From positions 478,160 to 542,159 of the forward strand of contig JAGOAX010000001.1 in the NCBI GenBank assembly GCA_017983695.1: a stretch of 64,000 bases of DNA, read 5' to 3'. The notes beneath the pieces were generated by a model. That model did not search any database. It saw only the letters and a program-made list of their open reading frames with translations, and had not been told where the DNA came from. This stretch comes from Ferruginibacter sp. (lineage in GTDB: Bacteria > Bacteroidota > Bacteroidia > Chitinophagales > Chitinophagaceae). This document shows, piece after piece, positions 1-64,000 of the stretch. The first letter of the stretch is position 1. Each line of letters opens with the position of its first letter. The translations under genes and the position numbers were made by a program.

Positions 1-279
1 TGTTTTTGGGGGCAGTAAAAACATATCCCCTTCGTTAATAGGAATATCCTTTGGCACCCCAACGTCAATTATTTTTAATATAATGTTGCCTTCTACCTGG
101 TAATACAGCTCTTCACTTTCGTTATAATGATAATCTTTACGTGCATTGGGTCCACCCACCACCATCACAATAAAATTCTCGGCATCTTTATATATGCATT
201 GATTACCCACAGGCGGCTTCAGCAAATCCCGGTGTTCATCAATCCATTTTTTTAAATTAAAAGGAGCTGCTACTGGCAT
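1..279 (-). CDS. nbaC: 3-hydroxyanthranilate 3,4-dioxygenase, partial (C-terminus beyond left edge)
   Basis: The reading frame opens at an ATG (277-279) and stays open to the window edge, giving the first 93 residues. They match the cupin fold of 3-hydroxyanthranilate dioxygenase: an N-terminal [20 protein letters not shown] block, then the metal and substrate segment [16 protein letters not shown]. This holds the conserved Arg, the first iron-ligand His and the Glu ligand (established for the family). The enzyme opens the ring of 3-hydroxyanthranilate in the cytoplasm to aminocarboxymuconate semialdehyde. It is transcribed divergently from the aminomuconate-semialdehyde dehydrogenase gene at 380, so the pathway is split around a 100-bp intergenic region. 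The second His ligand lies outside the window. Confidence 0.93.
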
Positions 280-379
280 AACAAATGTTTTAGAATCGTA
301 AGTTAAATATTTTTTTCTACCCAATACCAACTCATAATTCATAAACCATAATTCATCACTAAATTATTTACCTTTAAGT
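280..379. promoter_or_regulatory. Divergent intergenic region of the kynurenine cluster with a 10-nt direct repeat
   Basis: This 100-bp region separates two divergent kynurenine-pathway genes, so it must hold promoters for both. It contains a perfect 10-nt direct repeat CATAATTCAT at 333-342 and 347-356. TACCTTTA at 369-376 resembles the Bacteroidota -7 box TAnnTTTG, but no TTG lies at the matching -33 position. The repeat could bind a regulator or be simple AT-rich sequence; nothing here decides between them. Confidence 0.4.
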
Positions 380-1837
380 ATGAATCTTGCTATTCCATAT
401 CATTTAGAAAATTTTATTGGAGGAAATTTTATCGGCCCGTTAAGTGCTGAGTTTATAGATAATGTAAACCCGGCAACAGGCGCAGTGGTAGGTCAAATAC
501 CCAACAGCAATAAAAAAGATATTGACGTGGCAGTAGCTGCTGCAAAAAAAGCATTCCCTGCATGGAGTGTTATGGCAACAGAGAAAAGATTTATAATACT
601 GAATAAAATTGCGGAGCTGATAGATGAAAACCTGGAAGCATTGGCAGTAGCAGAAACAAATGATAATGGTAAACCGCTTTGGCTAAGTAAACTAATGGAT
701 ATTCCCAGGGCCTCTTCCAACTTCAGGTTTTTTGCAACAGGTATGATGCATTTTGCTGCCGAAAGCCATACCATGGAAGATAAAGCCATCAATTACACTT
801 TGCGTAATCCTGTTGGCATTGTGGGTTGTATTTCGCCATGGAATTTACCGTTATATCTTTTTACCTGGAAGATTGCGCCTGCATTGGCTGCCGGCAACTG
901 TGTAATTGCAAAACCGAGTGAGGTAACACCCGTAACAGCTTTTTTATTAGGCAAGATCTGTACAGCAGCCGGTTTGCCCGATGGTGTTTTAAATATTGTA
1001 CATGGCGATGGCCATAATTGCGGCGAAGCAATTGTAAAACACCCCGATATAAAAGCCATTTCTTTTACCGGAAGTACAAGGGCTGGTGAACGTATAGCTT
1101 CTATTGCGGCGCCGATGTTTAAAAAATTATCTTTAGAATTAGGCGGTAAAAATCCTGCCATCATTTTTGCAGATTGTGATTGGGAAAAGATGATGGCCAC
1201 AACCGTACGTTCCTCATTCAGTAACCAGGGACAAATTTGTTTATGCAGCAGCAGGATACTTATTGAAAAAACTGTTTACGAAAAATTTAAGGCTGAATTT
1301 ATTGAACGGGTAAAACAATTAAACACCGGTGATCCTTTAGAAGAAACCAATAAACAAGGTGCAATAGTAAGCAAAATACATTTTGATAAAGTAATGCATT
1401 GCATTGCTACAGCCAAAGAAGAAGGCGGAACGATTTTATGTGGCGGCAATGCTATTACAGTAGAGGGCCGGTGTGCCAATGGTTATTTTATCGAACCAAC
1501 AGTTATTGAAAATCTTGGGCCTTTTTGTAAAACCAACCAGGAAGAAATTTTTGGTCCCGTTGTTACGCTGCAGCCGTTTGAAACAATGGAACAGGCTTTG
1601 GAATTATCAAATGCCTCACACTATGGATTGGCTGCTACAATCTGGACACAGGATATTTCAAAAGTAAATATGGTGGCTGCAAAAGTGCAATCGGGAATAG
1701 TGTGGGTCAATTGCTGGCTGGTGAGAGATTTAAGAACAGCTTTTGGCGGAATTAAGAATAGTGGTGTAGGCAGAGAAGGCGGATGGGAAGCATTGCGGTT
1801 TTTTACGGAGCAGAAGAATGTTTGTATACAAATATAA
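380..1837 (+). CDS. 2-aminomuconate 6-semialdehyde dehydrogenase (ALDH superfamily)
   Basis: This 485-residue NAD(P)-dependent aldehyde dehydrogenase has PWN at 153-155, the nucleotide-binding GSTRAG at 231-236, the general-base Glu in LELGGK (E253) and the catalytic Cys in GQIC (C287). The stretch around it (SSFSNQGQICLCSSRI) and the ending VWVNCWLVRDL...FGGIKNSGVGREGG closely resemble the ALDH8A1 / AmnC class, which oxidises 2-aminomuconate semialdehyde to 2-aminomuconate. Neighbours carrying the preceding and following kynurenine steps support this substrate. It is the first gene of a plus-strand run (380-5030). Related semialdehyde dehydrogenases (hydroxymuconate type) are the main alternative. 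Confidence 0.9.
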   Translation: MNLAIPYHLENFIGGNFIGPLSAEFIDNVNPATGAVVGQIPNSNKKDIDVAVAAAKKAFPAWSVMATEKRFIILNKIAELIDENLEALAVAETNDNGKPLWLSKLMDIPRASSNFRFFATGMMHFAAESHTMEDKAINYTLRNPVGIVGCISPWNLPLYLFTWKIAPALAAGNCVIAKPSEVTPVTAFLLGKICTAAGLPDGVLNIVHGDGHNCGEAIVKHPDIKAISFTGSTRAGERIASIAAPMFKKLSLELGGKNPAIIFADCDWEKMMATTVRSSFSNQGQICLCSSRILIEKTVYEKFKAEFIERVKQLNTGDPLEETNKQGAIVSKIHFDKVMHCIATAKEEGGTILCGGNAITVEGRCANGYFIEPTVIENLGPFCKTNQEEIFGPVVTLQPFETMEQALELSNASHYGLAATIWTQDISKVNMVAAKVQSGIVWVNCWLVRDLRTAFGGIKNSGVGREGGWEALRFFTEQKNVCIQI

Positions 1838-1841
1838 CATT

Positions 1842-1922
1842 GGGCTAAAGCCCGTTTAATACATAATCAATTGCCACAGGCTTAAGCCCGTGGCAATGCA
1901 AAAAAGCACGGGGCTTTAGCCT
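1842..1922. repeat. REP-like cluster of three small palindromes
   Basis: The spacer between the dehydrogenase and RidA genes is built from palindromes. GGGCTAAAGCCC (1842-1853) is a hairpin on its own. A near-perfect 28-nt palindrome (ATTGCCAC...GTGGCAAT, one mismatch) occupies 1870-1897. GGGCTTTAGCCT (1911-1922) is complementary to the first hairpin at 11 of 12 positions. The GGGCTxxAGCCC core and the GTGGCAA arms look like the bacterial REP / RAYT-mobilised palindromes (inference). It sits inside a presumed operon, so it would be transcribed. Confidence 0.6.
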
Positions 1923-1930
1923 AATAAAAG

Positions 1931-2344
1931 ATGAATGAAATAATCAATACACAGGAAGCAGCAAAACCATTGGGTGCATATCCTCATGCAAGAAAAGTGG
2001 GTAACTTATTATTTCTTTCCGGCATTGGAAGCAGAAGTGCAACAGACAATTCCATTCCAGGATTGGAACTAGATAATGAAGGAAATATTCTAAAGTATGA
2101 TATAGAAGCAGAATGCCGCCAGTGTTTTGCCAATGTAAAAGCCGTGCTGGAAGCCAGTGACAGCAGTTGGGACAAAATTGTTGATGTAACCGTTTTTTTA
2201 ACCAATATGAAAAAAGATTTCCCGGTTTACAATAAAGTATATGCAGAATATTTTACAACAGTACAGGCTTGCAGGACAACAGTGGAAGTAAAAAGTTTGC
2301 CAACACCGATAGCGATTGAATTAAAAGTAATAGCAATTGTCTGA
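1931..2344 (+). CDS. RidA (YjgF/YER057c/UK114) family protein, candidate 2-aminomuconate deaminase
   Basis: This 137-residue protein has the RidA fold signature near its end, RTTVEVKSLPTP, with the conserved Arg at 115 and the acidic residue at E130. RidA proteins hydrolyse reactive enamines and imines. Bacterial 2-aminomuconate deaminases of the 3-hydroxyanthranilate pathway belong to this superfamily (established). Its place between the aminomuconate-semialdehyde dehydrogenase and kynureninase genes makes release of ammonia from 2-aminomuconate the likely role (inference). It follows the upstream gene by 93 nt of palindromic sequence and precedes kynU by 29 nt. A general RidA housekeeping role is the alternative. 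Confidence 0.85.
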   Translation: MNEIINTQEAAKPLGAYPHARKVGNLLFLSGIGSRSATDNSIPGLELDNEGNILKYDIEAECRQCFANVKAVLEASDSSWDKIVDVTVFLTNMKKDFPVYNKVYAEYFTTVQACRTTVEVKSLPTPIAIELKVIAIV

Positions 2345-2373
2345 ACGGGGATTTTTAGGATTTAAAAGATTAA

Positions 2374-3660
2374 ATGGATTTTATGCAATTTGAAAATACA
2401 TTAGAGTTTGCCAGAAGCTTAGATGAAAAAGATACACTAAAAAATTTTAGAGATCAGTTTTATATTCCGCTTATCAACGGAAAAGAGTCCATTTATTTTA
2501 CCGGTAATTCTCTTGGCCTTCAACCGAAGACCACACAGGATTATGTTTTGAACGAACTGGAAGACTGGGCCAACTTTGGTGTGGAAGGTCATTTTCATGC
2601 AAGAAAACCATGGATGCCTTATCATGAAATTTTTCCTCAGCAATTATCAAAAGTTATTGGTGCATTACCGGAAGAGATTGTAGTGATGAACCAGCTTACC
2701 GTGAACTTACATTTGCTGATGGTGAGTTTTTACAGGCCAACAAGGCGACGTTATAAAATCATCTGCGAAGCAAAAGCATTTCCTTCTGATCAGTACGCCA
2801 TGGAATCGCAGGTTAAGTATCATGGATTAAAATATGAAGAAGCCGTTATTGAAGTTAGCCCAAGAGAAGGTGAATATGCAATTAGAACAGAAGATATTCT
2901 TAGTACAATACAACAACAAGGTGATAGTGTAGCACTGGTTTTATTCGGCGGCGTAAATTATTATACCGGTCAGTTTTTTGATATAAAAAAAATAACAGAA
3001 ACTGCACATGCAGTTGGTGCAATAGCAGGATTTGACCTGGCACATGCCGCCGGCAATGTAAAATTGGAATTGCATAATTGGAATGCAGATTTTGCCTGCT
3101 GGTGCAGTTACAAATATTTAAACAGCGGCCCCGGTGGTGTATCCGGAATTTACATCAACCAAAAACATATTGCAGACAGCAGCATACCACGCTTTGCAGG
3201 CTGGTGGGGACATACCAAAGACACCCGCTTTAAAATGGAGAAAGGTTTTGAACCCATCCCTACTGCAGAAGGATGGCAATTGAGCAATGCGCCTATCTTG
3301 TCAATGGCTGCACATAAAGCCTCGCTGGATATTTTTGAAGCTGCAGGAATGGATAATTTAATTGCCAAAGGAAAATTACTTAGCGATTATTTATTTTTTA
3401 TTTTGGATGAAATAAATACAGGATCTGCAAAAAAATTAATTGAGGTAATTACACCCCGGGAAGAAAAAGAAAAAGGTTGCCAGGTAAGTATGCTGATGCT
3501 GGAAAAAGGAAAGGAAGTTTTTGAAGCATTGAAACAACATGGTGTACTTGCCGACTGGAGAGAACCGAATGTAATTCGTGTAGCACCTGTGCCTTTGTAC
3601 AACACATTTACAGATGTATTCACATTCGGGCAAATTGTAAAAACCATTTTAAATAAATAG
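2374..3660 (+). CDS. kynU: Kynureninase
   Basis: This 428-residue PLP enzyme cleaves kynurenine or 3-hydroxykynurenine to (3-hydroxy)anthranilate and alanine. Visible family features are NSLGLQPK near residues 45-52, the PLP-pyridine Asp in GFDLAHAAGN (D221) and the Schiff-base lysine in CSYKYLNSGPG (K247). The segment that follows, RFAGWWGH, is also typical. Length and order match bacterial and eukaryotic kynureninases. It sits 2 nt ahead of the kynurenine monooxygenase gene, so the two are almost certainly co-transcribed. Its product after hydroxylation feeds the divergent dioxygenase at 1-279. Confidence 0.97.
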   Translation: MDFMQFENTLEFARSLDEKDTLKNFRDQFYIPLINGKESIYFTGNSLGLQPKTTQDYVLNELEDWANFGVEGHFHARKPWMPYHEIFPQQLSKVIGALPEEIVVMNQLTVNLHLLMVSFYRPTRRRYKIICEAKAFPSDQYAMESQVKYHGLKYEEAVIEVSPREGEYAIRTEDILSTIQQQGDSVALVLFGGVNYYTGQFFDIKKITETAHAVGAIAGFDLAHAAGNVKLELHNWNADFACWCSYKYLNSGPGGVSGIYINQKHIADSSIPRFAGWWGHTKDTRFKMEKGFEPIPTAEGWQLSNAPILSMAAHKASLDIFEAAGMDNLIAKGKLLSDYLFFILDEINTGSAKKLIEVITPREEKEKGCQVSMLMLEKGKEVFEALKQHGVLADWREPNVIRVAPVPLYNTFTDVFTFGQIVKTILNK

Positions 3661-3662
3661 TA

Positions 3663-5030
3663 ATGCAAAAAAAAGATACTGTTATTATCGGCGCAGGTTT
3701 GGTTGGCTCTTTGCTTTCTATTTATCTAAGCAAGAGAGGTTACAATGTAAAAATTTATGAACGCCGCAGTGATATGCGTAAAGAAAAAATAAGTGCCGGC
3801 CGTTCTATTAACCTGGCATTAAGCGACAGGGGAATAAAAGCATTGGAAGAAGTAGGCATTATGGATGAGATAAAAAAAATTGCCATCCCTATGCATGGAA
3901 GGTATATCCATAATGCAGATGGCAGTACGGCTTACCAGCCTTATGGAAATGACGGGCAGTTTATCAATTCTGTTTCAAGAGGAGAACTGAATAAAAAGCT
4001 GATGGATCTTGCAGAAAAAAATGGTGTGGAGATCGTTTTTGAACGCAAATACATTGGAGATGAAAAAATAACAACTGTAAGTGGTATAAAAAAATATCTT
4101 GCTGTTTTTTCAAATAAAAACAATTCCCGGCATATTCCGGTGGAAACGGATTTAATATTTTCTTCTGACGGAGCTTTTTCAGCCGGCAGGTTAAACATGC
4201 AGCTTACCACGGACCGTTTTCAATATCAACAATATTATATCGACTTTGGTTATAAAGAATTAAATATTCCAGCCGGGCCTGATGGTGAATTTATGATGGA
4301 GAAAAATGCATTGCATATCTGGCCAAGAGGAAACTATATGTTAATTGCTTTGCCGAATATCGATGGCAGCTTTACCTGTACACTATTCTTCCCTTTTGAA
4401 GGAGAAACTTCTTTTGCAACCTTAACCACAAAAGAAAAAGTAAAAACATTTTTTGAAAAAACGTTTGCAGATGCAGTTTCGTTAATGCCCACTTTGGAAG
4501 AAGATTTTTTTAATAACCTAACAGCATCTTTAGTAACTGTAAAATGTTTTCCGTGGGTAAGAGAAGACAAATTTGCATTGATAGGTGATGCTGCACATGC
4601 CATAGTTCCTTTTTTTGGGCAAGGCATGAACTGCGGTTTTGAAGATTGCCGTGTATTGAATGAATTGATTGATAAACATAGCGACAACTGGAAATTAATT
4701 TTGGAAGACTACCAGCAATTAAGAAAACCTGACGGTGATGCTATTGCCGAACTGGCTTTGAATAATTTTATTGAGATGAGGGATAAAGTGGGTGACCCTA
4801 AATTTTTATTGCAGAAAAAGATTGAAGCCGCATTCAGTAAAAAATATCCTGATAAATGGACACCAGCTTATACACAGGTAACTTTCAGTCCGCAGATAAG
4901 GTATAGCGATGCTTTGAAAAACAGTATAAAACAAGAGGCCATCATGCAACAGGTAATGGCTTTGCCGGATATTGAAAATATTTGGCAGAGTGAAATAATT
5001 GAAAAAAAGATACTGGAATTATTAAGTTGA
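3663..5030 (+). CDS. kmo: Kynurenine 3-monooxygenase
   Basis: This 455-residue FAD-dependent aromatic hydroxylase converts kynurenine to 3-hydroxykynurenine with NADPH and O2. It has the dinucleotide-binding G-A-G-L-V-G motif at 10-15, a conserved block RSINLALSDRG (47-57) and the second FAD motif GDAAHAIVPFFGQGMNCGFEDC-like stretch at 308-329. The gene starts 2 nt after the kynU stop. It is the last gene of the operon and is followed by a long hairpin at 5058-5092. Tryptophan 2,3-dioxygenase and kynurenine formamidase, which would supply kynurenine, are not in this window. Confidence 0.97.
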   Translation: MQKKDTVIIGAGLVGSLLSIYLSKRGYNVKIYERRSDMRKEKISAGRSINLALSDRGIKALEEVGIMDEIKKIAIPMHGRYIHNADGSTAYQPYGNDGQFINSVSRGELNKKLMDLAEKNGVEIVFERKYIGDEKITTVSGIKKYLAVFSNKNNSRHIPVETDLIFSSDGAFSAGRLNMQLTTDRFQYQQYYIDFGYKELNIPAGPDGEFMMEKNALHIWPRGNYMLIALPNIDGSFTCTLFFPFEGETSFATLTTKEKVKTFFEKTFADAVSLMPTLEEDFFNNLTASLVTVKCFPWVREDKFALIGDAAHAIVPFFGQGMNCGFEDCRVLNELIDKHSDNWKLILEDYQQLRKPDGDAIAELALNNFIEMRDKVGDPKFLLQKKIEAAFSKKYPDKWTPAYTQVTFSPQIRYSDALKNSIKQEAIMQQVMALPDIENIWQSEIIEKKILELLS

Positions 5031-5057
5031 TGAATAATGGTATGCCGTACAAGTGAG

Positions 5058-5092
5058 GTTATTTCTTCCTTTTATCAAAAGGAAGAAATAAC
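5058..5092 (+). terminator. Perfect 16-bp hairpin after kmo
   Basis: The arms GTTATTTCTTCCTTTT (5058-5073) and its exact complement (5077-5092) are separated by only ATC. It lies 28 nt after the kmo stop, as expected for an end-of-operon structure. There is no clean T-tract after the stem, so termination efficiency is uncertain; it may act as an RNA-stabilising 3' hairpin instead. Confidence 0.6.
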
Positions 5093-5154
5093 AGAACAAG
5101 TTCACAACGATGATGCCATGAAAACTAATGCTGATTCCAAAAAAAAAAATATTT

Positions 5155-5772
5155 ATGTATAAATTCTCTTACTACACCGAGCAGGATGATGAAAAAGTTA
5201 TTGCCTTCATGAAAGAAAATGCTTTTGCCTTAATTACCGGCACCGGCGAAAAATACCCCGTAGCCACTCAAATTCCACTGCATATAAAAACAGTGGATGG
5301 CAAAATATTTTTAGAAGGTCACATGATGCGGAAGACTGACCATCATCTTGCATTTGAAAAAAACAATAATGTACTGGTGCTTTTTACAGGACCACATTGC
5401 TTCGTAAGTGCAAACTGGTACACTGATCCTTCAATTGGTTCTACCTGGAATTATATGACCGTACATGCAAAGGGTAAAATAAGTTTTGTTGATGAAGCTG
5501 CAACAGCACAAATGGTAAAAGCGCTAAGTGACAGGTATGTAGGCACTCAATCTGCAGCTTCTTTTGATAGTTTATCCAAAGACTATATCAATCACATGGT
5601 AAAAGCTATTGTTGGTTTCAGTATCGAAGTAGAAAGTCTCGATAATGTATTTAAGCTAAGTCAAAACAGGGATGACGCTTCTCAAAAAAATATTATCAGC
5701 CAATTGAAAAAAAGAGGCGACAGCAATTCTGTTGCTATTGCTGAAGAAATGGAACGCCGTTTAAACGGATAA
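5155..5772 (+). CDS. PaiB-type FMN-binding negative transcriptional regulator family protein
   Basis: The 205-residue product resembles the PaiB / FMN-binding split-barrel family: MYKFSYYTEQDDEKVIAFM at the start, then PVATQIPLHI and a GHMMRKTDHH segment typical of flavin-binding split barrels. Founding member PaiB was described as a regulator of sporulation and protease genes in Bacillus, but most homologues are uncharacterised flavin or heme proteins. An in-frame ATG at 5128 would add MLIPKKKIF. I chose 5155 because family members begin at the MYxxxxY block. The gene stands alone between the kmo hairpin and pyrF. No kynurenine-related role can be shown. Confidence 0.8.
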   Translation: MYKFSYYTEQDDEKVIAFMKENAFALITGTGEKYPVATQIPLHIKTVDGKIFLEGHMMRKTDHHLAFEKNNNVLVLFTGPHCFVSANWYTDPSIGSTWNYMTVHAKGKISFVDEAATAQMVKALSDRYVGTQSAASFDSLSKDYINHMVKAIVGFSIEVESLDNVFKLSQNRDDASQKNIISQLKKRGDSNSVAIAEEMERRLNG

Positions 5773-5777
5773 ACAAA

Positions 5778-5794
5778 TTAACCGGTTAACTTTG
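5778..5794 (+). promoter_or_regulatory. pyrF promoter: TAACTTTG -7 box overlapped by a 12-nt palindrome
   Basis: TAACTTTG (5787-5794) is an exact match to the Bacteroidota -7 consensus TAnnTTTG and ends 4 nt before the pyrF ATG, so the transcript would be leaderless or nearly so. The perfect palindrome TTAACCGGTTAA (5778-5789) overlaps the box and could be an operator. No TTG is visible at the expected -33 position. Confidence 0.55.
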
Positions 5795-5798
5795 CCGC

Positions 5799-6623
5799 AT
5801 GACCAGGAAACAATTAATAGAACAGATACAACTAAAAAGATCTTACCTCTGTGTTGGATTAGATACCGATATTACCAAAATTCCAAGGCATTTACAATCG
5901 CATCCTGATGCGGTATTTGAATTTAATAAAGCTATTATTGATGCTACAAAAGACATTTGCGTAGCCTACAAAATAAATGCCGCTTTTTACGAAGCAATGG
6001 GACTGAAAGGCTGGGAAGCGATGGAGAGAACGGTAAATTATATTCCTGCTGAATGTTTCACTATTGCAGATGCCAAGCGTGGCGATATTGGCAATACATC
6101 AACCCAATATGCCAAAGCATTTTTTGAAATGCTGCCTTTCGATTCCATTACCGTTGCGCCGTATATGGGAGAAGACAGTGTGAAACCATTTTTGCAATTT
6201 GAAAATAAATGGGCCATAGTTTTAGGATTAACAAGCAACCCGGGCAGCGAAGATTTTGAACAATTGAGGTTGGTTCGTGAGGACACGAACCAAGGCAGTG
6301 AATTTTTATATGAAAGCGTTTTACGAAAAGTGAGTAACTGGGGTACGCCTTCAAATTTAATGTTTGTGGTAGGTGCTACAAAAGCAAGCGGCCTTGCAGC
6401 TATCCGCAAAATAATTCCGGATCATTTTTTATTGGTACCCGGTGTTGGTTTTCAGGGTGGCAGCTTAGAAGAAGTGAGTAAATATGGTATGAATAAAGAT
6501 TGTGGCTTATTAGTGAATGCATCAAGAGCGATCATTTACGCCAGCGAAAAAGAAGATTTTGCAGCAGAGGCCAGAACAATTGCTTTGCAATATCAAAATG
6601 AAATGAGTACTTATTTAAAATAA
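5799..6623 (+). CDS. pyrF: Orotidine 5'-phosphate decarboxylase
   Basis: This 274-residue protein makes UMP from OMP, the last step of pyrimidine synthesis. The catalytic D-x-K-x-x-D is plain in [12 protein letters not shown] (D91, K93, D96). The N-terminal CVGLDTD, the TSNPGS loop (145-150) and GVGFQGGS near the phosphate site fit the longer (type 2) OMP decarboxylase group. Residues 158-165 (LVREDTNQ) are encoded exactly by a 24-nt palindrome (6270-6293) that looks like an in-frame insertion between strands. The flanking sequence joins sensibly without it. The reading frame is intact, so the enzyme is probably active. Confidence 0.96.
6270..6293. repeat. 24-nt perfect palindromic element inside pyrF
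   Basis: The arms TTGGTTCGTG (6270-6279) and CACGAACCAA (6284-6293) flank AGGA. The element is exactly eight codons and starts on a codon boundary, adding LVREDTNQ to PyrF. Its length, symmetry and codon register resemble protein-coding palindromic elements known from Rickettsia; that it is mobile here is inference. Confidence 0.6.
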
Positions 6624-6634
6624 TTCTTCTTACT

Positions 6635-7564
6635 ATGAACAGAAGAAAATTTATACAGTCTGGTTCCTTGCTCACAGCTGCTGCAGCAATTGGCTCCGGC
6701 GTAAAAGCAACTACCTGTGATGATGTAAAAAAGAAAAAACCCTTAAAAGCAGTATTTCTCAGTGATGTACATGTAAAGCCGGATGCTGTTGCAGAAGCCG
6801 GAATGCGTAAAGCGTTAAAACATGTAAATACACTGCAACAAAAGCCTGCCTTTATTATTAATGGCGGCGATAGTATTATGGATGCCATGGCGGCAGATAA
6901 AATTAAAACACAGGCCCAATGGGATGTTTGGAATAAAATTTTAACGGAAGAAAATAAATTACCTATCTATCATTGTATTGGCAATCACGATATATGGGGC
7001 TGGCAGGTAAAAGACGACACTATAAAAACTGACCCTCTTTATGAAAAAGCCTGGGTGGTACAACAACATAAAATGCCCCATCGCTTTTATAGTTTTGATA
7101 AAAACAACTGGCACTTTATTGTACTGGACAGTACACAGGAAAATAATGGCGGCTATATTTCCAGGCTGGATGAAGAACAGTTTACCTGGTTAGAAAATGA
7201 ACTGAACAGTAACAAAGAAAAATTCATTTGTATTGTTTCCCATATCCCCATTATTTCCTTTTGCAGTGCCATGTTTTTTAATGACATGCTGCCTAATGGC
7301 GACTGGAAATTGTCGAGAGCATTGTTGCATACAGATGCCAGGAGAATAAAAAAATTATTCAGTCAGTATTCCAATATAAAGGTTTGTTTAAGTGGCCATA
7401 TACATTTGCAGGACGAAGTAGAATACCTGGGCATAAAGTATTACTGCAACGGCGCAATAAGCGGCAACTGGTGGAAAGGTGCTTTCCAGGAATTTGAACC
7501 AGCCTATGCCATATTTGATTTTTATAATGATGGTACCGTTAAAAGAGCAATGATGCAGTACTAA
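6635..7564 (+). CDS. Exported calcineurin-like metallophosphoesterase
   Basis: This 309-residue phosphoesterase starts with a Tat-like signal MNRRKFIQSGSLLTAAAAIG. It has the full metallophosphoesterase motif set: D-x-H in FLSDVHV (D44, H46), GGDS (77-80, metal-bridging D79), GNHD (116-119), SHIP and the final GHIH before LQDEV. These bind two metal ions and hydrolyse phosphomonoesters or diesters in the periplasm. The substrate cannot be told from sequence. It lies 11 nt after pyrF and may share its transcript. Its stop overlaps the end of the opposite-strand gene at 7561 by 4 nt. Confidence 0.9.
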   Translation: MNRRKFIQSGSLLTAAAAIGSGVKATTCDDVKKKKPLKAVFLSDVHVKPDAVAEAGMRKALKHVNTLQQKPAFIINGGDSIMDAMAADKIKTQAQWDVWNKILTEENKLPIYHCIGNHDIWGWQVKDDTIKTDPLYEKAWVVQQHKMPHRFYSFDKNNWHFIVLDSTQENNGGYISRLDEEQFTWLENELNSNKEKFICIVSHIPIISFCSAMFFNDMLPNGDWKLSRALLHTDARRIKKLFSQYSNIKVCLSGHIHLQDEVEYLGIKYYCNGAISGNWWKGAFQEFEPAYAIFDFYNDGTVKRAMMQY

Positions 7565-8085
7565 ATATGCCTGTTAATTTTTCCTGATGCAATTACTTCG
7601 TCCAGTATTATTTTAATGGCATCCGGATTTTTTGTACCAATCAATAATAATTTCCCGTTTTTAAATTGTAATTGCAGGCCTATATGGCAGGAGTCGGAAG
7701 TATTAACCGCATTACCGGTTTTAGGTGATCCATATCGTATACCCCATCCGCCATACTCATATAAAGAATTGTATTCTCTTAAATAAGCATCGCTCAATTC
7801 GTTCCATTGTATAAAAGTGGTTTTAAACTGAAAAGGAAAAAAGCGGTAGCGGATACCGTTGATGCCAATGGTTGTTTTTAACCGGATAGCGATAATAAAA
7901 AGCAACAGCAGCAGGCAGACTATTTCGCACAATATTAAAACCCAGTTTGGTGCAGGTTTTGTACCAAAGGATTCGCTAAAAACAACCTGTTGTATAATTG
8001 CATAAATAAATAACACATTCATTGCAATCATACCCATCCATACCCATTTAATTTTAAACCGTTGTACTTCGCTGAATGTATTCAT
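7561..8085 (-). CDS. Two-helix membrane protein with a PH-like domain, unknown function
   Basis: This 174-residue protein has two hydrophobic segments (roughly 15-35 and 48-67), followed by a soluble beta-rich part containing IRYRFFPFQFKTTFIQW and GLQLQFKNGKLLLIGTK. Together these resemble the small bacterial PH-like membrane proteins common in Bacteroidota. No catalytic residues are evident. Its start overlaps the stop of the SGNH hydrolase by 4 nt, so the two are co-translated from a two-gene operon. It converges with the phosphoesterase gene and overlaps it by 4 nt, leaving no room for a terminator between them. Confidence 0.75.
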   Translation of the reverse strand: MNTFSEVQRFKIKWVWMGMIAMNVLFIYAIIQQVVFSESFGTKPAPNWVLILCEIVCLLLLLFIIAIRLKTTIGINGIRYRFFPFQFKTTFIQWNELSDAYLREYNSLYEYGGWGIRYGSPKTGNAVNTSDSCHIGLQLQFKNGKLLLIGTKNPDAIKIILDEVIASGKINRHI

Positions 8086-8687
8086 TTGTTTATTTCATTT
8101 TTAATGGCTGCTGATAATTGTATTGCCCACTTTGCATATTCTTTTGCCGAAGGGTGTAATTTATCTGCTGCTAAAAAATCATCTTTGCTGCCATCTGCTC
8201 TTTGCGATGCAGTGATATTGATAAAATGAGCACCAGATTGTTTTGCATCCTCTTCGCAGGTTTTATTGTACGCATCAATTTCTGCGGCAATCTGTTGCTG
8301 ATCTCTTCCGGCTGCAAATGGCGTAACTCCCCAATCGGGAATGCTTATTACAAAAACATGATTGGGTTTGTTACCGGCAAACCCAACAGCACGTTGCAGC
8401 AATTGTTCAAACTCAATTTTAAAATTACTTACAGTTCTGCCACGGTATTGATTGTTTACTCCAATTAATAAAGACACGATATCAAATTCCCCGATAATTG
8501 CAGCGGCAGTAATAGCGGCATCTAATTCATCGGTCGTCCAGCCGGTTTGTGCAATTATTTTTGGATCATCTACTTCAATAACTTGCTGTTGTAAAAGCGC
8601 AACAGTTTGATGAGGAAAGTTTTCTTCCGGTAACACTTGTTCTCCAATGGTATAACTGTCGCCCAATGCCAGGTAAGAATATTTCAT
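8082..8687 (-). CDS. SGNH/GDSL-family hydrolase
   Basis: This 201-residue cytoplasmic esterase/lipase-type protein has block I YLALGDSYTIGE with the nucleophile Ser of GDS near residue 10. Block III is LIGVNN, and the catalytic Asp/His pair is in ADKLHPS near the C-terminus. There is no signal peptide. The substrate is unknown; family members deacylate lipids, thioesters or carbohydrate esters. TACATTTA, a near match to the -7 box, ends 3 nt before the ATG on this strand, suggesting a leaderless mRNA. It overlaps the downstream PH-like membrane protein gene by ATGA. Confidence 0.9.
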   Translation of the reverse strand: MKYSYLALGDSYTIGEQVLPEENFPHQTVALLQQQVIEVDDPKIIAQTGWTTDELDAAITAAAIIGEFDIVSLLIGVNNQYRGRTVSNFKIEFEQLLQRAVGFAGNKPNHVFVISIPDWGVTPFAAGRDQQQIAAEIDAYNKTCEEDAKQSGAHFINITASQRADGSKDDFLAADKLHPSAKEYAKWAIQLSAAIKNEINK

Positions 8688-8701
8688 ACCTAAATGTAAA
8701 C

Positions 8702-8733
8702 AAAAAAGCTGCTTTATAAAAAGCAGCTTTTTT
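8702..8733 (-). terminator. Intrinsic terminator after the serine hydrolase gene
   Basis: The stem AAAAAAGCTGCTTT / AAAGCAGCTTTTTT (8702-8715 and 8720-8733) has a 4-nt loop and T-runs on both strands. It lies downstream of the minus-strand gene ending at 8780. Confidence 0.85.
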
Positions 8734-8779
8734 TATTCGAAGTTTGATTAAATAGTTATCAGCAGTTATACAAGAAGTA

Positions 8780-9850
8780 CTAGTTGGTTACTGCTATTAT
8801 TTTTTGCCAAAGTGCGTTGTCAAAACCAGAAACTGCAAAACTAGGATTTCCCGGATCCGATGCATCGCCCATTCTTACCACCACCATTTTTTTACTGGGT
8901 ATTACATAAATCCGTTGGTCTGAAGCACCCATGGCAGCATACATATCTGCTGGTGCATTTGGCACAAGTGTACCCGGGTAAACTGTTTGTCCGCCAGGTA
9001 TCATAGCGCTTGTTTTACCGTTAAGCCACCACAAATAACCGTAGGAGGGATTTATATTTTGAGACGTGGAAATACTTTCAGTAAAATAAGTTTCATTAAT
9101 TATTTGCTCAGTATTCCATTTGCCTTTATTAAGTGCCATTAACCCAAACCGTGCCATACTACGGGTGTTACTGTGATAAATTTTAAAAATAATGCCGTTA
9201 TTCCAAACCCCTTCCATGCCAATTTTGTTTTTCAATTTTGCATTGAAGTATGTTTCAAAAGTTTGACTGCTTGCTGCAGCAACAACATCCATTAATTTTT
9301 GAAATACATTGTGGTAACTCCATCTTGTACCGGCATCTGCCATGTAAGTTAAGTTTGGAGTAATAACTAATTCACTGGAATCATTAAGCCCCGAGGTCAT
9401 GGTAAGTAAATGCCTTGATGTGATTAAATTTTCTTTGGCTAAAGATTCGCTTGTCCAACCTGCTCCTACATACTGAGAAACTTTATTGTTAATATTAAGT
9501 AAACCCTCCTGCTGGGCTATGCCTGTTGTTGTTGCTACAAGAGTTTTGCCTGCACTGTTCCATGGCCAGGTAGTGGTTGGGGTGTGTCCGCCAAAATATT
9601 CTTCCATTACAATTCTTCCGTTTACAAGAATCATAAATGATTTGGTATTTTTTTGAATAAGAAAATCTTTAAGAGGCTGTATATTGCTTTCGTTCCAGCC
9701 CAAACCGGAAACAGGCCTTGTTTCCCATGTATTATCAGTAGTTGAAGGAAAATACATGGTTTCCGGCACAGGATCAATAGTAGCCCCGCCGCCATCTTTT
9801 TGGCAGCTAAATAATGTAATTGCTGTGGTAAGGAGCAAGAGGTATTTCAT
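8780..9850 (-). CDS. Class C beta-lactamase-like serine hydrolase, lipoprotein
   Basis: This 356-residue protein begins with a lipoprotein signal ending in the lipobox LFSC (Cys16). The serine beta-lactamase / penicillin-binding fold is shown by S-x-x-K in NSAGKTL (S99, K102) and the Y-x-N motif in WSYHNVF. A late PGGQ/GASDQ region is consistent with the third motif. Such proteins are usually esterases, D-peptidases or amidases rather than antibiotic-hydrolysing enzymes. It is probably anchored in a membrane facing the periplasm or the surface. It forms its own transcription unit, ending at the hairpin at 8702-8733. Exact substrate unknown. Confidence 0.88.
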   Translation of the reverse strand: MKYLLLLTTAITLFSCQKDGGGATIDPVPETMYFPSTTDNTWETRPVSGLGWNESNIQPLKDFLIQKNTKSFMILVNGRIVMEEYFGGHTPTTTWPWNSAGKTLVATTTGIAQQEGLLNINNKVSQYVGAGWTSESLAKENLITSRHLLTMTSGLNDSSELVITPNLTYMADAGTRWSYHNVFQKLMDVVAAASSQTFETYFNAKLKNKIGMEGVWNNGIIFKIYHSNTRSMARFGLMALNKGKWNTEQIINETYFTESISTSQNINPSYGYLWWLNGKTSAMIPGGQTVYPGTLVPNAPADMYAAMGASDQRIYVIPSKKMVVVRMGDASDPGNPSFAVSGFDNALWQKIIAVTN

Positions 9851-9890
9851 AAAATAATTTTGTGGATAGACTTTGTGTTTATGTAAACGT

Positions 9891-10367
9891 TTAAACAGGC
9901 AATTTATTTTTCTCCAATTGTTTAATCATGCGGCGACAAATAATCAACGGGATTAAACCAATTACACCAAAAGCACAATCTATTAAAATATGAAACATGG
10001 GAATACTGCGTATTGGCCCGGCAATAAATGCCAGCGGCAGCACAGCTACGCAGGAAAGTATTGCCCAATCGATGATCCATTTATTTTTTACAGGATCCTT
10101 TAATGGCCCGATGAATGCCATGGCAATTACAATATGTGCAAAGGCCAGCCAGTCGAAGCCATAAGCCAGCATAGGATATTTTACATTGGTTTCTACAATT
10201 GCTGCATACACATCTTTCAGCCATTGCTCAGCAAACGATGGCACTAATGCCGGATGGTTAAGCAACCAGCGCAATTCTGTTTCCACAGGAAAGGCTGTAA
10301 CGCCACTTAATATTAAAGCGATAATAAAGAATATAATCAGCAGCCGGATTTTAGTAATTAAACTCAT
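9891..10367 (-). CDS. Four-helix membrane protein of unknown function
   Basis: This 158-residue integral membrane protein has hydrophobic stretches near 7-27, 68-87, 103-120 and 125-143, and a lysine-rich C-terminal tail. No catalytic or binding motif is recognisable, and I do not recognise a named family. Its ATG overlaps the stop of the YCII-domain gene by 4 nt, so the two are translationally coupled. The short gap to the serine hydrolase (40 nt) could place all three in one transcript. Confidence 0.7.
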   Translation of the reverse strand: MSLITKIRLLIIFFIIALILSGVTAFPVETELRWLLNHPALVPSFAEQWLKDVYAAIVETNVKYPMLAYGFDWLAFAHIVIAMAFIGPLKDPVKNKWIIDWAILSCVAVLPLAFIAGPIRSIPMFHILIDCAFGVIGLIPLIICRRMIKQLEKNKLPV

Positions 10368-10813
10368 TGTGGTTTTTGGGGTTTACCGTGTATAAAACTT
10401 CCTATGGGTGATGAATACCAGGGCACAATTTCCACTGCAAACAAACCCGCCGCTACTGCAGGATCGGTTTGTGCAATTTTTGCTGCTTCTTCTTTGGTTT
10501 TGCAATCAAAAACAAAAATGCCCCGCCATGTAAGATCATTTTTGCCAAATGGGCCGGCCACTTTTATAATGCCATCGTAATATAACCTGTTGATATTTGC
10601 CATATGCCCCTTAAACAGCTCAGCTTTTTGAGCCGAATCAAAATCCTGTTTGGGTCCTGTTTTAAGCAGTACAAAAAAATACTGCTCAATCTGGTCTTCG
10701 GGCCGTGGTTTTGCTTTTACAGTTTTTAAACTATCACTGTTTTGCGCCTGCACCGGCATAAAATAAACAATAAATAAAATTGTGATGCACCAATATATAA
10801 ACCTGCTTTGCAT
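10364..10813 (-). CDS. Secreted YCII-related domain protein
   Basis: This 149-residue protein starts with a signal peptide ending in PVQAQ. A ferredoxin-like YCII domain follows (about 45-140): YFFVLLKTGP, HMANINRLYYDGIIKVAGPFG and DPAVAAGLFAVEIVPWY, the typical order for this family. YCII domains occur in small-molecule-binding or dehydrochlorinase-like proteins, but no activity can be assigned. A signal peptide on this domain is seen in Bacteroidota members. It is the first gene of a pair overlapping the membrane protein gene at 10364-10367. Confidence 0.82.
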   Translation of the reverse strand: MQSRFIYWCITILFIVYFMPVQAQNSDSLKTVKAKPRPEDQIEQYFFVLLKTGPKQDFDSAQKAELFKGHMANINRLYYDGIIKVAGPFGKNDLTWRGIFVFDCKTKEEAAKIAQTDPAVAAGLFAVEIVPWYSSPIGSFIHGKPQKPQ

Positions 10814-10836
10814 AAAAAGTATTTTCTCAAAAATAC

Positions 10837-10866
10837 AAAAGGCCCGTAACAGATTACGGACCTTTT
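10837..10866 (-). terminator. Intrinsic terminator after the adhesin-like gene
   Basis: A 13-bp stem with one mismatch (10837-10849 / 10854-10866, AAAAGGCCCGTAA paired with TTACGGACCTTTT) and a 4-nt loop CAGA lies 20 nt after the stop of the minus-strand gene ending at 10887. T-rich sequence follows on that strand. Confidence 0.8.
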
Positions 10867-10886
10867 TTTCATGGCTATACTATTGG

Positions 10887-11912
10887 CTATAATGTTACAG
10901 TTTTTTGCTTTTTCTTATCCTTGCTCTTCATGTCCTCTGCTGTGGGTTCCCCTAAAATCACACTACCAAAGCTGGATTTTACCTTAACCTGGATATTACC
11001 GCTCCCCGATTTTCCATTATAATTATGGTCAAATTTCGGGCCTTTATCGCCGTCATCATCATCTCCGTCAAATTTAATATTGGTCCTGTTTTTAAAACTT
11101 CCAAAACTGGTAGATATAGTATAAGATGCCGACAACTCTACTGATGGTTTAAAGTTTACGGTAGAGTAGGCTACTTTTGCATCAAGCCCGGTAAGGCTGT
11201 TGTCAATATTTATTTTTGTAGCACTGCTGAATTCCAGGTTCAGTTTTATATTACCCGAAAGTTTGCCAATATCTGCTGAAGAATATTTAATGCTTACCGG
11301 CCCGTTGGTAATACTTTCTATTTTTGCTTTACCAAATTCAACATTTACTGATTTTACATTGCCTAAAGCACCGGTAGTTAAAGAACCAAATTTACTCGAC
11401 AGGTCAACTTCGCCTTTATAATCAGGTACTATCGTTGCACCAAACTCATTACTGATCAATAAAGGATTGCCAGCAGGCATCGAAATATCATAATTCACCT
11501 TCATGGTACTTTTTTCGCCTTTGCTATTATTAATACCATTGATGGAAGTCTTAAATGAAATATCTCCGCCGCTTTTAGTATCTGCAATATTGATCTTGTC
11601 AATTATTTTTTGTGCCAGCGCTTCGGAATTGGCCGATACCTCTATGGAAACATCCACTTTTATTTCATTCTTATTCCAGGTATGCACCTGCACATCGCCG
11701 AACGAGTTTTGAATTTTTAATTTATCAGATGAAGAAACGCTGTACGATTTATTTACTGCTTTATTTTTTACAAACTCGTACTTTTTGTTGTTGTCGTTAC
11801 TATTGCTATTACTGTTGCTGTTACTATTGTTATTATCATTCTGGGCAAAAATATTTTGCTGCAGTGATGATAACAACAGCACTACACTAAATAGTGTGAT
11901 TATTTTTTTCAT
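10887..11912 (-). CDS. Secreted DUF4097/adhesin-like beta-repeat protein
   Basis: This 341-residue protein starts with a signal peptide ending in IFAQ, followed by an Asn/Ser repeat (NSNSNSNSND, about 27-40). A long run of beta-strand-forming sequence follows with recurring SFGDVQVHTW-, SKFGSLTTG- and SSFGSVILGE-type turns, as in the DUF4097 / putative-adhesin proteins that form a beta-helix. Function is unknown. It is the third gene of a sigma / anti-sigma operon; its ATG lies 26 nt inside the anti-sigma gene. It may be part of the envelope process that the sigma factor senses (inference). Confidence 0.8.
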   Translation of the reverse strand: MKKIITLFSVVLLLSSLQQNIFAQNDNNNSNSNSNSNSNDNNKKYEFVKNKAVNKSYSVSSSDKLKIQNSFGDVQVHTWNKNEIKVDVSIEVSANSEALAQKIIDKINIADTKSGGDISFKTSINGINNSKGEKSTMKVNYDISMPAGNPLLISNEFGATIVPDYKGEVDLSSKFGSLTTGALGNVKSVNVEFGKAKIESITNGPVSIKYSSADIGKLSGNIKLNLEFSSATKINIDNSLTGLDAKVAYSTVNFKPSVELSASYTISTSFGSFKNRTNIKFDGDDDDGDKGPKFDHNYNGKSGSGNIQVKVKSSFGSVILGEPTAEDMKSKDKKKQKTVTL

Positions 11913-12471
11913 GGCTATACTTTTTTGATTTTTTAATTTGATTAATGATGTTTAATTGCTGATTCAACACATTCAGCTGCAGCTGCAGGTTTTGAATCAT
12001 GGCTTCTATCAGCATTTCACGGTTGGGTGTAGCGCCGAGTTGATTTTTAAGGGATTTATACGAACTGTCCAATTGGTTAATATCTGTAGCGAATTTTTTA
12101 TACAATTCCGGCTGTTCAGGTGCAAGCGATTTCAGTTCTTCCTGTTTTAACAATACCAGCTTTGCAAATTCGTTCACTTCGGGTGCATATTCCGGTGCAA
12201 TGGCAGCAATGTCTGAAGCAGTATCATTTTTTACAGCCACAACAACATCGTCGGTTGGTTTATTATTATTAAGCATTAAAAAAACAGTAATACCTGCACT
12301 GATCAGTATTGCTGCGGCAATACTCCATTTATAAAGCGGGGTAAGTATAAATTTTTTCTTCTTTTTATCTGTAAACCCGGCTGCGATATTTTCCCAAACT
12401 TTTGGTGATGGCACTGCATCATCAAATTCGTTGCGGTTATCGCCTATAAATTTTTCTAGTTTCCTGCTCAT
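11887..12471 (-). CDS. Membrane-bound anti-sigma factor candidate
   Basis: This 194-residue protein has a cytoplasmic N-terminus (MSRKLEKFIGDNRNEFDD...PSPKVWENI), one membrane segment around 47-67 (KWSIAAAILISAGITVFLML) and a periplasmic coiled region of about 120 residues ending in a leucine/glutamine-rich heptad-like stretch. This one-helix architecture directly downstream of an ECF sigma gene, with a 4-nt overlap, is the classic anti-sigma arrangement (family knowledge). Sequence alone does not show the sigma-binding domain. The C-terminal coding region overlaps the adhesin-like gene by 26 nt. Confidence 0.8.
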   Translation of the reverse strand: MSRKLEKFIGDNRNEFDDAVPSPKVWENIAAGFTDKKKKKFILTPLYKWSIAAAILISAGITVFLMLNNNKPTDDVVVAVKNDTASDIAAIAPEYAPEVNEFAKLVLLKQEELKSLAPEQPELYKKFATDINQLDSSYKSLKNQLGATPNREMLIEAMIQNLQLQLNVLNQQLNIINQIKKSKKYSHEKNNHTI

Positions 12472-13019
12472 ATGCTTTCTTTTAATAACTGTAATAATTT
12501 TTGTTTGGCACGCATGTATTGTGTTCTTGTTGTTGATTCGGCCACATTCAGTATTTCCGCAATTTCTTCGTGGTCGTAACCTTCCAGTAAATAGAGGCTC
12601 AATACCGTACGGTAACCATCCGGCAAAGCCATTATCGATCTTTTTACCGATGCTACTTTTAATGCAATCTCGTTTTCGTCGGTAAAACTTTCTTCCGGCC
12701 TGTTATGTGTATCTGTGCCGTCAATATCCACCCACATTACCTTTCTTTTTTTAAGCTGGTTAATGCTGCGGTTAATACAAATTTGCTTTAGCCAGCCGCC
12801 AAAACTGGTGCGATATTCAAAGCGGTCCAGGTTTTTAAATGCCTCGGTAAAACTTTCCTGCAATACATCTTCGGCCTCGGTAATATTGTTCACAATACGC
12901 AGGCAGGTATTAAACATAGCTTTGGCATAACGCTGGTACAGTTCTTTATAGCCCAGCATATCGCCGTTTTTGCAGCGCTCTACAAGTTCGTCGTATTGTG
13001 GTTGTAATACCGCTTCCAA
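12468..13019 (-). CDS. ECF-type RNA polymerase sigma factor
   Basis: This 183-residue sigma-70 family protein carries region 2 (YKELYQRYAKAMFNTCLRI, EAEDVLQESF, FGGWLKQICINRSINQLKK) and region 4 (LPDGYRTVLSLYLLEG, HEEIAEIL, STTRTQYMRAKQKL helix-turn-helix). It lacks regions 1.1 and 3, as expected for the ECF class. The start codon is TTG at 13019; no ATG exists before the upstream in-frame stop. It is the first gene of a three-gene operon with an anti-sigma factor and an adhesin-like protein. A -7 box on this strand is at 13067-13074. Confidence 0.93.
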   Translation of the reverse strand: MEAVLQPQYDELVERCKNGDMLGYKELYQRYAKAMFNTCLRIVNNITEAEDVLQESFTEAFKNLDRFEYRTSFGGWLKQICINRSINQLKKRKVMWVDIDGTDTHNRPEESFTDENEIALKVASVKRSIMALPDGYRTVLSLYLLEGYDHEEIAEILNVAESTTRTQYMRAKQKLLQLLKESI

Positions 13020-13066
13020 AAAATAGTTTTATAATAAGAGACAAGGGGATTTAAACAATGTTGCAT

Positions 13067-13074
13067 CAAAGGTA
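13067..13074 (-). promoter_or_regulatory. Candidate promoter -7 box of the sigma-factor operon
   Basis: Read on the minus strand this is TACCTTTG, an exact TAnnTTTG match, about 48 nt upstream of the TTG start at 13019. No TTG is visible at -33. Confidence 0.5.
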
Positions 13075-13115
13075 AAAACAAGTTTTTTTGGAGGTTAAGA
13101 TATTATCTTTGTGGT

Positions 13116-13196
13116 ATAGAACGCTGATTAAACGGATTGGACTGATATACACAGATCTGTTTTTAATCAGTTTTATCAGCGTCATCTGTGTTCTAT
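13116..13196. repeat. Imperfect inverted repeat (ATAGAAC ... GTTCTAT)
   Basis: The element starts ATAGAACGCTGATTAAAC and ends with CAGCG...GTGTTCTAT; the reverse complement of the right arm begins ATAGAAC and contains GCTGATAAAAC. The right arm carries about 9 extra bases. Similar 'ATCAGCGT...CTGTGTTCTAT' sequences recur between genes in many Bacteroidota genomes (general knowledge; copy number here not checkable). Confidence 0.5.
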
Positions 13197-13234
13197 CCAC
13201 CGCTTCAATAAAAGCCCGGTAGTGTGATGTAGCT

Positions 13235-13256
13235 GAAGAGTGCGACGCCAATGAAG
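13235..13256 (-). repeat. Dispersed repeat, copy A
   Basis: On the minus strand this reads CTTCATTGGCGTCGCACTCT plus TC. It shares the core (C)TTC-TTGGCGT-GCACTCTT with intergenic copies at 24619-24643 and 27309-27333. Confidence 0.55.
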
Positions 13257-13335
13257 ATGAACAAAGAAATATAGTTGGATCCAAAAAATTAATTAACAAA
13301 TAAACCAGTTAACCAATAAACTAATTAACGATTTT

Positions 13336-14520
13336 ATGGCTGCTAAAACTGACAATTTTCAAAGTCCCGATTATTTTAATGTAGATGAATTATTAACAGA
13401 AGAACATAAACTGATAAGGGAAAGTGTACGCAATTATGTAAAAAAAGAAATTTCTCCTATTATAGAAGAGTATGCTCAACGGGCAGAATTTCCGCAGCAG
13501 ATCATTAAACAACTGGGCGACCTGGGTTGCTTTGGCCCCACCGTACCAGAGCAATATGGCGGCGGCGGACTGGATTACATTAGCTACGGCTTAATGATGC
13601 AGGAACTGGAACGTGGCGATAGCGGTGTAAGAAGTACTGCAAGCGTACAGGGCAGTTTGGTAATGTTCCCTATTTATCAATATGGCAACGAGGAGCAACG
13701 CCATAAATATTTACCCAAGCTGGCAAGTGGTGAGTGGCTGGGATGCTTTGGTTTAACAGAACCCAACCATGGCAGCGACCCCGGAGGTATGCTTACCAAT
13801 ATAAAAGATGCCGGCGATCATGTAATTTTAAATGGCGCAAAAATGTGGATCAGCAATGCACCCTTTGCACAAGTGGCCGTAGTGTGGGCAAAAGATGAAG
13901 CCGGAGAAATACGAGGTGTGATTGTTGAAAGAGGTATGGAAGGTTTCAGCACGCCAACCACACATGGCAAATGGAGCCTGCGTGCCAGCGCCACCGGTGA
14001 ATTGGTTTTTGACAATGTAAAAGTGCCTAAAGAAAATATTTTACCCAATGTAAAAGGATTGAAAGGTCCGCTGGGTTGTTTAACCAAGGCCCGTTATGGT
14101 ATTGCCTGGGGGGCAGTTGGTGCGGCAATGGATTGCTATCATATTGCTTTGGAATACAGCAAGCAAAGAATACAGTTTGGAAAACCCATTGCCGGTTTTC
14201 AATTACAGCAAAAAAAACTGGCCGAAATGGTTACTGAAATTACCAAAGCTCAATTATTAAACTGGCGTTTGGGTGTTTTAATGAATGAAGGAAAAGTTAC
14301 GCCGCAACAGGTAAGTATGGCAAAAAGAAATGCCTGCGAAATTGCCACCAATATTGCAAGAGATGCCAGGCAAATGTTGGGCGGCATGGGTATTACCGGC
14401 GAATATCCTGTAATGCGCCACATGATGAACCTGGAAAGTGTAATTACTTACGAAGGCACTCATGATATTCATTTACTGATTACGGGTATGGATGTGACGG
14501 GGTTGAATGCGTTTAAATAA
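13336..14520 (+). CDS. gcdH: Acyl-CoA dehydrogenase, glutaryl-CoA dehydrogenase type
   Basis: This 394-residue FAD enzyme would oxidise and decarboxylate glutaryl-CoA to crotonyl-CoA. The acyl-CoA dehydrogenase blocks are clear: CFGLTEPNHGSDPGG, QMLGGMGITGEY and YEGTHDIH. The catalytic base is the Glu of YEGTHD (about E373). ERGDSGVRS includes an Arg (R99) at the position that binds the glutaryl carboxylate in known glutaryl-CoA dehydrogenases. This distinguishes it from medium-chain enzymes (family knowledge). It is a single gene, but metabolically it fits tryptophan breakdown through the kynurenine genes at 1-5 kb, and lysine breakdown. Confidence 0.92.
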   Translation: MAAKTDNFQSPDYFNVDELLTEEHKLIRESVRNYVKKEISPIIEEYAQRAEFPQQIIKQLGDLGCFGPTVPEQYGGGGLDYISYGLMMQELERGDSGVRSTASVQGSLVMFPIYQYGNEEQRHKYLPKLASGEWLGCFGLTEPNHGSDPGGMLTNIKDAGDHVILNGAKMWISNAPFAQVAVVWAKDEAGEIRGVIVERGMEGFSTPTTHGKWSLRASATGELVFDNVKVPKENILPNVKGLKGPLGCLTKARYGIAWGAVGAAMDCYHIALEYSKQRIQFGKPIAGFQLQQKKLAEMVTEITKAQLLNWRLGVLMNEGKVTPQQVSMAKRNACEIATNIARDARQMLGGMGITGEYPVMRHMMNLESVITYEGTHDIHLLITGMDVTGLNAFK

Positions 14521-14577
14521 TAACTGCTGTTATGTTAATGGATGAGTTATATCAGTAAATAAAAAAATAAGCATAAT

Positions 14578-14585
14578 TATATTTG
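14578..14585 (+). promoter_or_regulatory. Candidate -7 box upstream of 3-hydroxyacyl-CoA dehydrogenase
   Basis: TATATTTG matches TAnnTTTG exactly, 85 nt before the ATG at 14670. The -33 element is not recognisable. Confidence 0.4.
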
Positions 14586-14669
14586 AAGTAGTGATACTGG
14601 AAATTAGCAACAACTCTATTTCAAGTTTTGCAACAACGCATATAATTAATGAAATAAAAACTTAAGACA

Positions 14670-15563
14670 ATGATAAAAAATATCAGCGTTATCGGCGCAG
14701 GCACCATGGGTAACGGCATTGCACACGTATTTGCACAAAGTGGTTTTACTGTAAATTTAATTGATGTTAATCCAACACAATTGCAGAGGGCATTAGCCAC
14801 TATAGAAAAAAACCTCGACAGGCAAATTGCAAAAGCCGCCATTACTGAAGCAGACAAAAAAACAACGATTGCAAACATTACTATGCTTTCTGATATTCAT
14901 GAAGGCATAAAAGCTGCTGACCTGGTTATAGAAGCGGCTTCGGAAAATATTGAACTAAAGATCGATATTTTTAAGCACATGGATATGGCAGCTCCCGCTG
15001 GTTGTATTTTAGCCACCAATACTTCTTCTATCTCCATTACAAAAATTGCTTCCATTACCAAAAGGCCGGGCTATGTAATTGGTATGCATTTTATGAACCC
15101 GGTACCGGTAATGAAATTGGTGGAGATCATCAACGGTTATGAAACCAAAAAAGAAATTACCGAAACTATAATTGAGCTAAGCAGGCAATTAGGCAAAATT
15201 CCTTGTGTGGTAAACGATTACCCCGGCTTTATTGCCAACCGCATTTTAATGCCCATGATTAACGAAGCCATTTACAGTTTGTACGAAGGTGTGGCTGATG
15301 TTGAAGCAATTGACACGGTGATGAAATTAGGTATGGCCCACCCGATGGGGCCATTACAATTGGCCGATTTTATTGGCCTTGATGTTTGCCTGAGCATTTT
15401 ACATGTGTTGCATGATGGCTTTGGTAATCCTAAATATGCGCCTTGTCCGCTGTTGGTAAATATGGTAACAGCTGGTAAATTAGGTGTTAAGATTGGAGAA
15501 GGATTTTATGTTTATACGCCTGGAAGTAAGGATTTGGTGGTGAGTGAAAGGTTTAAAAAGTAA
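14670..15563 (+). CDS. 3-hydroxyacyl-CoA (3-hydroxybutyryl-CoA) dehydrogenase
   Basis: This 297-residue protein has an N-terminal Rossmann domain with IGAGTMGNGIAHVFAQSG and the NAD-selecting Asp at the end of strand 2 (LIDVN). The substrate-site block ATNTSSISI and the catalytic His in GMHFMNPVPVMKLVE follow. A C-terminal helical dimer domain contains GFIANRILMPMINEA. It oxidises 3-hydroxybutyryl-CoA to acetoacetyl-CoA, or runs in reverse. Being next to glutaryl-CoA dehydrogenase suggests both serve breakdown of glutaryl/crotonyl-CoA, although the enoyl-CoA hydratase between these steps is not in the window. Confidence 0.94.
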   Translation: MIKNISVIGAGTMGNGIAHVFAQSGFTVNLIDVNPTQLQRALATIEKNLDRQIAKAAITEADKKTTIANITMLSDIHEGIKAADLVIEAASENIELKIDIFKHMDMAAPAGCILATNTSSISITKIASITKRPGYVIGMHFMNPVPVMKLVEIINGYETKKEITETIIELSRQLGKIPCVVNDYPGFIANRILMPMINEAIYSLYEGVADVEAIDTVMKLGMAHPMGPLQLADFIGLDVCLSILHVLHDGFGNPKYAPCPLLVNMVTAGKLGVKIGEGFYVYTPGSKDLVVSERFKK

Positions 15564-15581
15564 ATCTATAAAATTCATTTT

Positions 15582-15842
15582 ATGGAAAAACTTTGGTGCT
15601 GGAGATGCAAAATGGAAATAGGCATGCTGAATGACGAGGAGTTTGCAATTGCTGCTAAGTTATACTCCAACATGTTAAGTAAACATAGTGGTGATATGAA
15701 AGCACGTTCTCAGCCTCTTTTAGATTACTATAACTCTGTAACGGGTGAAGAAGAAACTAGTCCTAATGCAATCATGCATCATAGCATTACACGATATGGG
15801 TCACCCTGTGAGAAATGCGGAAAACCATATAGAACTCCATAA
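15582..15842 (+). pseudogene. Small zinc-ribbon protein, probably truncated by an in-frame stop
   Basis: The 86-residue frame has C-x2-C at C6/C9 (WCWRCK) and C76/C79 (PCEKCGKPYRTP). Directly after its TAA (15840-15842) the same frame continues ASFCAACGNKRNQF to a second TAA at 15885-15887, supplying the C-x2-C that should complete a second zinc site. A single base change would turn the TAA back into a sense codon (for example AAA, Lys). So this is probably a recent nonsense mutation, a sequencing error or read-through of a 101-residue protein. It follows the dehydrogenase gene by 18 nt. Function unknown. Confidence 0.6.
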
Positions 15843-15908
15843 GCGTCCTTTTGTGCAGCTTGTGGCAATAAACGTAACCAATTTTAATAAAGAGTAACTT
15901 TACAATAA

Positions 15909-16208
15909 TTGCAAGTAACCAAACCATACGATAACAAACGCATCTTTTGGGATGTTGATGCAGAAAAATTAGACTTTGATAAAAAGGCCTCATTTATTAT
16001 TGAACGGGTTTTTGACAGGGGCGATGTGGAAGACATAAGGATGTGCAGGCGTTTTTATGGCGATGAAATAATTGCAGCAGCTCTATTAAAAGCAAAATGG
16101 CTGATGCCGCATACCATTTATTTAGCTGCCGCTTTATTCAATAATCAACCTGAAGATTACAGATGTTACAAAAACAGACAGTCGAACCAACCACATTCCT
16201 TATATTAA
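15909..16208 (+). CDS. Antitoxin-like partner of the AbiEii-type toxin
   Basis: This 99-residue protein contains RIFWDVDAEKLDFDKKASFIIERVFDRG- and VEDIRMCRRFYGDEII-like stretches (written here in short blocks). They are typical of the small DUF6922-type proteins encoded just ahead of nucleotidyltransferase toxins. The start is TTG at 15909, directly after an in-frame stop; the next ATG would remove the conserved FWD block. It overlaps the toxin gene by 46 nt, as expected for a coupled toxin-antitoxin pair. Antitoxin activity is inferred from context only. Confidence 0.72.
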   Translation: MQVTKPYDNKRIFWDVDAEKLDFDKKASFIIERVFDRGDVEDIRMCRRFYGDEIIAAALLKAKWLMPHTIYLAAALFNNQPEDYRCYKNRQSNQPHSLY

Positions 16209-16789
16209 AAAATTTAATGCAAATACCTGCATTAAAGTCCTTTTACCTGGTTGGCGGCACTTGCCTGTCGCTAAGATATGGACACCGAACTTCAGTTGAC
16301 CTGGACCTGTTTGCAGTTTCCGATTTTACTAACGAGGACCTGAATAAGAACTTACTGAATGCAGGAATTTCCTTTAAATACAATAATATTCAAAACCCAA
16401 TTGGGCTTTTTGGTTATATAGAAAACATTAAAGTTGATTTCGTAAAGCATCATAATTTTAAACAAATTGACACCGAAGTAATTGAAGATGGTATAAGAAT
16501 GTTTGGCGACAGAGATATTATTGCGATGAAAATATTTGCCATTTTACAGCGGGCACAAAAAAAGGATTTTTGGGATTTGGCTGAATTGCTGCAACACTAC
16601 AGTTTTAAAGATTGTATAGCAGCCTACAATGAAAAATATCCCAGTAATCAAATGCTGATTTCAATCCCTTATGCTGTTACTTATTTTGCAGATGCTGAAG
16701 AAAGTGAAGCCCCAGTAAGCCTGAAAGGACAAACCTGGGAAACTGTAAAAAAGATTATTGGAGAGAAGGTTAGTGAGTACTTAAAATAA
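16163..16789 (+). CDS. Nucleotidyltransferase of the AbiEii/AbiGii toxin family
   Basis: This 208-residue protein has the nucleotidyltransferase signature YLVGGTCLSLR (G31, G32) followed by RTSVDLDLF (D46 and D48 as metal ligands). Downstream, DIIAMKIFAILQRAQKKDFWDL carries the Lys and Asp pattern of AbiEii proteins. Family members are toxins of type IV-like systems that act in phage abortive infection or modify tRNA. The overlapping upstream gene is the likely antitoxin. No other defence genes are nearby. The full motif set is present, so the protein is probably intact. Confidence 0.85.
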   Translation: MLQKQTVEPTTFLILKNLMQIPALKSFYLVGGTCLSLRYGHRTSVDLDLFAVSDFTNEDLNKNLLNAGISFKYNNIQNPIGLFGYIENIKVDFVKHHNFKQIDTEVIEDGIRMFGDRDIIAMKIFAILQRAQKKDFWDLAELLQHYSFKDCIAAYNEKYPSNQMLISIPYAVTYFADAEESEAPVSLKGQTWETVKKIIGEKVSEYLK

Positions 16790-16839
16790 GTATTCCATCA
16801 TTAACAACAATTATCTTAGTTGTACTTAAAATGTAAATC

Positions 16840-17163
16840 ATGTATTCAAAAGAGTTAAAAGATATTCCTGCTAAAGAAATGTTTCCCGGTTATACCGGCC
16901 GTTTTATTCATACCAACAATATGACTTTTGCTTTTTGGGAAGTAAAGGCCGGCAGCAAAGTACCTGAACATGCACATATGCATGAACAAGTTGCTCACCT
17001 TATAGAAGGAGAATTTGAATTAACTGTTGATGGCAACCCGATTGAACTGGAACCGGGTAAAGTAGTAGTCATCCCATCTAATGTAAAACATTCCGGCATT
17101 GCAATTACCGATTGTAAGTTGCTGGATGTATTCAGCCCGGTAAGAGAAGATTACAAGGTATAG
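16840..17163 (+). CDS. Small cupin-domain protein
   Basis: This 107-residue single-domain cupin has the first motif in [21 protein letters not shown] (two to three His and a Glu as metal ligands; split here by function: HAHMHEQ then E) and the second in [11 protein letters not shown] with a late His. The beta-barrel probably binds one metal ion. Substrate unknown. TATCTTAG at 16812-16819, one mismatch from the -7 consensus, lies 20 nt before the ATG. The methyltransferase gene starts 57 nt downstream. Confidence 0.85.
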
Positions 17164-17220
17164 ATTTTGGTTTTTATTTCCGCTGCTTCACTTATATTTA
17201 TATTACAATTCATTTGCATT

Positions 17221-17970
17221 ATGGATAGAAAATACTGGGAAAAAATTGCCCCCAATTACGACGATGAAATTTTTGATGTACTTCGTAATGACAAATCCGG
17301 AAAAATAGTTGGTGCCATTGAGCAGTTTGCTTCCAAAGAAAAATCGGTAATTGATATTGGTTGTGCTGTTGGTAAATGGATACCGGTACTGGCCACAGCA
17401 TTTAAAGAAGTAATTGCAGCAGATATTTCTGCCATTAACCTGCAGATAGCACAGGAGCGGCATACACAATTTACAAACGTAGAATATATACGTATGGATA
17501 TGAGTGCGGATGAGCTCACCGTAAGGCCATGTGATGTGGCCATATGCATCAATGCTATTCTTACAGATTCCCTGCACAAAAGAATTAATTTCTTTCAGTC
17601 GCTTAACATCAGCTTAAATAAAGATGGCGATTTAATTTTGGTAGTTCCCTCACTGGAATCAAAACTGTACACCAATATTATTGCCCACCGCTGGAATGTT
17701 GATGGCGACCATGATGAAAAAATAGAGTCTTCAAAAAAAGCATTTGAACTGGCAACAAATATTAAACAGGGTGTTACAGATATTGATAATGTGCCTACCA
17801 AACATTATTTAAAAGAAGAACTGGAACTGTTACTTTCGCTGGAAGGTTTTGCAGTAACACAGGTTGAAAAAATAAATTACACCTGGAAAACAGAATTCAC
17901 TACTCCTCCAAAATGGCTTGCAGCACCGTATCCCTGGGATTGGATGTGTGTGGCAAAAAAAATCAACTGA
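17221..17970 (+). CDS. Class I SAM-dependent methyltransferase
   Basis: This 249-residue cytoplasmic protein begins MDRKYWEKIAPNYDDEIF, the common opening of small-molecule methyltransferases. It has the SAM motif VIDIGCAVGKW followed by the acidic AADIS and a motif II-like CDVAICINAIL. The substrate is unknown. A TTG 54 nt upstream would extend the frame, but I chose the ATG at 17221 because it coincides with the family N-terminus. It ends one base before the convergent MmcQ-like gene, so no terminator separates them. Confidence 0.87.
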   Translation: MDRKYWEKIAPNYDDEIFDVLRNDKSGKIVGAIEQFASKEKSVIDIGCAVGKWIPVLATAFKEVIAADISAINLQIAQERHTQFTNVEYIRMDMSADELTVRPCDVAICINAILTDSLHKRINFFQSLNISLNKDGDLILVVPSLESKLYTNIIAHRWNVDGDHDEKIESSKKAFELATNIKQGVTDIDNVPTKHYLKEELELLLSLEGFAVTQVEKINYTWKTEFTTPPKWLAAPYPWDWMCVAKKIN

Positions 17971-18297
17971 TCATTTTAATTTAGCCACCAATGCATAGGA
18001 ATGATCTATCATTTCCTGCAATTGCTTTCGGGATAGTACACCGTCTACAATAACAGTATTCCAATGTTTTTTATTCATGTGATAACCGGGTAACACACTC
18101 TCCGGGTATTCTTCCCTTAATTCAATGGCTTTATCGGGATTGCATTTTACATTAAACTGCAAAGGGTTACTTCCTAAACCGGTAAGCAAAAATATTTTTT
18201 CCTGTACTTTAAATACAAGCGTATCCTCTCCAAAAGGAAAACCTTCTGTTACAGAAGGTTTTTGCAATACATAATCTCTTAACTCTTCAATATTCAT
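17971..18297 (-). CDS. MmcQ/YjbR family protein
   Basis: This 108-residue protein matches the MmcQ/YjbR family: LRDYVLQKPSVTEGFPFGEDTLVFKV near the start, then NVKCNPDKAIELREEY and HMNKKHWNTVIVDG. The fold is similar to a DNA-binding double-wing domain, but the function is not established. It is probably the second gene of a short minus-strand run with the DUF962 protein 8 nt upstream. Confidence 0.9.
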   Translation of the reverse strand: MNIEELRDYVLQKPSVTEGFPFGEDTLVFKVQEKIFLLTGLGSNPLQFNVKCNPDKAIELREEYPESVLPGYHMNKKHWNTVIVDGVLSRKQLQEMIDHSYALVAKLK

Positions 18298-18305
18298 TTA
18301 TAAAA

Positions 18306-18650
18306 TTATTTTTCAATACTCTTTTTAGCTTCTTCCAGTTTTTTATTGATCTGCCCGGTAAGTATATGCCAGAACATTACAAAGTCGCTGCCCAAACTAT
18401 ATAAAGGATAAGTAAATGTGGCAGGTTTATTTTTCTCTATAAAAAAATGACCCACCCATGCAAAGCCATAACCAACAACGGGAATTAAAGCCAGCATCCA
18501 CCATTTTTGTAACACAATTGCAACAATTAAAATAGCTATCAATAAAGCAGTACCTGTAAAATGCAGTATGCGGTTTTTTGCATCGCCATGTTCTGTTAAG
18601 TAGTAAGGATAAAAACTCCAGAAGCTTTTGTATTTTTTTTCTGTAGCCAT
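18306..18650 (-). CDS. DUF962 / Mpo1-like membrane protein
   Basis: The 114-residue product opens with KSFWSFYPYYLTEHGDAKNR, has hydrophobic helices around 35-55 and 60-75, and a conserved GYGFAWVGHFFIEKNKPATF block. This is the DUF962 pattern. The yeast member Mpo1 is a dioxygenase in phytosphingosine alpha-oxidation, and the conserved His residues of LTEHGD and HFFIEKNKP are present (family knowledge). Sphingolipids occur in Bacteroidota, so a lipid role is possible but not shown. An ATG 9 nt upstream (18659) is an alternative start. Confidence 0.85.
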   Translation of the reverse strand: MATEKKYKSFWSFYPYYLTEHGDAKNRILHFTGTALLIAILIVAIVLQKWWMLALIPVVGYGFAWVGHFFIEKNKPATFTYPLYSLGSDFVMFWHILTGQINKKLEEAKKSIEK

Positions 18651-18687
18651 AGCAATCATATTTTACAGAAAGTTACAAATTTTAGGT

Positions 18688-19296
18688 TTATGCTGTTCTT
18701 TTTATAACCACATTTTGGAGTTCGTTAATGCGGTACAGCACTTCTTCAAGCCGGTTTTTTGCAATACCCACTGTTATAATGCAGAACAGCTGCATTTCCT
18801 GTTGAATTACCGTACAGTTAAATTGTTTCAGTACCATCATCACTTCATTCATCCGGGTATAATCAAACTCAATGCTGTATTTTATTTCTACCTGTTTTTG
18901 TATAATTGGTGTAACCTGCAATGCCAGCGATGCTGCAGTTTTATAGGCATTTATTAACCCGGGTACGCCCAATAAAGTTCCACCCCAATACCGAACTACA
19001 ATCACAGCCATATCAGTTAATTCTTTACTGTCAATCTGCCCCAAAATTGGTTTGCCTGCTGTGCCCGATGGTTCACCATCATCGCTGCTGCGGAAATTAT
19101 TACCATCGGTGCCAATGCGGTATGCAAAACAATGATGTACTGCTTTTGGATGCTCTTTTTTTAAAGTTTGCAGCTGCTGTTTAAAAGCATCTGCTGTTTC
19201 AATAGCAAAAGCATAAGCAATGAATTTACTGCCACGGTCTTTAAACTCCGCTGTAGAAGGCTGCACTATTGTATTATAAAATCCTTGTTCGTTCAT
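18688..19296 (-). CDS. IMPACT/YigZ family protein
   Basis: This 202-residue protein has the UPF0029 N-terminal domain: SKFIAYAFAIE, HHCFAYRIG and SSDDGEPSGTAGKPIL. The matching second part follows with VIVVRYWGGTLLGVPGLINAYKTAA. The C-terminal 70 residues form the ferredoxin-like DUF1949 domain. The family is linked to translation regulation in eukaryotes; the bacterial role is unclear. It is separated from the EamA transporter by a repeat array at 19310-19389. Confidence 0.93.
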   Translation of the reverse strand: MNEQGFYNTIVQPSTAEFKDRGSKFIAYAFAIETADAFKQQLQTLKKEHPKAVHHCFAYRIGTDGNNFRSSDDGEPSGTAGKPILGQIDSKELTDMAVIVVRYWGGTLLGVPGLINAYKTAASLALQVTPIIQKQVEIKYSIEFDYTRMNEVMMVLKQFNCTVIQQEMQLFCIITVGIAKNRLEEVLYRINELQNVVIKRTA

Positions 19297-19309
19297 TAAT
19301 TTTAATTTT

Positions 19310-19389
19310 ATTACACTAATTTTTACGAATTAAACTAATTAAGAAAATAAAAAAAATTAGTGTAATTCGCTTAATTCGTGTAATTATTT
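19310..19389. repeat. Divergent AT-rich repeat block with TAATTCGTG units
   Basis: The right half holds consecutive 9-nt units TAATTCGCT (19363-19371), TAATTCGTG (19372-19380) and a decayed TAATTATTT. The left half carries the same words in reverse orientation: ATTACACTAAT at 19310-19320 is complementary to 19356-19366, and ACGAATTAA at 19325-19333 is complementary to 19371-19379. The same 9-nt unit recurs between exbB and exbD. Confidence 0.65.
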
Positions 19390-19393
19390 CCCC

Positions 19394-20278
19394 TCATCCA
19401 TAAGCAATCAGTGCAATGGCACCAATAGCCAAAATAATACCTGCCCGGTTTATAGCGGATAGTTTTTCTTTAAACAATATCCATGCAGCAACTGCACTAA
19501 ACAATACAATACCCATATTATTTACAGGAATTATTGCAGATGAATTGCCTTTGTATTCAGTTATCACCCTTCCTAAAAACCATATTGAAAAATAATTGGG
19601 TACCCCAATTATAATACCTGCCAATAAAGCTTTACCGCTAAATTTTTGTTTACCGGTTATAGCTTGTACTATTAAAACAACCGTACCTATAGCACCAGCA
19701 ACAGAAAAAGCGCTGATCAAAAAATCATTGAAATTATCAGTGGGGTTGATGAAGAAATTATTTTTTACATAAACGATCAGGGTATCCAGCAGGCCGCTGC
19801 TGATAAACAACACCATCGGCAAGATCATCAGGAGCCTGTTAAATTTTTTATGCTCACCTTCATTATTTTTTGCCGGGTAACAGGTTAATACTACTGCTGC
19901 CAATGCTACAACAATACCGGCTATTTTTAATGCCGTTGCTTTTTCGTTATACAGGTAAATAGAAAACAAAAAAGGTATTACCATCGATAACTTATTGGCT
20001 ACCGATGCAACAGCAACACCAAGTTTTTGTGTGGTAAGTGCTATTACGTTAAAAATACTGATGAACATTACTCCCATCAGCAAAGCCCAAACAAACCAGG
20101 GCGAATGTATATTTTCATTATTAACAGGAAAAGAACCGTTAAGCACAGCACCGGTGCAAACACAGGCAATATAATTAAACACGATGGCTTGAAAGGCATT
20201 AATGTTAAGCCTTTGTAATACTTTAAATGAAAGGGTTAAGTAAGAACTGAAAAAAATACTACCGAGTAAATATATCAT
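19394..20278 (-). CDS. EamA/DMT-superfamily membrane transporter
   Basis: This 294-residue protein has about ten hydrophobic helices in two similar halves, each ending in the EamA-type helix (for example KIAGIVVALAAVVLTCY and AINRAGIILAIGAIALIAYG). This is the drug/metabolite transporter architecture in the inner membrane. The substrate cannot be predicted. Its ATG shares one base with the ribD stop (TAATG), so it is co-translated with riboflavin synthesis. A flavin-related transport role is possible but unproven, since many such couplings are incidental. Confidence 0.85.
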   Translation of the reverse strand: MIYLLGSIFFSSYLTLSFKVLQRLNINAFQAIVFNYIACVCTGAVLNGSFPVNNENIHSPWFVWALLMGVMFISIFNVIALTTQKLGVAVASVANKLSMVIPFLFSIYLYNEKATALKIAGIVVALAAVVLTCYPAKNNEGEHKKFNRLLMILPMVLFISSGLLDTLIVYVKNNFFINPTDNFNDFLISAFSVAGAIGTVVLIVQAITGKQKFSGKALLAGIIIGVPNYFSIWFLGRVITEYKGNSSAIIPVNNMGIVLFSAVAAWILFKEKLSAINRAGIILAIGAIALIAYG

Positions 20279-21324
20279 TATAGCAGCTGTTTAAAAAAAT
20301 ATTCAATTTTGTCTGTGCCCGAAATCTCTTCCTTAATTAATTTTTTATTGGGTAATGCAGGCGCATCAATACCGTTGCCGATTACCATTTCCACGTTGGT
20401 AATAATCCTTGCCTCATCCCATAAATTTTCATCAATAAAAGATTGTAATAGTTTTGCGCCGCCTTCTACAAGTACCGATTGAATTTTTTGTTGGTATAAT
20501 ACAGATAAAACCTGGGGAATTATTTTTTCTTTTCTATCTAGCTGGTAAAAAGAAAGCATTTCATCTTCCTGCTGTTTTACTGCATTAAATACAAATGTTT
20601 TTACCACGCCATCAAATAACTGCAAAGAAGCCGGTAATTTTAAATCCATATCTATTACCAAACGTACAGGATTATTTCCTGTAACCAGCCTTGTTGTCAA
20701 GGCCGGGTTATCTTTTAATGCAGTATTGGTGCCTACCATTATTGCCGATTCTTCACTGCGCCACTGGTGCACCGTTCGGTTGCTGCATGCATTACTTATA
20801 AAAATTCTTTCTTTACCTGTTGCTGCAATTTTTTTATCACTACTCTGTGCCCATTTTAAAATTATATATGGCCGCTGTTGCTGATGAAAAGTAAAAAATC
20901 TTTTGTTCAATGCCATGGCTTCATTTTCCAATATACCAGCTGTTACATCCACACCTGCAGTTATAAGTTTTTCAATACCCTTGCCGTTTACCTCATTATA
21001 ACTATCCCTGCATCCTATAACAACTGCAGGAATATTGTTTTTGATAATGAGGTCTGCACAGGGAGGTGTTTTACCAAAATGTGCACAGGGTTCTAATGAA
21101 ACATACAGTGTGCTCTTTTCAATAAACTGTTTATTTTCCTTTGCCACGCTATTAATACAGTTCACTTCTGCATGTGCCTGCCCATACTGTTGATGAAACC
21201 CTTCGCCAATGATACTGTCATTATATACCAGCACTGCACCTACCATTGGATTGGGTGCTACATACCCTGCACCCATCTGTGCCAGCTGCAGGCAGCGATA
21301 AATATATTTTTCATCATTTGTCAA
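20278..21324 (-). CDS. ribD: Bifunctional riboflavin biosynthesis deaminase/reductase RibD
   Basis: This 348-residue protein joins a zinc deaminase (1-145) and a reductase (about 150-348). Together they convert diaminohydroxyphosphoribosylaminopyrimidine to the ribitylamino-uracil phosphate precursor. The deaminase shows H-A-E (51-53) and PCAHFGKTPPC with zinc Cys80 and Cys89. The reductase shows ILKWAQSSDKKIAA, VGTNTALKDNP and SVLVEGGAKLLQSF. The start is TTG (21324), which gives MTNDEKYIYRCLQLAQ as in other RibD proteins. A -7 box ends 4 nt before it. It is divergent from prmC by 30 nt. No FMN riboswitch precedes it. Confidence 0.96.
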   Translation of the reverse strand: MTNDEKYIYRCLQLAQMGAGYVAPNPMVGAVLVYNDSIIGEGFHQQYGQAHAEVNCINSVAKENKQFIEKSTLYVSLEPCAHFGKTPPCADLIIKNNIPAVVIGCRDSYNEVNGKGIEKLITAGVDVTAGILENEAMALNKRFFTFHQQQRPYIILKWAQSSDKKIAATGKERIFISNACSNRTVHQWRSEESAIMVGTNTALKDNPALTTRLVTGNNPVRLVIDMDLKLPASLQLFDGVVKTFVFNAVKQQEDEMLSFYQLDRKEKIIPQVLSVLYQQKIQSVLVEGGAKLLQSFIDENLWDEARIITNVEMVIGNGIDAPALPNKKLIKEEISGTDKIEYFFKQLL

Positions 21325-21328
21325 TCCG

Positions 21329-21336
21329 CAAAAGTA
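21329..21336 (-). promoter_or_regulatory. ribD -7 box, transcript starts almost at the TTG codon
   Basis: On the minus strand this reads TACTTTTG, an exact TAnnTTTG match, ending 4 nt before the TTG start of ribD. A leaderless or nearly leaderless mRNA beginning with a non-ATG codon follows if this box is used. Confidence 0.5.
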
Positions 21337-21354
21337 CGCATCAAAAAATAAACT

Positions 21355-22218
21355 ATGTTTGTAAAAATGAACAGTAAAGAGTTATACCGTAATTTTTTGG
21401 TTGAGCTGCAATCGGTTTACGACCTGGGTGAAGCTACTGTAATTACCGACTGGGTGTTTGAAAATATTGCCAGCATAAAAAAGTCGGATCTTATAAAGAA
21501 CCCGTTGCAGCAGGTGCCGGCACCGGTAATTAAAAAGCTAAAGGAAAAGCAGGAGCAGTTGTTGCTGCACCAACCGGTTCAATATGTACTGGGGCAAACC
21601 TCGTTTTACAATTTGCAGTTCCAGGTAAATGATAAGGTACTAATACCAAGGCCTGAAACAGAAGAGCTGGTTAATTTTGTAATTAACAGCTGGCGCTTTG
21701 AAAGCAGGCAGGTAAGTTTTTTAGATATTGGAACAGGAAGTGGCTGTATTGCCATTGCCATTAAAAAGAATTTGCCTTCGGCAAAAGTAATGGCGCTTGA
21801 TGTAAGTTATGATGCCCTTGAAATTGCCTCAAAAAATGCAGTGGCCAATAAAACAAATGTGCAGTTAACCCTCTTCGATTTTTTAGATGAAAGCCGCTGG
21901 CCCGAACTGATGTTATTTGATGCCATCGTTAGTAACCCACCTTATATACCCAATAAAGAAAAAGAAAAGTTAGATAAGAACGTGGTGGATTTTGAACCGC
22001 ACACAGCTTTATTTGTACCGGATAACAACCCGTTATTGTTTTATGAAAAGATTGCCAGGTTTGGCCGCTCACATTTAAACTACAATGGAAAAGTGTACCT
22101 GGAAACACATGAAGACTACACAAAAGATGTAGCAGCGCTCTTTGCTGAAACCTACCAGCAGGTATTGGTTAAAAAAGACCTGTTTGGAAAAGAAAGAATG
22201 GTTATTGCCACTTACTGA
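21355..22218 (+). CDS. prmC: Peptide chain release factor N5-glutamine methyltransferase
   Basis: This 287-residue enzyme methylates the GGQ glutamine of release factors. An N-terminal helical domain (1-95) containing PVQYVLGQTSFYNLQF precedes the SAM motif LDIGTGSGCIAIAI (around 123-136) and the substrate motif NPPY (194-197), diagnostic for glutamine N5-methylation. IPRPETEELV (97-106) is also characteristic. An in-frame ATG at 21367 is a possible alternative start. It is divergent from ribD and converges with exbD, 5 nt away. Confidence 0.95.
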   Translation: MFVKMNSKELYRNFLVELQSVYDLGEATVITDWVFENIASIKKSDLIKNPLQQVPAPVIKKLKEKQEQLLLHQPVQYVLGQTSFYNLQFQVNDKVLIPRPETEELVNFVINSWRFESRQVSFLDIGTGSGCIAIAIKKNLPSAKVMALDVSYDALEIASKNAVANKTNVQLTLFDFLDESRWPELMLFDAIVSNPPYIPNKEKEKLDKNVVDFEPHTALFVPDNNPLLFYEKIARFGRSHLNYNGKVYLETHEDYTKDVAALFAETYQQVLVKKDLFGKERMVIATY

Positions 22219-22223
22219 TCTCC

Positions 22224-22625
22224 TTATTTAGGCGTTACATTAAACCCGGCTTTGGCACCGGCTTTTTTTGCTGCATAAAATATTTTAAACACATCGCCGT
22301 ATTTACTTGCCGTATCTGCAGCTATTACAATTGAAAGTGTATCGGGTTTAACTTTATCAGCTTCATATTTTACTACCGAATCCAGCTGGGCAAAACTTAT
22401 GGGTAACTGCCCCATAAACAAGCCGCCGTCTTTATTTAATCCAATAGTAACACTCTGCCTCATTTTAGTATCGCTTTTTCCTTTGGGCAAATTGGTTTTA
22501 ATAACATTAGGGTTTGCCAGGGTCGATATCAGCAAAAAGAACATCAGCAGTATGAACAAAATATCATTCAATGGACCGGTATCCACTTCGCTATGTGATT
22601 CTCTTAATCGTTTGCGTAAACTCAT
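22224..22625 (-). CDS. exbD: ExbD/TolR-type biopolymer transport protein
   Basis: This 133-residue inner-membrane protein has a basic N-terminus (LRKRLRESHSE), one transmembrane helix (PLNDILFILLMFFLLIS) with the conserved proton-conducting Asp (D21), and a periplasmic domain ending GFNVTPK. With ExbB it harnesses the proton gradient to energise TonB or a Tol-like system. It follows exbB on the same strand, but the 97-nt gap contains a 9-nt repeat array that would be part of the transcript. Confidence 0.93.
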   Translation of the reverse strand: MSLRKRLRESHSEVDTGPLNDILFILLMFFLLISTLANPNVIKTNLPKGKSDTKMRQSVTIGLNKDGGLFMGQLPISFAQLDSVVKYEADKVKPDTLSIVIAADTASKYGDVFKIFYAAKKAGAKAGFNVTPK

Positions 22626-22680
22626 TGCTTTTATTATTTCACCAATTTTTTATTAATTAAACGACTGCTATTCTATTGAA

Positions 22681-22721
22681 CTTAATTCGTGTAATTCGTG
22701 TAATTGGCTTAATTCGTGAAT
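22681..22721. repeat. Tandem 9-nt repeat (TAATTCGTG) between exbB and exbD
   Basis: Four contiguous 9-nt units run from 22683: TAATTCGTG, TAATTCGTG, TAATTGGCT, TAATTCGTG, preceded by CT. The array starts 2 nt past the exbB stop. It shares its unit with the block at 19310-19389. Confidence 0.75.
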
Positions 22722-22722
22722 A

Positions 22723-23400
22723 TTACTTTGTTGGTTCCTGTAAAATATCAATGAACTCGGCACTGGCCGCTTCCATCTTATTTACTGTTTTATCAATCTG
22801 TGTATTTAAAAAACTGTATCCCAAAAAAGAAAGGATACCAATTATCAAACCTGTTGCAGAGGTGATCATTTTTACATACATCGCATCGGCAATATCGCTT
22901 ATAGCGGGGTTTGCCGCTGCTGCAAAGTCTTTTAATAATAAGATCAAACCAAAAATAGTACCCACAAAACCAAACAGCGGGGCAATACGTGATATTACCG
23001 AAAGAATGTTAAGGTTTCTTTCCATTTTATATATCTCCAGCTTGCCTACATTATCCATGCTTTTTTCAATGGCATCAATGGGTTTACCAATTCTTTGCAG
23101 TCCTTTATCAATCATACGGGCAACAGGGTTACTGGTATTTTTTGCCAGGCTACGGGCAGATGTAATATTACCCGATACCACCTGGTCACGTATGATGCTC
23201 ATAAAATTCTCTTCTATCTTACTCGCCTTTCTTATGGCAAGCAAACGTTCTATAAAAAAGAAAATGGCCATTGCAAATAGTATGGCCAGCGGTATCATTA
23301 ATACGCCACCCTTTACCAAAAGCCCCATTACACTTTCTTTTTGCACAGCCAATGCCTTAGCCATTCCTGTACTGTCGATCTGTAAAAAAATATCAAACAT
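22723..23400 (-). CDS. exbB: ExbB/TolQ/MotA-type proton channel protein
   Basis: This 225-residue protein has three transmembrane segments, near 30-52, 130-155 and 170-192. The MotA/TolQ/ExbB domain includes NLNILSVISRIAPLFGFVGTIFG- and MITSATGLIIGILSFLGYSFL-type blocks (shortened here) with the conserved polar residues in helices 2 and 3. It forms the proton channel with ExbD. The N-terminal periplasmic part is short, as in ExbB. It is the first gene of the exbBD pair. Confidence 0.93.
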   Translation of the reverse strand: MFDIFLQIDSTGMAKALAVQKESVMGLLVKGGVLMIPLAILFAMAIFFFIERLLAIRKASKIEENFMSIIRDQVVSGNITSARSLAKNTSNPVARMIDKGLQRIGKPIDAIEKSMDNVGKLEIYKMERNLNILSVISRIAPLFGFVGTIFGLILLLKDFAAAANPAISDIADAMYVKMITSATGLIIGILSFLGYSFLNTQIDKTVNKMEAASAEFIDILQEPTK

Positions 23401-23575
23401 AGTTAAGCTGATTTAGGAACAAAAGTAATTGTTTAATTTATAATTGGTTTAGTCTACACTATAATTGTGCCAATACAATGCAAGATTAAAACCTAAACGA
23501 ACACAATGCTGTAATGCTGCTTAAAGAATTGTTAATCTTACTTTTTTACACAAGGTTAAAAATAGTAATAAAAAC

Positions 23576-23608
23576 AAAACGTCCCGTCATTAAAGGCCGG
23601 GACGTTTT
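23576..23608 (-). terminator. Intrinsic terminator after the SPFH gene
   Basis: The stem AAAACGTCCCG / CGGGACGTTTT (23576-23586 / 23598-23608) has an 11-nt loop and lies 20 nt past the stop of the minus-strand SPFH gene. The minus strand continues with a T-rich run. Confidence 0.87.
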
Positions 23609-23627
23609 AAAAATATAAACAACAAAA

Positions 23628-24554
23628 TTATTTTTTACTTTCCAATTGCTGCATGGCCATTATCTGCTTCATGGTTTTTTCCATACCATCGCTGCCGCCA
23701 TCTAAAAATATCACATTACCTTTTCCATATTCAGCAAAATTCTTAATCGCTTCCACCCACATGCTGAACAAAATAACATTCGTATCCAGGTTAGCCTGTT
23801 TCATTTCGCTTGCAGCCTGGCTCATACCTTTCGCTACTTCCTCCCGGAACAATGCTACACCCTGTCCACGCAATTGTGCCGCCAGCCTTTCTGCTTCTGC
23901 GGCAATTTTAATGGCATTACCTTCTGCTTCTGCCGCTTTTGTTTTGGTAATTAATAAAGCCTGGCCTTCATTTTCGGCAGCTGCTTTTAAGTTGTTACTT
24001 GCCACCACTTTACTCATACTGGTAATAATGGCTTCGTCAAAAGTAATATCGTTTATCTGCAGATCCTGTAAATGATAACCCCAGCTTTCCAAAGCCACAT
24101 CCACCTGCTCTTTTACATTCTCCACAATATCCCGGCGCACATTCAATACTTCCGCCTGCTTTTTTGTACTTACAAATGCACGGATACTTCCTTCCACCGT
24201 ACGGATCAGCGCCTGCATCAGATCTTTATCGCTGATGAATTTAAACGCTACTTTCTGTATCGTTTCTTCCTGTTCGTTTTGAACCGAGTAGAGCAGCATA
24301 CTTTTAAAATACACATTGGCCTGGTCAACCGTTACGGCCTGAAACTCCAACTCTACCGAGCGGTTTTGAATACTTACTTTTTTGTAGATCTGCTCCAGCA
24401 AGGGAATCTTAAAATTCAATCCCGGCCGCATAATGCGCTGGTATTTACCAAACATGGTAACCACACCAATTAAACCCTGGTTGATGGTAACAAAGCATTG
24501 CAAAAGCACAAATACTATAAGCAGTACCCACCAGTAATCTTTTAATAAATCCAT
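23628..24554 (-). CDS. SPFH/Band 7 (stomatin-like) membrane protein
   Basis: This 308-residue protein has an N-terminal membrane anchor (WWVLLIVFVLLQCFV, 8-22), the Band 7 domain (about 30-180; GVVTMFGKYQRIMRPGLNF, RSVELEFQAVTVDQ) and a coiled-coil rich in Ala/Glu (EAEGNAIKIAAEAERLAAQ). It ends in a Met/Gln-rich tail. Such proteins form large ring-like assemblies on the membrane and organise lipid domains or proteases. There is no NfeD partner next to it. It is a single gene with its own terminator at 23576-23608. Confidence 0.92.
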   Translation of the reverse strand: MDLLKDYWWVLLIVFVLLQCFVTINQGLIGVVTMFGKYQRIMRPGLNFKIPLLEQIYKKVSIQNRSVELEFQAVTVDQANVYFKSMLLYSVQNEQEETIQKVAFKFISDKDLMQALIRTVEGSIRAFVSTKKQAEVLNVRRDIVENVKEQVDVALESWGYHLQDLQINDITFDEAIITSMSKVVASNNLKAAAENEGQALLITKTKAAEAEGNAIKIAAEAERLAAQLRGQGVALFREEVAKGMSQAASEMKQANLDTNVILFSMWVEAIKNFAEYGKGNVIFLDGGSDGMEKTMKQIMAMQQLESKK

Positions 24555-24618
24555 AGTTGTAAAATTTAAATTGAAGGTATAGATTTTTTTGTGTTACCGG
24601 CATAAAATCTTTACTGAC

Positions 24619-24643
24619 CTTCGGTGGCGTCGCACTCTTGTAC
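24619..24643 (+). repeat. Dispersed repeat, copy B
   Basis: CTTCGGTGGCGTCGCACTCT followed by TGTAC. It shares the core GGCGTCGCACTCTT with copy A (13235-13256, opposite strand) and most of its length with copy C (27309-27333). Confidence 0.55.
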
Positions 24644-24742
24644 TTTTTAAGCTTTATTGAGCTTTTATCTAAGCGTAAATTGTAACTAGGATACGTAAGA
24701 ACAAACACATACTTACCTCATTATTTTGTTTATTTTAGCAAC

Positions 24743-25399
24743 ATGAATAAAGGCATTAACCTGGCATTGATCATTATTTTTAACCTGGTGCCCATTTTTG
24801 GGGTAGCATTTTATAACTGGCAACCCTTTGAAGCGTTTTGGTTTTTTTGGGTAGAGACATTGGTGATAGCAGTATTCAATGCCATCCGCATAGTATTTAG
24901 CCAGGGCCGGCATGTAAATGCAGTACATACGCAACAGCGGCTGGTATATCATATTAATAAGGGCATTAAATATTTATTCATCAGGACCGGCATCTTTTTC
25001 TTTTACGCCATATTTATAATTGTATTTGTTGGCTTTGTGGCTAACACCAGTAAAGATAAAGGCACGGTGCTGGGCACCATACTGCTGCAAAACAAATTTT
25101 TCAATATTGGTTTGTTACTCAGCATCAGCAGCCAGTGCTATTATTTAATTACCGGCTTTTTTAGAAACGGCAGTTTTTATACTGCAGCACCCGATGCGTA
25201 TGCCGCTATTTTCGATGGCCGCCAACTGGTAATACATGTTGCCATTGTATTGGGTGCTTTGGGTAGTATGTTTTTGATGAAGCAAACTGCATTGGGTAGT
25301 TACGGCAATGTATTTATCATCAGTTTACTCTGCATTTGTAAATGCATTTTTGATATTTTAGACAGTAACACAAACGGCTACAAAACTGCGGCTGAATAA
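24743..25399 (+). CDS. DUF6498-type multi-pass membrane protein
   Basis: This 218-residue protein has about six membrane helices. The opening NLVPIFGVAFYNWQPFEAFWFFWVETLVI includes the F-x-x-x-x-E-x-x-I pattern of the DUF6498 family (shortened: WQPFEAFWFFWVETL). A conserved Arg (FFRNGSFYTAAP) lies between helices 4 and 5. Function unknown. TATTTTAG at 24731-24738, one mismatch from the -7 consensus, sits 4 nt before the ATG. It ends at a terminator shared with pepT. Confidence 0.78.
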   Translation: MNKGINLALIIIFNLVPIFGVAFYNWQPFEAFWFFWVETLVIAVFNAIRIVFSQGRHVNAVHTQQRLVYHINKGIKYLFIRTGIFFFYAIFIIVFVGFVANTSKDKGTVLGTILLQNKFFNIGLLLSISSQCYYLITGFFRNGSFYTAAPDAYAAIFDGRQLVIHVAIVLGALGSMFLMKQTALGSYGNVFIISLLCICKCIFDILDSNTNGYKTAAE

Positions 25400-25409
25400 A
25401 TATTAGTAA

Positions 25410-25442
25410 AAAAATACCGGCAATAAACTCACCGGTATTTTT
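25410..25442. terminator. Bidirectional terminator between the DUF6498 gene and pepT
   Basis: An 11-bp perfect stem AAAAATACCGG / CCGGTATTTTT (25410-25420 / 25432-25442) with an 11-nt loop and T-runs on both strands lies between convergent genes. Confidence 0.88.
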
Positions 25443-25460
25443 AATTTTTACTTTTGAATT

Positions 25461-26711
25461 TTAATTTCTCTCTTCACAAATCATACTCAGGTGTACAATA
25501 GTTTCTGCAGCTTTGGCCATGTCTTTTGTACCAATCCATTCCAGTTTGCTGTGTATGTTTTGCATACCGGTAAAAATATTGGGGCAGGGCATACCAATAT
25601 AACTAAAGCGGCTGCCATCGGTACCGCCGCGGATGCTTTCTTTTTTCATGGTAAGGCCGGCACGCTGTATGGCTTCTTCGGCATAAGCCGCTACCTGTGG
25701 ATATCTATCCAGTACTTCCTTCATATTGCGGTATTGTTCCTGGGTTTTGTATTCCATTGTAGCACCCGGAAATTTTGCCACCACATCTTCAGCTATCTTT
25801 TTCAAACGGCTATGATGAGCCGCCAGGCCTTCAGTAGTAAAATCACGAACAATAAATTGCAGGGTGGCTTTTTCGGCAATACCATTTACGGTAGTGGGAT
25901 GTACAAAGCCTTCTTTCTTTTCTGTTGTTTCGGGGCTCCATTCATTTTTTGGCAGGGCATCCAGCACCGCACCGGCAATTTTTAATGCATTTACCAGTTT
26001 ATCTTTTGCATAGCCAGGGTGTACAATTACACCATTAATGGTTATTGCTGCACCATCGGCACTAAAAGTTTCATCTTCCAGGCTACCGGCTTCGCCACCA
26101 TCTAATGTATAACCAAACTGTGCCCCCAGTTTTTGCATATCCACTTTTGCAGTGCCCTGCCCCACTTCTTCATCAGGCGTAAATAAAATTTTTATGTCGC
26201 CGTGTTTTACAGTTGGGTATTGCATAAAATACATTACTGCTTCCATAATAGCGGCTACACCGCTTTTATCATCTGCCCCTAATAATGTTAAGCCACTGGC
26301 GGTAATTACACCGTAATTAATATGCTCTTTTAAATATGGCGAGTTGCTGATGCTTAATACCTGTGTATTATCATCCGGCAATACAATATCGCTGCCATCG
26401 TAATAACGGTGGTGGATGGGCTTTACATTGGTACCGCTGCAATCCGGTGCTGTATCCACATGGGCACAAAAACAAATAGCAGGAATATTTTTTTTATCGC
26501 TGTTGGATGGTATGGTGGCATATACATAACCATAGGCATCGGTTTCCACCTGCGTTAATCCCATACCCCGTAACTCTTTGTATAAAAGTTTACTTAAGTC
26601 TTTTTGTTTTTCTGTTGTGGGATGTGCAGTACTGGTGGGGTCACTTTGTGTATCTATACGTACATAGCGCATAAAGCGGTCGGCAATGGCATCGGGGCTT
26701 ATTTGAATCAT
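25461..26711 (-). CDS. pepT: Peptidase T (tripeptide aminopeptidase)
   Basis: This 416-residue zinc aminopeptidase of family M20B removes the N-terminal residue from tripeptides in the cytoplasm. Metal ligands are visible in CAHVDTAPD (H84, D86), LLGADDKSG (D147) and TPDEEVGQG (E181/E182, the general base being the first). The C-terminal RGGTDGSRFSYIGMPCPNIF and final HSKLEWI match the family. Length is typical. It is transcribed alone, with the shared terminator downstream and a hairpin-rich gap upstream toward the FKBP gene. Confidence 0.96.
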   Translation of the reverse strand: MIQISPDAIADRFMRYVRIDTQSDPTSTAHPTTEKQKDLSKLLYKELRGMGLTQVETDAYGYVYATIPSNSDKKNIPAICFCAHVDTAPDCSGTNVKPIHHRYYDGSDIVLPDDNTQVLSISNSPYLKEHINYGVITASGLTLLGADDKSGVAAIMEAVMYFMQYPTVKHGDIKILFTPDEEVGQGTAKVDMQKLGAQFGYTLDGGEAGSLEDETFSADGAAITINGVIVHPGYAKDKLVNALKIAGAVLDALPKNEWSPETTEKKEGFVHPTTVNGIAEKATLQFIVRDFTTEGLAAHHSRLKKIAEDVVAKFPGATMEYKTQEQYRNMKEVLDRYPQVAAYAEEAIQRAGLTMKKESIRGGTDGSRFSYIGMPCPNIFTGMQNIHSKLEWIGTKDMAKAAETIVHLSMICEERN

Positions 26712-26719
26712 AAAAACAG

Positions 26720-26824
26720 TTATAAGTTGTAAGTTATAAGTAAAAATAGAAAATACCTGATAAAAAAACAGCCTGCAAATTGCAGGCTGTTTAAAACTTA
26801 TTACTTAAAACTTACAACTTATAA
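26720..26824. repeat. Large nested inverted repeat between pepT and the FKBP gene
   Basis: The outer arms are exact 16-nt complements (TTATAAGTTGTAAGTT at 26720-26735 and AACTTACAACTTATAA at 26809-26824). They enclose a terminator-like hairpin at 26766-26792. The right arm includes the stop codon of the FKBP gene. Confidence 0.7.
26766..26792 (-). terminator. Hairpin terminator after the FKBP gene
   Basis: The stem AAACAGCCTGCAA / TTGCAGGCTGTTT (26766-26778 / 26780-26792) forms a tight hairpin with T-rich sequence on the minus strand beyond it. It lies 27 nt past the FKBP stop. Confidence 0.82.
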
Positions 26825-27250
26825 CCCGATCTCCACCAATTCAATATCAAATATCAATTCCTGCCCGGCTAAAAAATGATTGGCATCTAAAATAATCACA
26901 TCATCTTTTACTTCCACCACAATTACAGGTACCGGATTACCGGCCTGGTCGCTTAAGGTTAATGGCATACCCGGTTCTAGTTTCATTTCTGCAGGCACCT
27001 GCTCTTTTGGAAATTCAATTATTGCCTGCGGATTTCTTTCGCCATAACCATCTTCTGGAGCAATATTGATGGTTTTCTTTTCGCCCAGTTTCATACCAGG
27101 CATAGCATCATCAAAACCTTTGATCATCATTCCGGCACCTACTGTAAATTCCAGTGGTTCCCTGCCTGCAGAAGAATCAAACTGCTCACCATTAACTAAT
27201 TTACCTGTATAATGTACTTTTACATTATCACCATTTTTTACTACTGACAT
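26819..27250 (-). CDS. FKBP-type peptidyl-prolyl isomerase, SlyD-like
   Basis: This 143-residue protein has the FKBP core (VKVHYTGKLVNGEQFDSS, MIKGFDDAMPGMKLGEKK) interrupted by the insert-in-flap chaperone domain (about 70-125), and closes with LDANHFLAGQELIFDIELVEI. This is the SlyD order. It lacks the His-rich metal-binding tail of E. coli SlyD. It should act as a cytoplasmic prolyl isomerase and folding helper. Its stop codon lies within the right arm of the inverted repeat at 26720-26824. Confidence 0.94.
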   Translation of the reverse strand: MSVVKNGDNVKVHYTGKLVNGEQFDSSAGREPLEFTVGAGMMIKGFDDAMPGMKLGEKKTINIAPEDGYGERNPQAIIEFPKEQVPAEMKLEPGMPLTLSDQAGNPVPVIVVEVKDDVIILDANHFLAGQELIFDIELVEIGL

Positions 27251-27308
27251 TGTTTAAATTTTTGTTATTAAAATATTTTTGTAGCCAAACAGTTGAATTA
27301 CTATTTAA

Positions 27309-27333
27309 CTTCATTGGCGTTACACACTTGTAC
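27309..27333 (+). repeat. Dispersed repeat, copy C
   Basis: CTTCATTGGCGTTACACACT followed by TGTAC. It matches copy A at its left end (CTTCATTGGCGT) and copy B at its right end (CTTGTAC). Confidence 0.5.
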
Positions 27334-27441
27334 ATTTTCAGGCAGGTTAACAATAAACCCGAAGAGAATAAAAGATATGATTCGCTAAAACGGGTGCAAA
27401 TTAATATATATTATTTAAAAACTTTTGATGAAATTTGAACT

Positions 27442-28671
27442 ATGAAGAAGATAATGTATTGTATAGTTTTAGTATTTATTACCTGCGCCAGTACGTGGGC
27501 ACAACCGGCAATTACCCCCGGTGCCGAAAGGGTGGATGTGTACCTGCCCTATCTTAAAGGTAAGGCTGTAGCGGTTTTTGCCAACCAAACCAGCATGGTA
27601 AAAAATACGCACCTGGTAGATACCTTATTAAAAAGAGGCGTAAATATTGTAAAAATATTTGGCCCCGAACATGGTTTTAGGGGAACCGCCGATGCAGGCG
27701 AACATGTTACCGATATAAAAGATAAAGCCACCGGCATACCTGTAATTAGTTTATATGGCGACCATAAAAAACCAACACCTGAAGATTTTAAAGGTGTGGA
27801 TATTTTGATCTTCGACATACAGGATGTGGGTGTTCGTTTTTACACCTACATATCTTCTTTACAATATTATTTAGAAGCGGCGCTGGAAAATCATAAACCA
27901 TTATTGATATTAGACAGACCCAACCCAAATGGCTTTTATGTAGATGGCCCTGTACTGGATATGAAGCATAAAAGTTTTATTGGCATGCAGCCCGTACCCA
28001 TTGTTTACGGAATGACGATTGGTGAATATGGTTTAATGCTGGCAGGAGAAAACATGTTATCGGCAAAAGCCAATGCTATTAATGCATATAATATTACTAC
28101 ACAACCTACTGCCGACACACCGTTTCATGTTACAGTTATTAAATGTAAAAATTACGACCACACCAGTAAATACATTTTACCTGTTATGCCATCGCCCAAT
28201 ATTAAAACCATGCAGAGCATTTACCTGTACCCTTCTACCTGTTTTTTTGAAGGCACGGTATTCAGCGAAGGCAGGGGAACAGATGCACCGTTTCAGATAT
28301 TCGGGCATCCGGCAATGCCAAAGAATTTATACAGCTTTATACCCAAACCAAATGCCGGGGCAAAAAGCAGTAAATGCTTTTACCAAACCTGTTATGGCTG
28401 GAAGATTGATGGTACCAATGAAGAAATACTGAAAATTGTAGACAGCAAAATTCAATTGAAATATTTTATCGATGCCTACAAATTATTTCCGGGCAAAGAC
28501 AGTTTCTTTTTAAAAAACAATTTTATTAATAAACTTTCGGGTAACGATATTTTTCAGCAGCAGATAAAAGATGGTAAAACCGAAGCTGAGATAAAAAAAA
28601 GCTGGGAGCCGGGATTGACTGCTTTTAAAGCAATACGTAAGAAGTATTTATTGTATAAAGATTTTGAATAA
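27442..28671 (+). CDS. Exported NamZ-type exo-beta-N-acetylmuramidase (DUF1343)
   Basis: This 409-residue protein has a signal peptide ending in TWAQ and the DUF1343 domain throughout. Key blocks are FGPEHGFRGTADAGE, DIQDVGVRFYTYISSL, LDRPNPNGFYVDGP, GMTIGEYGLMLAGE and EGRGTDAPFQIFG. NamZ of Tannerella and Bacillus releases N-acetylmuramic acid from peptidoglycan fragments (established). The Glu and His residues of PEHGFRG and the Glu of SEGRGT fall in the catalytic region. Alone in its transcription unit, it probably takes part in cell-wall recycling or in digestion of other bacteria's walls. Confidence 0.92.
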   Translation: MKKIMYCIVLVFITCASTWAQPAITPGAERVDVYLPYLKGKAVAVFANQTSMVKNTHLVDTLLKRGVNIVKIFGPEHGFRGTADAGEHVTDIKDKATGIPVISLYGDHKKPTPEDFKGVDILIFDIQDVGVRFYTYISSLQYYLEAALENHKPLLILDRPNPNGFYVDGPVLDMKHKSFIGMQPVPIVYGMTIGEYGLMLAGENMLSAKANAINAYNITTQPTADTPFHVTVIKCKNYDHTSKYILPVMPSPNIKTMQSIYLYPSTCFFEGTVFSEGRGTDAPFQIFGHPAMPKNLYSFIPKPNAGAKSSKCFYQTCYGWKIDGTNEEILKIVDSKIQLKYFIDAYKLFPGKDSFFLKNNFINKLSGNDIFQQQIKDGKTEAEIKKSWEPGLTAFKAIRKKYLLYKDFE

Positions 28672-28688
28672 CTCTGTAAGGTTCTGTC

Positions 28689-29306
28689 TTATATCATTTG
28701 CATCTGCATAGCAGCTTTAATCAGCGAAGCAATATTTCTCGAATCAAATTTTGCCAGTAAATTTTTGCGGTGTGTATCTACTGTGGTTACACTTATAAAT
28801 AGTTTTGCAGCTATTTCATTATTGGTAAGGCCATCGGCAATCAGTTCCAGCACTTCTTTTTCCCGGCGGGTTAATACCGGTATTTCTCCTTCATTATTTT
28901 TTCTTAAAGATTGCGCCGCCTCATCACTTAAAAAAGTTTTTCCAGCAGCTACTGTTCCTATTGCTTCCATCAATTCTTCCTGCGTAGCGTTTTTAAGTAC
29001 ATAACCGCTGGCGCCATTATCCATCATTTTTTGAATAAAACTTTGCTGGTTAAAAGTACTGAGGCCAATTACAAATACTGCTGGATATTTTTCCCTTACT
29101 TCTTTACAAAGATCAATACCACTTTTATCGGGCAGGTTAATATCCATTAAAATAACCTCGGGTAATTGCTGCTGTAAAAAAGCAAGGCAGGATGCTGCAT
29201 TGGAAGCATGCCCCACCCATTCAATATTTTTTTCGTTTTGCAGCAACGAACGGATGCCTTCAATCACCATGTAATGGTCATCTACTATAAAAACTTTTGT
29301 AGCCAT
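28689..29306 (-). CDS. LuxR/NarL-family response regulator (system 1)
   Basis: This 205-residue protein has a receiver domain (1-120) with acidic pocket VDDH (9-11) and phospho-acceptor D55 (ILMDINLP). Next come the Thr of GLSTF and the Lys of VLKNA, then a C-terminal LuxR-type helix-turn-helix (LTRREKEVLELIADGLTNNEIAAKL). It overlaps the kinase gene upstream by one base (TAATG), so the two are coupled. It is a clear paralogue of the regulator at 50956-51579. Targets probably include the divergent secreted protein at 31433 (inference). Confidence 0.96.
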   Translation of the reverse strand: MATKVFIVDDHYMVIEGIRSLLQNEKNIEWVGHASNAASCLAFLQQQLPEVILMDINLPDKSGIDLCKEVREKYPAVFVIGLSTFNQQSFIQKMMDNGASGYVLKNATQEELMEAIGTVAAGKTFLSDEAAQSLRKNNEGEIPVLTRREKEVLELIADGLTNNEIAAKLFISVTTVDTHRKNLLAKFDSRNIASLIKAAMQMQMI

Positions 29307-31267
29307 TATGCGTTTAATTCAATATGAACGGAAGTGCCTTTGCCTGCAGCAGACTGAACATCTAATGTACCTTTTAAAAAATCAACCCTGCTTTGAATAT
29401 TTGTCCATCCTATTCCCTTTGCGCCCTGCAAAATTACCGGGTCAAAACCATTACCATCATCTTCAACAGTTACAGCAATCTGATTATTTGATTTTGTAAC
29501 CTGTACAATGGCTGTTGTCGCTGCGGCATGCTTCATGGTATTGTTGATAAGCTCCTGCACAATGCGGTAAATGGTTATCGCTATGGTTTGTTCAATACCA
29601 CCATTTTCCAACCCAATGGATTGATAATTTATTTTTAATGCCCCACTTTGGTTAATGTCATTACAAAAATCTTTTAATGCCGTATCCAAACCAAATTTTA
29701 CCAATGCTTCGGGCATCATATTATGAGCCACACGGCGCATTTCTTTTATCGAACTGTCCAGCATATCCATACTGCGTTCAAAAGCCTGTGCGTTTTCAGG
29801 CGTCATAATTAAATTTCCTTTCATACTGTTCATTGAAAATTTTATGCCGCTTAACATGCCGCCCAGGCCATCATGCAGGTCTTTTGCCAACCTTGTTCTT
29901 TCCTGTTCTTCGCCTTTAAGCACTGCTTCGGTTGCTGTTAATTGCTGTTGGGTTTCCAGTTCGGCAATACGTTGCTGCTGTAATTTTTGTTTGCTGCGGT
30001 AATTTCTGTAGCCTAATAAAGAAATAATGATAAGTGCCAATGCACTTCCGGCCAATACATAGTTCAAAGTATTTTTCCGGGCTATCTGCAATTGCTGAAT
30101 CTTTCTTTCAGTTTCCAGCTTATTTACTTCCTGTTGTTTTGCATCGTAATTATATCTTGCCTGCCTGAATTCCATTTGCCGTAAATTATCTTTCTGGTAA
30201 AGAGAATCCTTCATGGCTGTTGCAGAATCTTTAAAAGCAAATGCTTTATCAAATTGTCCCATTCCTCTGTAAGCCTGGGCATAGTTTTCAAAATATTGCT
30301 GTTTTGCTTCGGATGGCTCCGAATAATCCAGGTACTTTGCTGAAGAATCCAGGTGAGCAGCTGCCAGCGCATATCTTTTCAACTCTGCTTCGCAGGCTGC
30401 TATATTTATAAAATTACTTCCAATACCAATTGCAAAATTGTTAGCCCTTGCAGCTTGTAAACATACTGTGTAGTTGTCTATAGCTTCCTGGTACAGTTTG
30501 TTATTATAGTAATACATGGCCTTCATAAAATCGCTCATGTAAACTACATTGCTGTTATTCATTTCCCTGCCCAGTTGTTTTGCAGAGTCAAGCACTGCTA
30601 ATCCCGAATTACCTTTTTTAGCTGCTACAAGATTACCACCATAAGTAAACAGTGCGTTCGCAAGCATCTGCTTGTCGTTAGTTTTTCTTGCAAAATCAAT
30701 CCCTTTTTTACTTGCCAAAAGCCCTTCTTCGGGTTTATTTAAACTGGAATAGGCCATAGACATATTACTGTATAAAGGCGCCAGGTCGGCACTTACAGGA
30801 TTGTACTTAAGATATATTTGCTCTGCCTGTAAAAAATAATCTACTGCGGTTGCATAATCGTTGTTACGAAAATGAACCAGACCGGTATTAATTAAAGCAG
30901 AGCCTAAAGAAAGCTGTATTCTTTTATTACCGGGAAATTTTGAAAATGATTGTACTGCTTTTTCAAGCACAGCAAGTGCTGCAAAATTTTGTGTGCTGAT
31001 CATCAGGGTACCCTTTAAAAAAAAGGCCTGCCCGGCAAAGTATTCATTACCGGTTGCTGTAGCAATGGAATCAATAGTTTTGTGGCAACGCCAGCTTTCG
31101 GTGGTATCTGTCTGTTTTATTTTATTCCCCAGCTGTACCAGCAGGCGTACTCTTTCAGAATCGTTCTTTTCAATTTTTATAAGATTGCGGATGCTGTCAA
31201 AAATATTTTTTTGTGCAAAAACGCTAAGCGGAATTACACAGGCTATAAGCAGTATAATCTTTTTCAT
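29306..31267 (-). CDS. TPR-containing sensor histidine kinase, HisKA_3 type (system 1)
   Basis: This 653-residue kinase has a signal peptide (MKKIILLIACVIPLSVFAQ), about six TPR-like helical repeats in the periplasm (30-360) and a coiled coil. One transmembrane helix follows (about 402-420), then the HisKA_3 dimerisation domain with phospho-His in AKDLHDGLGG (H465). The HATPase domain has ELINNTMKHA, DDGNGFD and GIGWTNIQSR. It pairs with the overlapping LuxR regulator downstream. I chose the ATG at 31267 because it begins the signal peptide; an upstream frame extension adds nine residues. It is divergent from the T9SS cargo at 31433. Confidence 0.95.
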   Translation of the reverse strand: MKKIILLIACVIPLSVFAQKNIFDSIRNLIKIEKNDSERVRLLVQLGNKIKQTDTTESWRCHKTIDSIATATGNEYFAGQAFFLKGTLMISTQNFAALAVLEKAVQSFSKFPGNKRIQLSLGSALINTGLVHFRNNDYATAVDYFLQAEQIYLKYNPVSADLAPLYSNMSMAYSSLNKPEEGLLASKKGIDFARKTNDKQMLANALFTYGGNLVAAKKGNSGLAVLDSAKQLGREMNNSNVVYMSDFMKAMYYYNNKLYQEAIDNYTVCLQAARANNFAIGIGSNFINIAACEAELKRYALAAAHLDSSAKYLDYSEPSEAKQQYFENYAQAYRGMGQFDKAFAFKDSATAMKDSLYQKDNLRQMEFRQARYNYDAKQQEVNKLETERKIQQLQIARKNTLNYVLAGSALALIIISLLGYRNYRSKQKLQQQRIAELETQQQLTATEAVLKGEEQERTRLAKDLHDGLGGMLSGIKFSMNSMKGNLIMTPENAQAFERSMDMLDSSIKEMRRVAHNMMPEALVKFGLDTALKDFCNDINQSGALKINYQSIGLENGGIEQTIAITIYRIVQELINNTMKHAAATTAIVQVTKSNNQIAVTVEDDGNGFDPVILQGAKGIGWTNIQSRVDFLKGTLDVQSAAGKGTSVHIELNA

Positions 31268-31362
31268 ACAGTAAAATAATCTTTTTACTTCCATCTTACA
31301 AATTAAACAAACAGCTTTTCAAAAGCAGCTCCCCTTTTTCCATGATTTTTTTGTTTTATAAA

Positions 31363-31382
31363 ATCTCCTGTTTTTAAGGGAT
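31363..31382. promoter_or_regulatory. Shared palindromic element, copy 1
   Basis: ATCTCCTGTTTTTAAGGGAT, an imperfect palindrome, lies between the divergent kinase and secreted-protein genes and 51 nt before the ATG at 31433. It cannot be a terminator, since no gene ends here. Together with copies at 33362, 37061 and 53557 it suggests the site of a shared regulator. Confidence 0.6.
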
Positions 31383-31404
31383 GGTTAATACTGTAACAAC
31401 ACAA

Positions 31405-31412
31405 TAGGTTTG
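31405..31412 (+). promoter_or_regulatory. -7 box of the T9SS cargo gene at 31433
   Basis: TAGGTTTG matches TAnnTTTG exactly and starts 23 nt after the palindromic element's GGGAT end. The palindrome therefore covers or abuts the -33 region, the usual place for an activator. Confidence 0.6.
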
Positions 31413-31432
31413 TTTTTATAAAAAGAAACTTT

Positions 31433-33346
31433 ATGAGACCAACATGTATTTTACTTTTAGTACTCTGCTGTAATTATAGTAATGCACAGTGGAGCAGTAA
31501 CCCTTCTGTAAATAATGCCGTGTGTAATTTTACAGGCAGCCAGACAAATGTACAGCTGGTTGCAGATGGTACCGGCGGTGCCATTACTGTATGGGAAGAT
31601 ACCAGGAATTCTTCTACCGATATTTATGCACAGCGCATCAGTGCAACAGGCACATTGCTTTGGGCGGTCGATGGAGTGCCTTTGTGTACTGCAGCCTTTA
31701 ATCAGGTAAAACCAAAAATAGTAACAGACGGAACAGGTGGTGCTGTTATTGCATGGACTGATGACAGAAATGGTGGCGGTGCAGGTAATTACGATATATA
31801 TGCACAACGTATTAATAGTTCCGGAGTAGTGCAGTGGGGTACAGATGGCGTGGCTGTTTGTACTGCAACCGGCATTCAAAACAACCTGCAAATGTTAGCT
31901 GATAACTCTGGAGCAATGATTGTTTGGAGTGATGGCAGAGGCGGAAGTGCTAATGCCGACATTTATGCACAGCGCCTTAACCAGGTAGGAACACCGTTGT
32001 GGACGATTGATGGTATGTCAGTTTGCAACGCCTCTTCATTACAAAACATGCCACAAATAATAAGTGACGGTGGTGCAGGCAGTGCCATTGTTACATGGGA
32101 AGACTGGAGAAATTTCAGCCAGTCGGATATTTATGCACAGCATATCTCTAACGGATTTACCGACTGGACATTTAATGGGGTGGTCATCTGTTCCGAATCG
32201 AACCTGCAGCACCAGTATAATACCAAAATGGTGGCCGATGGCAGTGGCGGTGCTATTATATGCTGGGAAGATAAAAGAAATGCAGGATCAAATACTGATT
32301 TGTATGCACAGCGTGTAAATACCTCAGGACTTACACAATGGGCCAGTAATGGTATAGCTATTTGTAACGCAAGTGGCATACAATTTACACATCAAATGAT
32401 TGCCAATGCAACTGGCGGTGCCATTATTACCTGGGAAGACAGGAGAACAGGCAGAGATATTTATACGCAGTTTATTAATGCCTCCGGCGTTGCACAATGG
32501 ACAGCTAATGGTATACCGGTTTGTAATACAGCAGACACACAGGAAGAACCGCAACTGGTTGCAAGAACTGCAGGTGGTGCCATCTTTATATGGACAGATT
32601 CAAGAAACAGTTTTCAGCAGGATATTTATGCACAAGGTATTGACGCCGCTGGTACTGCTTTGTGGACTGCCAATGGCGTACCTGTTGCCAATGAAGGAAA
32701 TGCACAATTTGCAGCACAATTACTTACTGATGGTTCAAACGGTGCCATTATTGCGTGGACAGATTTAAGAACAACGCTTAACTACGATATCTATTCGTCG
32801 AAGTTGTTTGCCAACGGCACATTACCACTAAGCATACTTTCTTTTGATGCAGCAGCCGGCAACGGCAATGTCACACTTGCATGGAATACAGAAGATGAAA
32901 TAAATACTTCGCATTTTGATGTGGAGTATTCTACAGATGGAATAATATTTAAAAAACTGGCCACAGTAAAAGCAACCAATTTACCCGGCAAAAACAAATA
33001 TCACTTTGTACATACCGGTGTTACAGACAATATTTTGTTCTATCGTTTAAAACAGTTTGACCTTGATGGAAAAGCTGCCTACAGCAAAACAGAAAAAATA
33101 AATATCAGTAAAGCAACACAGGTAACCGTATACCCCAACCCGGCTGCTGATTTTATCCGTTTAAAAAATATTGACCCGGCTATTATTGCACAGGTCCAAT
33201 TTATAAATTCAGATGGCAGGTTATTGATGACTGTAAAAACAAACAGCATTATGCAGTTTAACATCAGCCATTTAACACCGGGCAGCTACCTGCTTAAAAT
33301 AATTAAGAAAGATAACACCACAGCTGTAATACAATTTTTAAAATAA
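31433..33346 (+). CDS. T9SS-exported protein with seven to eight propeller-like repeats
   Basis: This 637-residue protein has a signal peptide ending in SNAQW, then seven to eight repeats of about 50-58 residues marked by DIYAQRI...G...W..DG..VC and GGAI..W.D.RN. This pattern suggests beta-propeller blades, with a Cys at the end of most units. It continues with a fibronectin-like linker (LSFDAAAGNGNVTLAWNTEDE) and a type A T9SS sorting domain (about 564-637, VYPNPAADFI...GSYLLKI). It should be displayed on the cell surface or released. It is divergent from two-component system 1. Binding partner unknown. Confidence 0.88.
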   Translation: MRPTCILLLVLCCNYSNAQWSSNPSVNNAVCNFTGSQTNVQLVADGTGGAITVWEDTRNSSTDIYAQRISATGTLLWAVDGVPLCTAAFNQVKPKIVTDGTGGAVIAWTDDRNGGGAGNYDIYAQRINSSGVVQWGTDGVAVCTATGIQNNLQMLADNSGAMIVWSDGRGGSANADIYAQRLNQVGTPLWTIDGMSVCNASSLQNMPQIISDGGAGSAIVTWEDWRNFSQSDIYAQHISNGFTDWTFNGVVICSESNLQHQYNTKMVADGSGGAIICWEDKRNAGSNTDLYAQRVNTSGLTQWASNGIAICNASGIQFTHQMIANATGGAIITWEDRRTGRDIYTQFINASGVAQWTANGIPVCNTADTQEEPQLVARTAGGAIFIWTDSRNSFQQDIYAQGIDAAGTALWTANGVPVANEGNAQFAAQLLTDGSNGAIIAWTDLRTTLNYDIYSSKLFANGTLPLSILSFDAAAGNGNVTLAWNTEDEINTSHFDVEYSTDGIIFKKLATVKATNLPGKNKYHFVHTGVTDNILFYRLKQFDLDGKAAYSKTEKINISKATQVTVYPNPAADFIRLKNIDPAIIAQVQFINSDGRLLMTVKTNSIMQFNISHLTPGSYLLKIIKKDNTTAVIQFLK

Positions 33347-33361
33347 TTACGGCGGTTAATA

Positions 33362-33381
33362 AATCCTGTTTTTAAGGGATT
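33362..33381. promoter_or_regulatory. Shared palindromic element, copy 2
   Basis: AATCCTGTTTTTAAGGGATT, 50 nt before the ATG at 33431. A CAAATTTG -7-like box at 33403-33410 lies at exactly the same distance as in copy 1. It is also 15 nt past a stop codon, but there is no T-run after it. Confidence 0.6.
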
Positions 33382-33430
33382 GCTTTCTTTTCTAAAACAA
33401 AACAAATTTGTGTTATTAAAACATACAATT

Positions 33431-34672
33431 ATGAAAAAAATTATTGCAGCATTATTTATGCTTACAGCAACCACTTCATTATTTGCACAGTCTGGCAGAA
33501 TACGTGTTTACTTTGCCGGCTTTGAATGTTACCGGGAAACCTGGGATGATATTCTGCATAGCGATGGTAAAGGCGATGAAATATTTTTCAATTTCAACTT
33601 TACACTTGCCGATAAAAACGGCAACTCCAAACTCAGTTACGAAAAACGTACAGCAGTATATGGTGATGCTACAGGACAGTTTTCAAACCGCATCAGTGCA
33701 GGTAGTTGGGTAGATTTATTTGGCAATAACAGAGGAGGTATAAAAGCAGGCGATACTTACAGTTGTAATGACCTGATTGGCGAGTACGACATGAATGACG
33801 GCGATATACTTACTGCAATTCCAACCGGCTGGGAGCATGACCCCATTGCAGATAATTCACTTGCTTTTACATCAACTATTCGTGGTTTTTACCAAAGCAT
33901 CAATCAAAAAGTAGCACCACTAATGATTGGGTTCAGCATTTTAACAGGCAATATCGGTGGCATCATATATCATTCCGGCAGCCTGGGTTTATCTAAAATT
34001 AAAGCCGGTGGCGACCAGGGTGAATTGGGAAGAGCCGGCACCCGACCTATCGGTATGGAAAAACTGGGGGATTTTTCGCCAAAGCTGGTGGTAATGAATA
34101 CACCTAATTTAGTTACGATCAGTAATAGTAATATGGGATATGGTAAAGGGGTAATTGCAGTTAATTATGATGAAGCTGCTGTTGGTAATTTAAGAGATCA
34201 TGGCAATTATACTATTTTATTAAGAGTTGAATTTATTCCAAACCAAAACACTACTGCGCCACCATCCAATACCAACAATACCACACCACCATCAAAGTCA
34301 AAATCAATGAGCGGTTTTAAAACGATGGGTGGTGTACCGCCAGCAGCTGGTGCTGTTGCAGGTAATTGGGTTGGCACTTATGGCACGGGGCAAAACAATA
34401 CACCAAGTTATTACTCCTTTAAATTAAATGCTGATGGTACCATGCAGGTAGTTGCAGCTAACAACAGCGTTATTGCCAGCGGCACATACAGTTTTTCCAA
34501 TAATCAAATAAATGGAAAATATACGTACAGCAATGGCGGCGTTTTTTCATTTGCTGCAACATTATCGGGCAGCCAGTTAAATGGTACCTGGGGCAGTGGC
34601 ACTAATGTTAGTGGTGGTGGCAAATGGGTAATGAATAAAGTCGCAGTATCGGCCACAGGAAATATCAGGTAA
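33431..34672 (+). CDS. Secreted two-domain protein of unknown function
   Basis: The 413-residue product starts with a signal peptide MKKIIAALFMLTATTSLFAQ. I chose this ATG because the 17-residue upstream extension of the frame is not signal-like. Residues 20-270 form an unrecognised beta-rich domain beginning RIRVYFAGFECYRETWDD. A Thr/Pro/Asn-rich linker (270-300) leads to a lipocalin-like C-terminal domain (about 318-400: GNWVGTYGTG, FKLNADGTMQV, GTYSFSNNQINGKYTY, LNGTWGSG). No T9SS sorting domain is seen, so export is probably to the periplasm or outer membrane. It follows the propeller gene and carries its own regulatory palindrome. Confidence 0.75.
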   Translation: MKKIIAALFMLTATTSLFAQSGRIRVYFAGFECYRETWDDILHSDGKGDEIFFNFNFTLADKNGNSKLSYEKRTAVYGDATGQFSNRISAGSWVDLFGNNRGGIKAGDTYSCNDLIGEYDMNDGDILTAIPTGWEHDPIADNSLAFTSTIRGFYQSINQKVAPLMIGFSILTGNIGGIIYHSGSLGLSKIKAGGDQGELGRAGTRPIGMEKLGDFSPKLVVMNTPNLVTISNSNMGYGKGVIAVNYDEAAVGNLRDHGNYTILLRVEFIPNQNTTAPPSNTNNTTPPSKSKSMSGFKTMGGVPPAAGAVAGNWVGTYGTGQNNTPSYYSFKLNADGTMQVVAANNSVIASGTYSFSNNQINGKYTYSNGGVFSFAATLSGSQLNGTWGSGTNVSGGGKWVMNKVAVSATGNIR

Positions 34673-34764
34673 AACTTAAAGCTTGGTAAAAAAATGATAG
34701 TATTTTTTAAAAACTGGTATTCTTTTTTAAAATGTGGCGATTGGGTTTAATAAATAACTTTTTT

Positions 34765-36993
34765 ATGAAAAAATATATAAGCGCTTTCATTTTCATTCTT
34801 TGTACGGTAGCTGCGTTTTCCCAGACCGGTAAAAAACCTGCCGCAAAAGAAAAACCTCCCACAAAAAAAGAAATGGAGGCGATGATGAAGGATGTGCAAA
34901 AAGCTATGGATGAAATGGATCCTGAAGATAAAAAGATGATGGACAGTATGGGTATTAAAATGCCCTCATTTAAAAATGTACCTAAAGTAAGTGATAAACA
35001 ACTGGCCGATGCCTGGGAAAACGAAAACCGTATTGTACCTAAAAAAGATGCTGACCGTATTGCTGCCATACCAAATGCAGTTACAGATACAAGGATGCCT
35101 GCTTATATAACTGCTGTGCAAAAAAGTGTAACAGCAGTTTTAAAACCAGATGTGGTGACAACAGGTAATAAGGCATACGATTACATAAAATCTATAAGTA
35201 AAAATGCTGACGAGGCTGCTAATATGGCTATAGGTTTCTGGCTGGCCGGCCAGTCGGAAATTGCCTTACATGTTTTAGGAAAAATATGTGCCGGTAATAC
35301 CGATAACCTTAACAACTATGCCGCCATGCTATCCATGCTGGATGCACCGCAACTGGCCATTCCCATTCTTAATAACCTGAATGCAAAATTTCCTAAAAAC
35401 AGCACATTGCTCAATAACCTTGGTCAGGCATGGTTTGGTTTGGGAGAAATTGGTAAAGCCGAAAAATATTTAGACAGTGTTATCCGCATTTATGCATATC
35501 ATCCGCAGGCAAACCTTACCAAGGCTGCTATTGAAGAAAGCAAGGGAAATACTGCTAAAGCAAAAGAGTTAATAAAAAACTCAATGATGCATTCTTATAC
35601 AAAAGACAAAGAAGAAAAACTGGCAAAGTTGGGTGAGAAGACCAGTGCAAAAAATTTTAGATTACCCAGGCGCACAAAAAATGATCCGTTGAATTTGGGA
35701 GGTTTTCAGGCACCGGGTTTCCCATTATCTGTTGAAGAATGCGTACAGGCTGAAAAAGAATGGACTGAATTTTTTAAACAGGTTAACGGTAAGCTTAGTC
35801 AGTTGGGAAAACTAAAAAAACAAGCTGATGAGATGGCTGTACAAGATCAGCAGCAAAGAATGAATGCCGATATTAATTTAGTAAAAACAGCAATGGCCAA
35901 CCCTGGCACCACAGGCAATTTTATATCTGTACCCATGTATGCCGACAGGGCAGGCAAGTTATTAACTGCATACACAGAAATGCATGGAGTTAGAATGAAA
36001 GCCTTTTATAAAAAAGTGACTGACTTTGCACAAGGCGAAGGAAAAAATTTGAAAGATGCTTACGAAAAAGAGATGGAAAAACTGCATGAAGAAGATGATG
36101 AGCAAACAGGCGAAGGAAAACCTAATAAAGATTTTTGCCCTAAGTACAGGGAAACCAGCGATAAGTATTTAAAAGCTGTTAATCCAACACTGCATCAATT
36201 TTACCAGGAGGGCTTGAAACTGCAAAAAGAATTCATCAATGAAAATGCCTACTGGTATATGTATATACAGTGGCCGGCTATGTATGAGGCTACAAAACTC
36301 AGTTTTCAAATGGGCTGGCTGGGTGCTTTAAAACAGGGAATGGGAGAAGGGGACCCTCCTTATTATAATTTTCCCTTTATTTCCATAACACAATATGTAT
36401 GTAAAAAACAAGAAAAAGAACCGGGTAAAACAAAACTGAGGGAGTTTGATGATATAGCCTGCCAGTACAACAGCAAGATTGACTATGAAGTAATAGTAAT
36501 AGAAACTAATTGCAGCCATTCTAAAACAACTTATAACATGGGGCAGGTGAAGATTACAGAAAAAGAACTGGGAGACAAATATATTGGCAGCACTATAAAG
36601 CTAACACCCAAAGTTAGCATTGGCGGCCAGGCGGGGCCAATTAAAATTGAAGGTTCTGTTGGTGCAGATGTTACGATAGAAGTTGATAAAGATAACGAGA
36701 TAAAAGAATGGGGCGGCACGGTTACCACAGGTATAGAAGCTGGTGTGGGTATAAGTAAAGGCCCGGTAAAAGCAGGCGTTACAGTATCAGAAGCGGTGGA
36801 AGTGGAAATAGGCAGTAAAGGTATTGGTGATGTAAATATGATAACAAAGGTTGAAGCTACCGCAGGAGTAAAAGTGGGGCCGGTTGGTAAATCAGTACAA
36901 ATAGGTATGGAAAGCAGAAGCAGTATTGTAAGCGGCCACGGACATATAACAGTTTCGGGCCCGTTAGGCACTGCTAAAGTGGGACAGTGGTAA
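34765..36993 (+). CDS. Secreted TPR-containing protein of unknown function
   Basis: This 742-residue protein starts with a signal peptide ending in AAFSQ. A Lys/Glu/Met-rich coiled stretch (about 25-85) follows, then a helical TPR-like region with a recognisable unit TLLNNLGQAWFGLGEIGKAEKYLDSVIRI-like (shortened) near 220-250. A long helical middle follows, and a Gly/Val-rich C-terminal domain (about 610-742) ending in alternating GPVKAGVTVSEAVEVEIGS-type strands (beta-repeat). No known family recognised. I chose the ATG at 34765 because the in-frame ATG 33 nt upstream precedes a non-signal sequence. No shared palindrome was found upstream. Confidence 0.75.
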   Translation: MKKYISAFIFILCTVAAFSQTGKKPAAKEKPPTKKEMEAMMKDVQKAMDEMDPEDKKMMDSMGIKMPSFKNVPKVSDKQLADAWENENRIVPKKDADRIAAIPNAVTDTRMPAYITAVQKSVTAVLKPDVVTTGNKAYDYIKSISKNADEAANMAIGFWLAGQSEIALHVLGKICAGNTDNLNNYAAMLSMLDAPQLAIPILNNLNAKFPKNSTLLNNLGQAWFGLGEIGKAEKYLDSVIRIYAYHPQANLTKAAIEESKGNTAKAKELIKNSMMHSYTKDKEEKLAKLGEKTSAKNFRLPRRTKNDPLNLGGFQAPGFPLSVEECVQAEKEWTEFFKQVNGKLSQLGKLKKQADEMAVQDQQQRMNADINLVKTAMANPGTTGNFISVPMYADRAGKLLTAYTEMHGVRMKAFYKKVTDFAQGEGKNLKDAYEKEMEKLHEEDDEQTGEGKPNKDFCPKYRETSDKYLKAVNPTLHQFYQEGLKLQKEFINENAYWYMYIQWPAMYEATKLSFQMGWLGALKQGMGEGDPPYYNFPFISITQYVCKKQEKEPGKTKLREFDDIACQYNSKIDYEVIVIETNCSHSKTTYNMGQVKITEKELGDKYIGSTIKLTPKVSIGGQAGPIKIEGSVGADVTIEVDKDNEIKEWGGTVTTGIEAGVGISKGPVKAGVTVSEAVEVEIGSKGIGDVNMITKVEATAGVKVGPVGKSVQIGMESRSSIVSGHGHITVSGPLGTAKVGQW

Positions 36994-37060
36994 AAAACAA
37001 ATGCAGTACATAAGCAGTAAAATAAAAATTACAAAAGCATAAAGACTGTTTCAACACAAA

Positions 37061-37080
37061 AATCCTGTTTTTACAGGATT
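37061..37080. promoter_or_regulatory. Shared palindromic element, copy 3
   Basis: AATCCTGTTTTTACAGGATT is a perfect palindrome (7-bp arms, 6-nt centre) 105 nt before the OmpA-domain gene. CATCTTTA (37102-37109), a partial -7 match, falls at the same spacing as in copies 1 and 2. Confidence 0.55.
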
Positions 37081-37184
37081 GCTAAGCCCCTGCAGCAATT
37101 GCATCTTTATACCGTAAATAATAACACCCATTTATTGTACCGCAGTTTTAAAAAGATTTTTTTAAAATTATAAATCATAACAAA

Positions 37185-39083
37185 ATGAAAATTTTTATCA
37201 CGTTCATCCTGGTTTTGTTTTCAATTACCAACTTACAGGCACAGCTGTTAAAAAAAATAAAACAAAAAGCCGAACAGGCTGCCGGCAAAGTATTAGATAA
37301 AGCTGATGAAAAAAAGCAAAGCGGGGATGTTGAAAACAAAGACACTCCTGCTGCAGAAAACGGCAAGACAGATGAAACAAAACCAGGTGGCGGCACAACC
37401 AACCTTAAAGTGTACAGCAAATTTGATTTTGTACCCGGCAGCACTATCCTGTATTTCGACAATTTTGAAAAAGATGATATCGGTGAATCGCCATTAGGAT
37501 GGATCACTTCTTCATCGGCAGAAGTGGTTACTATTGATGAACTGGAAGGAAAATGGTTAAAAATGGCAGCAACCAGTACTAAACAAATCAGCCGTAATAA
37601 AAAGCAAAGCTGGGGGAATAATTTTACTGTAGAATTTGACTTGCTGATTGTAAAAAACACCTACGACCCACGGATAAGTTTTTCATTAATGAATACAAGC
37701 GGCAGTTTGGTTACTGATGAAAAAATATTACAAACAGGAAAACATGCAGTGTATGTATCAACCATTCTTGGTGATGGTGGTAGCAAAACCAGGCTATCGC
37801 TTTATAGCAATAATAACATCAACAGTGCAGTCTCTGATAAGATGTCCGAGAGCCTTCCTTACAATAACACAACGCCGGTACATGTCAGCATTTGTGTGCA
37901 GGGTAAACGGTTCAGGTTTTGGTGGAATGAAAAAAAATTATTCGACCTGCAAACAGTAAATGAAGAATATATGCCCAACCAGTTTGGGTTTGATTTTGGC
38001 AGTGTGGGTGGCTCTGATTTTTATGTAAGCAATATTCGTGTGGCTAAAGATATTCCTGATACCCGTGCAAAGTTTGAAGAAGGAAAAATAATAAGCAACT
38101 TATTATTTTATACCGGCAAAGCCACGCTGAGGCCCGAAAGTATGGGAGCCCTGCTTGATATTAGTAAAGTGTTGAAAGAAGTTACTATGCCCGTAAAAAT
38201 TATTGGGCATACAGACAGTGATGGTGATGATGCCGCTAATCAAAAACTTTCTCAGCAAAGAGCCGAAGCTGTTAAAACCATACTTGTAAATCAGTACAGT
38301 GTTGATGAAAGTAAATTTTCTACCGAAGGCCGTGGCGAAACACAACCAATAGCCGACAATAAAAATGCTGAAGGCAAAGCACAGAACCGGAGAGTGGAAT
38401 TTATATTTAAAGCCGAGGCGGATGTATATGTAAAACCTGCAGGCATCAGTAACGAAAACATAAAAACGGCAGCTAATAATAAACCCGCCGTTAATAACAG
38501 TAATAAGCCAGGCACTAATGCAGATGCTGCAGCAACGGTAACCTTGCAAAGTAAAATTCTCAATATCAGTTTACCCTATGCACAATTCATGAAGACATCA
38601 GAAAACACTTTCACCTTTAGTGCAGGCAAAGAAGAAGGGAATAACAAAGAAAATTATTTTAAGATAGATCTCACTTCTGTAAATACACGTTTAAAAGCTG
38701 AGACCTACAACTTCAGGGAAATAAATGAAAAGAATCCGCTTTATGGTACAAAAAAATTTTCTGAAATTAAAAACACCGAAGCAATGTTGTATTATGGCAC
38801 CGCTAAAAAACCATACATCTATAAATTTTCTCCCATTATTGGTAATGGCCACATGGCAACTTTTGTAAGCGAATCTTTATTGAGAAAACTACCGCCTGTA
38901 TCACCTAATTGCAAACTCGTTATTGAAAAAGTGGAAGATGGCAAAGCAAGCGGATACTTCTTAATGGGTATTATGATACAAGGCCTTAAAGGCGTTACAA
39001 AAGGCGATGCCATGCAGGAAACTTTCACAGATGGTTTTTCCGGCGAAATGAAATGCACTTTTACTAATGTGCCGGTGTATTAA
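37185..39083 (+). CDS. Secreted protein with LamG-like and OmpA (peptidoglycan-binding) domains
   Basis: The 632-residue protein has a signal peptide ending in LQAQ, a Lys/Glu-rich helix (20-65) and a concanavalin/LamG-like beta domain (about 80-290: YFDNFEKDDIGESPLGW, NFTVEFDLLIV, FGFDFGSVGGSDFYVSNIRV). An OmpA C-terminal domain (about 300-410) follows, with LLFYTGKATLRPES, KIIGHTDSDGDD and GEGRGETQP-like EGRGETQ plus NRRVEF, which grips peptidoglycan. A unique last 170 residues complete it. It probably links the outer membrane to the wall. The LamG-like domain recurs in the protein at 55353. Confidence 0.85.
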   Translation: MKIFITFILVLFSITNLQAQLLKKIKQKAEQAAGKVLDKADEKKQSGDVENKDTPAAENGKTDETKPGGGTTNLKVYSKFDFVPGSTILYFDNFEKDDIGESPLGWITSSSAEVVTIDELEGKWLKMAATSTKQISRNKKQSWGNNFTVEFDLLIVKNTYDPRISFSLMNTSGSLVTDEKILQTGKHAVYVSTILGDGGSKTRLSLYSNNNINSAVSDKMSESLPYNNTTPVHVSICVQGKRFRFWWNEKKLFDLQTVNEEYMPNQFGFDFGSVGGSDFYVSNIRVAKDIPDTRAKFEEGKIISNLLFYTGKATLRPESMGALLDISKVLKEVTMPVKIIGHTDSDGDDAANQKLSQQRAEAVKTILVNQYSVDESKFSTEGRGETQPIADNKNAEGKAQNRRVEFIFKAEADVYVKPAGISNENIKTAANNKPAVNNSNKPGTNADAAATVTLQSKILNISLPYAQFMKTSENTFTFSAGKEEGNNKENYFKIDLTSVNTRLKAETYNFREINEKNPLYGTKKFSEIKNTEAMLYYGTAKKPYIYKFSPIIGNGHMATFVSESLLRKLPPVSPNCKLVIEKVEDGKASGYFLMGIMIQGLKGVTKGDAMQETFTDGFSGEMKCTFTNVPVY

Positions 39084-39124
39084 AGTTTACGGGGGCCGGT
39101 TTGAAAAAACATAAAACAAATAAA

Positions 39125-40570
39125 ATGAAACTTAAATTTTTGCGCTTGTTAAAAACAATTATACTTGCCGCAAGTATTCTACTGGCTGCTGTAAATATAA
39201 ATGCACAAAAAAAATTAGTTCCTGTTTCGCAATCTACACTAACAGGTATTGCATTGCCTGCAGGCAGTAAACAAGATGGCAGGTTTTTAATGGAACTAGC
39301 GGGCAAAGCACTTTTAGAAATGGAAACTAAAAAAGCTAATACCACGGTTACAAAAACAGAAGTATTTTATGTACCGGCAACTGCTACCGGTGCAGACCCT
39401 GATTCAATTGTGCAGCAACTTACGACTTTGGGATGGAGTATTATTCCTATACAGGGTGACGATAAATTTGTTTGGCTGCAAAAAGACAACCGTTATATCA
39501 TTACCTATTTTTCGCTAAATAAAAAAGATAACGACCTGTATTTTGGTGAAGTTGCCAATGCTCCTGCAAGTGGGAATAACAACACCGTTCAAAATACAAG
39601 TAATAACAGCCAGCAGAATATACAGCAAACAGATCCTCAGCAAAACAATTCACAACAACCCAATCTGCAACAAAATGGACAACAACAACCCGATCCTCAA
39701 CAGGTAGTACAAAATATTTCAAACACAATAGCCAAACAGGATGGCTTTGCATTTACGACAACAAATTTTGATGATGGCTGGACAAGTGTTGTAAAGGAAG
39801 ATTGGGTGGAAACAACAAAAGGGAATATAAAAGTGCTGATACATTATCCCAATAAAAAAGCAGATGAGTACAATACTGTATTACTTGATGGATTAAAAAA
39901 TGCTTGGAATATATTGGTGGCTCCAAGATACAGCTCGGCCAGCAACTTTGAATCTAAACCATTACAAAGCTGGCAATCGATTGAGTTTGCAGAAGCAGAT
40001 ATGGTGGAAAATACTACCGGCAAAACAGTACATGTGGTATTATTCAAAAAAAACTTTAGTGGTGGTGGCGGAAAATTTATTGAATTTATAACTGCAAATA
40101 AAAATACTTTTGAACAGGAATTTGGCGCTTACATTAATGAAGCCTCCGCACCAGGCTGGGATAAAATGGCGGCTTTAGCAAACTATAACAAATTTGCTGT
40201 TGGCGCATCTGATCTTATTGGTAAATGGACCACCAATTTTACTGGCATGACGCAATATGTAAATGCTTATACAGGCGCAAGTGCCGGAGCAGATACACAT
40301 GCTTCTAACGAAAGTTTTGTATTTGCAGTAGACAATACTTACAAATGGGATTTAGGTGTAGCCAGTGGCTTTGTGGGCAATATTAAATTTCAAAGTGCAA
40401 AAGCAGCAGGCACCTGGTCACTGTTAAATAACTGGCAGGTACATTTTTCCGAAATTGAAAAAAAGGCAAAAACATACAACGCTTTTTTCTCCTGCATTAA
40501 AGGTGCAAGAATATTATGGTTGCAGGATACCGGTTACGGGAGTTACAACAGCTTTGGAAAAGCAGAATAA
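39125..40570 (+). CDS. Secreted tandem paralogue A with Gln/Asn-rich linker
   Basis: The 481-residue product has a signal peptide ending NINAQKK. A conserved N-domain of about 120 residues follows (KLVPVSQS, MELAGKALLEMETKKANTT, DDKFVWLQKDNRYIITY), then a Gln/Asn/Pro-rich linker of about 45 residues (QQNIQQTDPQQNNSQQ-like). A C-terminal domain follows (KQDGFAFTTTNFDDGW, NAWNILVAPRYS, WQVHFSEIE, ACIKGARILWLQD-like CIKGARIL). Function not recognised. The start ATG at 39125 opens the signal peptide. Gene B begins 13 nt downstream and is nearly identical in the N-domain but not in the C-domain. Confidence 0.75.
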   Translation: MKLKFLRLLKTIILAASILLAAVNINAQKKLVPVSQSTLTGIALPAGSKQDGRFLMELAGKALLEMETKKANTTVTKTEVFYVPATATGADPDSIVQQLTTLGWSIIPIQGDDKFVWLQKDNRYIITYFSLNKKDNDLYFGEVANAPASGNNNTVQNTSNNSQQNIQQTDPQQNNSQQPNLQQNGQQQPDPQQVVQNISNTIAKQDGFAFTTTNFDDGWTSVVKEDWVETTKGNIKVLIHYPNKKADEYNTVLLDGLKNAWNILVAPRYSSASNFESKPLQSWQSIEFAEADMVENTTGKTVHVVLFKKNFSGGGGKFIEFITANKNTFEQEFGAYINEASAPGWDKMAALANYNKFAVGASDLIGKWTTNFTGMTQYVNAYTGASAGADTHASNESFVFAVDNTYKWDLGVASGFVGNIKFQSAKAAGTWSLLNNWQVHFSEIEKKAKTYNAFFSCIKGARILWLQDTGYGSYNSFGKAE

Positions 40571-40582
40571 AAAATAAAGAAT

Positions 40583-42046
40583 ATGAAAGTAAAATTTTTG
40601 CAACAGTTAAAATCAATCATACTTGCTGCAGTTGTAATGCTGACAGGTATAAATATAAATGCACAAAAAAAATTAGTTCCTGTTTCGCAATCTTCACTAA
40701 CAGGTATTGCGTTACCGGCAGGCAGTAAACAGGATAGCAGGTTTTTAATGGAACTGTCTGGCAAAGCGCTTTTAGAAATGGAAACTAAAAAAGCGAATAC
40801 TACTGTTACAAAAACAGAGGTGTTTTATTTACCAGCAACAGCTGCCGGTGCTGACCCTGATTCAATTGTACAGCAACTTACGGCTTTGGGCTGGAGTATT
40901 ATTCCAATACAGGGTGATGATAAATTTGTATGGCTGCAAAAAGATAACCGCTATATCATTACTTATTTTTCATTAAACAAAAAAGATAACGACCTGTATT
41001 TTGGCGAAGTTGCCAATGCCCCGGCAAATAGTACAAATGGAAATAACAACACCGTTCAAAACACCAATAACAACAGCCAGCAGAATACACAGCAAACCGA
41101 TCCGCAGCAAAACAATTCACAACAGTCCGATCCTCAACAAAACGGACAACAACAGTCCTATCCACAACAGGCGGCAGTACAAAATGTTTCAAACACAATA
41201 GCCAAACAGGATGGCTTTGCATTTACCACAACAAATTTTGATGATGGCTGGACAAGTGTTTTTCAGGAGGATTGGGTGGAAGTAACAAAAGGAAATATTA
41301 AAGTGTTGTTGCATTATCCAAAAGAGGGCACTATTTTCCCGGCAGACCCAGATCCTCTTACTACTGCTGCATGGAATATTTTAGTGGCACCACGTTACAG
41401 CAATTTAAAGAATTATAAAACTGCTTATATCACCACTTATAACCGGCCTTATTTAGGGATGGGATACGCAACAGAAAACAGTAGTGGCAAAGAAGTGTTT
41501 GTTGTATTATTCCGGCAGGGAGAGACCGGCTGGCTGGAATTTGTTGCGCCGGATAAATATAGTTTTATCCAGCAATATAAATTTGACCCGGAAACCATCC
41601 GCTGGGATAGTGAGAGCGACCTGATGAAACCGCTTGCAAACATGACGGGGTATAACAAATTTGCTGTTGCTGCGGCTGACTTTAAAGGAAAATGGAGCAG
41701 CGATTTTACCGGCATACAGCAGCTTTACAATGTTTATACCGGCAACTATGCCGGTATGCAGATGAACCAGTCGAACGAGGATTTTATTTTTGGTAACGAC
41801 GGAGCCTACAGCTGGAAACTGCTGGTGGTAAATGGCATGGCAGGCAATGCAAAATTTACCGAAGTAAAATCATCCGGCAAATTCACTGTAGTCAATAACT
41901 GGCAGATTCACTGTTCAAAAATAGAAAGCGGCCCTAAAACCTATAACGCATTCTGGTCCTGCATAAAAGGAGCAAGGATATTGCACCTGCAGGATGCTGA
42001 CTACCCCGGATCGGGAATGTATACACGGTATGGATTAGCAAAATAA
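40583..42046 (+). CDS. Secreted tandem paralogue B with Gln/Asn-rich linker
   Basis: This 487-residue paralogue of the preceding gene has the same order: signal peptide (NINAQKK), N-domain differing from A at about seven of 120 residues, Gln/Asn/Ser-rich linker (about 50 residues) and a C-domain. Only about half of the C-domain positions agree, apart from shared blocks such as KQDGFAFTTTNFDDGW, AWNILVAPRY and YNAF.SCIKGARIL. The contrast suggests recent duplication or gene conversion of the front half with divergence of the back half. No enzymatic motif seen. Confidence 0.75.
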   Translation: MKVKFLQQLKSIILAAVVMLTGININAQKKLVPVSQSSLTGIALPAGSKQDSRFLMELSGKALLEMETKKANTTVTKTEVFYLPATAAGADPDSIVQQLTALGWSIIPIQGDDKFVWLQKDNRYIITYFSLNKKDNDLYFGEVANAPANSTNGNNNTVQNTNNNSQQNTQQTDPQQNNSQQSDPQQNGQQQSYPQQAAVQNVSNTIAKQDGFAFTTTNFDDGWTSVFQEDWVEVTKGNIKVLLHYPKEGTIFPADPDPLTTAAWNILVAPRYSNLKNYKTAYITTYNRPYLGMGYATENSSGKEVFVVLFRQGETGWLEFVAPDKYSFIQQYKFDPETIRWDSESDLMKPLANMTGYNKFAVAAADFKGKWSSDFTGIQQLYNVYTGNYAGMQMNQSNEDFIFGNDGAYSWKLLVVNGMAGNAKFTEVKSSGKFTVVNNWQIHCSKIESGPKTYNAFWSCIKGARILHLQDADYPGSGMYTRYGLAK

Positions 42047-42263
42047 GTCATTCACTTAAAAATATAATCATGCGATACATTCCAATGCGGCCTGTATTTT
42101 AAACAGGCAAACAAAGCTGATCACATTTTTTTATTATAAGATATACCAGCCGGTACAGAAATATGTATTAACTACGCCTAAGGGCAGGGAGAGAAATTTA
42201 AGAATGGTTTGAAAGCAGAAACATACAGTACAAAGCTGTATAATTTTACAGCACCTAATTGGT

Positions 42264-43715
42264 TTACATTTTCCTAATCTTCCCCGGCGATTTTTCATAC
42301 AACCGTTCTTCACTAAACACTAAATTTCCAATACGTTCAAATGTAAATGTTTGCACAGGCTCATAAGCACCATCAGCATAAGCCGGGTTTTTAAGTACAA
42401 AAGCTTCTCCATTGTTTTTACCAGTGAGATTTGGTAACCCTATAGGTGAATTAGAATTTTTATTTCGTATCGTCCACCCTGCCTGCGAGCCTTCGTTCTC
42501 TTTTTTATATACCAGTTGCCATTTTACATTATCCTGGTTTGCATAATCCCATTGAATAATAGCAGTACCATCATTTTTTAATTGACCCGCTGCATTAATG
42601 TATTTACCACTGTGTGCTGCACTGATAACATAAATACCCTCGGCAATTATTTTTACATAAAATTTATGGTTGGGTTGATCTACAAAATCCCATTGTACCA
42701 ATCTTGCACCATTATCTTTACTAATACCTTCAATGGCAAGATACTTACCAGTTTGATTTACTTTTATTTTATACAAGCCATTTTCTACAGGAGTTGCACT
42801 AATTGCAGTAAGTTTACTAACACTGGTTGATTTAATTACATTCTGATTTTCGACTTTTCTCATCATAAAATCTTTGTAGTCCGTTCGTGGTAATACAGCA
42901 TTGTAAAAGTAGCTGCTATTTATACCTTCAATATCTTTACCGCTTAAGTTAGATCCTCCTAAAACACAATCAGAAATCTGGTTGCCATTTTTACAACGGA
43001 TAGTCTGATCGCTCTTCTTTATTGCAAACGCATTTGCCTCATAATGCATCACAGAAGTGTAATCATAAGCTGTGGTAAGCACACCTGGTTCTATTTGAAA
43101 AGCATACCTCCAAACAGCAATAGCCTTTGATGTATCTATCACTACATAAGTATCCCTGTCGTAGCGGTTTTGCTCATGATAAAAACCAAAGCTGTGCATC
43201 ATTTCGTGAAGAAAAGTAGAAAGGTCGGATCGATTGGTTATCCAAATAACCTGCTCACCTCCCACCCTTCCTATCGGCGATAGACCACCATAAGTTGTAT
43301 CCGGAGAAAATTTAATATTGATAAAATCTTTCTGGCCATTGTAATCTACCAGTCGTAAATTGGTTTGAGTGTTGAAAATGCTAATGGCCCTTAAGGCAAG
43401 TTGCCGAAGATTTTCTTTATTAAAAAAGGTACTATTTGTGGTAAGACTTGCATCCAGTTTAATGGCAATTTCTCCTTTGGGCCAGATGTATCTGTCTTTA
43501 TCATTGTTTTGATACAGCATTGTTTTTTGCAGTGTGTTACCAACAATAATATCGCTGTTTAACACATAGTCGGTGCCTATCTGTTTTACAAAATATGATT
43601 TTGCTTCGCCACTCATTGGCAGTTGAAATGTTTTTTGCAGATACTCATTTTGCGTATGAGCAGTAACCATTAAAAAAAGGATAGCAAAAATGGATAAAGT
43701 TAATGGTTTGATCAT
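42264..43715 (-). CDS. Secreted astacin-family zinc protease with ricin-type lectin tail
   Basis: The 483-residue product has a signal peptide (MIKPLTLSIFAILFLMVTAH) and an astacin catalytic domain. The signature H-E-x-x-H-x-x-G-F-x-H-E-x-x-R-x-D-R-D lies at about 170-188 (HEMMHSFGFYHEQNRYDRD) and the Met-turn SVMHY at 221-225. A ricin-type beta-trefoil follows (about 300-440; GKYLAIEG, ARLVQWD, GKYINAAG, AIIQWDYANQDNVKWQL). It should cut protein substrates outside the cell, with the lectin part holding glycans. The ATG at 43715 begins the signal peptide. It is last in a tight three-gene operon. Confidence 0.93.
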   Translation of the reverse strand: MIKPLTLSIFAILFLMVTAHTQNEYLQKTFQLPMSGEAKSYFVKQIGTDYVLNSDIIVGNTLQKTMLYQNNDKDRYIWPKGEIAIKLDASLTTNSTFFNKENLRQLALRAISIFNTQTNLRLVDYNGQKDFINIKFSPDTTYGGLSPIGRVGGEQVIWITNRSDLSTFLHEMMHSFGFYHEQNRYDRDTYVVIDTSKAIAVWRYAFQIEPGVLTTAYDYTSVMHYEANAFAIKKSDQTIRCKNGNQISDCVLGGSNLSGKDIEGINSSYFYNAVLPRTDYKDFMMRKVENQNVIKSTSVSKLTAISATPVENGLYKIKVNQTGKYLAIEGISKDNGARLVQWDFVDQPNHKFYVKIIAEGIYVISAAHSGKYINAAGQLKNDGTAIIQWDYANQDNVKWQLVYKKENEGSQAGWTIRNKNSNSPIGLPNLTGKNNGEAFVLKNPAYADGAYEPVQTFTFERIGNLVFSEERLYEKSPGKIRKM

Positions 43716-43716
43716 T

Positions 43717-45348
43717 TTATTTTCTTTCTTTAGTGATTGTAAAATATACATCCAGCCAGTTATCGCTCCCATCTTCATCCTGCAGGTTTACATGCACATT
43801 ACAACTGGCCGGGATTGCTGAAATAGAAAACGTTTGGCTGTTACTGAATTGCCCTGCTTTTATCGTGCTTTTTAAACAGTCGTTAAATGAATATTTTAGC
43901 TGATAAAAATCATCGCTTCCTCCGGCTACATAAGGTGAGTAACTAACATCTCTTCGTTCATCAGGATTGTTATAAGATGCTTCCCCTGCGCCAAACTGTG
44001 TAAATAGTGCAGCTACATCAGCATCGTTTTCATTAATACCATAGGTAATGCGTATTGTTGAACCGGCAAGTTCATCTGCATTCATTTTAAATTTCAATTC
44101 TCCTCCAGGATACACGGTGCGTTGTTTATCCATGTCTATTGATTGTTTTTCTCCAACCGAAAAAAGTGAGTTGCCATTGCTTAAATAATACCTGCTATAA
44201 CTATCGCCTTTTTTATTCAATACATCTACACGTATCTCACCAAACATATTCAAATCGCCACCATGCGGTACTGCCAGTTTTAAATTTTTAATTGTGATGT
44301 AGTCGGTAAACTTGTTGATTCTGGCAGGCTGCAGTGTAAATGTTTGTATGCCGGATGCTGAAATTATTAATGGCGTACCATTTGCAGCATTGTTTGCACC
44401 GGCAGATAATTGCAAACTTTTTTCTGTTGCAACACTTACTATGCTTACTCCATTTTTAACATTGTAAAATTTCCATTGCTGGTTATTGCTGTTTAAATTA
44501 TCCCATTGCTGTACTTGTGTACCATCCTCGGTTCTTTTATCCACCACATCCAATACTTTTTGGCTATGCACTGCTGCTATACTATAGTTTCCATTGTCCA
44601 TTCGTCTTACATCAAACAAATGATTGTTATTTGCCATCATGTCCCATTGTATCAAACGCATGCCGTTACTTTCATCCTCTAAACCGGCAATGGCTAAATA
44701 TTTTCCACTCTCATTAACACGGATTTTATAAATACCATCGTGTACATCCATCAAAATTTTAGAAGTAGTGGCAGCTTTATTGCTGTTAGATGCGGTAACT
44801 CTACCGGGCGCCTTTAATTTATTGCCTTCAATCTGATCGGTTTCATTCTTTTTAAAATCAAGTACCATTGCTGGCATCACAGGGTCATCGTTCAGCATTA
44901 AATAAGCACCATTAACGGGAGTAGCGGAAGAGTTCCAGTGCTGAAGAATTACTTTTTGGTTGTTTTGAAAACAACTCATTACCCAGCCCTTTCCATTTTT
45001 ATCACGAACAATATTCCATTTTTGATTATCCTGGTTTACCCAATCCCATTGCAATAATTTAGCACCCCTTGTGGGAGGATTACCATCTGTACTAAGGTAT
45101 TTACCACTATGCGATGCCTTGATGGAATAAATATTATTGCCGAGATTTTTAAGTATAAATTTAAAATGAGCTTTATATTCATTATCCCACTGAATAATCC
45201 ATGCACCGTTATCGGTGGCAGCACCTGCAACTGCAAGGTATTTTCCTGTCTGGTTAATTTTAATAAAGTACTCCCCATCTGCCAATGATTGTGCAGCTAA
45301 CGAAACAGACAATAAAATACCTGCAATAAAAACCGCTATTCTATTCAT
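43717..45348 (-). CDS. Secreted protein with two ricin-type lectin domains
   Basis: This 543-residue protein has a signal peptide ending in LAAQS. Two ricin-like trefoils follow (about 25-155 and 200-340), each with GKYLAVAG, WIIQWD, SGKYLSTDG or QKVLDVVD turns and Q-W repeats. A C-terminal beta domain follows (about 345-543) with IKNLKLAVPHGG, VYPGGELKFKMN and a conserved SCNVHVNLQDEDGSDNW. No catalytic motif is visible. It ends one base before the astacin start and overlaps the lipoprotein gene by 8 nt, so the three are co-translated. A carbohydrate-binding partner of the astacin is the natural reading (inference). Confidence 0.88.
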   Translation of the reverse strand: MNRIAVFIAGILLSVSLAAQSLADGEYFIKINQTGKYLAVAGAATDNGAWIIQWDNEYKAHFKFILKNLGNNIYSIKASHSGKYLSTDGNPPTRGAKLLQWDWVNQDNQKWNIVRDKNGKGWVMSCFQNNQKVILQHWNSSATPVNGAYLMLNDDPVMPAMVLDFKKNETDQIEGNKLKAPGRVTASNSNKAATTSKILMDVHDGIYKIRVNESGKYLAIAGLEDESNGMRLIQWDMMANNNHLFDVRRMDNGNYSIAAVHSQKVLDVVDKRTEDGTQVQQWDNLNSNNQQWKFYNVKNGVSIVSVATEKSLQLSAGANNAANGTPLIISASGIQTFTLQPARINKFTDYITIKNLKLAVPHGGDLNMFGEIRVDVLNKKGDSYSRYYLSNGNSLFSVGEKQSIDMDKQRTVYPGGELKFKMNADELAGSTIRITYGINENDADVAALFTQFGAGEASYNNPDERRDVSYSPYVAGGSDDFYQLKYSFNDCLKSTIKAGQFSNSQTFSISAIPASCNVHVNLQDEDGSDNWLDVYFTITKERK

Positions 45349-45862
45349 AATAATAAAATTTTCCGTCGGTAATTTTTATACTGTCGCCGGCATTACCAGT
45401 TAATGTACCTTCAAATGTAGCTTCCAGCGTTGCAGGGTTTTGGCTTGCCTTTGTAACATTTACATGAAAAGAAAAACCGAGTACGCTACCATAGAGATAA
45501 TTCTCAGTACTTAAATTGCCCAGTTGTACCACATTTAAATCCTTATTACCGCTTACCAAATCGTAAGTACCTATTCCATTGGTATTGTACAGGTTGATAT
45601 TAAAAGATTGTTCTGTTTTATCATTTGGACCTTTACTACCAGAAATAATTATGGCATTGTTGTAACCCTTTGGATGAAAAGCGCCGAAAATTTCACTATC
45701 TGCTTTCCACTCTTTTCCATTAATTTTCATGGATAAATAATTGACGGCTATGCTTTTTTCTTCTGCTACCGTAATAGGCTCAGCGGCATTTTGGGTAGCG
45801 GTACTATTACAGGAAAAAAGTAAGACTACACCATAAAGTAGTAATAAAAAATGCTTGTTCAT
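45341..45862 (-). CDS. Small lipoprotein, first gene of the astacin/lectin operon
   Basis: This 173-residue lipoprotein has lipobox LFSC (Cys18). The mature part carries a beta-sandwich-like pattern found in many Bacteroidota hypothetical lipoproteins: MKINGKEWKADSE, AIIISGSKGPN, SFNINLYNTNGIGTY and GTLTGNAGDSIKITDGKFYY. I do not recognise a specific function. Its gene overlaps the lectin gene by 8 nt and is the first of the operon reading toward the protease, so it may anchor or help the secreted pair. Confidence 0.75.
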   Translation of the reverse strand: MNKHFLLLLYGVVLLFSCNSTATQNAAEPITVAEEKSIAVNYLSMKINGKEWKADSEIFGAFHPKGYNNAIIISGSKGPNDKTEQSFNINLYNTNGIGTYDLVSGNKDLNVVQLGNLSTENYLYGSVLGFSFHVNVTKASQNPATLEATFEGTLTGNAGDSIKITDGKFYYYE

Positions 45863-45906
45863 ATACTAAGTGTTGCTTTAGCAACATATTTTTTATGTTA
45901 TTGATA

Positions 45907-46323
45907 TTATAATTTTTGGTAGGTAATAGTTCCCTGCCCTTCTGCTCCCACCCAGGTCATTTTATTGCCACTTATAGTAAATGTATAAACTTGCCCAACA
46001 GAGGGTGCTTTTTTGTTGCCAATCGTTATTACATTTCCCTTCACATTCCATACTTCTTCGGAGTGCAATTTTTCCTGAATTTTCTTATACCTATCCTCAC
46101 AACCACTTGCTGCAGCATTAAGGCGATATGTACCATCAGTATTTATTTCGTAAAAAACTTTTGCAACACAGGGCCTTTGTTGTAAAAGTGCTTTGTGGCT
46201 GTCAAATTTTTTTCCCTCAAATTCGCTGACATGCGAAACCACTTTCCACTTACCTACCGGGCTTTGTGCCGTACAAATATTTATTGCCAGCATTGCAACT
46301 AAAAAAAAGATTATTTTTTTCAT
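45907..46323 (-). CDS. Small secreted lipocalin-like protein
   Basis: This 138-residue protein has a signal peptide ending in CTAQS and a single domain opening with VGKWKVVSH. Strands such as FYEINTDGTYRLNAA, EVWNVKGNVITIGNKK and YTFTISGNKMTWVG follow. This is the order of lipocalin-like / DUF-type beta barrels in Bacteroidota. Two Cys (around 52 and 75) could form a disulfide. Function unknown. It may precede the 45862 operon in the same transcript (44-nt gap). Confidence 0.72.
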   Translation of the reverse strand: MKKIIFFLVAMLAINICTAQSPVGKWKVVSHVSEFEGKKFDSHKALLQQRPCVAKVFYEINTDGTYRLNAAASGCEDRYKKIQEKLHSEEVWNVKGNVITIGNKKAPSVGQVYTFTISGNKMTWVGAEGQGTITYQKL

Positions 46324-46384
46324 GAGTGATTTTTATTTGTTGTAACTATTTTATTGATTTTAATACAAGTCAAGCCACTGTATT

Positions 46385-47029
46385 TTACCACAACCCATAT
46401 TTATCCATGATGGGTTTTCTTTTTTCAGGAAAGCCCACCAGCCCAAATTTTTTATGCAACGCATGCATTTGTTTTGCTATGGAGGCATCTGCCATTGTTA
46501 ATTTATTTTTCTGCATCCCGGGAATTATTTTATGAAACAGCTCTTCCAGATAATCTTCAAAGTTTTGATTGAAGTACATATCAATACCCCGGAAAGGTTT
46601 ATCAGTATTATTAAAGAAAGTATGCACCATTCCTCTTGGCCTAAAGTGCCAGCCACCGGCAGGAATTTCATAAATGGTATCTTCCACCATAACGGTGGCT
46701 GTACCCTCCAGCACATACATCAGCTCATCCAGCGATTTATGATAATGTGGTTCGGGGCCCATTTTTTTTGCAGCTACAGCAAACTCCACACAACTATATT
46801 GCATGTTGGTTTGCGAACTTCTTACCCAGGTACGTATGTCTAACCCGCCGGGGCCTGGTTGTAAAGCCTCCATGGGTGAAAGCATAAACGGAGATAAATT
46901 TTTATTTTCAGTTTCACCTCTGCTTTTAGTTTCTGCAAAAGATGGCAATGAAAAAAAGCTTACCCCTGCTGTAGCCATCAATATTTGCTGGATGGCATTG
47001 CGCCTGCTATTGTTTTGCTTATTATTCAT
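46385..47029 (-). CDS. Exported cupin-domain protein with Tat-like signal
   Basis: This 214-residue protein begins with a twin-arginine-type signal (NSRRNAIQQILMATAGVSFF) ending near SFAET. One cupin domain follows, with EPHYHKSLDELMYVLEG (metal His and Glu) and FRPRGMVHTFFN (last His). A helical C-terminal tail of about 60 residues follows the domain. A Tat signal is consistent with folding around a metal before export. The enzymatic reaction is unknown. It is flanked by unrelated small secreted genes on the same strand. Confidence 0.82.
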   Translation of the reverse strand: MNNKQNNSRRNAIQQILMATAGVSFFSLPSFAETKSRGETENKNLSPFMLSPMEALQPGPGGLDIRTWVRSSQTNMQYSCVEFAVAAKKMGPEPHYHKSLDELMYVLEGTATVMVEDTIYEIPAGGWHFRPRGMVHTFFNNTDKPFRGIDMYFNQNFEDYLEELFHKIIPGMQKNKLTMADASIAKQMHALHKKFGLVGFPEKRKPIMDKYGLW

Positions 47030-47114
47030 CTGTGCTTTTTTAATATTTTATTTAACAAACTTATTATTAACCCGAATTAGGTTAGTGGTATAAAAACGAC
47101 ATTTATCCTTATCC

Positions 47115-48017
47115 TTACTTTTTGCCCCAGCCATCAGGCCATTTGCAAAAACTATTAAGGCTGTAATTTTTTACTTGCCATCGGATGTAATACACCGGTG
47201 CGTAGCTCAGGTAATCTTTTCGTTCTTCCATTTCTGTAACCACATAATATTTCCAGTTGGTCCAGTCGAAATAAAAATATTTTCTAAAATACCTGCTTGG
47301 AGAATTGATCCTTTCAAAATCTACATACGCCGTTTGATCAATAGAGGCCCAGTTAATGGCATTAGCGCCAACAAACAATGTATCCAGCAACCTTAATCCG
47401 CCACCGGCAATATTATCGGTATACACGCCATCTTTAAAATAATAGGTAACATCCCTGTATGTCCTGCTGTAAGGTGTATAGCCCGCCTGCGGATAATAAA
47501 TGGTACTGTAAAAATTATTACCATTAGGTTTTACACCAGCTTTTGCCGCGGCATAAACAGGGTCATTTAATTTGCGGTATAAATTAGTGCTTGTAGCCAG
47601 TGGGGCATATATCCATGGATCTGGCGAGTTATAGGTAACTGCACTTTTTGCATCGGTAATAATATTTCTGGTGCTGCCAAATGCAGCCGTTTTAATTTGT
47701 GCAGGCCAGTTTAATGCAAGACTGTCAATAGGCCTGGGCATTTGCAATACATCGCAGCTATCACCAAACTCTAACCCGTTTTTTTGTAACGACACTATAA
47801 AATATTTTTTATCCTTATTAGTATCATAATCCAAATCAAAAATTGCAAACTGCCCGTTGAGTGATGCACCGGCCGGTTGATGCTGGCAAACAAAATTGGG
47901 ATGATTAACGCCGCCAATAACTGGTGCAGGGCTTGTTACTGCATCTTTTTTACAACTGGTAAATAACAGGATACCTGAAAGTAAAAACAAGGTTAAGGAA
48001 TAATTATTTTTTTTCAT
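47115..48017 (-). CDS. Lipoprotein of unknown function
   Basis: This 300-residue lipoprotein has lipobox FTSC (Cys22) followed by KKDA. The mature part is rich in Tyr, Asn and Trp with no recognised family. Visible blocks include GGVNHPNFVCQHQPAGAS, YFKDGVYTDNIAGGG and NWKYYVVTEMEERKDYLSYAPVYYIRWQ-like aromatic stretches (shortened). Three or four Cys suggest disulfides. It is divergent from the LytTR system at 48174, but a regulatory link is only positional. Confidence 0.7.
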   Translation of the reverse strand: MKKNNYSLTLFLLSGILLFTSCKKDAVTSPAPVIGGVNHPNFVCQHQPAGASLNGQFAIFDLDYDTNKDKKYFIVSLQKNGLEFGDSCDVLQMPRPIDSLALNWPAQIKTAAFGSTRNIITDAKSAVTYNSPDPWIYAPLATSTNLYRKLNDPVYAAAKAGVKPNGNNFYSTIYYPQAGYTPYSRTYRDVTYYFKDGVYTDNIAGGGLRLLDTLFVGANAINWASIDQTAYVDFERINSPSRYFRKYFYFDWTNWKYYVVTEMEERKDYLSYAPVYYIRWQVKNYSLNSFCKWPDGWGKK

Positions 48018-48136
48018 TTTGTAAGATGGATGTTTTTATTTCCGCAACAAACGTACAGCCATATCTCAACCGATAAAAGCTCCAATCGCTTAACTGCAAA
48101 ACAAATAGCTGAACAACATATCTGCACTTAATGAAG

Positions 48137-48144
48137 TATATTTG
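48137..48144 (+). promoter_or_regulatory. -7 box of the LytTR two-component operon
   Basis: TATATTTG matches TAnnTTTG exactly, 29 nt before the GTG start at 48174. The -33 TTG is not evident. Confidence 0.5.
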
Positions 48145-48173
48145 AAATAGAATCTTAAACATAACCTGATACT

Positions 48174-48890
48174 GTGATAACAAAAAAAATCACTTGCATG
48201 GTGGTAGATGACGATGATATCGACCGCCTTACCACCTTATCGTTTTTAAGCGACTATCCTTTTATGGAAGTGATTGGCGCATTTGATTCGCCTGTAGCAG
48301 CATTGGCAGCAGCACAACAGCAATTACCGGATGTATTATTCTTAGATATTGATATGCCCCAAATGAGCGGACTGGAGCTGAGAAAACAATTGCTGCATGT
48401 ACCGGCCTGCATCTTCATCACTTCCTATCCGGATTATGCAGTGGAAAGTTTTGAAATGGCAGCATTAGATTTTTTAGTAAAACCTTTTACAGCAGAACGA
48501 TTTTTAAAAACTATGAACAGGCTGGAACAATTTGCCGACATTCATCATAAAGCCAGTTTACTTAGCCACAACCTGGGTGCCGATACTATATTTATAAAAG
48601 ATGGATACGACCAGGTAAAACTGCAACTGCATGAAATAATTTATTTAGAAGCATTGAAAGATTATACGGGCATTATTACTGCCGACAGGAAATACGCAGT
48701 TCTATCGCCATTAGGCAACCTGATAAAAGAAAAGGCCTTTGGTAGTTTTATCCGCATCCACCGCAGTTATGCAATACAAAAACATTTTATTAAAAAAATA
48801 AGTTCGGGAGAAGTTATGGTGAACGATATTGTGTTGCCCGTGGGAAGAAGTTTTAAAGATGCATTAAAGGGATTAACAGTTAATTTATGA
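48174..48890 (+). CDS. LytTR-family response regulator (system 2)
   Basis: This 238-residue regulator starts at GTG (48174), giving MITKKITCMVVDDDD; an ATG eight codons later would cut into strand 1. The receiver has VDDDD, phospho-acceptor D58 (LFLDID), FITSYPD and LVKPF. A LytTR DNA-binding domain follows (about 140-238; IFIKDGYDQVKLQLHEIIYLEA, FIRIHRSYAIQKHFI). It overlaps the HisKA kinase gene by 4 nt (ATGA), so the pair is coupled. Confidence 0.95.
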   Translation: MITKKITCMVVDDDDIDRLTTLSFLSDYPFMEVIGAFDSPVAALAAAQQQLPDVLFLDIDMPQMSGLELRKQLLHVPACIFITSYPDYAVESFEMAALDFLVKPFTAERFLKTMNRLEQFADIHHKASLLSHNLGADTIFIKDGYDQVKLQLHEIIYLEALKDYTGIITADRKYAVLSPLGNLIKEKAFGSFIRIHRSYAIQKHFIKKISSGEVMVNDIVLPVGRSFKDALKGLTVNL

Positions 48891-50905
48891 AGCAAATTTT
48901 TGCACTGATCATTTGCCTGTCTGCTTTAAAAAGCTATTCACAAAAACATGGCGAAGCATTAATCGACTCTTTAAAAAAGGAAATACCCATTACAAAAACA
49001 GACAGTTCAAAAACCAGGTTGTACCTGCGGATCTCTGATGTATATATTGATATAGACCTGAACAAAGCAATGTCCTTTGCCGACAGCGGAGCTGTACTTG
49101 CCCAAAAGATCAAATGGGAAGATGGCATTGCCAGCAGCCAGCTAAACTATGGTAACGTGTATAATTTTATGGGCGAACATAATAAAGCTGCTGAAAATGT
49201 ACAGCAGGCCTACCTGTTCTATTTAAAAAAAGGAGATAAAAAAAGTATCGGCACTGCCGTATACACCCTTGGCGTATCAAACGAAAGGCTCGGCAATTAC
49301 GCTGTTGCTGCCGAAAAATATTTTGAGGCATTACATATTTTTGAAAAGCTGCCCGGTGCCGACAGGCTTACCGGCAACAGTTTATCTGCCATTGCCGTGA
49401 TATATTTTTTACAACGGGATTATACCAAATCGCTTGACTATAGTTTTAAGGCATTAGCCAAACAGGAAGCAGCCAAAAATATCATGGGTATTGCCAATGA
49501 ATATGTAGCTATTGCCGACACGTATAATGAATTACACGATTCAGCAAATGCCATCAGGTATAATTTACAGGCGCTGGAAATGGAGAAAAAAATGGACAGC
49601 AAGTTTGGCGAAGCGGTCATTTATTTTCAATTGGGGAAACTCTATCATAATAATTATGGCCTTGCACTGGACTATCATCTTAAAGCGGAAAAATTATTTA
49701 CACAATTAAACGACAATTCAAACTTTGCAAGCTTTAACCGGGGCGAGATAGGTCGCATATTTTTTGCCATTGCAAAACAAACGGGTATTGTAACAATGCT
49801 CCCATCATCTTTGCAAATACCAAATGATAAAAACACACTGTTGCAGCTGGCAGAAAAATATTTGCAAACATCAGTAACTGTAAGCAGGGAAACAGGTGAT
49901 AAGGATAACGAGTCATCACTTTCTGCAAGCCTGGCCGAACTACAGGCTTACAAAGGCGATTACAAAAATGCGTATCTGAATTTCAGGGTTTTTCATAAAA
50001 CACAGGATTCCATCTATTCGCAACAAAACAAGAACAGGATTGCAACGTTAGAAAGCCAGAAAGAGATCGATCTTAAAAACAAAACCATTGAAAATAAAGA
50101 ACTGGAATTAAGCAACCAGCAAAAAAAAGTGTGGTTGCTGGTTACCGGCATTGCATTTCTTATCATCACAGGAAGTTTATTTTACTATCAAAGCCGTAGC
50201 CGAAAAAAAACAAATACTGCTTTGCTGCAACTGAACAGCGAACTAGACGAAGCCAATAAAGTAAAAGCAAAATTTTTCGGTATCCTTAGTCATGACCTAA
50301 GAAGCCCAGTTGCCAACCTCATCAATTTTTTACAACTCCAAAAAAGAAACCCGGGCATACTGTCTGAACAGGATATTGACGAAAGGGAAAAGAAGATATC
50401 CAATTCTGCATCGTCATTGCTGGAAACTATGGAAGGTATGTTATTGTGGAGCAAGGGCCAGATGGAGCAATTTAAACCGGAAGTAACAACTGTACCTGCA
50501 AGCAAATTATTTAGTTATTTACAAAAAAACTTTGCTGATACCCCAAACGTAACTTTTAATTTTATTAATGATAGCGATGTGTATATGAATACCGATCCAG
50601 ATTATTTACAAACCATTATGCAAAACCTTACTGCCAATGCAATTAAGGCTTTACATCAAACTTCAGCCGCACAAATAACATGGAAGGCATGGCAACAAAA
50701 CAGTACCATTTATTTGTCCATTACCGATAACGGACCAGGCATCAGCAACGAACAGGCAAAATCACTATTTGATGAAACTCATATTACCGGCACCAGGCAC
50801 GGATTGGGTTTGCATATTATACGAGACCTTGCCAAAGCTATTTCCTGCTCCATCAATATTGCTACAGATAGTAGACAGGGTACAACATTTGTTTTGGCAC
50901 TGTAA
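48887..50905 (+). CDS. TPR-containing sensor histidine kinase, HisKA type (system 2)
   Basis: This 672-residue kinase has a signal peptide (MKQIFALIICLSALKSYSQ), five or more TPR units (85-370; YGNVYNFMGEHNKAAE, NYAVAAEKYFEAL, YNELHDSANAIRY) and a transmembrane helix at 414-434. A coiled coil and HisKA H-box FFGILSHDLRSPVANL (H469) follow. The HATPase part has NLTANAIKAL, ITDNGPGIS and HGLGLHII. The H-box differs from the HisKA_3 type of systems 1 and 3. It is coupled to the LytTR regulator upstream. Ligand unknown. Confidence 0.95.
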   Translation: MKQIFALIICLSALKSYSQKHGEALIDSLKKEIPITKTDSSKTRLYLRISDVYIDIDLNKAMSFADSGAVLAQKIKWEDGIASSQLNYGNVYNFMGEHNKAAENVQQAYLFYLKKGDKKSIGTAVYTLGVSNERLGNYAVAAEKYFEALHIFEKLPGADRLTGNSLSAIAVIYFLQRDYTKSLDYSFKALAKQEAAKNIMGIANEYVAIADTYNELHDSANAIRYNLQALEMEKKMDSKFGEAVIYFQLGKLYHNNYGLALDYHLKAEKLFTQLNDNSNFASFNRGEIGRIFFAIAKQTGIVTMLPSSLQIPNDKNTLLQLAEKYLQTSVTVSRETGDKDNESSLSASLAELQAYKGDYKNAYLNFRVFHKTQDSIYSQQNKNRIATLESQKEIDLKNKTIENKELELSNQQKKVWLLVTGIAFLIITGSLFYYQSRSRKKTNTALLQLNSELDEANKVKAKFFGILSHDLRSPVANLINFLQLQKRNPGILSEQDIDEREKKISNSASSLLETMEGMLLWSKGQMEQFKPEVTTVPASKLFSYLQKNFADTPNVTFNFINDSDVYMNTDPDYLQTIMQNLTANAIKALHQTSAAQITWKAWQQNSTIYLSITDNGPGISNEQAKSLFDETHITGTRHGLGLHIIRDLAKAISCSINIATDSRQGTTFVLAL

Positions 50906-50955
50906 GATCATCTGTGCCGGATGTATTTAATCTGCCGCTTAGCGAACGGATTATT

Positions 50956-51579
50956 TTATACAAAATTGTACTTTGCTGCCATTTTTATTAAGCTGGCGGT
51001 ATTGTTTACAGCAAATTTTGTGAGAATATTTTTACGGTGACTATCCACCGTATGCATGCTTAAAAACAGTTTGGCTGCAATCTGCGGATTGGTCATACCA
51101 TCAGCAATTAATTGCAACACTTCTTTTTCTCTGCTGCTCAGTACTGGAATATTATTTAGCTCCAGTTTATCAGATGAAGAAAGATTAATATCGAGGCTCA
51201 TGTATAGTTTTCCCTCATACACACTCAATATCGCTTCTTCAATTTCTTCTTTGGAGGTACTTTTAACCAGGTAACCCGAAGCGCCGTTTTGTATCATTTG
51301 CGAAATATAGCTCCGCTCTTTAAAAGTACTCATGGCAATTATTTTTACCTGAGGAAATTCTTTTTTTATTTTCAAGCTTAATTCTATACCATTTATTTCA
51401 GGCATGTTAATATCGGTAATTACTATATCAGGGATAGTTAATTTAATATGCTCTATTGCCTCATAGGCATTATTTACTGTACCGGCAACTGTTACAAATG
51501 TTATTTGCTGCAACATAGAACGCATCCCTTCCAATACCATCGGGTGATCATCAACAACCAATACTTTTATTTTATCCAT
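50956..51579 (-). CDS. LuxR/NarL-family response regulator (system 3)
   Basis: This 207-residue protein has a receiver domain with VVDDH, phospho-acceptor D56 (VITDINMP), AMSTF and LVKSTSK, then the LuxR-type HTH LSSREKEVLQLIADGMTNPQIAAKLFLS. It is a paralogue of the regulator at 28689. It sits 4 nt after the kinase gene at 51584. The divergent gene at 53649 encodes an RCC1-repeat T9SS cargo, so a role in controlling that gene is plausible (inference). Confidence 0.96.
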   Translation of the reverse strand: MDKIKVLVVDDHPMVLEGMRSMLQQITFVTVAGTVNNAYEAIEHIKLTIPDIVITDINMPEINGIELSLKIKKEFPQVKIIAMSTFKERSYISQMIQNGASGYLVKSTSKEEIEEAILSVYEGKLYMSLDINLSSSDKLELNNIPVLSSREKEVLQLIADGMTNPQIAAKLFLSMHTVDSHRKNILTKFAVNNTASLIKMAAKYNFV

Positions 51580-51583
51580 TGCT

Positions 51584-53524
51584 TTAAATTATACAATCAA
51601 TATGTATGGATGTACCATTACCGGGTGTTGATTTTATATCCAGTTGTCCTTTTAAATAATCAACCCTTGATTGAATATTATTTAAACCGGTCCCTTTCAT
51701 CAGTAGCACTTCTTCCCTGTTAAAACCTTTACCGTTATCTTCTACAGTAATGGTAAGATTATTATCATGCTTCATCACCTGTACTAAAATAATTGCAGCA
51801 CCGGAATGTTTCACTGCATTATTCAGCAACTCCTGTACAATACGGTACACTACAATTTCAACTGATGATTCCATTCTTTTTTCTAGGCCATAAAACTCAC
51901 CATTTATTTTAAACGATTGCGATTCCGATAATCCATCGCAATAATCCTGCAAAGCCTGCTGCAATCCTAATTTCATTAATGCTTCGGGCATCATGTTATG
52001 TGCCACCCTGCGCATTTCGCTTATGGATTCATCTAATTTGCCCAGCGCATTATTAAATGTACGGCCATGCTCTTCCGATAAAATTAAATTTCCTTTCATA
52101 GCTCCTAATTGAAGTTTAACGCCACTCAGCAATCCGCCAAGGCCATCATGCAGGTCTTGTGCCAGCCTGCTTCTTTCATCTTCCTGGCCTTTTAAAATAG
52201 ATTGTGTGGCAAGTAATAATTTTTCTTTTTCCAAGTCAGCAATTTGCTGTTGTTGCAGTTTCCTTTTTTGAGTATAGGTACGGTAAGAAAGAAATGAAAT
52301 CAACAGCAATGCTGCAACGCTGCCGCCAAGTATGTAATTAATAATGTTTTTTTTGTTGATAGACGCCGCTTGTAATGTAAGCTGTTGTTCTTTTTTTTCA
52401 GTTTCATATTTCTTTTCAATGTCAAGCACTATTTTTTTTGTATCATCGCTTTGAATGGAATCATTTGCTGCATAATACTTTTTATGGCTTTCAAGGGCTT
52501 TTTGATAATTACCAGTTTCTTCATAAAAATCAGTCAATAAGTTATAGCCCGATTTTTGAAAAACAGTGAACCCATTTTCATCTGCCAGCTTAACGCCTTT
52601 CAGTAAAAACTCTTCTGCCTCTTTTTGTTTACCCAATTTCATGTACGCATTACCCATCATAAATAACGGCTCTGTCATTCCCCATTTGTTATTATTTTCT
52701 TTTGTGATATTGTACACTTTACTGAAATAAAAAATGGAACTGTCGTATTTTGAAAGTCCATCAAACGCCTGTGCCCTTGTTAAATAATGAAGCTGCACTC
52801 TTGTTACATCCATATTGTTGGCAAAGTATGTTCGGGCAGAATCTGAATAAAGTAGCGCCACTTTATAATCGCTGGCACCAGCATAAAATTGAGATACCAT
52901 AGCGTATGCTCCAAAAAGGTTATAGTCCCGCCCGGTTATTTTAGCAGCTTTCAAACTTTTAAGTATGTATTCTTTTTGTTTATCCTTTAATTTTAAAATT
53001 TCGTAAACACTGGAAAGGTTTGAATATAAGCTTACCGACCATTCATAGTTTTTTTCTTTTTCCAATACTTCAATGCCTTTCAAATACCAGGTTGCTGCCG
53101 AATCATACATTCCCCATCTATAAAACACAGAAGCTTTATCATTCATTACCATAGCCAAAGTAAGTTTCGCTTTTGGGTTTTTTGCACGGGATAAAAAAAA
53201 TATTGCTTTGTTCATATCTCCCAAATGCTCTTCTTTTTTGCCCTTGGCAAAGTCTGAATACATGCTGTTGTGTAAAGCAGCACCCAGCGGATAATCTAAT
53301 TTTTTCTGCGTGGCATATTCAATGGCCTCCTGATAGAATTGCTTAGATTTTGCAGTGTCTACTACTTCATAATACCGGCCCCCGTTTACCAATGCAATAG
53401 CTCTGACACTATCTGGTATTTCTGTTTTTAACAGTTTTTCTATACTATCAACCAAATGCTGTTGTGCACTAAGCTGCAAAGCAACAGTAAGCACGGCTGG
53501 TAACAGAAAAAATTTGTTCCTCAT
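51584..53524 (-). CDS. TPR-containing sensor histidine kinase, HisKA_3 type (system 3)
   Basis: This 646-residue paralogue of the system 1 kinase has a signal peptide ending in SAQQ and TPR units (about 45-350; YRWGMYDSAATWYLKG, GLSKYDSSIFYFSKV, AYMKLGKQKEAEEFL). A membrane helix (394-413) and the HisKA_3 H-box LAQDLHDGLGG (H459) follow. The ATPase part has ELLNNAVKHSG, VEDNGKGFN and GTGLNNIQSR. It overlaps or abuts nothing upstream; 124 nt separate it from the divergent T9SS cargo. That spacer holds palindromic element copy 4. Confidence 0.95.
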   Translation of the reverse strand: MRNKFFLLPAVLTVALQLSAQQHLVDSIEKLLKTEIPDSVRAIALVNGGRYYEVVDTAKSKQFYQEAIEYATQKKLDYPLGAALHNSMYSDFAKGKKEEHLGDMNKAIFFLSRAKNPKAKLTLAMVMNDKASVFYRWGMYDSAATWYLKGIEVLEKEKNYEWSVSLYSNLSSVYEILKLKDKQKEYILKSLKAAKITGRDYNLFGAYAMVSQFYAGASDYKVALLYSDSARTYFANNMDVTRVQLHYLTRAQAFDGLSKYDSSIFYFSKVYNITKENNNKWGMTEPLFMMGNAYMKLGKQKEAEEFLLKGVKLADENGFTVFQKSGYNLLTDFYEETGNYQKALESHKKYYAANDSIQSDDTKKIVLDIEKKYETEKKEQQLTLQAASINKKNIINYILGGSVAALLLISFLSYRTYTQKRKLQQQQIADLEKEKLLLATQSILKGQEDERSRLAQDLHDGLGGLLSGVKLQLGAMKGNLILSEEHGRTFNNALGKLDESISEMRRVAHNMMPEALMKLGLQQALQDYCDGLSESQSFKINGEFYGLEKRMESSVEIVVYRIVQELLNNAVKHSGAAIILVQVMKHDNNLTITVEDNGKGFNREEVLLMKGTGLNNIQSRVDYLKGQLDIKSTPGNGTSIHIDCII

Positions 53525-53556
53525 ATTACAAAAGTGATAAAAAAAAAGTAAATACC

Positions 53557-53575
53557 AATCCCCTGTTCGGGGGAT
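53557..53575. promoter_or_regulatory. Shared palindromic element, copy 4
   Basis: AATCCCCTGTTCGGGGGAT forms ATCCCC/GGGGAT arms around TGTTCG. It lies in the spacer between the system 3 kinase and the RCC1 cargo gene, 74 nt before its ATG. No gene ends nearby, so it is not a terminator. Unlike copies 1-3 no -7 box sits at the shared spacing. Confidence 0.5.
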
Positions 53576-53648
53576 AATAAAAACAGGTGTTCAGGTGATT
53601 GTATTCCTTTTTAAAAATTGAATTTTTGTACTCACTTAAACAACAGTT

Positions 53649-55304
53649 ATGAAAAAGATTTTTTATTTACTGGCTTTTCTACTAGCCACAACCATCACAA
53701 GCACTGCACAATGCTGGGCAAAAGTATCTGCCGGTTATGCTCATACACTAGCAATTAAAACTGATGGTACTCTTTGGGCCTGGGGTGATAATATCAGTGG
53801 GCAATTGGGCAATGGCACCAATAACAATAGCAATGCTCCTGTACAAATTGGAACAGCGACTAACTGGCAAGTTATTACTGCCGGCGCAGAACATTCAATG
53901 GCTATTAAAACCGATGGAACACTTTGGGCCTGGGGCCGAAATTCAGAGGCACAATATGGAGATGGTACCAATAACAACAGCACTGTACCTATCCAAATTG
54001 GAACAGCGACTAACTGGGTTACTATAAGTGCAGGGGTCGAACATAACATTGCAATAAAAACAGATGGCAGTTTATGGGCATGGGGCGGTAACACCTACGG
54101 CCAATGTGGTAATGCTACACCACCAAATAGTGTGGCAATACCACTGCAAGTGGGAACAGCAACCAACTGGCAAAACATTACTACAGGAACTTATAATTCC
54201 ATAGCCACCAAAGCAGATGGCAGCTTGTGGGCATGGGGGGCAAATGATTTTGGGCAATTAGGTGATGGTACTTTTACCAACAGGATTACGCCCACTCAAA
54301 TTGGTTTTGATAACGATTGGGGGCAAATTGCGGCAGGATGGTTTCACAGTATTGCCATAAAAACAAATGGCAGCCTTTGGGCATGGGGCGATAATAATTA
54401 TGGACAACTAGGTGATGGTACCAACATCAATCAAAATCAACCAACTTTAACAGGTGCAGCAACCAACTGGCAAAGCATTACTACCGGAGAAGAACATTCA
54501 ATAGCAACTAAAACAGATGGCACTTTATGGGCCTGGGGCCGAAATTTTCGTGGTCAGTTAGGCGATGGTACTAATGCCAATAGAAATACTCCGGTACAAA
54601 TTGGTACGGCAACTAACTGGAGCCAAATTGATGCCGGAGCAGATTATACACTTTCTATAAAAACAGACAATACGCTTTGGGGCTGGGGAAATAATAATGC
54701 TGGTCAGTTAGGTGATGGAACAAATACAGACAGCAATATACCTGTATCAATCAGTTGTGGCTTGCTTCCTGTTACCTGGTTATATGTGCAGGGGCAATTG
54801 CAAAATAAATTATCGCTGATACAATGGGCCACCGCATCAGAAAGTAATACCAAACATTTTGAAATTGAACACAGCAGTAATACTATTAGTTATGCAACCA
54901 TTGGTACAGTAACTGCGGCAGGCAACAGCAGTGTTACAAGGCACTATCAATTTTTACAACAGCATCCTGTTAATGGTAAAAATTATTACCGCATTAAACA
55001 AGTTGACCTGGATGGAAGATTCAGTTATTCTTCGGTAATAGTTATTGATGTAAAAGATGAAAACAACAGTGTCAGCGTTTCTCCCAATCCTGCGCAGGAT
55101 TTTATTAAAATTTCATTCAGTAGTCCGCAGCAAAAAACATCATTGCGCTTGTTTAACCAACAGGGGCAATTGGTAAAGCAACAAATATTACCTGTAGGTC
55201 TGCAACCGCAAAATATTGATGTTTCAAAACTGGCAGCAGGAGTTTACACCGCACAATTACTAATGGATAAGGGTATAGAAATTTTTAAATTTATAAAATA
55301 CTAA
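53649..55304 (+). CDS. T9SS-exported RCC1-repeat protein
   Basis: This 551-residue protein has a signal peptide ending in STAQCW, followed by seven RCC1-type repeats of about 50 residues. Each carries [15 protein letters not shown]..., GQLGDGTN and [10 protein letters not shown] turns, which form a seven-bladed propeller. A fibronectin-like linker (about 375-470, [21 protein letters not shown]) precedes a type A sorting domain (about 475-551, [12 protein letters not shown]...GVYTAQLL). It should appear on the cell surface. It is divergent from two-component system 3. Confidence 0.92.
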
Positions 55305-55352
55305 TTTTATAATTAGTCCAACTGATAGATAATTAGTTATAAAAAAAAAGTT

Positions 55353-57206
55353 ATGAAATTAATACGCCGCTGTATAATTATTGTACTGTATTTGTTTTGT
55401 AAAATAAATGCTGTTGGTCAGGTTGATTGTAATACACTCGATATAAACAAAGTAACCGGCAAATGGGTATGGGCAAGTGCAGCGCCTTCTTTTCAGGATG
55501 CCATTCCCGCAAGCCAATGGAAATTTTGTGAACCGTTAAGAAAAGAAATGCAACGTATCATGCCTGTGGCAATTGATGGCTTGTATGCAACTAACAGTAT
55601 TGCATTTCCAAAAGGAAAAGCTTTTTGGTACAGCAGTAACAGCCCTGCCGCCTACGAAAACTACCTGATGCTTAAAGATTATGAATGCCTGAAGGGATAC
55701 AACGAACTGAAAGCCGAAGCAGTAACCGGCTGTTGGGTATATTTCTCCGTAAATCAAATTGATGGAGAAAAATTTCCTTTACCCGAACAGGGTACCGGGT
55801 TAACGTTTAACCAATCAAGAATAAGGATTACCAATATTGAGGTACAAACCGATGCGGCAGGTAATAAAATAATTTACAGCAATTACAGGGCCGAAGAAAC
55901 ACTAAAGCATTGCTATTTCTTTTCTGCAAAAAAAGATTTACCCTGGAGAAAATTAACCAACAAAGAATTATTTGGCACCTATAAAGCATACCACGAAAAA
56001 AGGCTGACCGAACAAATAGCCCGGCACGAAAAGATTGTAGCCGATTATGAAAAAATTTACAACAGCCTTTCTGCTGCAGAAAAACAAAAAGGCGATTACA
56101 GAACACAGCAATTTGAAACCGGTGCAGCTTATTTAAAAAATCTTAAACAGGAAAAAGAAAAAATAAATCTTTGGTATAATTCAGCATTAAAGCAAACGAA
56201 CATAAATGAAGCCGCATATGTTAAAAAAGTAAATTCCTATAATTTTCTTCCTGAAGAATTAGAAGCTGCCGAAGGCAATGGTTATAATGTATGGGTAGAC
56301 AACCTGGATTTTTTTGATAAAGCCAAACCAAAAGATGAACCTCAGTGTATAGCTTTGTATATAAGAAGACAGGATAGCGACTTGCCTAAAAAGAATTTTA
56401 TGGATCTTTTTTACAGCCAGTTTAACCTGGATGTATTGGCAAAAATGGTAGGAGAGCCGGTAAAAAAACTCAATGGTATCAATGCCATTAACGCATCACT
56501 GGCCGAAGTAAAAGCCAGCAGCAAAACAAATCAATCGGTAATTAGCAGTTATAATTACAGTTTTGAAAACAGCAGCGTAAACAAATTTCCTGCCGGATGG
56601 AATGGCATGAAAAATATTACCGTACAGCAATACGAAAATAAAAACTGGTTAGCACTTACTAAAGATGGTTACTGGTATCCACAGCAATTTAACAAAGAGA
56701 TCAGTAACAACTTTAATCTTTCATTTGATATAATCTGGAATAAAGACATCGCTTACAACAGCGGATTATTTACGGTAAGTTTTTCTGAAATACCTTACGA
56801 TAATGCAGCAGAAAGATATAAAATGGATGAGAACCAAAACCAGTACTGGAGTTTTTACGATAGTTATGTGGGCAAATTTAACCGGGTAGTTTTATGGTTC
56901 GATCCTTATGCCAATAGTGGCGGCACACTTACTGTTTATTCTTATGATAAAAATGAAACCGTTGCAGTGAACAAGCGGATTAACTTACCCAATTTTTATC
57001 TTACTAAAAACAAACAGCAGATAAAAATGCAGCGAAAGGGGAATGCACTATTGGTGTTTATAAATGATAATAAAGAAGCCGAACTGGAAAATGTTTTTCT
57101 GCCATCAGTAAAATACAATTTATATACTTTCAGTCGCTACAAAGGCAATAACAGTGATAATAAAAATGATGTGTTTTACCTGTCCAATATAAATACAGGT
57201 TACTAA
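55353..57206 (+). CDS. Secreted protein of unknown function with C-terminal LamG-like domain
   Basis: This 617-residue protein has a signal peptide ending in AVGQ. An N-terminal region (30-330) includes TGKWVWASAAPSFQDA and a Lys/Glu-rich coiled stretch, TEQIARHEKIVADYEKI-like. A C-terminal beta domain (about 400-617) has YSFENSSVNKFPAGWNGMKN, NFNLSFDIIWN and LPNFYLTKNKQQIKMQRKGN (each shortened). The C-terminal domain resembles the LamG-like domain of the OmpA protein at 37185. It is 48 nt downstream of the RCC1 gene and may share its transcript. Function unknown. Confidence 0.75.
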   Translation: MKLIRRCIIIVLYLFCKINAVGQVDCNTLDINKVTGKWVWASAAPSFQDAIPASQWKFCEPLRKEMQRIMPVAIDGLYATNSIAFPKGKAFWYSSNSPAAYENYLMLKDYECLKGYNELKAEAVTGCWVYFSVNQIDGEKFPLPEQGTGLTFNQSRIRITNIEVQTDAAGNKIIYSNYRAEETLKHCYFFSAKKDLPWRKLTNKELFGTYKAYHEKRLTEQIARHEKIVADYEKIYNSLSAAEKQKGDYRTQQFETGAAYLKNLKQEKEKINLWYNSALKQTNINEAAYVKKVNSYNFLPEELEAAEGNGYNVWVDNLDFFDKAKPKDEPQCIALYIRRQDSDLPKKNFMDLFYSQFNLDVLAKMVGEPVKKLNGINAINASLAEVKASSKTNQSVISSYNYSFENSSVNKFPAGWNGMKNITVQQYENKNWLALTKDGYWYPQQFNKEISNNFNLSFDIIWNKDIAYNSGLFTVSFSEIPYDNAAERYKMDENQNQYWSFYDSYVGKFNRVVLWFDPYANSGGTLTVYSYDKNETVAVNKRINLPNFYLTKNKQQIKMQRKGNALLVFINDNKEAELENVFLPSVKYNLYTFSRYKGNNSDNKNDVFYLSNINTGY

Positions 57207-57240
57207 CTACAGAATAAATCAATCACTCGATTCAATTATT

Positions 57241-57248
57241 TATCTTCG
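57241..57248 (+). promoter_or_regulatory. fmt -7 box, near-leaderless
   Basis: TATCTTCG differs from TAnnTTTG by one base and ends 5 nt before the fmt ATG. No -33 match seen. Confidence 0.4.
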
Positions 57249-57253
57249 CAGTA

Positions 57254-58240
57254 ATGATTGAAGTTAAATTAAAAGAAAAAGAAAACAAAGCCACTACTTT
57301 TAATATTACCCTTACACCACTGCGGATTGTATTTATGGGTACACCCGAATTTGCCGTGGCAAGTTTGGATGCCTTGGTAAAAGCAGGCTACAATATTGTG
57401 GGTGTAATTACAGCTCCCGATAAACCGGCAGGCCGTGGAATGACGTTACAGCAAAGTGCAGTAAAAAAATATGCAGTGGAGCATAACTTAAAAGTGTTGC
57501 AGCCGGAGAAATTAAAGAACCCTGAATTTTTAGCGGAACTAAAATCGTTGAATGCAGACTTACAGATTGTAGTGGCGTTCCGTATGTTACCCGAAGTAGT
57601 TTGGAATATGCCGAGAATGGGTAGTGTAAATTTGCATGGCAGCTTACTACCACAATACCGTGGTGCTGCCCCAATAAACTGGGCCGTTATAAATGGCGAA
57701 AAAGAAACGGGTGTAACTACCTTTAAATTAAAACACGAAATTGATACCGGAGATATTTTATTGCAACAAAGTTTTGCTATTGGAGAAAACGATACCGCCG
57801 GTGAAGTGCATGATACCATGAAAGAAATTGGGGCTGAACTTTTAGTAAAAACTGTAAAAGGTTTAGCGGATGGCACTTTAACAGACCGACCACAAACCAC
57901 CAACCACCAACCGCAAACCCTATTGCATGCCCCTAAAATTTTTACCGAAACCTGCAAAATAGATTTTAATAAACCGGTGAATGAAGTTCATAATCTTATA
58001 CGTGGCCTGTCTCCATTTCCCGGAGCTTTTACTACACTTGATGGAAAAACACTGAAGATATATAAAAGCGAAAAACAAATTACTGCATTAAAAACAACAA
58101 CCGGCAATTACGAAACAGACGGTAAAACTTTTTTAAAATTTGCCTGTGCCAATGGTTACATTGAAGTAAAAGAATTACAACTGGAAGGAAAAAAGAAAAT
58201 GACGGTGGAAGATTTTTTAAGAGGTTACAGGTTTACATAA
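57254..58240 (+). CDS. fmt: Methionyl-tRNA formyltransferase
   Basis: This 328-residue enzyme formylates initiator methionyl-tRNA using 10-formyltetrahydrofolate. Catalytic residues N126, H128 and D164 are present in VNLHGSLLPQYRGAAPINW and KHEIDTGD. The N-terminus has the usual RIVFMGTPEFAV but carries about 23 extra residues (MIEVKLKEKENKATTFNITL) not seen in most homologues. Residues 211-222 (DRPQTTNHQPQT) look like a low-complexity insertion encoded by the CAACC-rich run at 57886-57920. A CTG or shorter start could be considered, but no ATG lies closer. Confidence 0.95.
   Translation: MIEVKLKEKENKATTFNITLTPLRIVFMGTPEFAVASLDALVKAGYNIVGVITAPDKPAGRGMTLQQSAVKKYAVEHNLKVLQPEKLKNPEFLAELKSLNADLQIVVAFRMLPEVVWNMPRMGSVNLHGSLLPQYRGAAPINWAVINGEKETGVTTFKLKHEIDTGDILLQQSFAIGENDTAGEVHDTMKEIGAELLVKTVKGLADGTLTDRPQTTNHQPQTLLHAPKIFTETCKIDFNKPVNEVHNLIRGLSPFPGAFTTLDGKTLKIYKSEKQITALKTTTGNYETDGKTFLKFACANGYIEVKELQLEGKKKMTVEDFLRGYRFT
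57886..57920. repeat. CAACCACC-rich low-complexity insert in fmt
   Basis: A 35-nt stretch of CAAACCACC / CAACCACC-type words encodes RPQTTNHQPQT inside fmt. Similar CAACCAC runs are not present elsewhere in the window. It looks like in-frame slippage or a small insertion. Confidence 0.45.
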
Positions 58241-58242
58241 AA

Positions 58243-58269
58243 AAGGCGCTGCAGTTATTGCAGCGCCTT
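58243..58269. terminator. Bidirectional terminator between fmt and the C1 peptidase gene
   Basis: The 11-bp stem AAGGCGCTGCA / TGCAGCGCCTT (58243-58253 / 58259-58269) with loop GTTAT lies between convergent genes. It is followed by T-rich sequence on both sides. Confidence 0.85.
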
Positions 58270-58289
58270 AGCAGTATTTTTATTTATTA

Positions 58290-59498
58290 TTATTTCAATT
58301 TTATTTTCTCCAGCATTTTTTTACTCAACGCAGCTTTTGGAATGATCATACTCACTGTGTTAATGGCAAAGTAAGCTTCTGATACATAGATGTAGCCATG
58401 CCTTGGACCAACATCGCCCCATGAATTTTTTACCATAAAGAAATTATTACCGGCTTTGGATTTTGCCAGGCCCGTAATATGCATCAGGTGATCATCCTGT
58501 GTGGTAAGATTCTCAAATAATTTCTGACGGGTAGTTACATCCCACTTACCTTCTTTGGACTGGCCTGTAAACAGATCGCCTTTTCGTTTTAATTCAGGTG
58601 TAAAATTATTAAAGTTAACAGCCGAACCCATTTTTTGCTGAAACCCATCATTACTTACATCTGCATCCCACAAAATAGAGTATCCATTATTTACCGTTTC
58701 TTTTGTTAACTCAATCATATCTTCAACCGGTACATTGTAATAAGCACCATTACTGAAATTATCGGGCACCTCTAAAATAAAAGATGAATAATACGGGTGA
58801 TGCGTAAATGAGGTAATGTATAAATAATCATCAGCATTAAATTTCAGCACTTCGCCTGCAAATGTTTTAGGTGTGTATTCTTTTCCATTGTACCTAAATT
58901 TAGCTGGTGGCACCCCCAGTTCATCATTCAGTATTTTTTCATATCCCGTAAGCCAATCTTCTTGTACAGGTTTATGTTTCAGTAAAGTGTCTAAATAGTT
59001 TTTTAATTTCTGTACTAATCTTCCATGGTCATGCACAGTAAAACCTCCCGGCTTTAAACCACTATATGCACTATCAGGCACAGCACCATATTTGGCTATT
59101 GCATTTATCAGATCGTGGCCTAAACCTCCTTCGCCAAATTGTGTACTGCCCTGGCGCAGTACATAATTTCTGCCTTTTTCCAGGTAGGTATTTCTTACAG
59201 AAAACATTTCGCTTAGATCAAATTCGCCTAAGTTAGCTTTAAGGCATTGGCTTTCTATTAAAGAAGTGGTGGAAAAACACCAGCAGGTACCAGTCATACC
59301 CTGGTTTTTAACTGAAGTTGCAGCAACAGTTTTGAGTATGGTAAAATTGGTGTCGTTTTTCCGGTTTTCTTCAGCCTTTAACTTATCACTAAGCTCTTTA
59401 TCTTTTTTTAGTTTAGGGTCTGCCATTTCTACATCCGACTGTGCATAGGTTACAAAACATGCTGTGGCAGCAATTACAAACAAAAAAACTTTCTTCAT
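58290..59498 (-). CDS. Exported C1-family cysteine peptidase (PepC/bleomycin hydrolase-like)
   Basis: This 402-residue protein has a signal peptide ending in TYAQS. The papain-like catalytic Cys is in NQGMTGTCWCFS (C72, with Q66 for the oxyanion hole). The His is in DDHLMHITGLA and the Asn in VKNSWGD. The large insertions and the HLMHITG block match aminopeptidase C / bleomycin hydrolase rather than papain itself. An exported member is common in Bacteroidota. It converges with fmt and lies 5 nt downstream of the LysM protein, so it may be translated from the same mRNA. Confidence 0.9.
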   Translation of the reverse strand: MKKVFLFVIAATACFVTYAQSDVEMADPKLKKDKELSDKLKAEENRKNDTNFTILKTVAATSVKNQGMTGTCWCFSTTSLIESQCLKANLGEFDLSEMFSVRNTYLEKGRNYVLRQGSTQFGEGGLGHDLINAIAKYGAVPDSAYSGLKPGGFTVHDHGRLVQKLKNYLDTLLKHKPVQEDWLTGYEKILNDELGVPPAKFRYNGKEYTPKTFAGEVLKFNADDYLYITSFTHHPYYSSFILEVPDNFSNGAYYNVPVEDMIELTKETVNNGYSILWDADVSNDGFQQKMGSAVNFNNFTPELKRKGDLFTGQSKEGKWDVTTRQKLFENLTTQDDHLMHITGLAKSKAGNNFFMVKNSWGDVGPRHGYIYVSEAYFAINTVSMIIPKAALSKKMLEKIKLK

Positions 59499-59503
59499 AA
59501 AAT

Positions 59504-60430
59504 TTACTTTGAATAATTAAGTGTACAATCTAATTTACTTTCTGTAGTGCCTAAAGCATCTGCGGCAGCATTACTAAGGCGTATGATGAGTCCTGTATTT
59601 TGTTTAATATCAGGAATTAAATCCAGCACTTTTGCATATACCGATTTACCATTGGCCACATTGGTTATTTTAATTACCATGCCGGCCGGTGCTGTATTAT
59701 GCAGGCAGTAATACTTTCCATCTTCCCAGCCACTGGTGCTTTTAAAAACTCCCCCCGTACCTGTTTCGCTTACCAGGTTATTATTACTTGTTTGAGTTTC
59801 GTACAAATTTTTAAAGATACCGCCATTAAAGTTTACTGCCTTAACCTGTACAGCAGGTTCATTTTTTACTTCCTTAACAACAGCTGCCGTCTTTACTTCT
59901 TCAATATTTTTTTGTGGCTTCGTTTCTTCTTTTTTGGGTTCAGGTATTTCAACAAACTCTTCTTTTACAGGTTTCTCGTTCTTTCCACCTGTATATCCAA
60001 CTATAATTTTAGCGCCTTCGCTTAAGGCATCACTTTTAAGATTATTCCATTTTTTTATATCATCAATGGGCACTTTATTATACAAGGTGCTGATGTGATA
60101 CAATGTTTCTTTTTTACCAACGGTATGATAAACTGGCTTTCCTTTTTCAGATTTAGCAACAACAGTTTTTGCTGGTGCTGTTGTTTTTGCAGGTGGAGGA
60201 ACAGTTGCAGTTTTGGCGGCAGCATTTTTTCCGGGGATTTTTAATACCTGGCCTAATGTTAAACCTTTCTCATACTCAATCTTATTATAATTAGCCAGCT
60301 CCCTGCCATTGATATTATACAAGCGGCCAATACTGGTTAAACTTTCTTTAGGGCCAACGGTATGCGTAATATCTTTTTGCGCCAATGCAAAAAAAGGCAG
60401 CAAAAGCAACAAGCCAAAAATTTTCTTCAT
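59504..60430 (-). CDS. LysM peptidoglycan-binding protein with RlpA-like barrel
   Basis: This 308-residue protein starts with a signal peptide (MKKIFGLLLLLPFFALAQ). Two LysM domains follow: near 22-65 (HTVGPKESLTSIGRLYNING) and 105-150 (YHTVGKKETLYHISTLYNKV). A Lys/Glu-rich linker leads to a C-terminal double-psi barrel similar to RlpA (GKYYCLHNTAPAGMVIKITN, VLDLIPDIKQNTGLIIRLSN). The start at 60430 opens the signal peptide. LysM binds glycan strands; RlpA domains in some proteins cut denuded glycans, but the catalytic Asp/His pair cannot be confirmed here. Confidence 0.9.
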   Translation of the reverse strand: MKKIFGLLLLLPFFALAQKDITHTVGPKESLTSIGRLYNINGRELANYNKIEYEKGLTLGQVLKIPGKNAAAKTATVPPPAKTTAPAKTVVAKSEKGKPVYHTVGKKETLYHISTLYNKVPIDDIKKWNNLKSDALSEGAKIIVGYTGGKNEKPVKEEFVEIPEPKKEETKPQKNIEEVKTAAVVKEVKNEPAVQVKAVNFNGGIFKNLYETQTSNNNLVSETGTGGVFKSTSGWEDGKYYCLHNTAPAGMVIKITNVANGKSVYAKVLDLIPDIKQNTGLIIRLSNAAADALGTTESKLDCTLNYSK

Positions 60431-60483
60431 ATCCAAAAATTGTGATTGCAAATATGCAAAAATTAGTTGGTTTTTGGGCCCAA

Positions 60484-61857
60484 TTACTTGTTAACAATGC
60501 GCCATTCCTTAGGATAGTAATTATTAACCCTGTTGGCAAGTATTTTTACCCAGCCTAATGGTAATTGCCCGCAGGTTAACAGCGCCCAGCCTTTTGCTGC
60601 GGCATCAATTTTTATATCCTGCCTGCGCAGGTATTGCAAGGCAGTTTCCACATCTACGGCTATTGTTGAAACCCCCGGGGTAATTATTGTACTTACCGCC
60701 AGTTCATGATCGGGAATTAGTTCATCCCTGATGATAGCCCCCATTTTAACGCCGGCTTTTTTTATATACAACGCAGCCTGTATTACTGCCAACTCATTTT
60801 GCAAGGTTAGCGGCATGGCAATAATATCTTCCTTTTGTTTAATAAAGAAAAAGTCGCCGGGATTTTTAAGCCAGGGTTTTAAGGTTTCAATTTCCCTGGC
60901 CGCTATTTTTTCTAGCCTGGATTTTTGTGCCCTTTGTTCAAACATATTACCTGTACCTTCATTTTTTTTAAATGCTGCTATAAAAAAACCCTCTCCTTTT
61001 ACTTTATCAGGATAAAAGCGGTAACCATATGCATTATGTTGCGGAGATTGGGTTTCAACAATATTCCATGCTGACTCAGTTTGAAGCTTACAACTTTCAA
61101 CTTTCAATTCTGCTATCAGCCAATCTGCAATGGCTTCGTCTTCATCTGTTGAATAAGAACAGGTAGAGTAAATTAAAACACCGCCATCTTTAAGTGATGA
61201 AAAAACATCTGCCAATATCCTTTGCTGCCGCTGGCTGCACAGCTGCAAATTATTTTCACTCCATTCGTCAATAGCCGAAATATCTTTACGGAATAAACCA
61301 CTACCACTGCAGGGTGCATCCACCACAATCACATCAAAATAATTTTGCAGGCGCTGAAAATCTTTTGGATCGTTATTGGTAACAATAATATTTGCTGCTC
61401 CCCATTTGGTAATATTTTCGGTAAGTATACTGGCCCTTGTTTTAATCACTTCATTACTTACCAATAAACTGTCTTTATTAATCAGCGATTGAATTAAAGT
61501 TGATTTGCCCCCCGGTGCGGCACAAAGGTCTAACACTTTTAAAGGCTTCGACAGATCAACTGTTTGTTGCAAAGCCTGCTCTACAAACATACTGCTGGCT
61601 TCCTGCACGTAATATGCGCCTGCATGAAAGGTTGGATCAAGTGTAAAGGAAGGCCGTTCGTTTAAATAAAACCCATTCGAACTCCAGGGCACTTTCTCTG
61701 ACTTAGCATTAAAAATTAATGGTTTGCTACCAAATATTTTATTGCTATTCAGCCTTACTGAAGTAACCTGCCCGCCGGATTGATGTACCTGTACAAAGGC
61801 CGCTTCATCAAAGCCTTTTATGTTTTGCAAAGATTGTATGAGTGCCTGTGGTAACAA
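60484..61857 (-). CDS. rRNA cytosine-C5 methyltransferase (RsmF/NOL1-NOP2-Sun family)
   Basis: The 457-residue product contains the Sun-family SAM domain: VLDLCAAPGGKSTLI (motif I), DAPCSGSGLFRKD (motif IV with the first Cys) and STCSYSTDEDEAIADW (motif VI with the catalytic Cys). Downstream lies the RsmF C-terminal domain (PLTLQNELAVIQAALYIKKAG, GWVKILANRVNNYYP). It methylates a cytosine in 16S rRNA. Only TTG codons are available; I chose 61857, giving MLPQALIQSLQNIKGF as in homologues. The TTG at 61899 would add 14 residues. Confidence 0.9.
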   Translation of the reverse strand: MLPQALIQSLQNIKGFDEAAFVQVHQSGGQVTSVRLNSNKIFGSKPLIFNAKSEKVPWSSNGFYLNERPSFTLDPTFHAGAYYVQEASSMFVEQALQQTVDLSKPLKVLDLCAAPGGKSTLIQSLINKDSLLVSNEVIKTRASILTENITKWGAANIIVTNNDPKDFQRLQNYFDVIVVDAPCSGSGLFRKDISAIDEWSENNLQLCSQRQQRILADVFSSLKDGGVLIYSTCSYSTDEDEAIADWLIAELKVESCKLQTESAWNIVETQSPQHNAYGYRFYPDKVKGEGFFIAAFKKNEGTGNMFEQRAQKSRLEKIAAREIETLKPWLKNPGDFFFIKQKEDIIAMPLTLQNELAVIQAALYIKKAGVKMGAIIRDELIPDHELAVSTIITPGVSTIAVDVETALQYLRRQDIKIDAAAKGWALLTCGQLPLGWVKILANRVNNYYPKEWRIVNK

Positions 61858-61927
61858 TATGATGTTTTTATACCGGTAATGTGCAAATACCAGTTTCAAT
61901 TAATTGCCTGAAGTAACAGCAAAAATT

Positions 61928-62239
61928 CTATGCATCTACCGAATCATACACCACCACTTTTTGCCAAAGTGCTGAACAGTCGGCTATAAATTGTAAATGA
62001 ATCGGGTCGGTTTGGTAATCATCCTGTGCTTCTTTAGTTGCAAAGATGAGCATCCACGAGACGGAGTAGGAACTGTCAATTACTTCCCTTCGGGTGGCAG
62101 CTGCCGTACCAATATGAAAGGTTTGAATAGATTTTGCTGCTGATAATTTTTGTAAGCCTGCAATTAATAGTTGTTTATCAGCAATACTATCGGGGTTTTT
62201 AAGCCAGAAAAAAACATGATGTATTAATACGTTCTTCAT
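61928..62239 (-). CDS. Dabb (stress-responsive alpha/beta barrel) domain protein
   Basis: This 103-residue single-domain protein opens MKNVLIHHVFFWLKNPDS and has HIGTAAATRREVIDSSYSVSWM, FATKEAQDDYQTDPIHLQFI and LWQKVVVYDS. This is the strand/helix order of the Dabb fold, which is structurally close to antibiotic biosynthesis monooxygenases. Function unknown. It lies 22 nt downstream of the hexosaminidase gene and is probably its transcript partner. Confidence 0.85.
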   Translation of the reverse strand: MKNVLIHHVFFWLKNPDSIADKQLLIAGLQKLSAAKSIQTFHIGTAAATRREVIDSSYSVSWMLIFATKEAQDDYQTDPIHLQFIADCSALWQKVVVYDSVDA

Positions 62240-62261
62240 TTTTTATTTTTTATATGATAAA

Positions 62262-64000
62262 TTATTTTTTCTCTGTTCTCTTTTTTAATTCTGCTACAGG
62301 CATATTATTCATTCTGCCAACGGGTTGTTTACCACGGTAAGTAATCACCCTCATCAAAGTTGCATCTACCGGTACTGTTACTGGCCCTTCGTACCTCGGA
62401 TAAAAATGATCGGGATAAGAATTATCAAAACTATAATAAATATCCAGCCCTTCTATTTCTGTTTTTAAACTGACAACCAATTCACCTTTACCATTTTGAC
62501 TCACTTTAAAATCGGGGTCGTACATGCCGGGGCCGTATTTTATTTCAGCCGCATCAAAGCGTTTAAAATGATCTTCTATCTTGCCCACAAAACTGTTCCA
62601 GTTTTTTTTGCCTGACGGGCTCCATGCTGTTTCGCTAACTGCAAAAGCCCGTGGCCATGTCATGTATTGTACCTGGCGATAATTATATATCTGCTCACTC
62701 CACAAATTACCCTGCATACCTTTTACATATTTTGCATCAATACCTTCTGATACCGGTTCATATGAATAAGTTTTACTTAACCGTAATGATGCATACACTT
62801 TAGGTTCCATTATTTCGTCGCTCTGCATATAATCCAGGTACACAAATGTGGTGGGGCTCATTACCACTTCATGTTTTTTATTGGAGGCTTCAATACCACC
62901 CTTGGTACCCCGCCAACTCATAATAGCAGTTGTTGGCGATACACCACCTTCCAGAATCTCATCCCAGCCCATCATTTTCTTTCCCTTGCTTTGCACAATT
63001 TTTTCAAGCCGTCTTTCAAAATACCCTTGTACTGCATTCATGGTTTTTAAACCCTCTTTCTGCATCAATGCTTTTATAGCAGGGTTATTTTCCCAATAAT
63101 TATGAATGCATTCATCACCGCCAACATGTATATATTCAAAAGGAAATAGTTGTGCCAGCTCAGTCATTACTTTATCTAAAAAAGGATATACTTTTTCATT
63201 GGCCGGGCAAAGCGTATTATCCAGCAGTCCGTAAAAATGTCCCTTGGCAGGCCACTCAATAAATTTATCGCCGGAACTTACTTTATATTTCTCTGCTCCA
63301 GGTGTACAGCTAAGTTCTGGATAAGCAGCAATGGCAGCAAGACTGTGGCCGGGCACATCAACTTCGGGCAATACATTTACAAAACGGGCTGCGGCATACT
63401 GCACAATTTCTTTTATATCGTCCTGTGTATAAAAGCCGCCATAGTTTCTGGGTTCATCATCTTTTATTGGTAAAAAACTGCCGAAGCGGCCCGTACGTTT
63501 TACATTCCAGGCGCCAATGGATGTTAGTTTAGGCAGGCTTTTTATTTCTACCCGCCAGCCCTGGTCGTCGGTTAAATGCCAGTGAAATAAATTGAATTTA
63601 TAAGCAGCCATTTCATCAATAAATGTTTTCACTTCTTCTTTGGTAAAAAAATGACGGCTTACATCAAGCATCAAACCACGCCATCCAAAACGTGGATAGT
63701 CTGTTATCTCCACACAAGGTGCAGTCCATTCTATATTTTTTACCAGCTCTTTGCCTGCAATTTCTTTTGGCAGCAGCTGTAATAATGTTTGTACCCCATA
63801 AAATAAACCCGCCGGCTGGTTAGCTTTGATGATTATGTTTTGAGGGCTAACAGATAATTCATACCCCTCTTTTCCAATTGAAGTATTTGCAGTTGCATTC
63901 AGCAATAACTGAATATTTGCTGCTGCTGAATTGTCTGCAACTTTTACTGCATATCCTGTTGCCAGACTGATTTTTTTTTGCAGGTAATCAGCTGCAAATT
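62262..64000 (-). CDS. GH20 beta-N-acetylhexosaminidase, partial (N-terminus beyond right edge)
   Basis: The reading frame is open to the window edge. The visible part starts in the GH20b domain (FAADYLQKKISLATGYAV, SVSPQNIIIKANQPAGLFYG) and continues through the TIM barrel (RFGWRGLMLDVSRHFF, NLFHWHLTDDQGWRVE). The catalytic Asp-Glu pair is in HVGGDECIHNYW. WRGTKGG and NLWSEQIYNYRQVQYMTWPR complete the active site. A C-terminal CHB_HEX-like beta domain ends the protein (LDIYYSFDNSYPDHF). It removes terminal GlcNAc or GalNAc from glycans such as chitin or glycoproteins. Signal peptide not visible. Confidence 0.94.
   Translation of the reverse strand, partial: FAADYLQKKISLATGYAVKVADNSAAANIQLLLNATANTSIGKEGYELSVSPQNIIIKANQPAGLFYGVQTLLQLLPKEIAGKELVKNIEWTAPCVEITDYPRFGWRGLMLDVSRHFFTKEEVKTFIDEMAAYKFNLFHWHLTDDQGWRVEIKSLPKLTSIGAWNVKRTGRFGSFLPIKDDEPRNYGGFYTQDDIKEIVQYAAARFVNVLPEVDVPGHSLAAIAAYPELSCTPGAEKYKVSSGDKFIEWPAKGHFYGLLDNTLCPANEKVYPFLDKVMTELAQLFPFEYIHVGGDECIHNYWENNPAIKALMQKEGLKTMNAVQGYFERRLEKIVQSKGKKMMGWDEILEGGVSPTTAIMSWRGTKGGIEASNKKHEVVMSPTTFVYLDYMQSDEIMEPKVYASLRLSKTYSYEPVSEGIDAKYVKGMQGNLWSEQIYNYRQVQYMTWPRAFAVSETAWSPSGKKNWNSFVGKIEDHFKRFDAAEIKYGPGMYDPDFKVSQNGKGELVVSLKTEIEGLDIYYSFDNSYPDHFYPRYEGPVTVPVDATLMRVITYRGKQPVGRMNNMPVAELKKRTEKK

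Follow-up and report, generated by a model that had tools for sequence, protein, structure and literature searches.

A palindrome that recurs in a 64,000-nucleotide stretch of a Ferruginibacter sp. contig (the window, meaning the whole stretch analysed) very probably serves as the DNA site at which a two-component response regulator encoded nearby docks, at a fixed 21 bases before the promoters of secreted-protein genes. Comparison across genomes gives us considerable confidence that this regulator, RR1, activates a regulon of secreted proteins in a class-II-type manner and also regulates itself, with the palindrome as its operator.

The element AATCCYGTTTTTANRGGATT precedes a YANNTTTR (-7) box by exactly 21 nt at 31364, 33362 and 37061 of the window, in each case on the plus strand. 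Candidate operator 1 (TCTCCTGTTTTTAAGGGATG, 31364..31383), whose outer arms are poor (TCTCC...GGATG), lies upstream of the gene at 31433 and is followed by the box TAGGTTTG (31405..31412). Candidate operator 2 (AATCCTGTTTTTAAGGGATT, 33362..33381) precedes the gene at 33431, with the box CAAATTTG at 33403..33410, while candidate operator 3 (AATCCTGTTTTTACAGGATT, 37061..37080), a perfect 7-6-7 palindrome, precedes the gene at 37185, with the box CATCTTTA at 37102..37109. The original prediction had described four similar palindromes, each upstream of a secreted-protein gene, the first three at one distance from the -7 box and two of the four between divergent genes. All four are found in the window, all precede genes with N-terminal signal peptides, the common distance holds at exactly 21 nt, and two copies do lie between divergent genes. 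The first, placed at 31363-31382, is one base off register, and the similarity extends to three sites only, since the fourth, at 53557, has a different core and is a member of a tandem at the locus of a second regulator, RR2.

With up to 3 mismatches allowed, the 20-mer matched the window 4 times, compared with 0.01 matches expected by chance from window shuffles, one of the four (6737) lying in a coding region; the loose pattern ATCCY-N7-RGGAT was no commoner in the window than chance predicts. Genome-wide, the composite of palindrome, spacer and box gave 4 exact matches and none with 1 mismatch, and 4 of 4 exact matches (operators 1-3 and one more) precede signal-peptide genes. At up to 3 mismatches the composite gave 29 matches versus 14 for a reversed control pattern, so the exact matches alone stand out. 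The bare palindrome with 2-3 mismatches fell mostly within genes. A site upstream of a VOC-type-looking gene (C32:379550), with a broken arm and a spacing of 20 nt, was set aside as doubtful.

The spacing recurs at related loci when the letters of the palindrome are left free. When RR1-type loci were scanned for palindromes of any letters, 23 matches fell at a spacing of 21 nt, against a mean of 1.0 at other spacings, and a second scan, on a locus set that overlaps the first in part, gave 27 against 2.2. An apparent second peak at 26 nt was discarded, since it came mostly from these sites read in another register, owing to an A-tract that precedes the palindrome. Taking the Bacteroidota -7 box at -12 to -5 (PMC9723704), the palindrome extends from about -53 to -34, with its centre at about -43.5. 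It would therefore abut the -33 region, where an overlap had been predicted; the comparative evidence otherwise favours the predicted activator site at this position. Alignments of 41 and 34 sites contained no conserved -33 box, only a preferred G at -33, and their -7 boxes are off-consensus (CATNTTTA, TACTTTTA), though close to the housekeeping type. A fixed place beside the -33/-35 region, seen in the 21-nt spacing peak, and the poor intrinsic -33 element of the 41 and 34 aligned sites both fit a class-II-type promoter. Class-II activators include those reading the lux box, near -42.5, and CRP, near -41.5. A palindrome centred at about -43.5, immediately ahead of the core promoter, would be the shared feature, and the Bacteroidota -7 box is the difference.

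RR1 (28689..29306, minus strand) combines a receiver with a LuxR/GerE helix-turn-helix (Pfam Response_reg and GerE, E-values 8.9e-26 and 3.9e-19), as does its paralogue RR2 (50956..51579, minus strand; 4.8e-28 and 3.5e-20), to which it is about 46% identical. Each adjoins a TPR sensor kinase with HisKA_3 and HATPase_c domains: HK1 (29306..31294, minus strand), whose true start is likely at about 31267, giving a signal peptide, and HK2 (51584..53524, minus strand). Receiver, helix-turn-helix and neighbouring HisKA_3-type kinase place both regulators in the NarL/FixJ (LuxR-type) class; among relatives with solved structures VraR, DevR and NarL come out best, and NCBIfam equivalog cut-offs were not reached. 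The receiver and GerE/LuxR helix-turn-helix are shared, by Pfam, with NarL, VraR, DosR/DevR and UhpA, whereas the RR1 system differs in its ATCCYG half-site, T-tract core, targets and sensor domain. The recognition helix of RR1 has the sequence TVDTHRKNLL, and we propose that RR1 reads operators 1-3 as well as a further site at 31328..31347 on the minus strand (AATCATGGAAAAAGGGGAGC). The latter, which the original prediction had missed, faces the HK1-RR1 operon, with a -7-like box, TTAATTTG (31299..31306, minus strand), 21 nt after it. Across 27 related loci it hardly varies; in 26 of them it stands 20-21 nt ahead of the box of the kinase-regulator operon, and it changes its letters with the recognition helix of the regulator; we propose that it is autoregulatory.

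The putative target genes and those behind them all lie on the plus strand. Operator 1 precedes a secreted protein with a T9SS C-terminal sorting domain (31433..33346). Operator 2 precedes a secreted protein of 413 aa (33431..34672), which matched no Pfam or NCBIfam family and whose homologues recur at RR1-type loci; a TPR protein of 753 aa (34732..36993), with homologues elsewhere directly behind such operators, starts 60 nt after this gene and possibly forms one operon with it. Downstream of operator 3 lies a secreted OmpA-family protein (37185..39083), whose orthologue in another genome (G016, loci L077/L133) carries the same site, likely co-transcribed with two paralogous proteins of 489 and 487 aa (39101-40570 and 40583-42046). 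Homologues of these paralogues occur at many RR1-type loci, and a fold search with the family yielded nothing at or below an E-value of 0.001. By a home-made scoring rule, a signal-peptide-like start was present in 88 of 98 downstream proteins, compared with 689 of 1401 ORFs of the same loci.

Regulator and site were compared across 93 Ferruginibacter genomes. Allowing at most 1 mismatch, the ATCC-type composite was present in 23 of 34 RR1 carriers but only 2 of 59 non-carriers (p 1.7e-11), these two having a single 1-mismatch match each. Genomes with a regulator carrying Asn in the recognition helix had an ATCAT-type composite (7/8, versus 0/85 of the others; p 8e-10), and reversed-pattern controls gave 0. 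In the A/B table of loci, Asp or Glu at one position of the helix accompanied neighbouring ATCC...GGAT sites in all 44 RR1 relatives, and Asn at that position accompanied ATCAT...ATGAT sites in 23 of 24, the exception being one locus (L260) scored as ATCC-type. Four further acidic-helix regulators, from a distant clade, have an ATCACTG variant, and 14 standard-helix regulators had no classified site within the stretch examined. In three genomes regulators of both types occur together with sites of both types, and in G018 and G044 each site type lies near its own regulator; the same target families (the TPR protein and the KIWRINN family) are found with one version or the other. The Asp/Asn switch amounts to only one or two evolutionary events, in essence one clade and one isolated case, so the covariation comprises at most two independent pairs and has no formal phylogenetic significance. 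Together with the co-occurrence and the letter-free 21-nt peak, it argues for the LuxR-type regulators as readers, as the original prediction had suggested.

The fourth palindrome, AATCCCCTGTTCGGGGGAT (53557..53575, plus strand), is conserved, and no -7 box was found 20-21 nt from it on the plus strand. It is the distal member of a conserved tandem with a promoter-proximal element, AAACAGGTGTTCAGGTGATT (53581..53600, plus strand), which is conserved in G049 and G053 and lies at a fixed 20 nt before a -7-like box, AATTTTTG (53621..53628, plus strand), invariant in three genomes. RR2, with the helix TVDSHRKNIL, is the proposed reader of this pair, and a secreted RCC1-repeat protein with a T9SS sorting domain (53649..55304, plus strand) the proposed target. 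An orientation of the 53557 site towards HK2 on the minus strand was dropped, as the three-genome alignment favours a tandem facing 53649.

In the proposed mechanism, an activated RR1 dimer would read two ATCCYG half-sites flanking the T-tract and touch RNA polymerase from about -43.5, and this contact would start transcription where the promoter offers a -7 box and no recognisable -33 box. The targets would be secreted or surface proteins, and the variant operator facing the opposite way would let the HK1-RR1 operon control itself. Paralogous regulators would use the same layout with other half-site letters, as RR2 may at the 53557/53581 pair. Site symmetry and covariation suggest that RR1 binds the inverted repeat as a dimer; we infer that binding is probably direct, that it activates rather than represses and includes autoregulation, and that phosphorylation may play a role.

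An unlinked dimeric regulator could instead read the palindromes, with RR1 a mere genomic neighbour. CRP/FNR-family sites have a 5-6-5 layout, and the half-sites of TCCTG-N6-CAGGA are spaced as in a CRP-type site; however, the sites occur where RR1 occurs and their letters follow its recognition helix, also in genomes with two RR1-type regulators, which makes this reading unlikely. It is quite unlikely, too, that RR1 binds but chiefly represses. A protein bound next to the -33 region could block polymerase there, but the 20-21 nt spacing, the missing -33 box and the off-consensus -7 boxes fit an activator-dependent promoter, and FimR, paired with a TPR kinase in another member of the Bacteroidota, activates (PMC1974823).

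Very improbably, an alternative sigma factor recognises the conserved block as part of its promoter, with no regulator site involved: the block's spacing to the -7 box is fixed and near the usual -33/-7 distance, yet the site is symmetric, the -7 boxes are near the housekeeping type and the letters covary with the helix of a response regulator. Inverted repeats with a T-run might also suggest transcription terminators or RNA hairpins, an explanation we find scarcely credible. The T-run lies in the loop and not after the stem, none directly following operators 1-3, several palindromes lie between divergent genes, all lie upstream of the predicted starts, and the spacing to the -7 box is fixed. 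An Rfam search matched no RNA family.

If RR1 is the activator that uses these palindromes, one of the nearest parallels is the FimS/FimR system of Porphyromonas gingivalis, also a Bacteroidota pair of TPR kinase and response regulator. FimS is a kinase with periplasmic TPR repeats (PMC11053733), and FimR, by binding at a promoter, switches on genes for surface structures (PMC1974823). A weak match to the FimS model (NF053520, E 1.5e-8) covers the N-terminal half of HK1, whose 33.4 bits fall below the cut-off of 600, and fimbriae are not among the targets here. No FimR operator sequence was found published for comparison. The literature searched yielded no description of an operator or regulator of this sort, nor a published operator for any such Bacteroidota pair of TPR kinase and LuxR-type regulator, a kind of pair that is common in the genomes searched.

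More tentatively, and as a possibility rather than a probability, one helix position (Asp/Glu versus Asn) may act as a code for whether C or A is read at half-site base four (ATCC/ATCA) and may have rewired a whole secreted-protein regulon in Bacteroidota, operators and autoregulatory site included. Among the predicted regulon members in the Asn-type clade is a secreted protein whose fold is predicted to be that of Hcp, the type VI tube protein, which might hint at an undescribed extracellular apparatus. The operator, the spacing rule, the autoregulatory copy and a candidate specificity residue were all derived from genome sequence, so that the targets of such pairs would become predictable and directly testable, and the system may offer a case from nature in which the letters of a regulator and of its many sites have changed in step.

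The original prediction grouped four similar palindromes and proposed a fixed distance from palindrome to -7 box. The first three proved to be one element in register, on the forward strand at 31364-31383, 33362-33381 and 37061-37080 (operators 1 to 3), each exactly 21 nt from a -7-like box (31405, 33403 and 37102, respectively) with a signal-peptide gene behind it; the fourth is the distal member of a tandem at the locus of RR2, a paralogue of the LuxR/NarL-type response regulator RR1. Matches to the operator 20-mer with up to three mismatches numbered four, one of them in a coding region, against 0.01 expected from shuffled windows. Over all 4.48 Mb of the genome, the composite of palindrome, spacer and YANNTTTR box matches exactly at four places, and allowing one mismatch adds no further match. 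Three are operators 1 to 3, and the fourth (C32:175377) is likewise upstream of a secreted-protein gene, whose product resembles by eye, in its C-terminal part, a family found behind such sites in other genomes.

With the Bacteroidota -7 box taken as -12 to -5 (PMC9723704), the palindrome spans -53 to -34, centred at -43.5. Positions used for site selection appear invariant by construction; conservation extends to an A-tract at -56 to -54, which lay outside those criteria, and site alignments revealed no conserved -33 box in the spacer. Such an arrangement is consistent with class-II activation of a weak core promoter. The closest studied relative found, FimR of P. gingivalis, activates through direct promoter binding (PMC1974823).

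The spacing was also examined independently of sequence letters. Around 41 RR1-type regulators, 20-bp palindromes with a T-rich centre were collected outside long ORFs, and YANNTTTR boxes were tallied at each distance from 8 to 44, giving 23 matches at spacing 21, 7 at spacing 20 and a mean of 1.0 elsewhere. A second collection of 80 loci from Chitinophagaceae, Pedobacter, Cytophagales and Flavobacteriia, sharing some contigs with the first, gave 27 at spacing 21 versus 2.2 elsewhere; an additional peak at 26 reflects mostly the same sites, because the A-tract lies before the palindromes. On the other strand, a candidate autoregulatory site, AATCATGGAAAAAGGGGA (31347-31330), between the gene for the RR1-associated sensor kinase HK1 and the secreted-protein gene at 31433, is almost letter-perfect in 27 related loci. 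Its distance from the -7-like box (mostly T[TA]NNTTTG) that precedes the kinase gene is 21 nt in 20 loci and 20 nt in 6. Several of the 27 loci lack the divergent operator, so this element belongs with the kinase promoter.

Among 93 Ferruginibacter genomes, 25 carry the composite (at most one mismatch) and 23 of these encode an RR1 relative (E 1e-60 or better), as do 34 genomes overall (p 1.7e-11); reversed-pattern controls gave no matches. When only RR1 relatives with an acidic helix and at least about 69% identity are counted, with genomes grouped by hand, the composite occurs in 18/19 genomes versus 7/74 others (p 1.1e-12), and both p-values exaggerate independence because the genomes are related. 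One assembly contains the same operator and flank twice, on separate contigs (G066:C157:113624 and G066:C161:260599); one of the copies is close to the end of its contig, and the repeat may reflect duplication or mis-assembly.

The palindrome occurs in three versions, A (AATCCYGTTTTTANRGGATT), B (AATCATCTTTTTTAATGATT) and C (AATCACTGTTTCGGGTGATG, with a 20-nt spacer), which accompany local regulators with recognition helices TV[D/E]THRKN, TVNTHRKS and, in a distant clade, TVDSHRKN, respectively. Across 68 regulators scored for A or B sites, acidic helices go with A sites in 44/44 cases and Asn helices with B sites in 23/24. Because TVETHRKS helices accompany A sites, the residue that follows the site is the one at helix position three and not that at position eight; in VraR (TVKTH) the corresponding residue is Lys. 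Asp/Glu-cytosine and Asn-adenine are chemically ordinary contacts. B composites occur in 7/8 genomes with an Asn-helix regulator versus 0/85 others, and in G018, G044 and G055 both kinds of regulator are present together with both kinds of site. Target families, among them the TPR protein and the KIWRINN family, lie behind A sites at acidic-helix loci and behind B sites at Asn-helix loci, and AATCATTAAAAANGATGAN replaces AATCATGGAAAAAGGGGA in three Asn-helix loci. A tree computed with the helix columns excluded places the Asn helices in a single supported clade, apart from the isolated case L258, so that they provide at most two independent comparisons. At L207 (G050:C37), ATACC...GGTAT palindromes are found close to an RR1 relative whose helix reads TVHTYRKILL, possibly a further specificity.

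At the RR2 locus, alignment revealed a tandem common to three genomes. The predicted palindrome is its distal copy, AATC(C/A)C(C/G)TGTTCNGGGGAT at 53557 (first base T in G049); the fixed spacing is held by the proximal copy, AAACAGGTGTTCNGGTGAT at 53581, 20 nt from AATTTTTG, a near -7 box, before the gene at 53649. By position, in these three genomes, the 53557 palindrome goes with RR2 (helix TVDSHRKNIL) and not RR1, an assignment weaker than that of the operators to RR1. Between the two systems, another two-component system, a LytTR regulator and TPR kinase (48174-50905), brings the TPR-kinase pairs to three within about 25 kb. Two paralogous proteins of 489 and 487 aa (39101-42046), with no Pfam or NCBIfam model, belong to a family recurrent at many RR1-type loci, part of which shows a weak predicted structural likeness to PsbP/DcrB-like proteins (E about 0.02). 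Two ricin-B-like lectin domain proteins, one also with an astacin protease domain, are encoded at 42264-45348.

By a home-made rule, 88/98 downstream proteins have a signal-peptide-like start versus 689/1401 ORFs of the same loci, a set that contains spurious ORFs. Representatives of several recurrent downstream families had no Pfam match, nor did the proteins with Sec-type signal peptides behind ATCAT-type operators (L269:2593-3252:-, L270:18111-18761:-, L267:7213-7830:- and L189:9346-9996:+). The predicted structure of one of these, of modest confidence (mean pLDDT 59), matches Hcp (Foldseek E 1.9e-6), and Hcp structures make up nearly all of its top matches. The modelling thus suggests that a secreted protein of Asn-type loci folds like Hcp, the tube protein of type VI secretion, and this putative Hcp-fold protein would be the regulon's most telling member.
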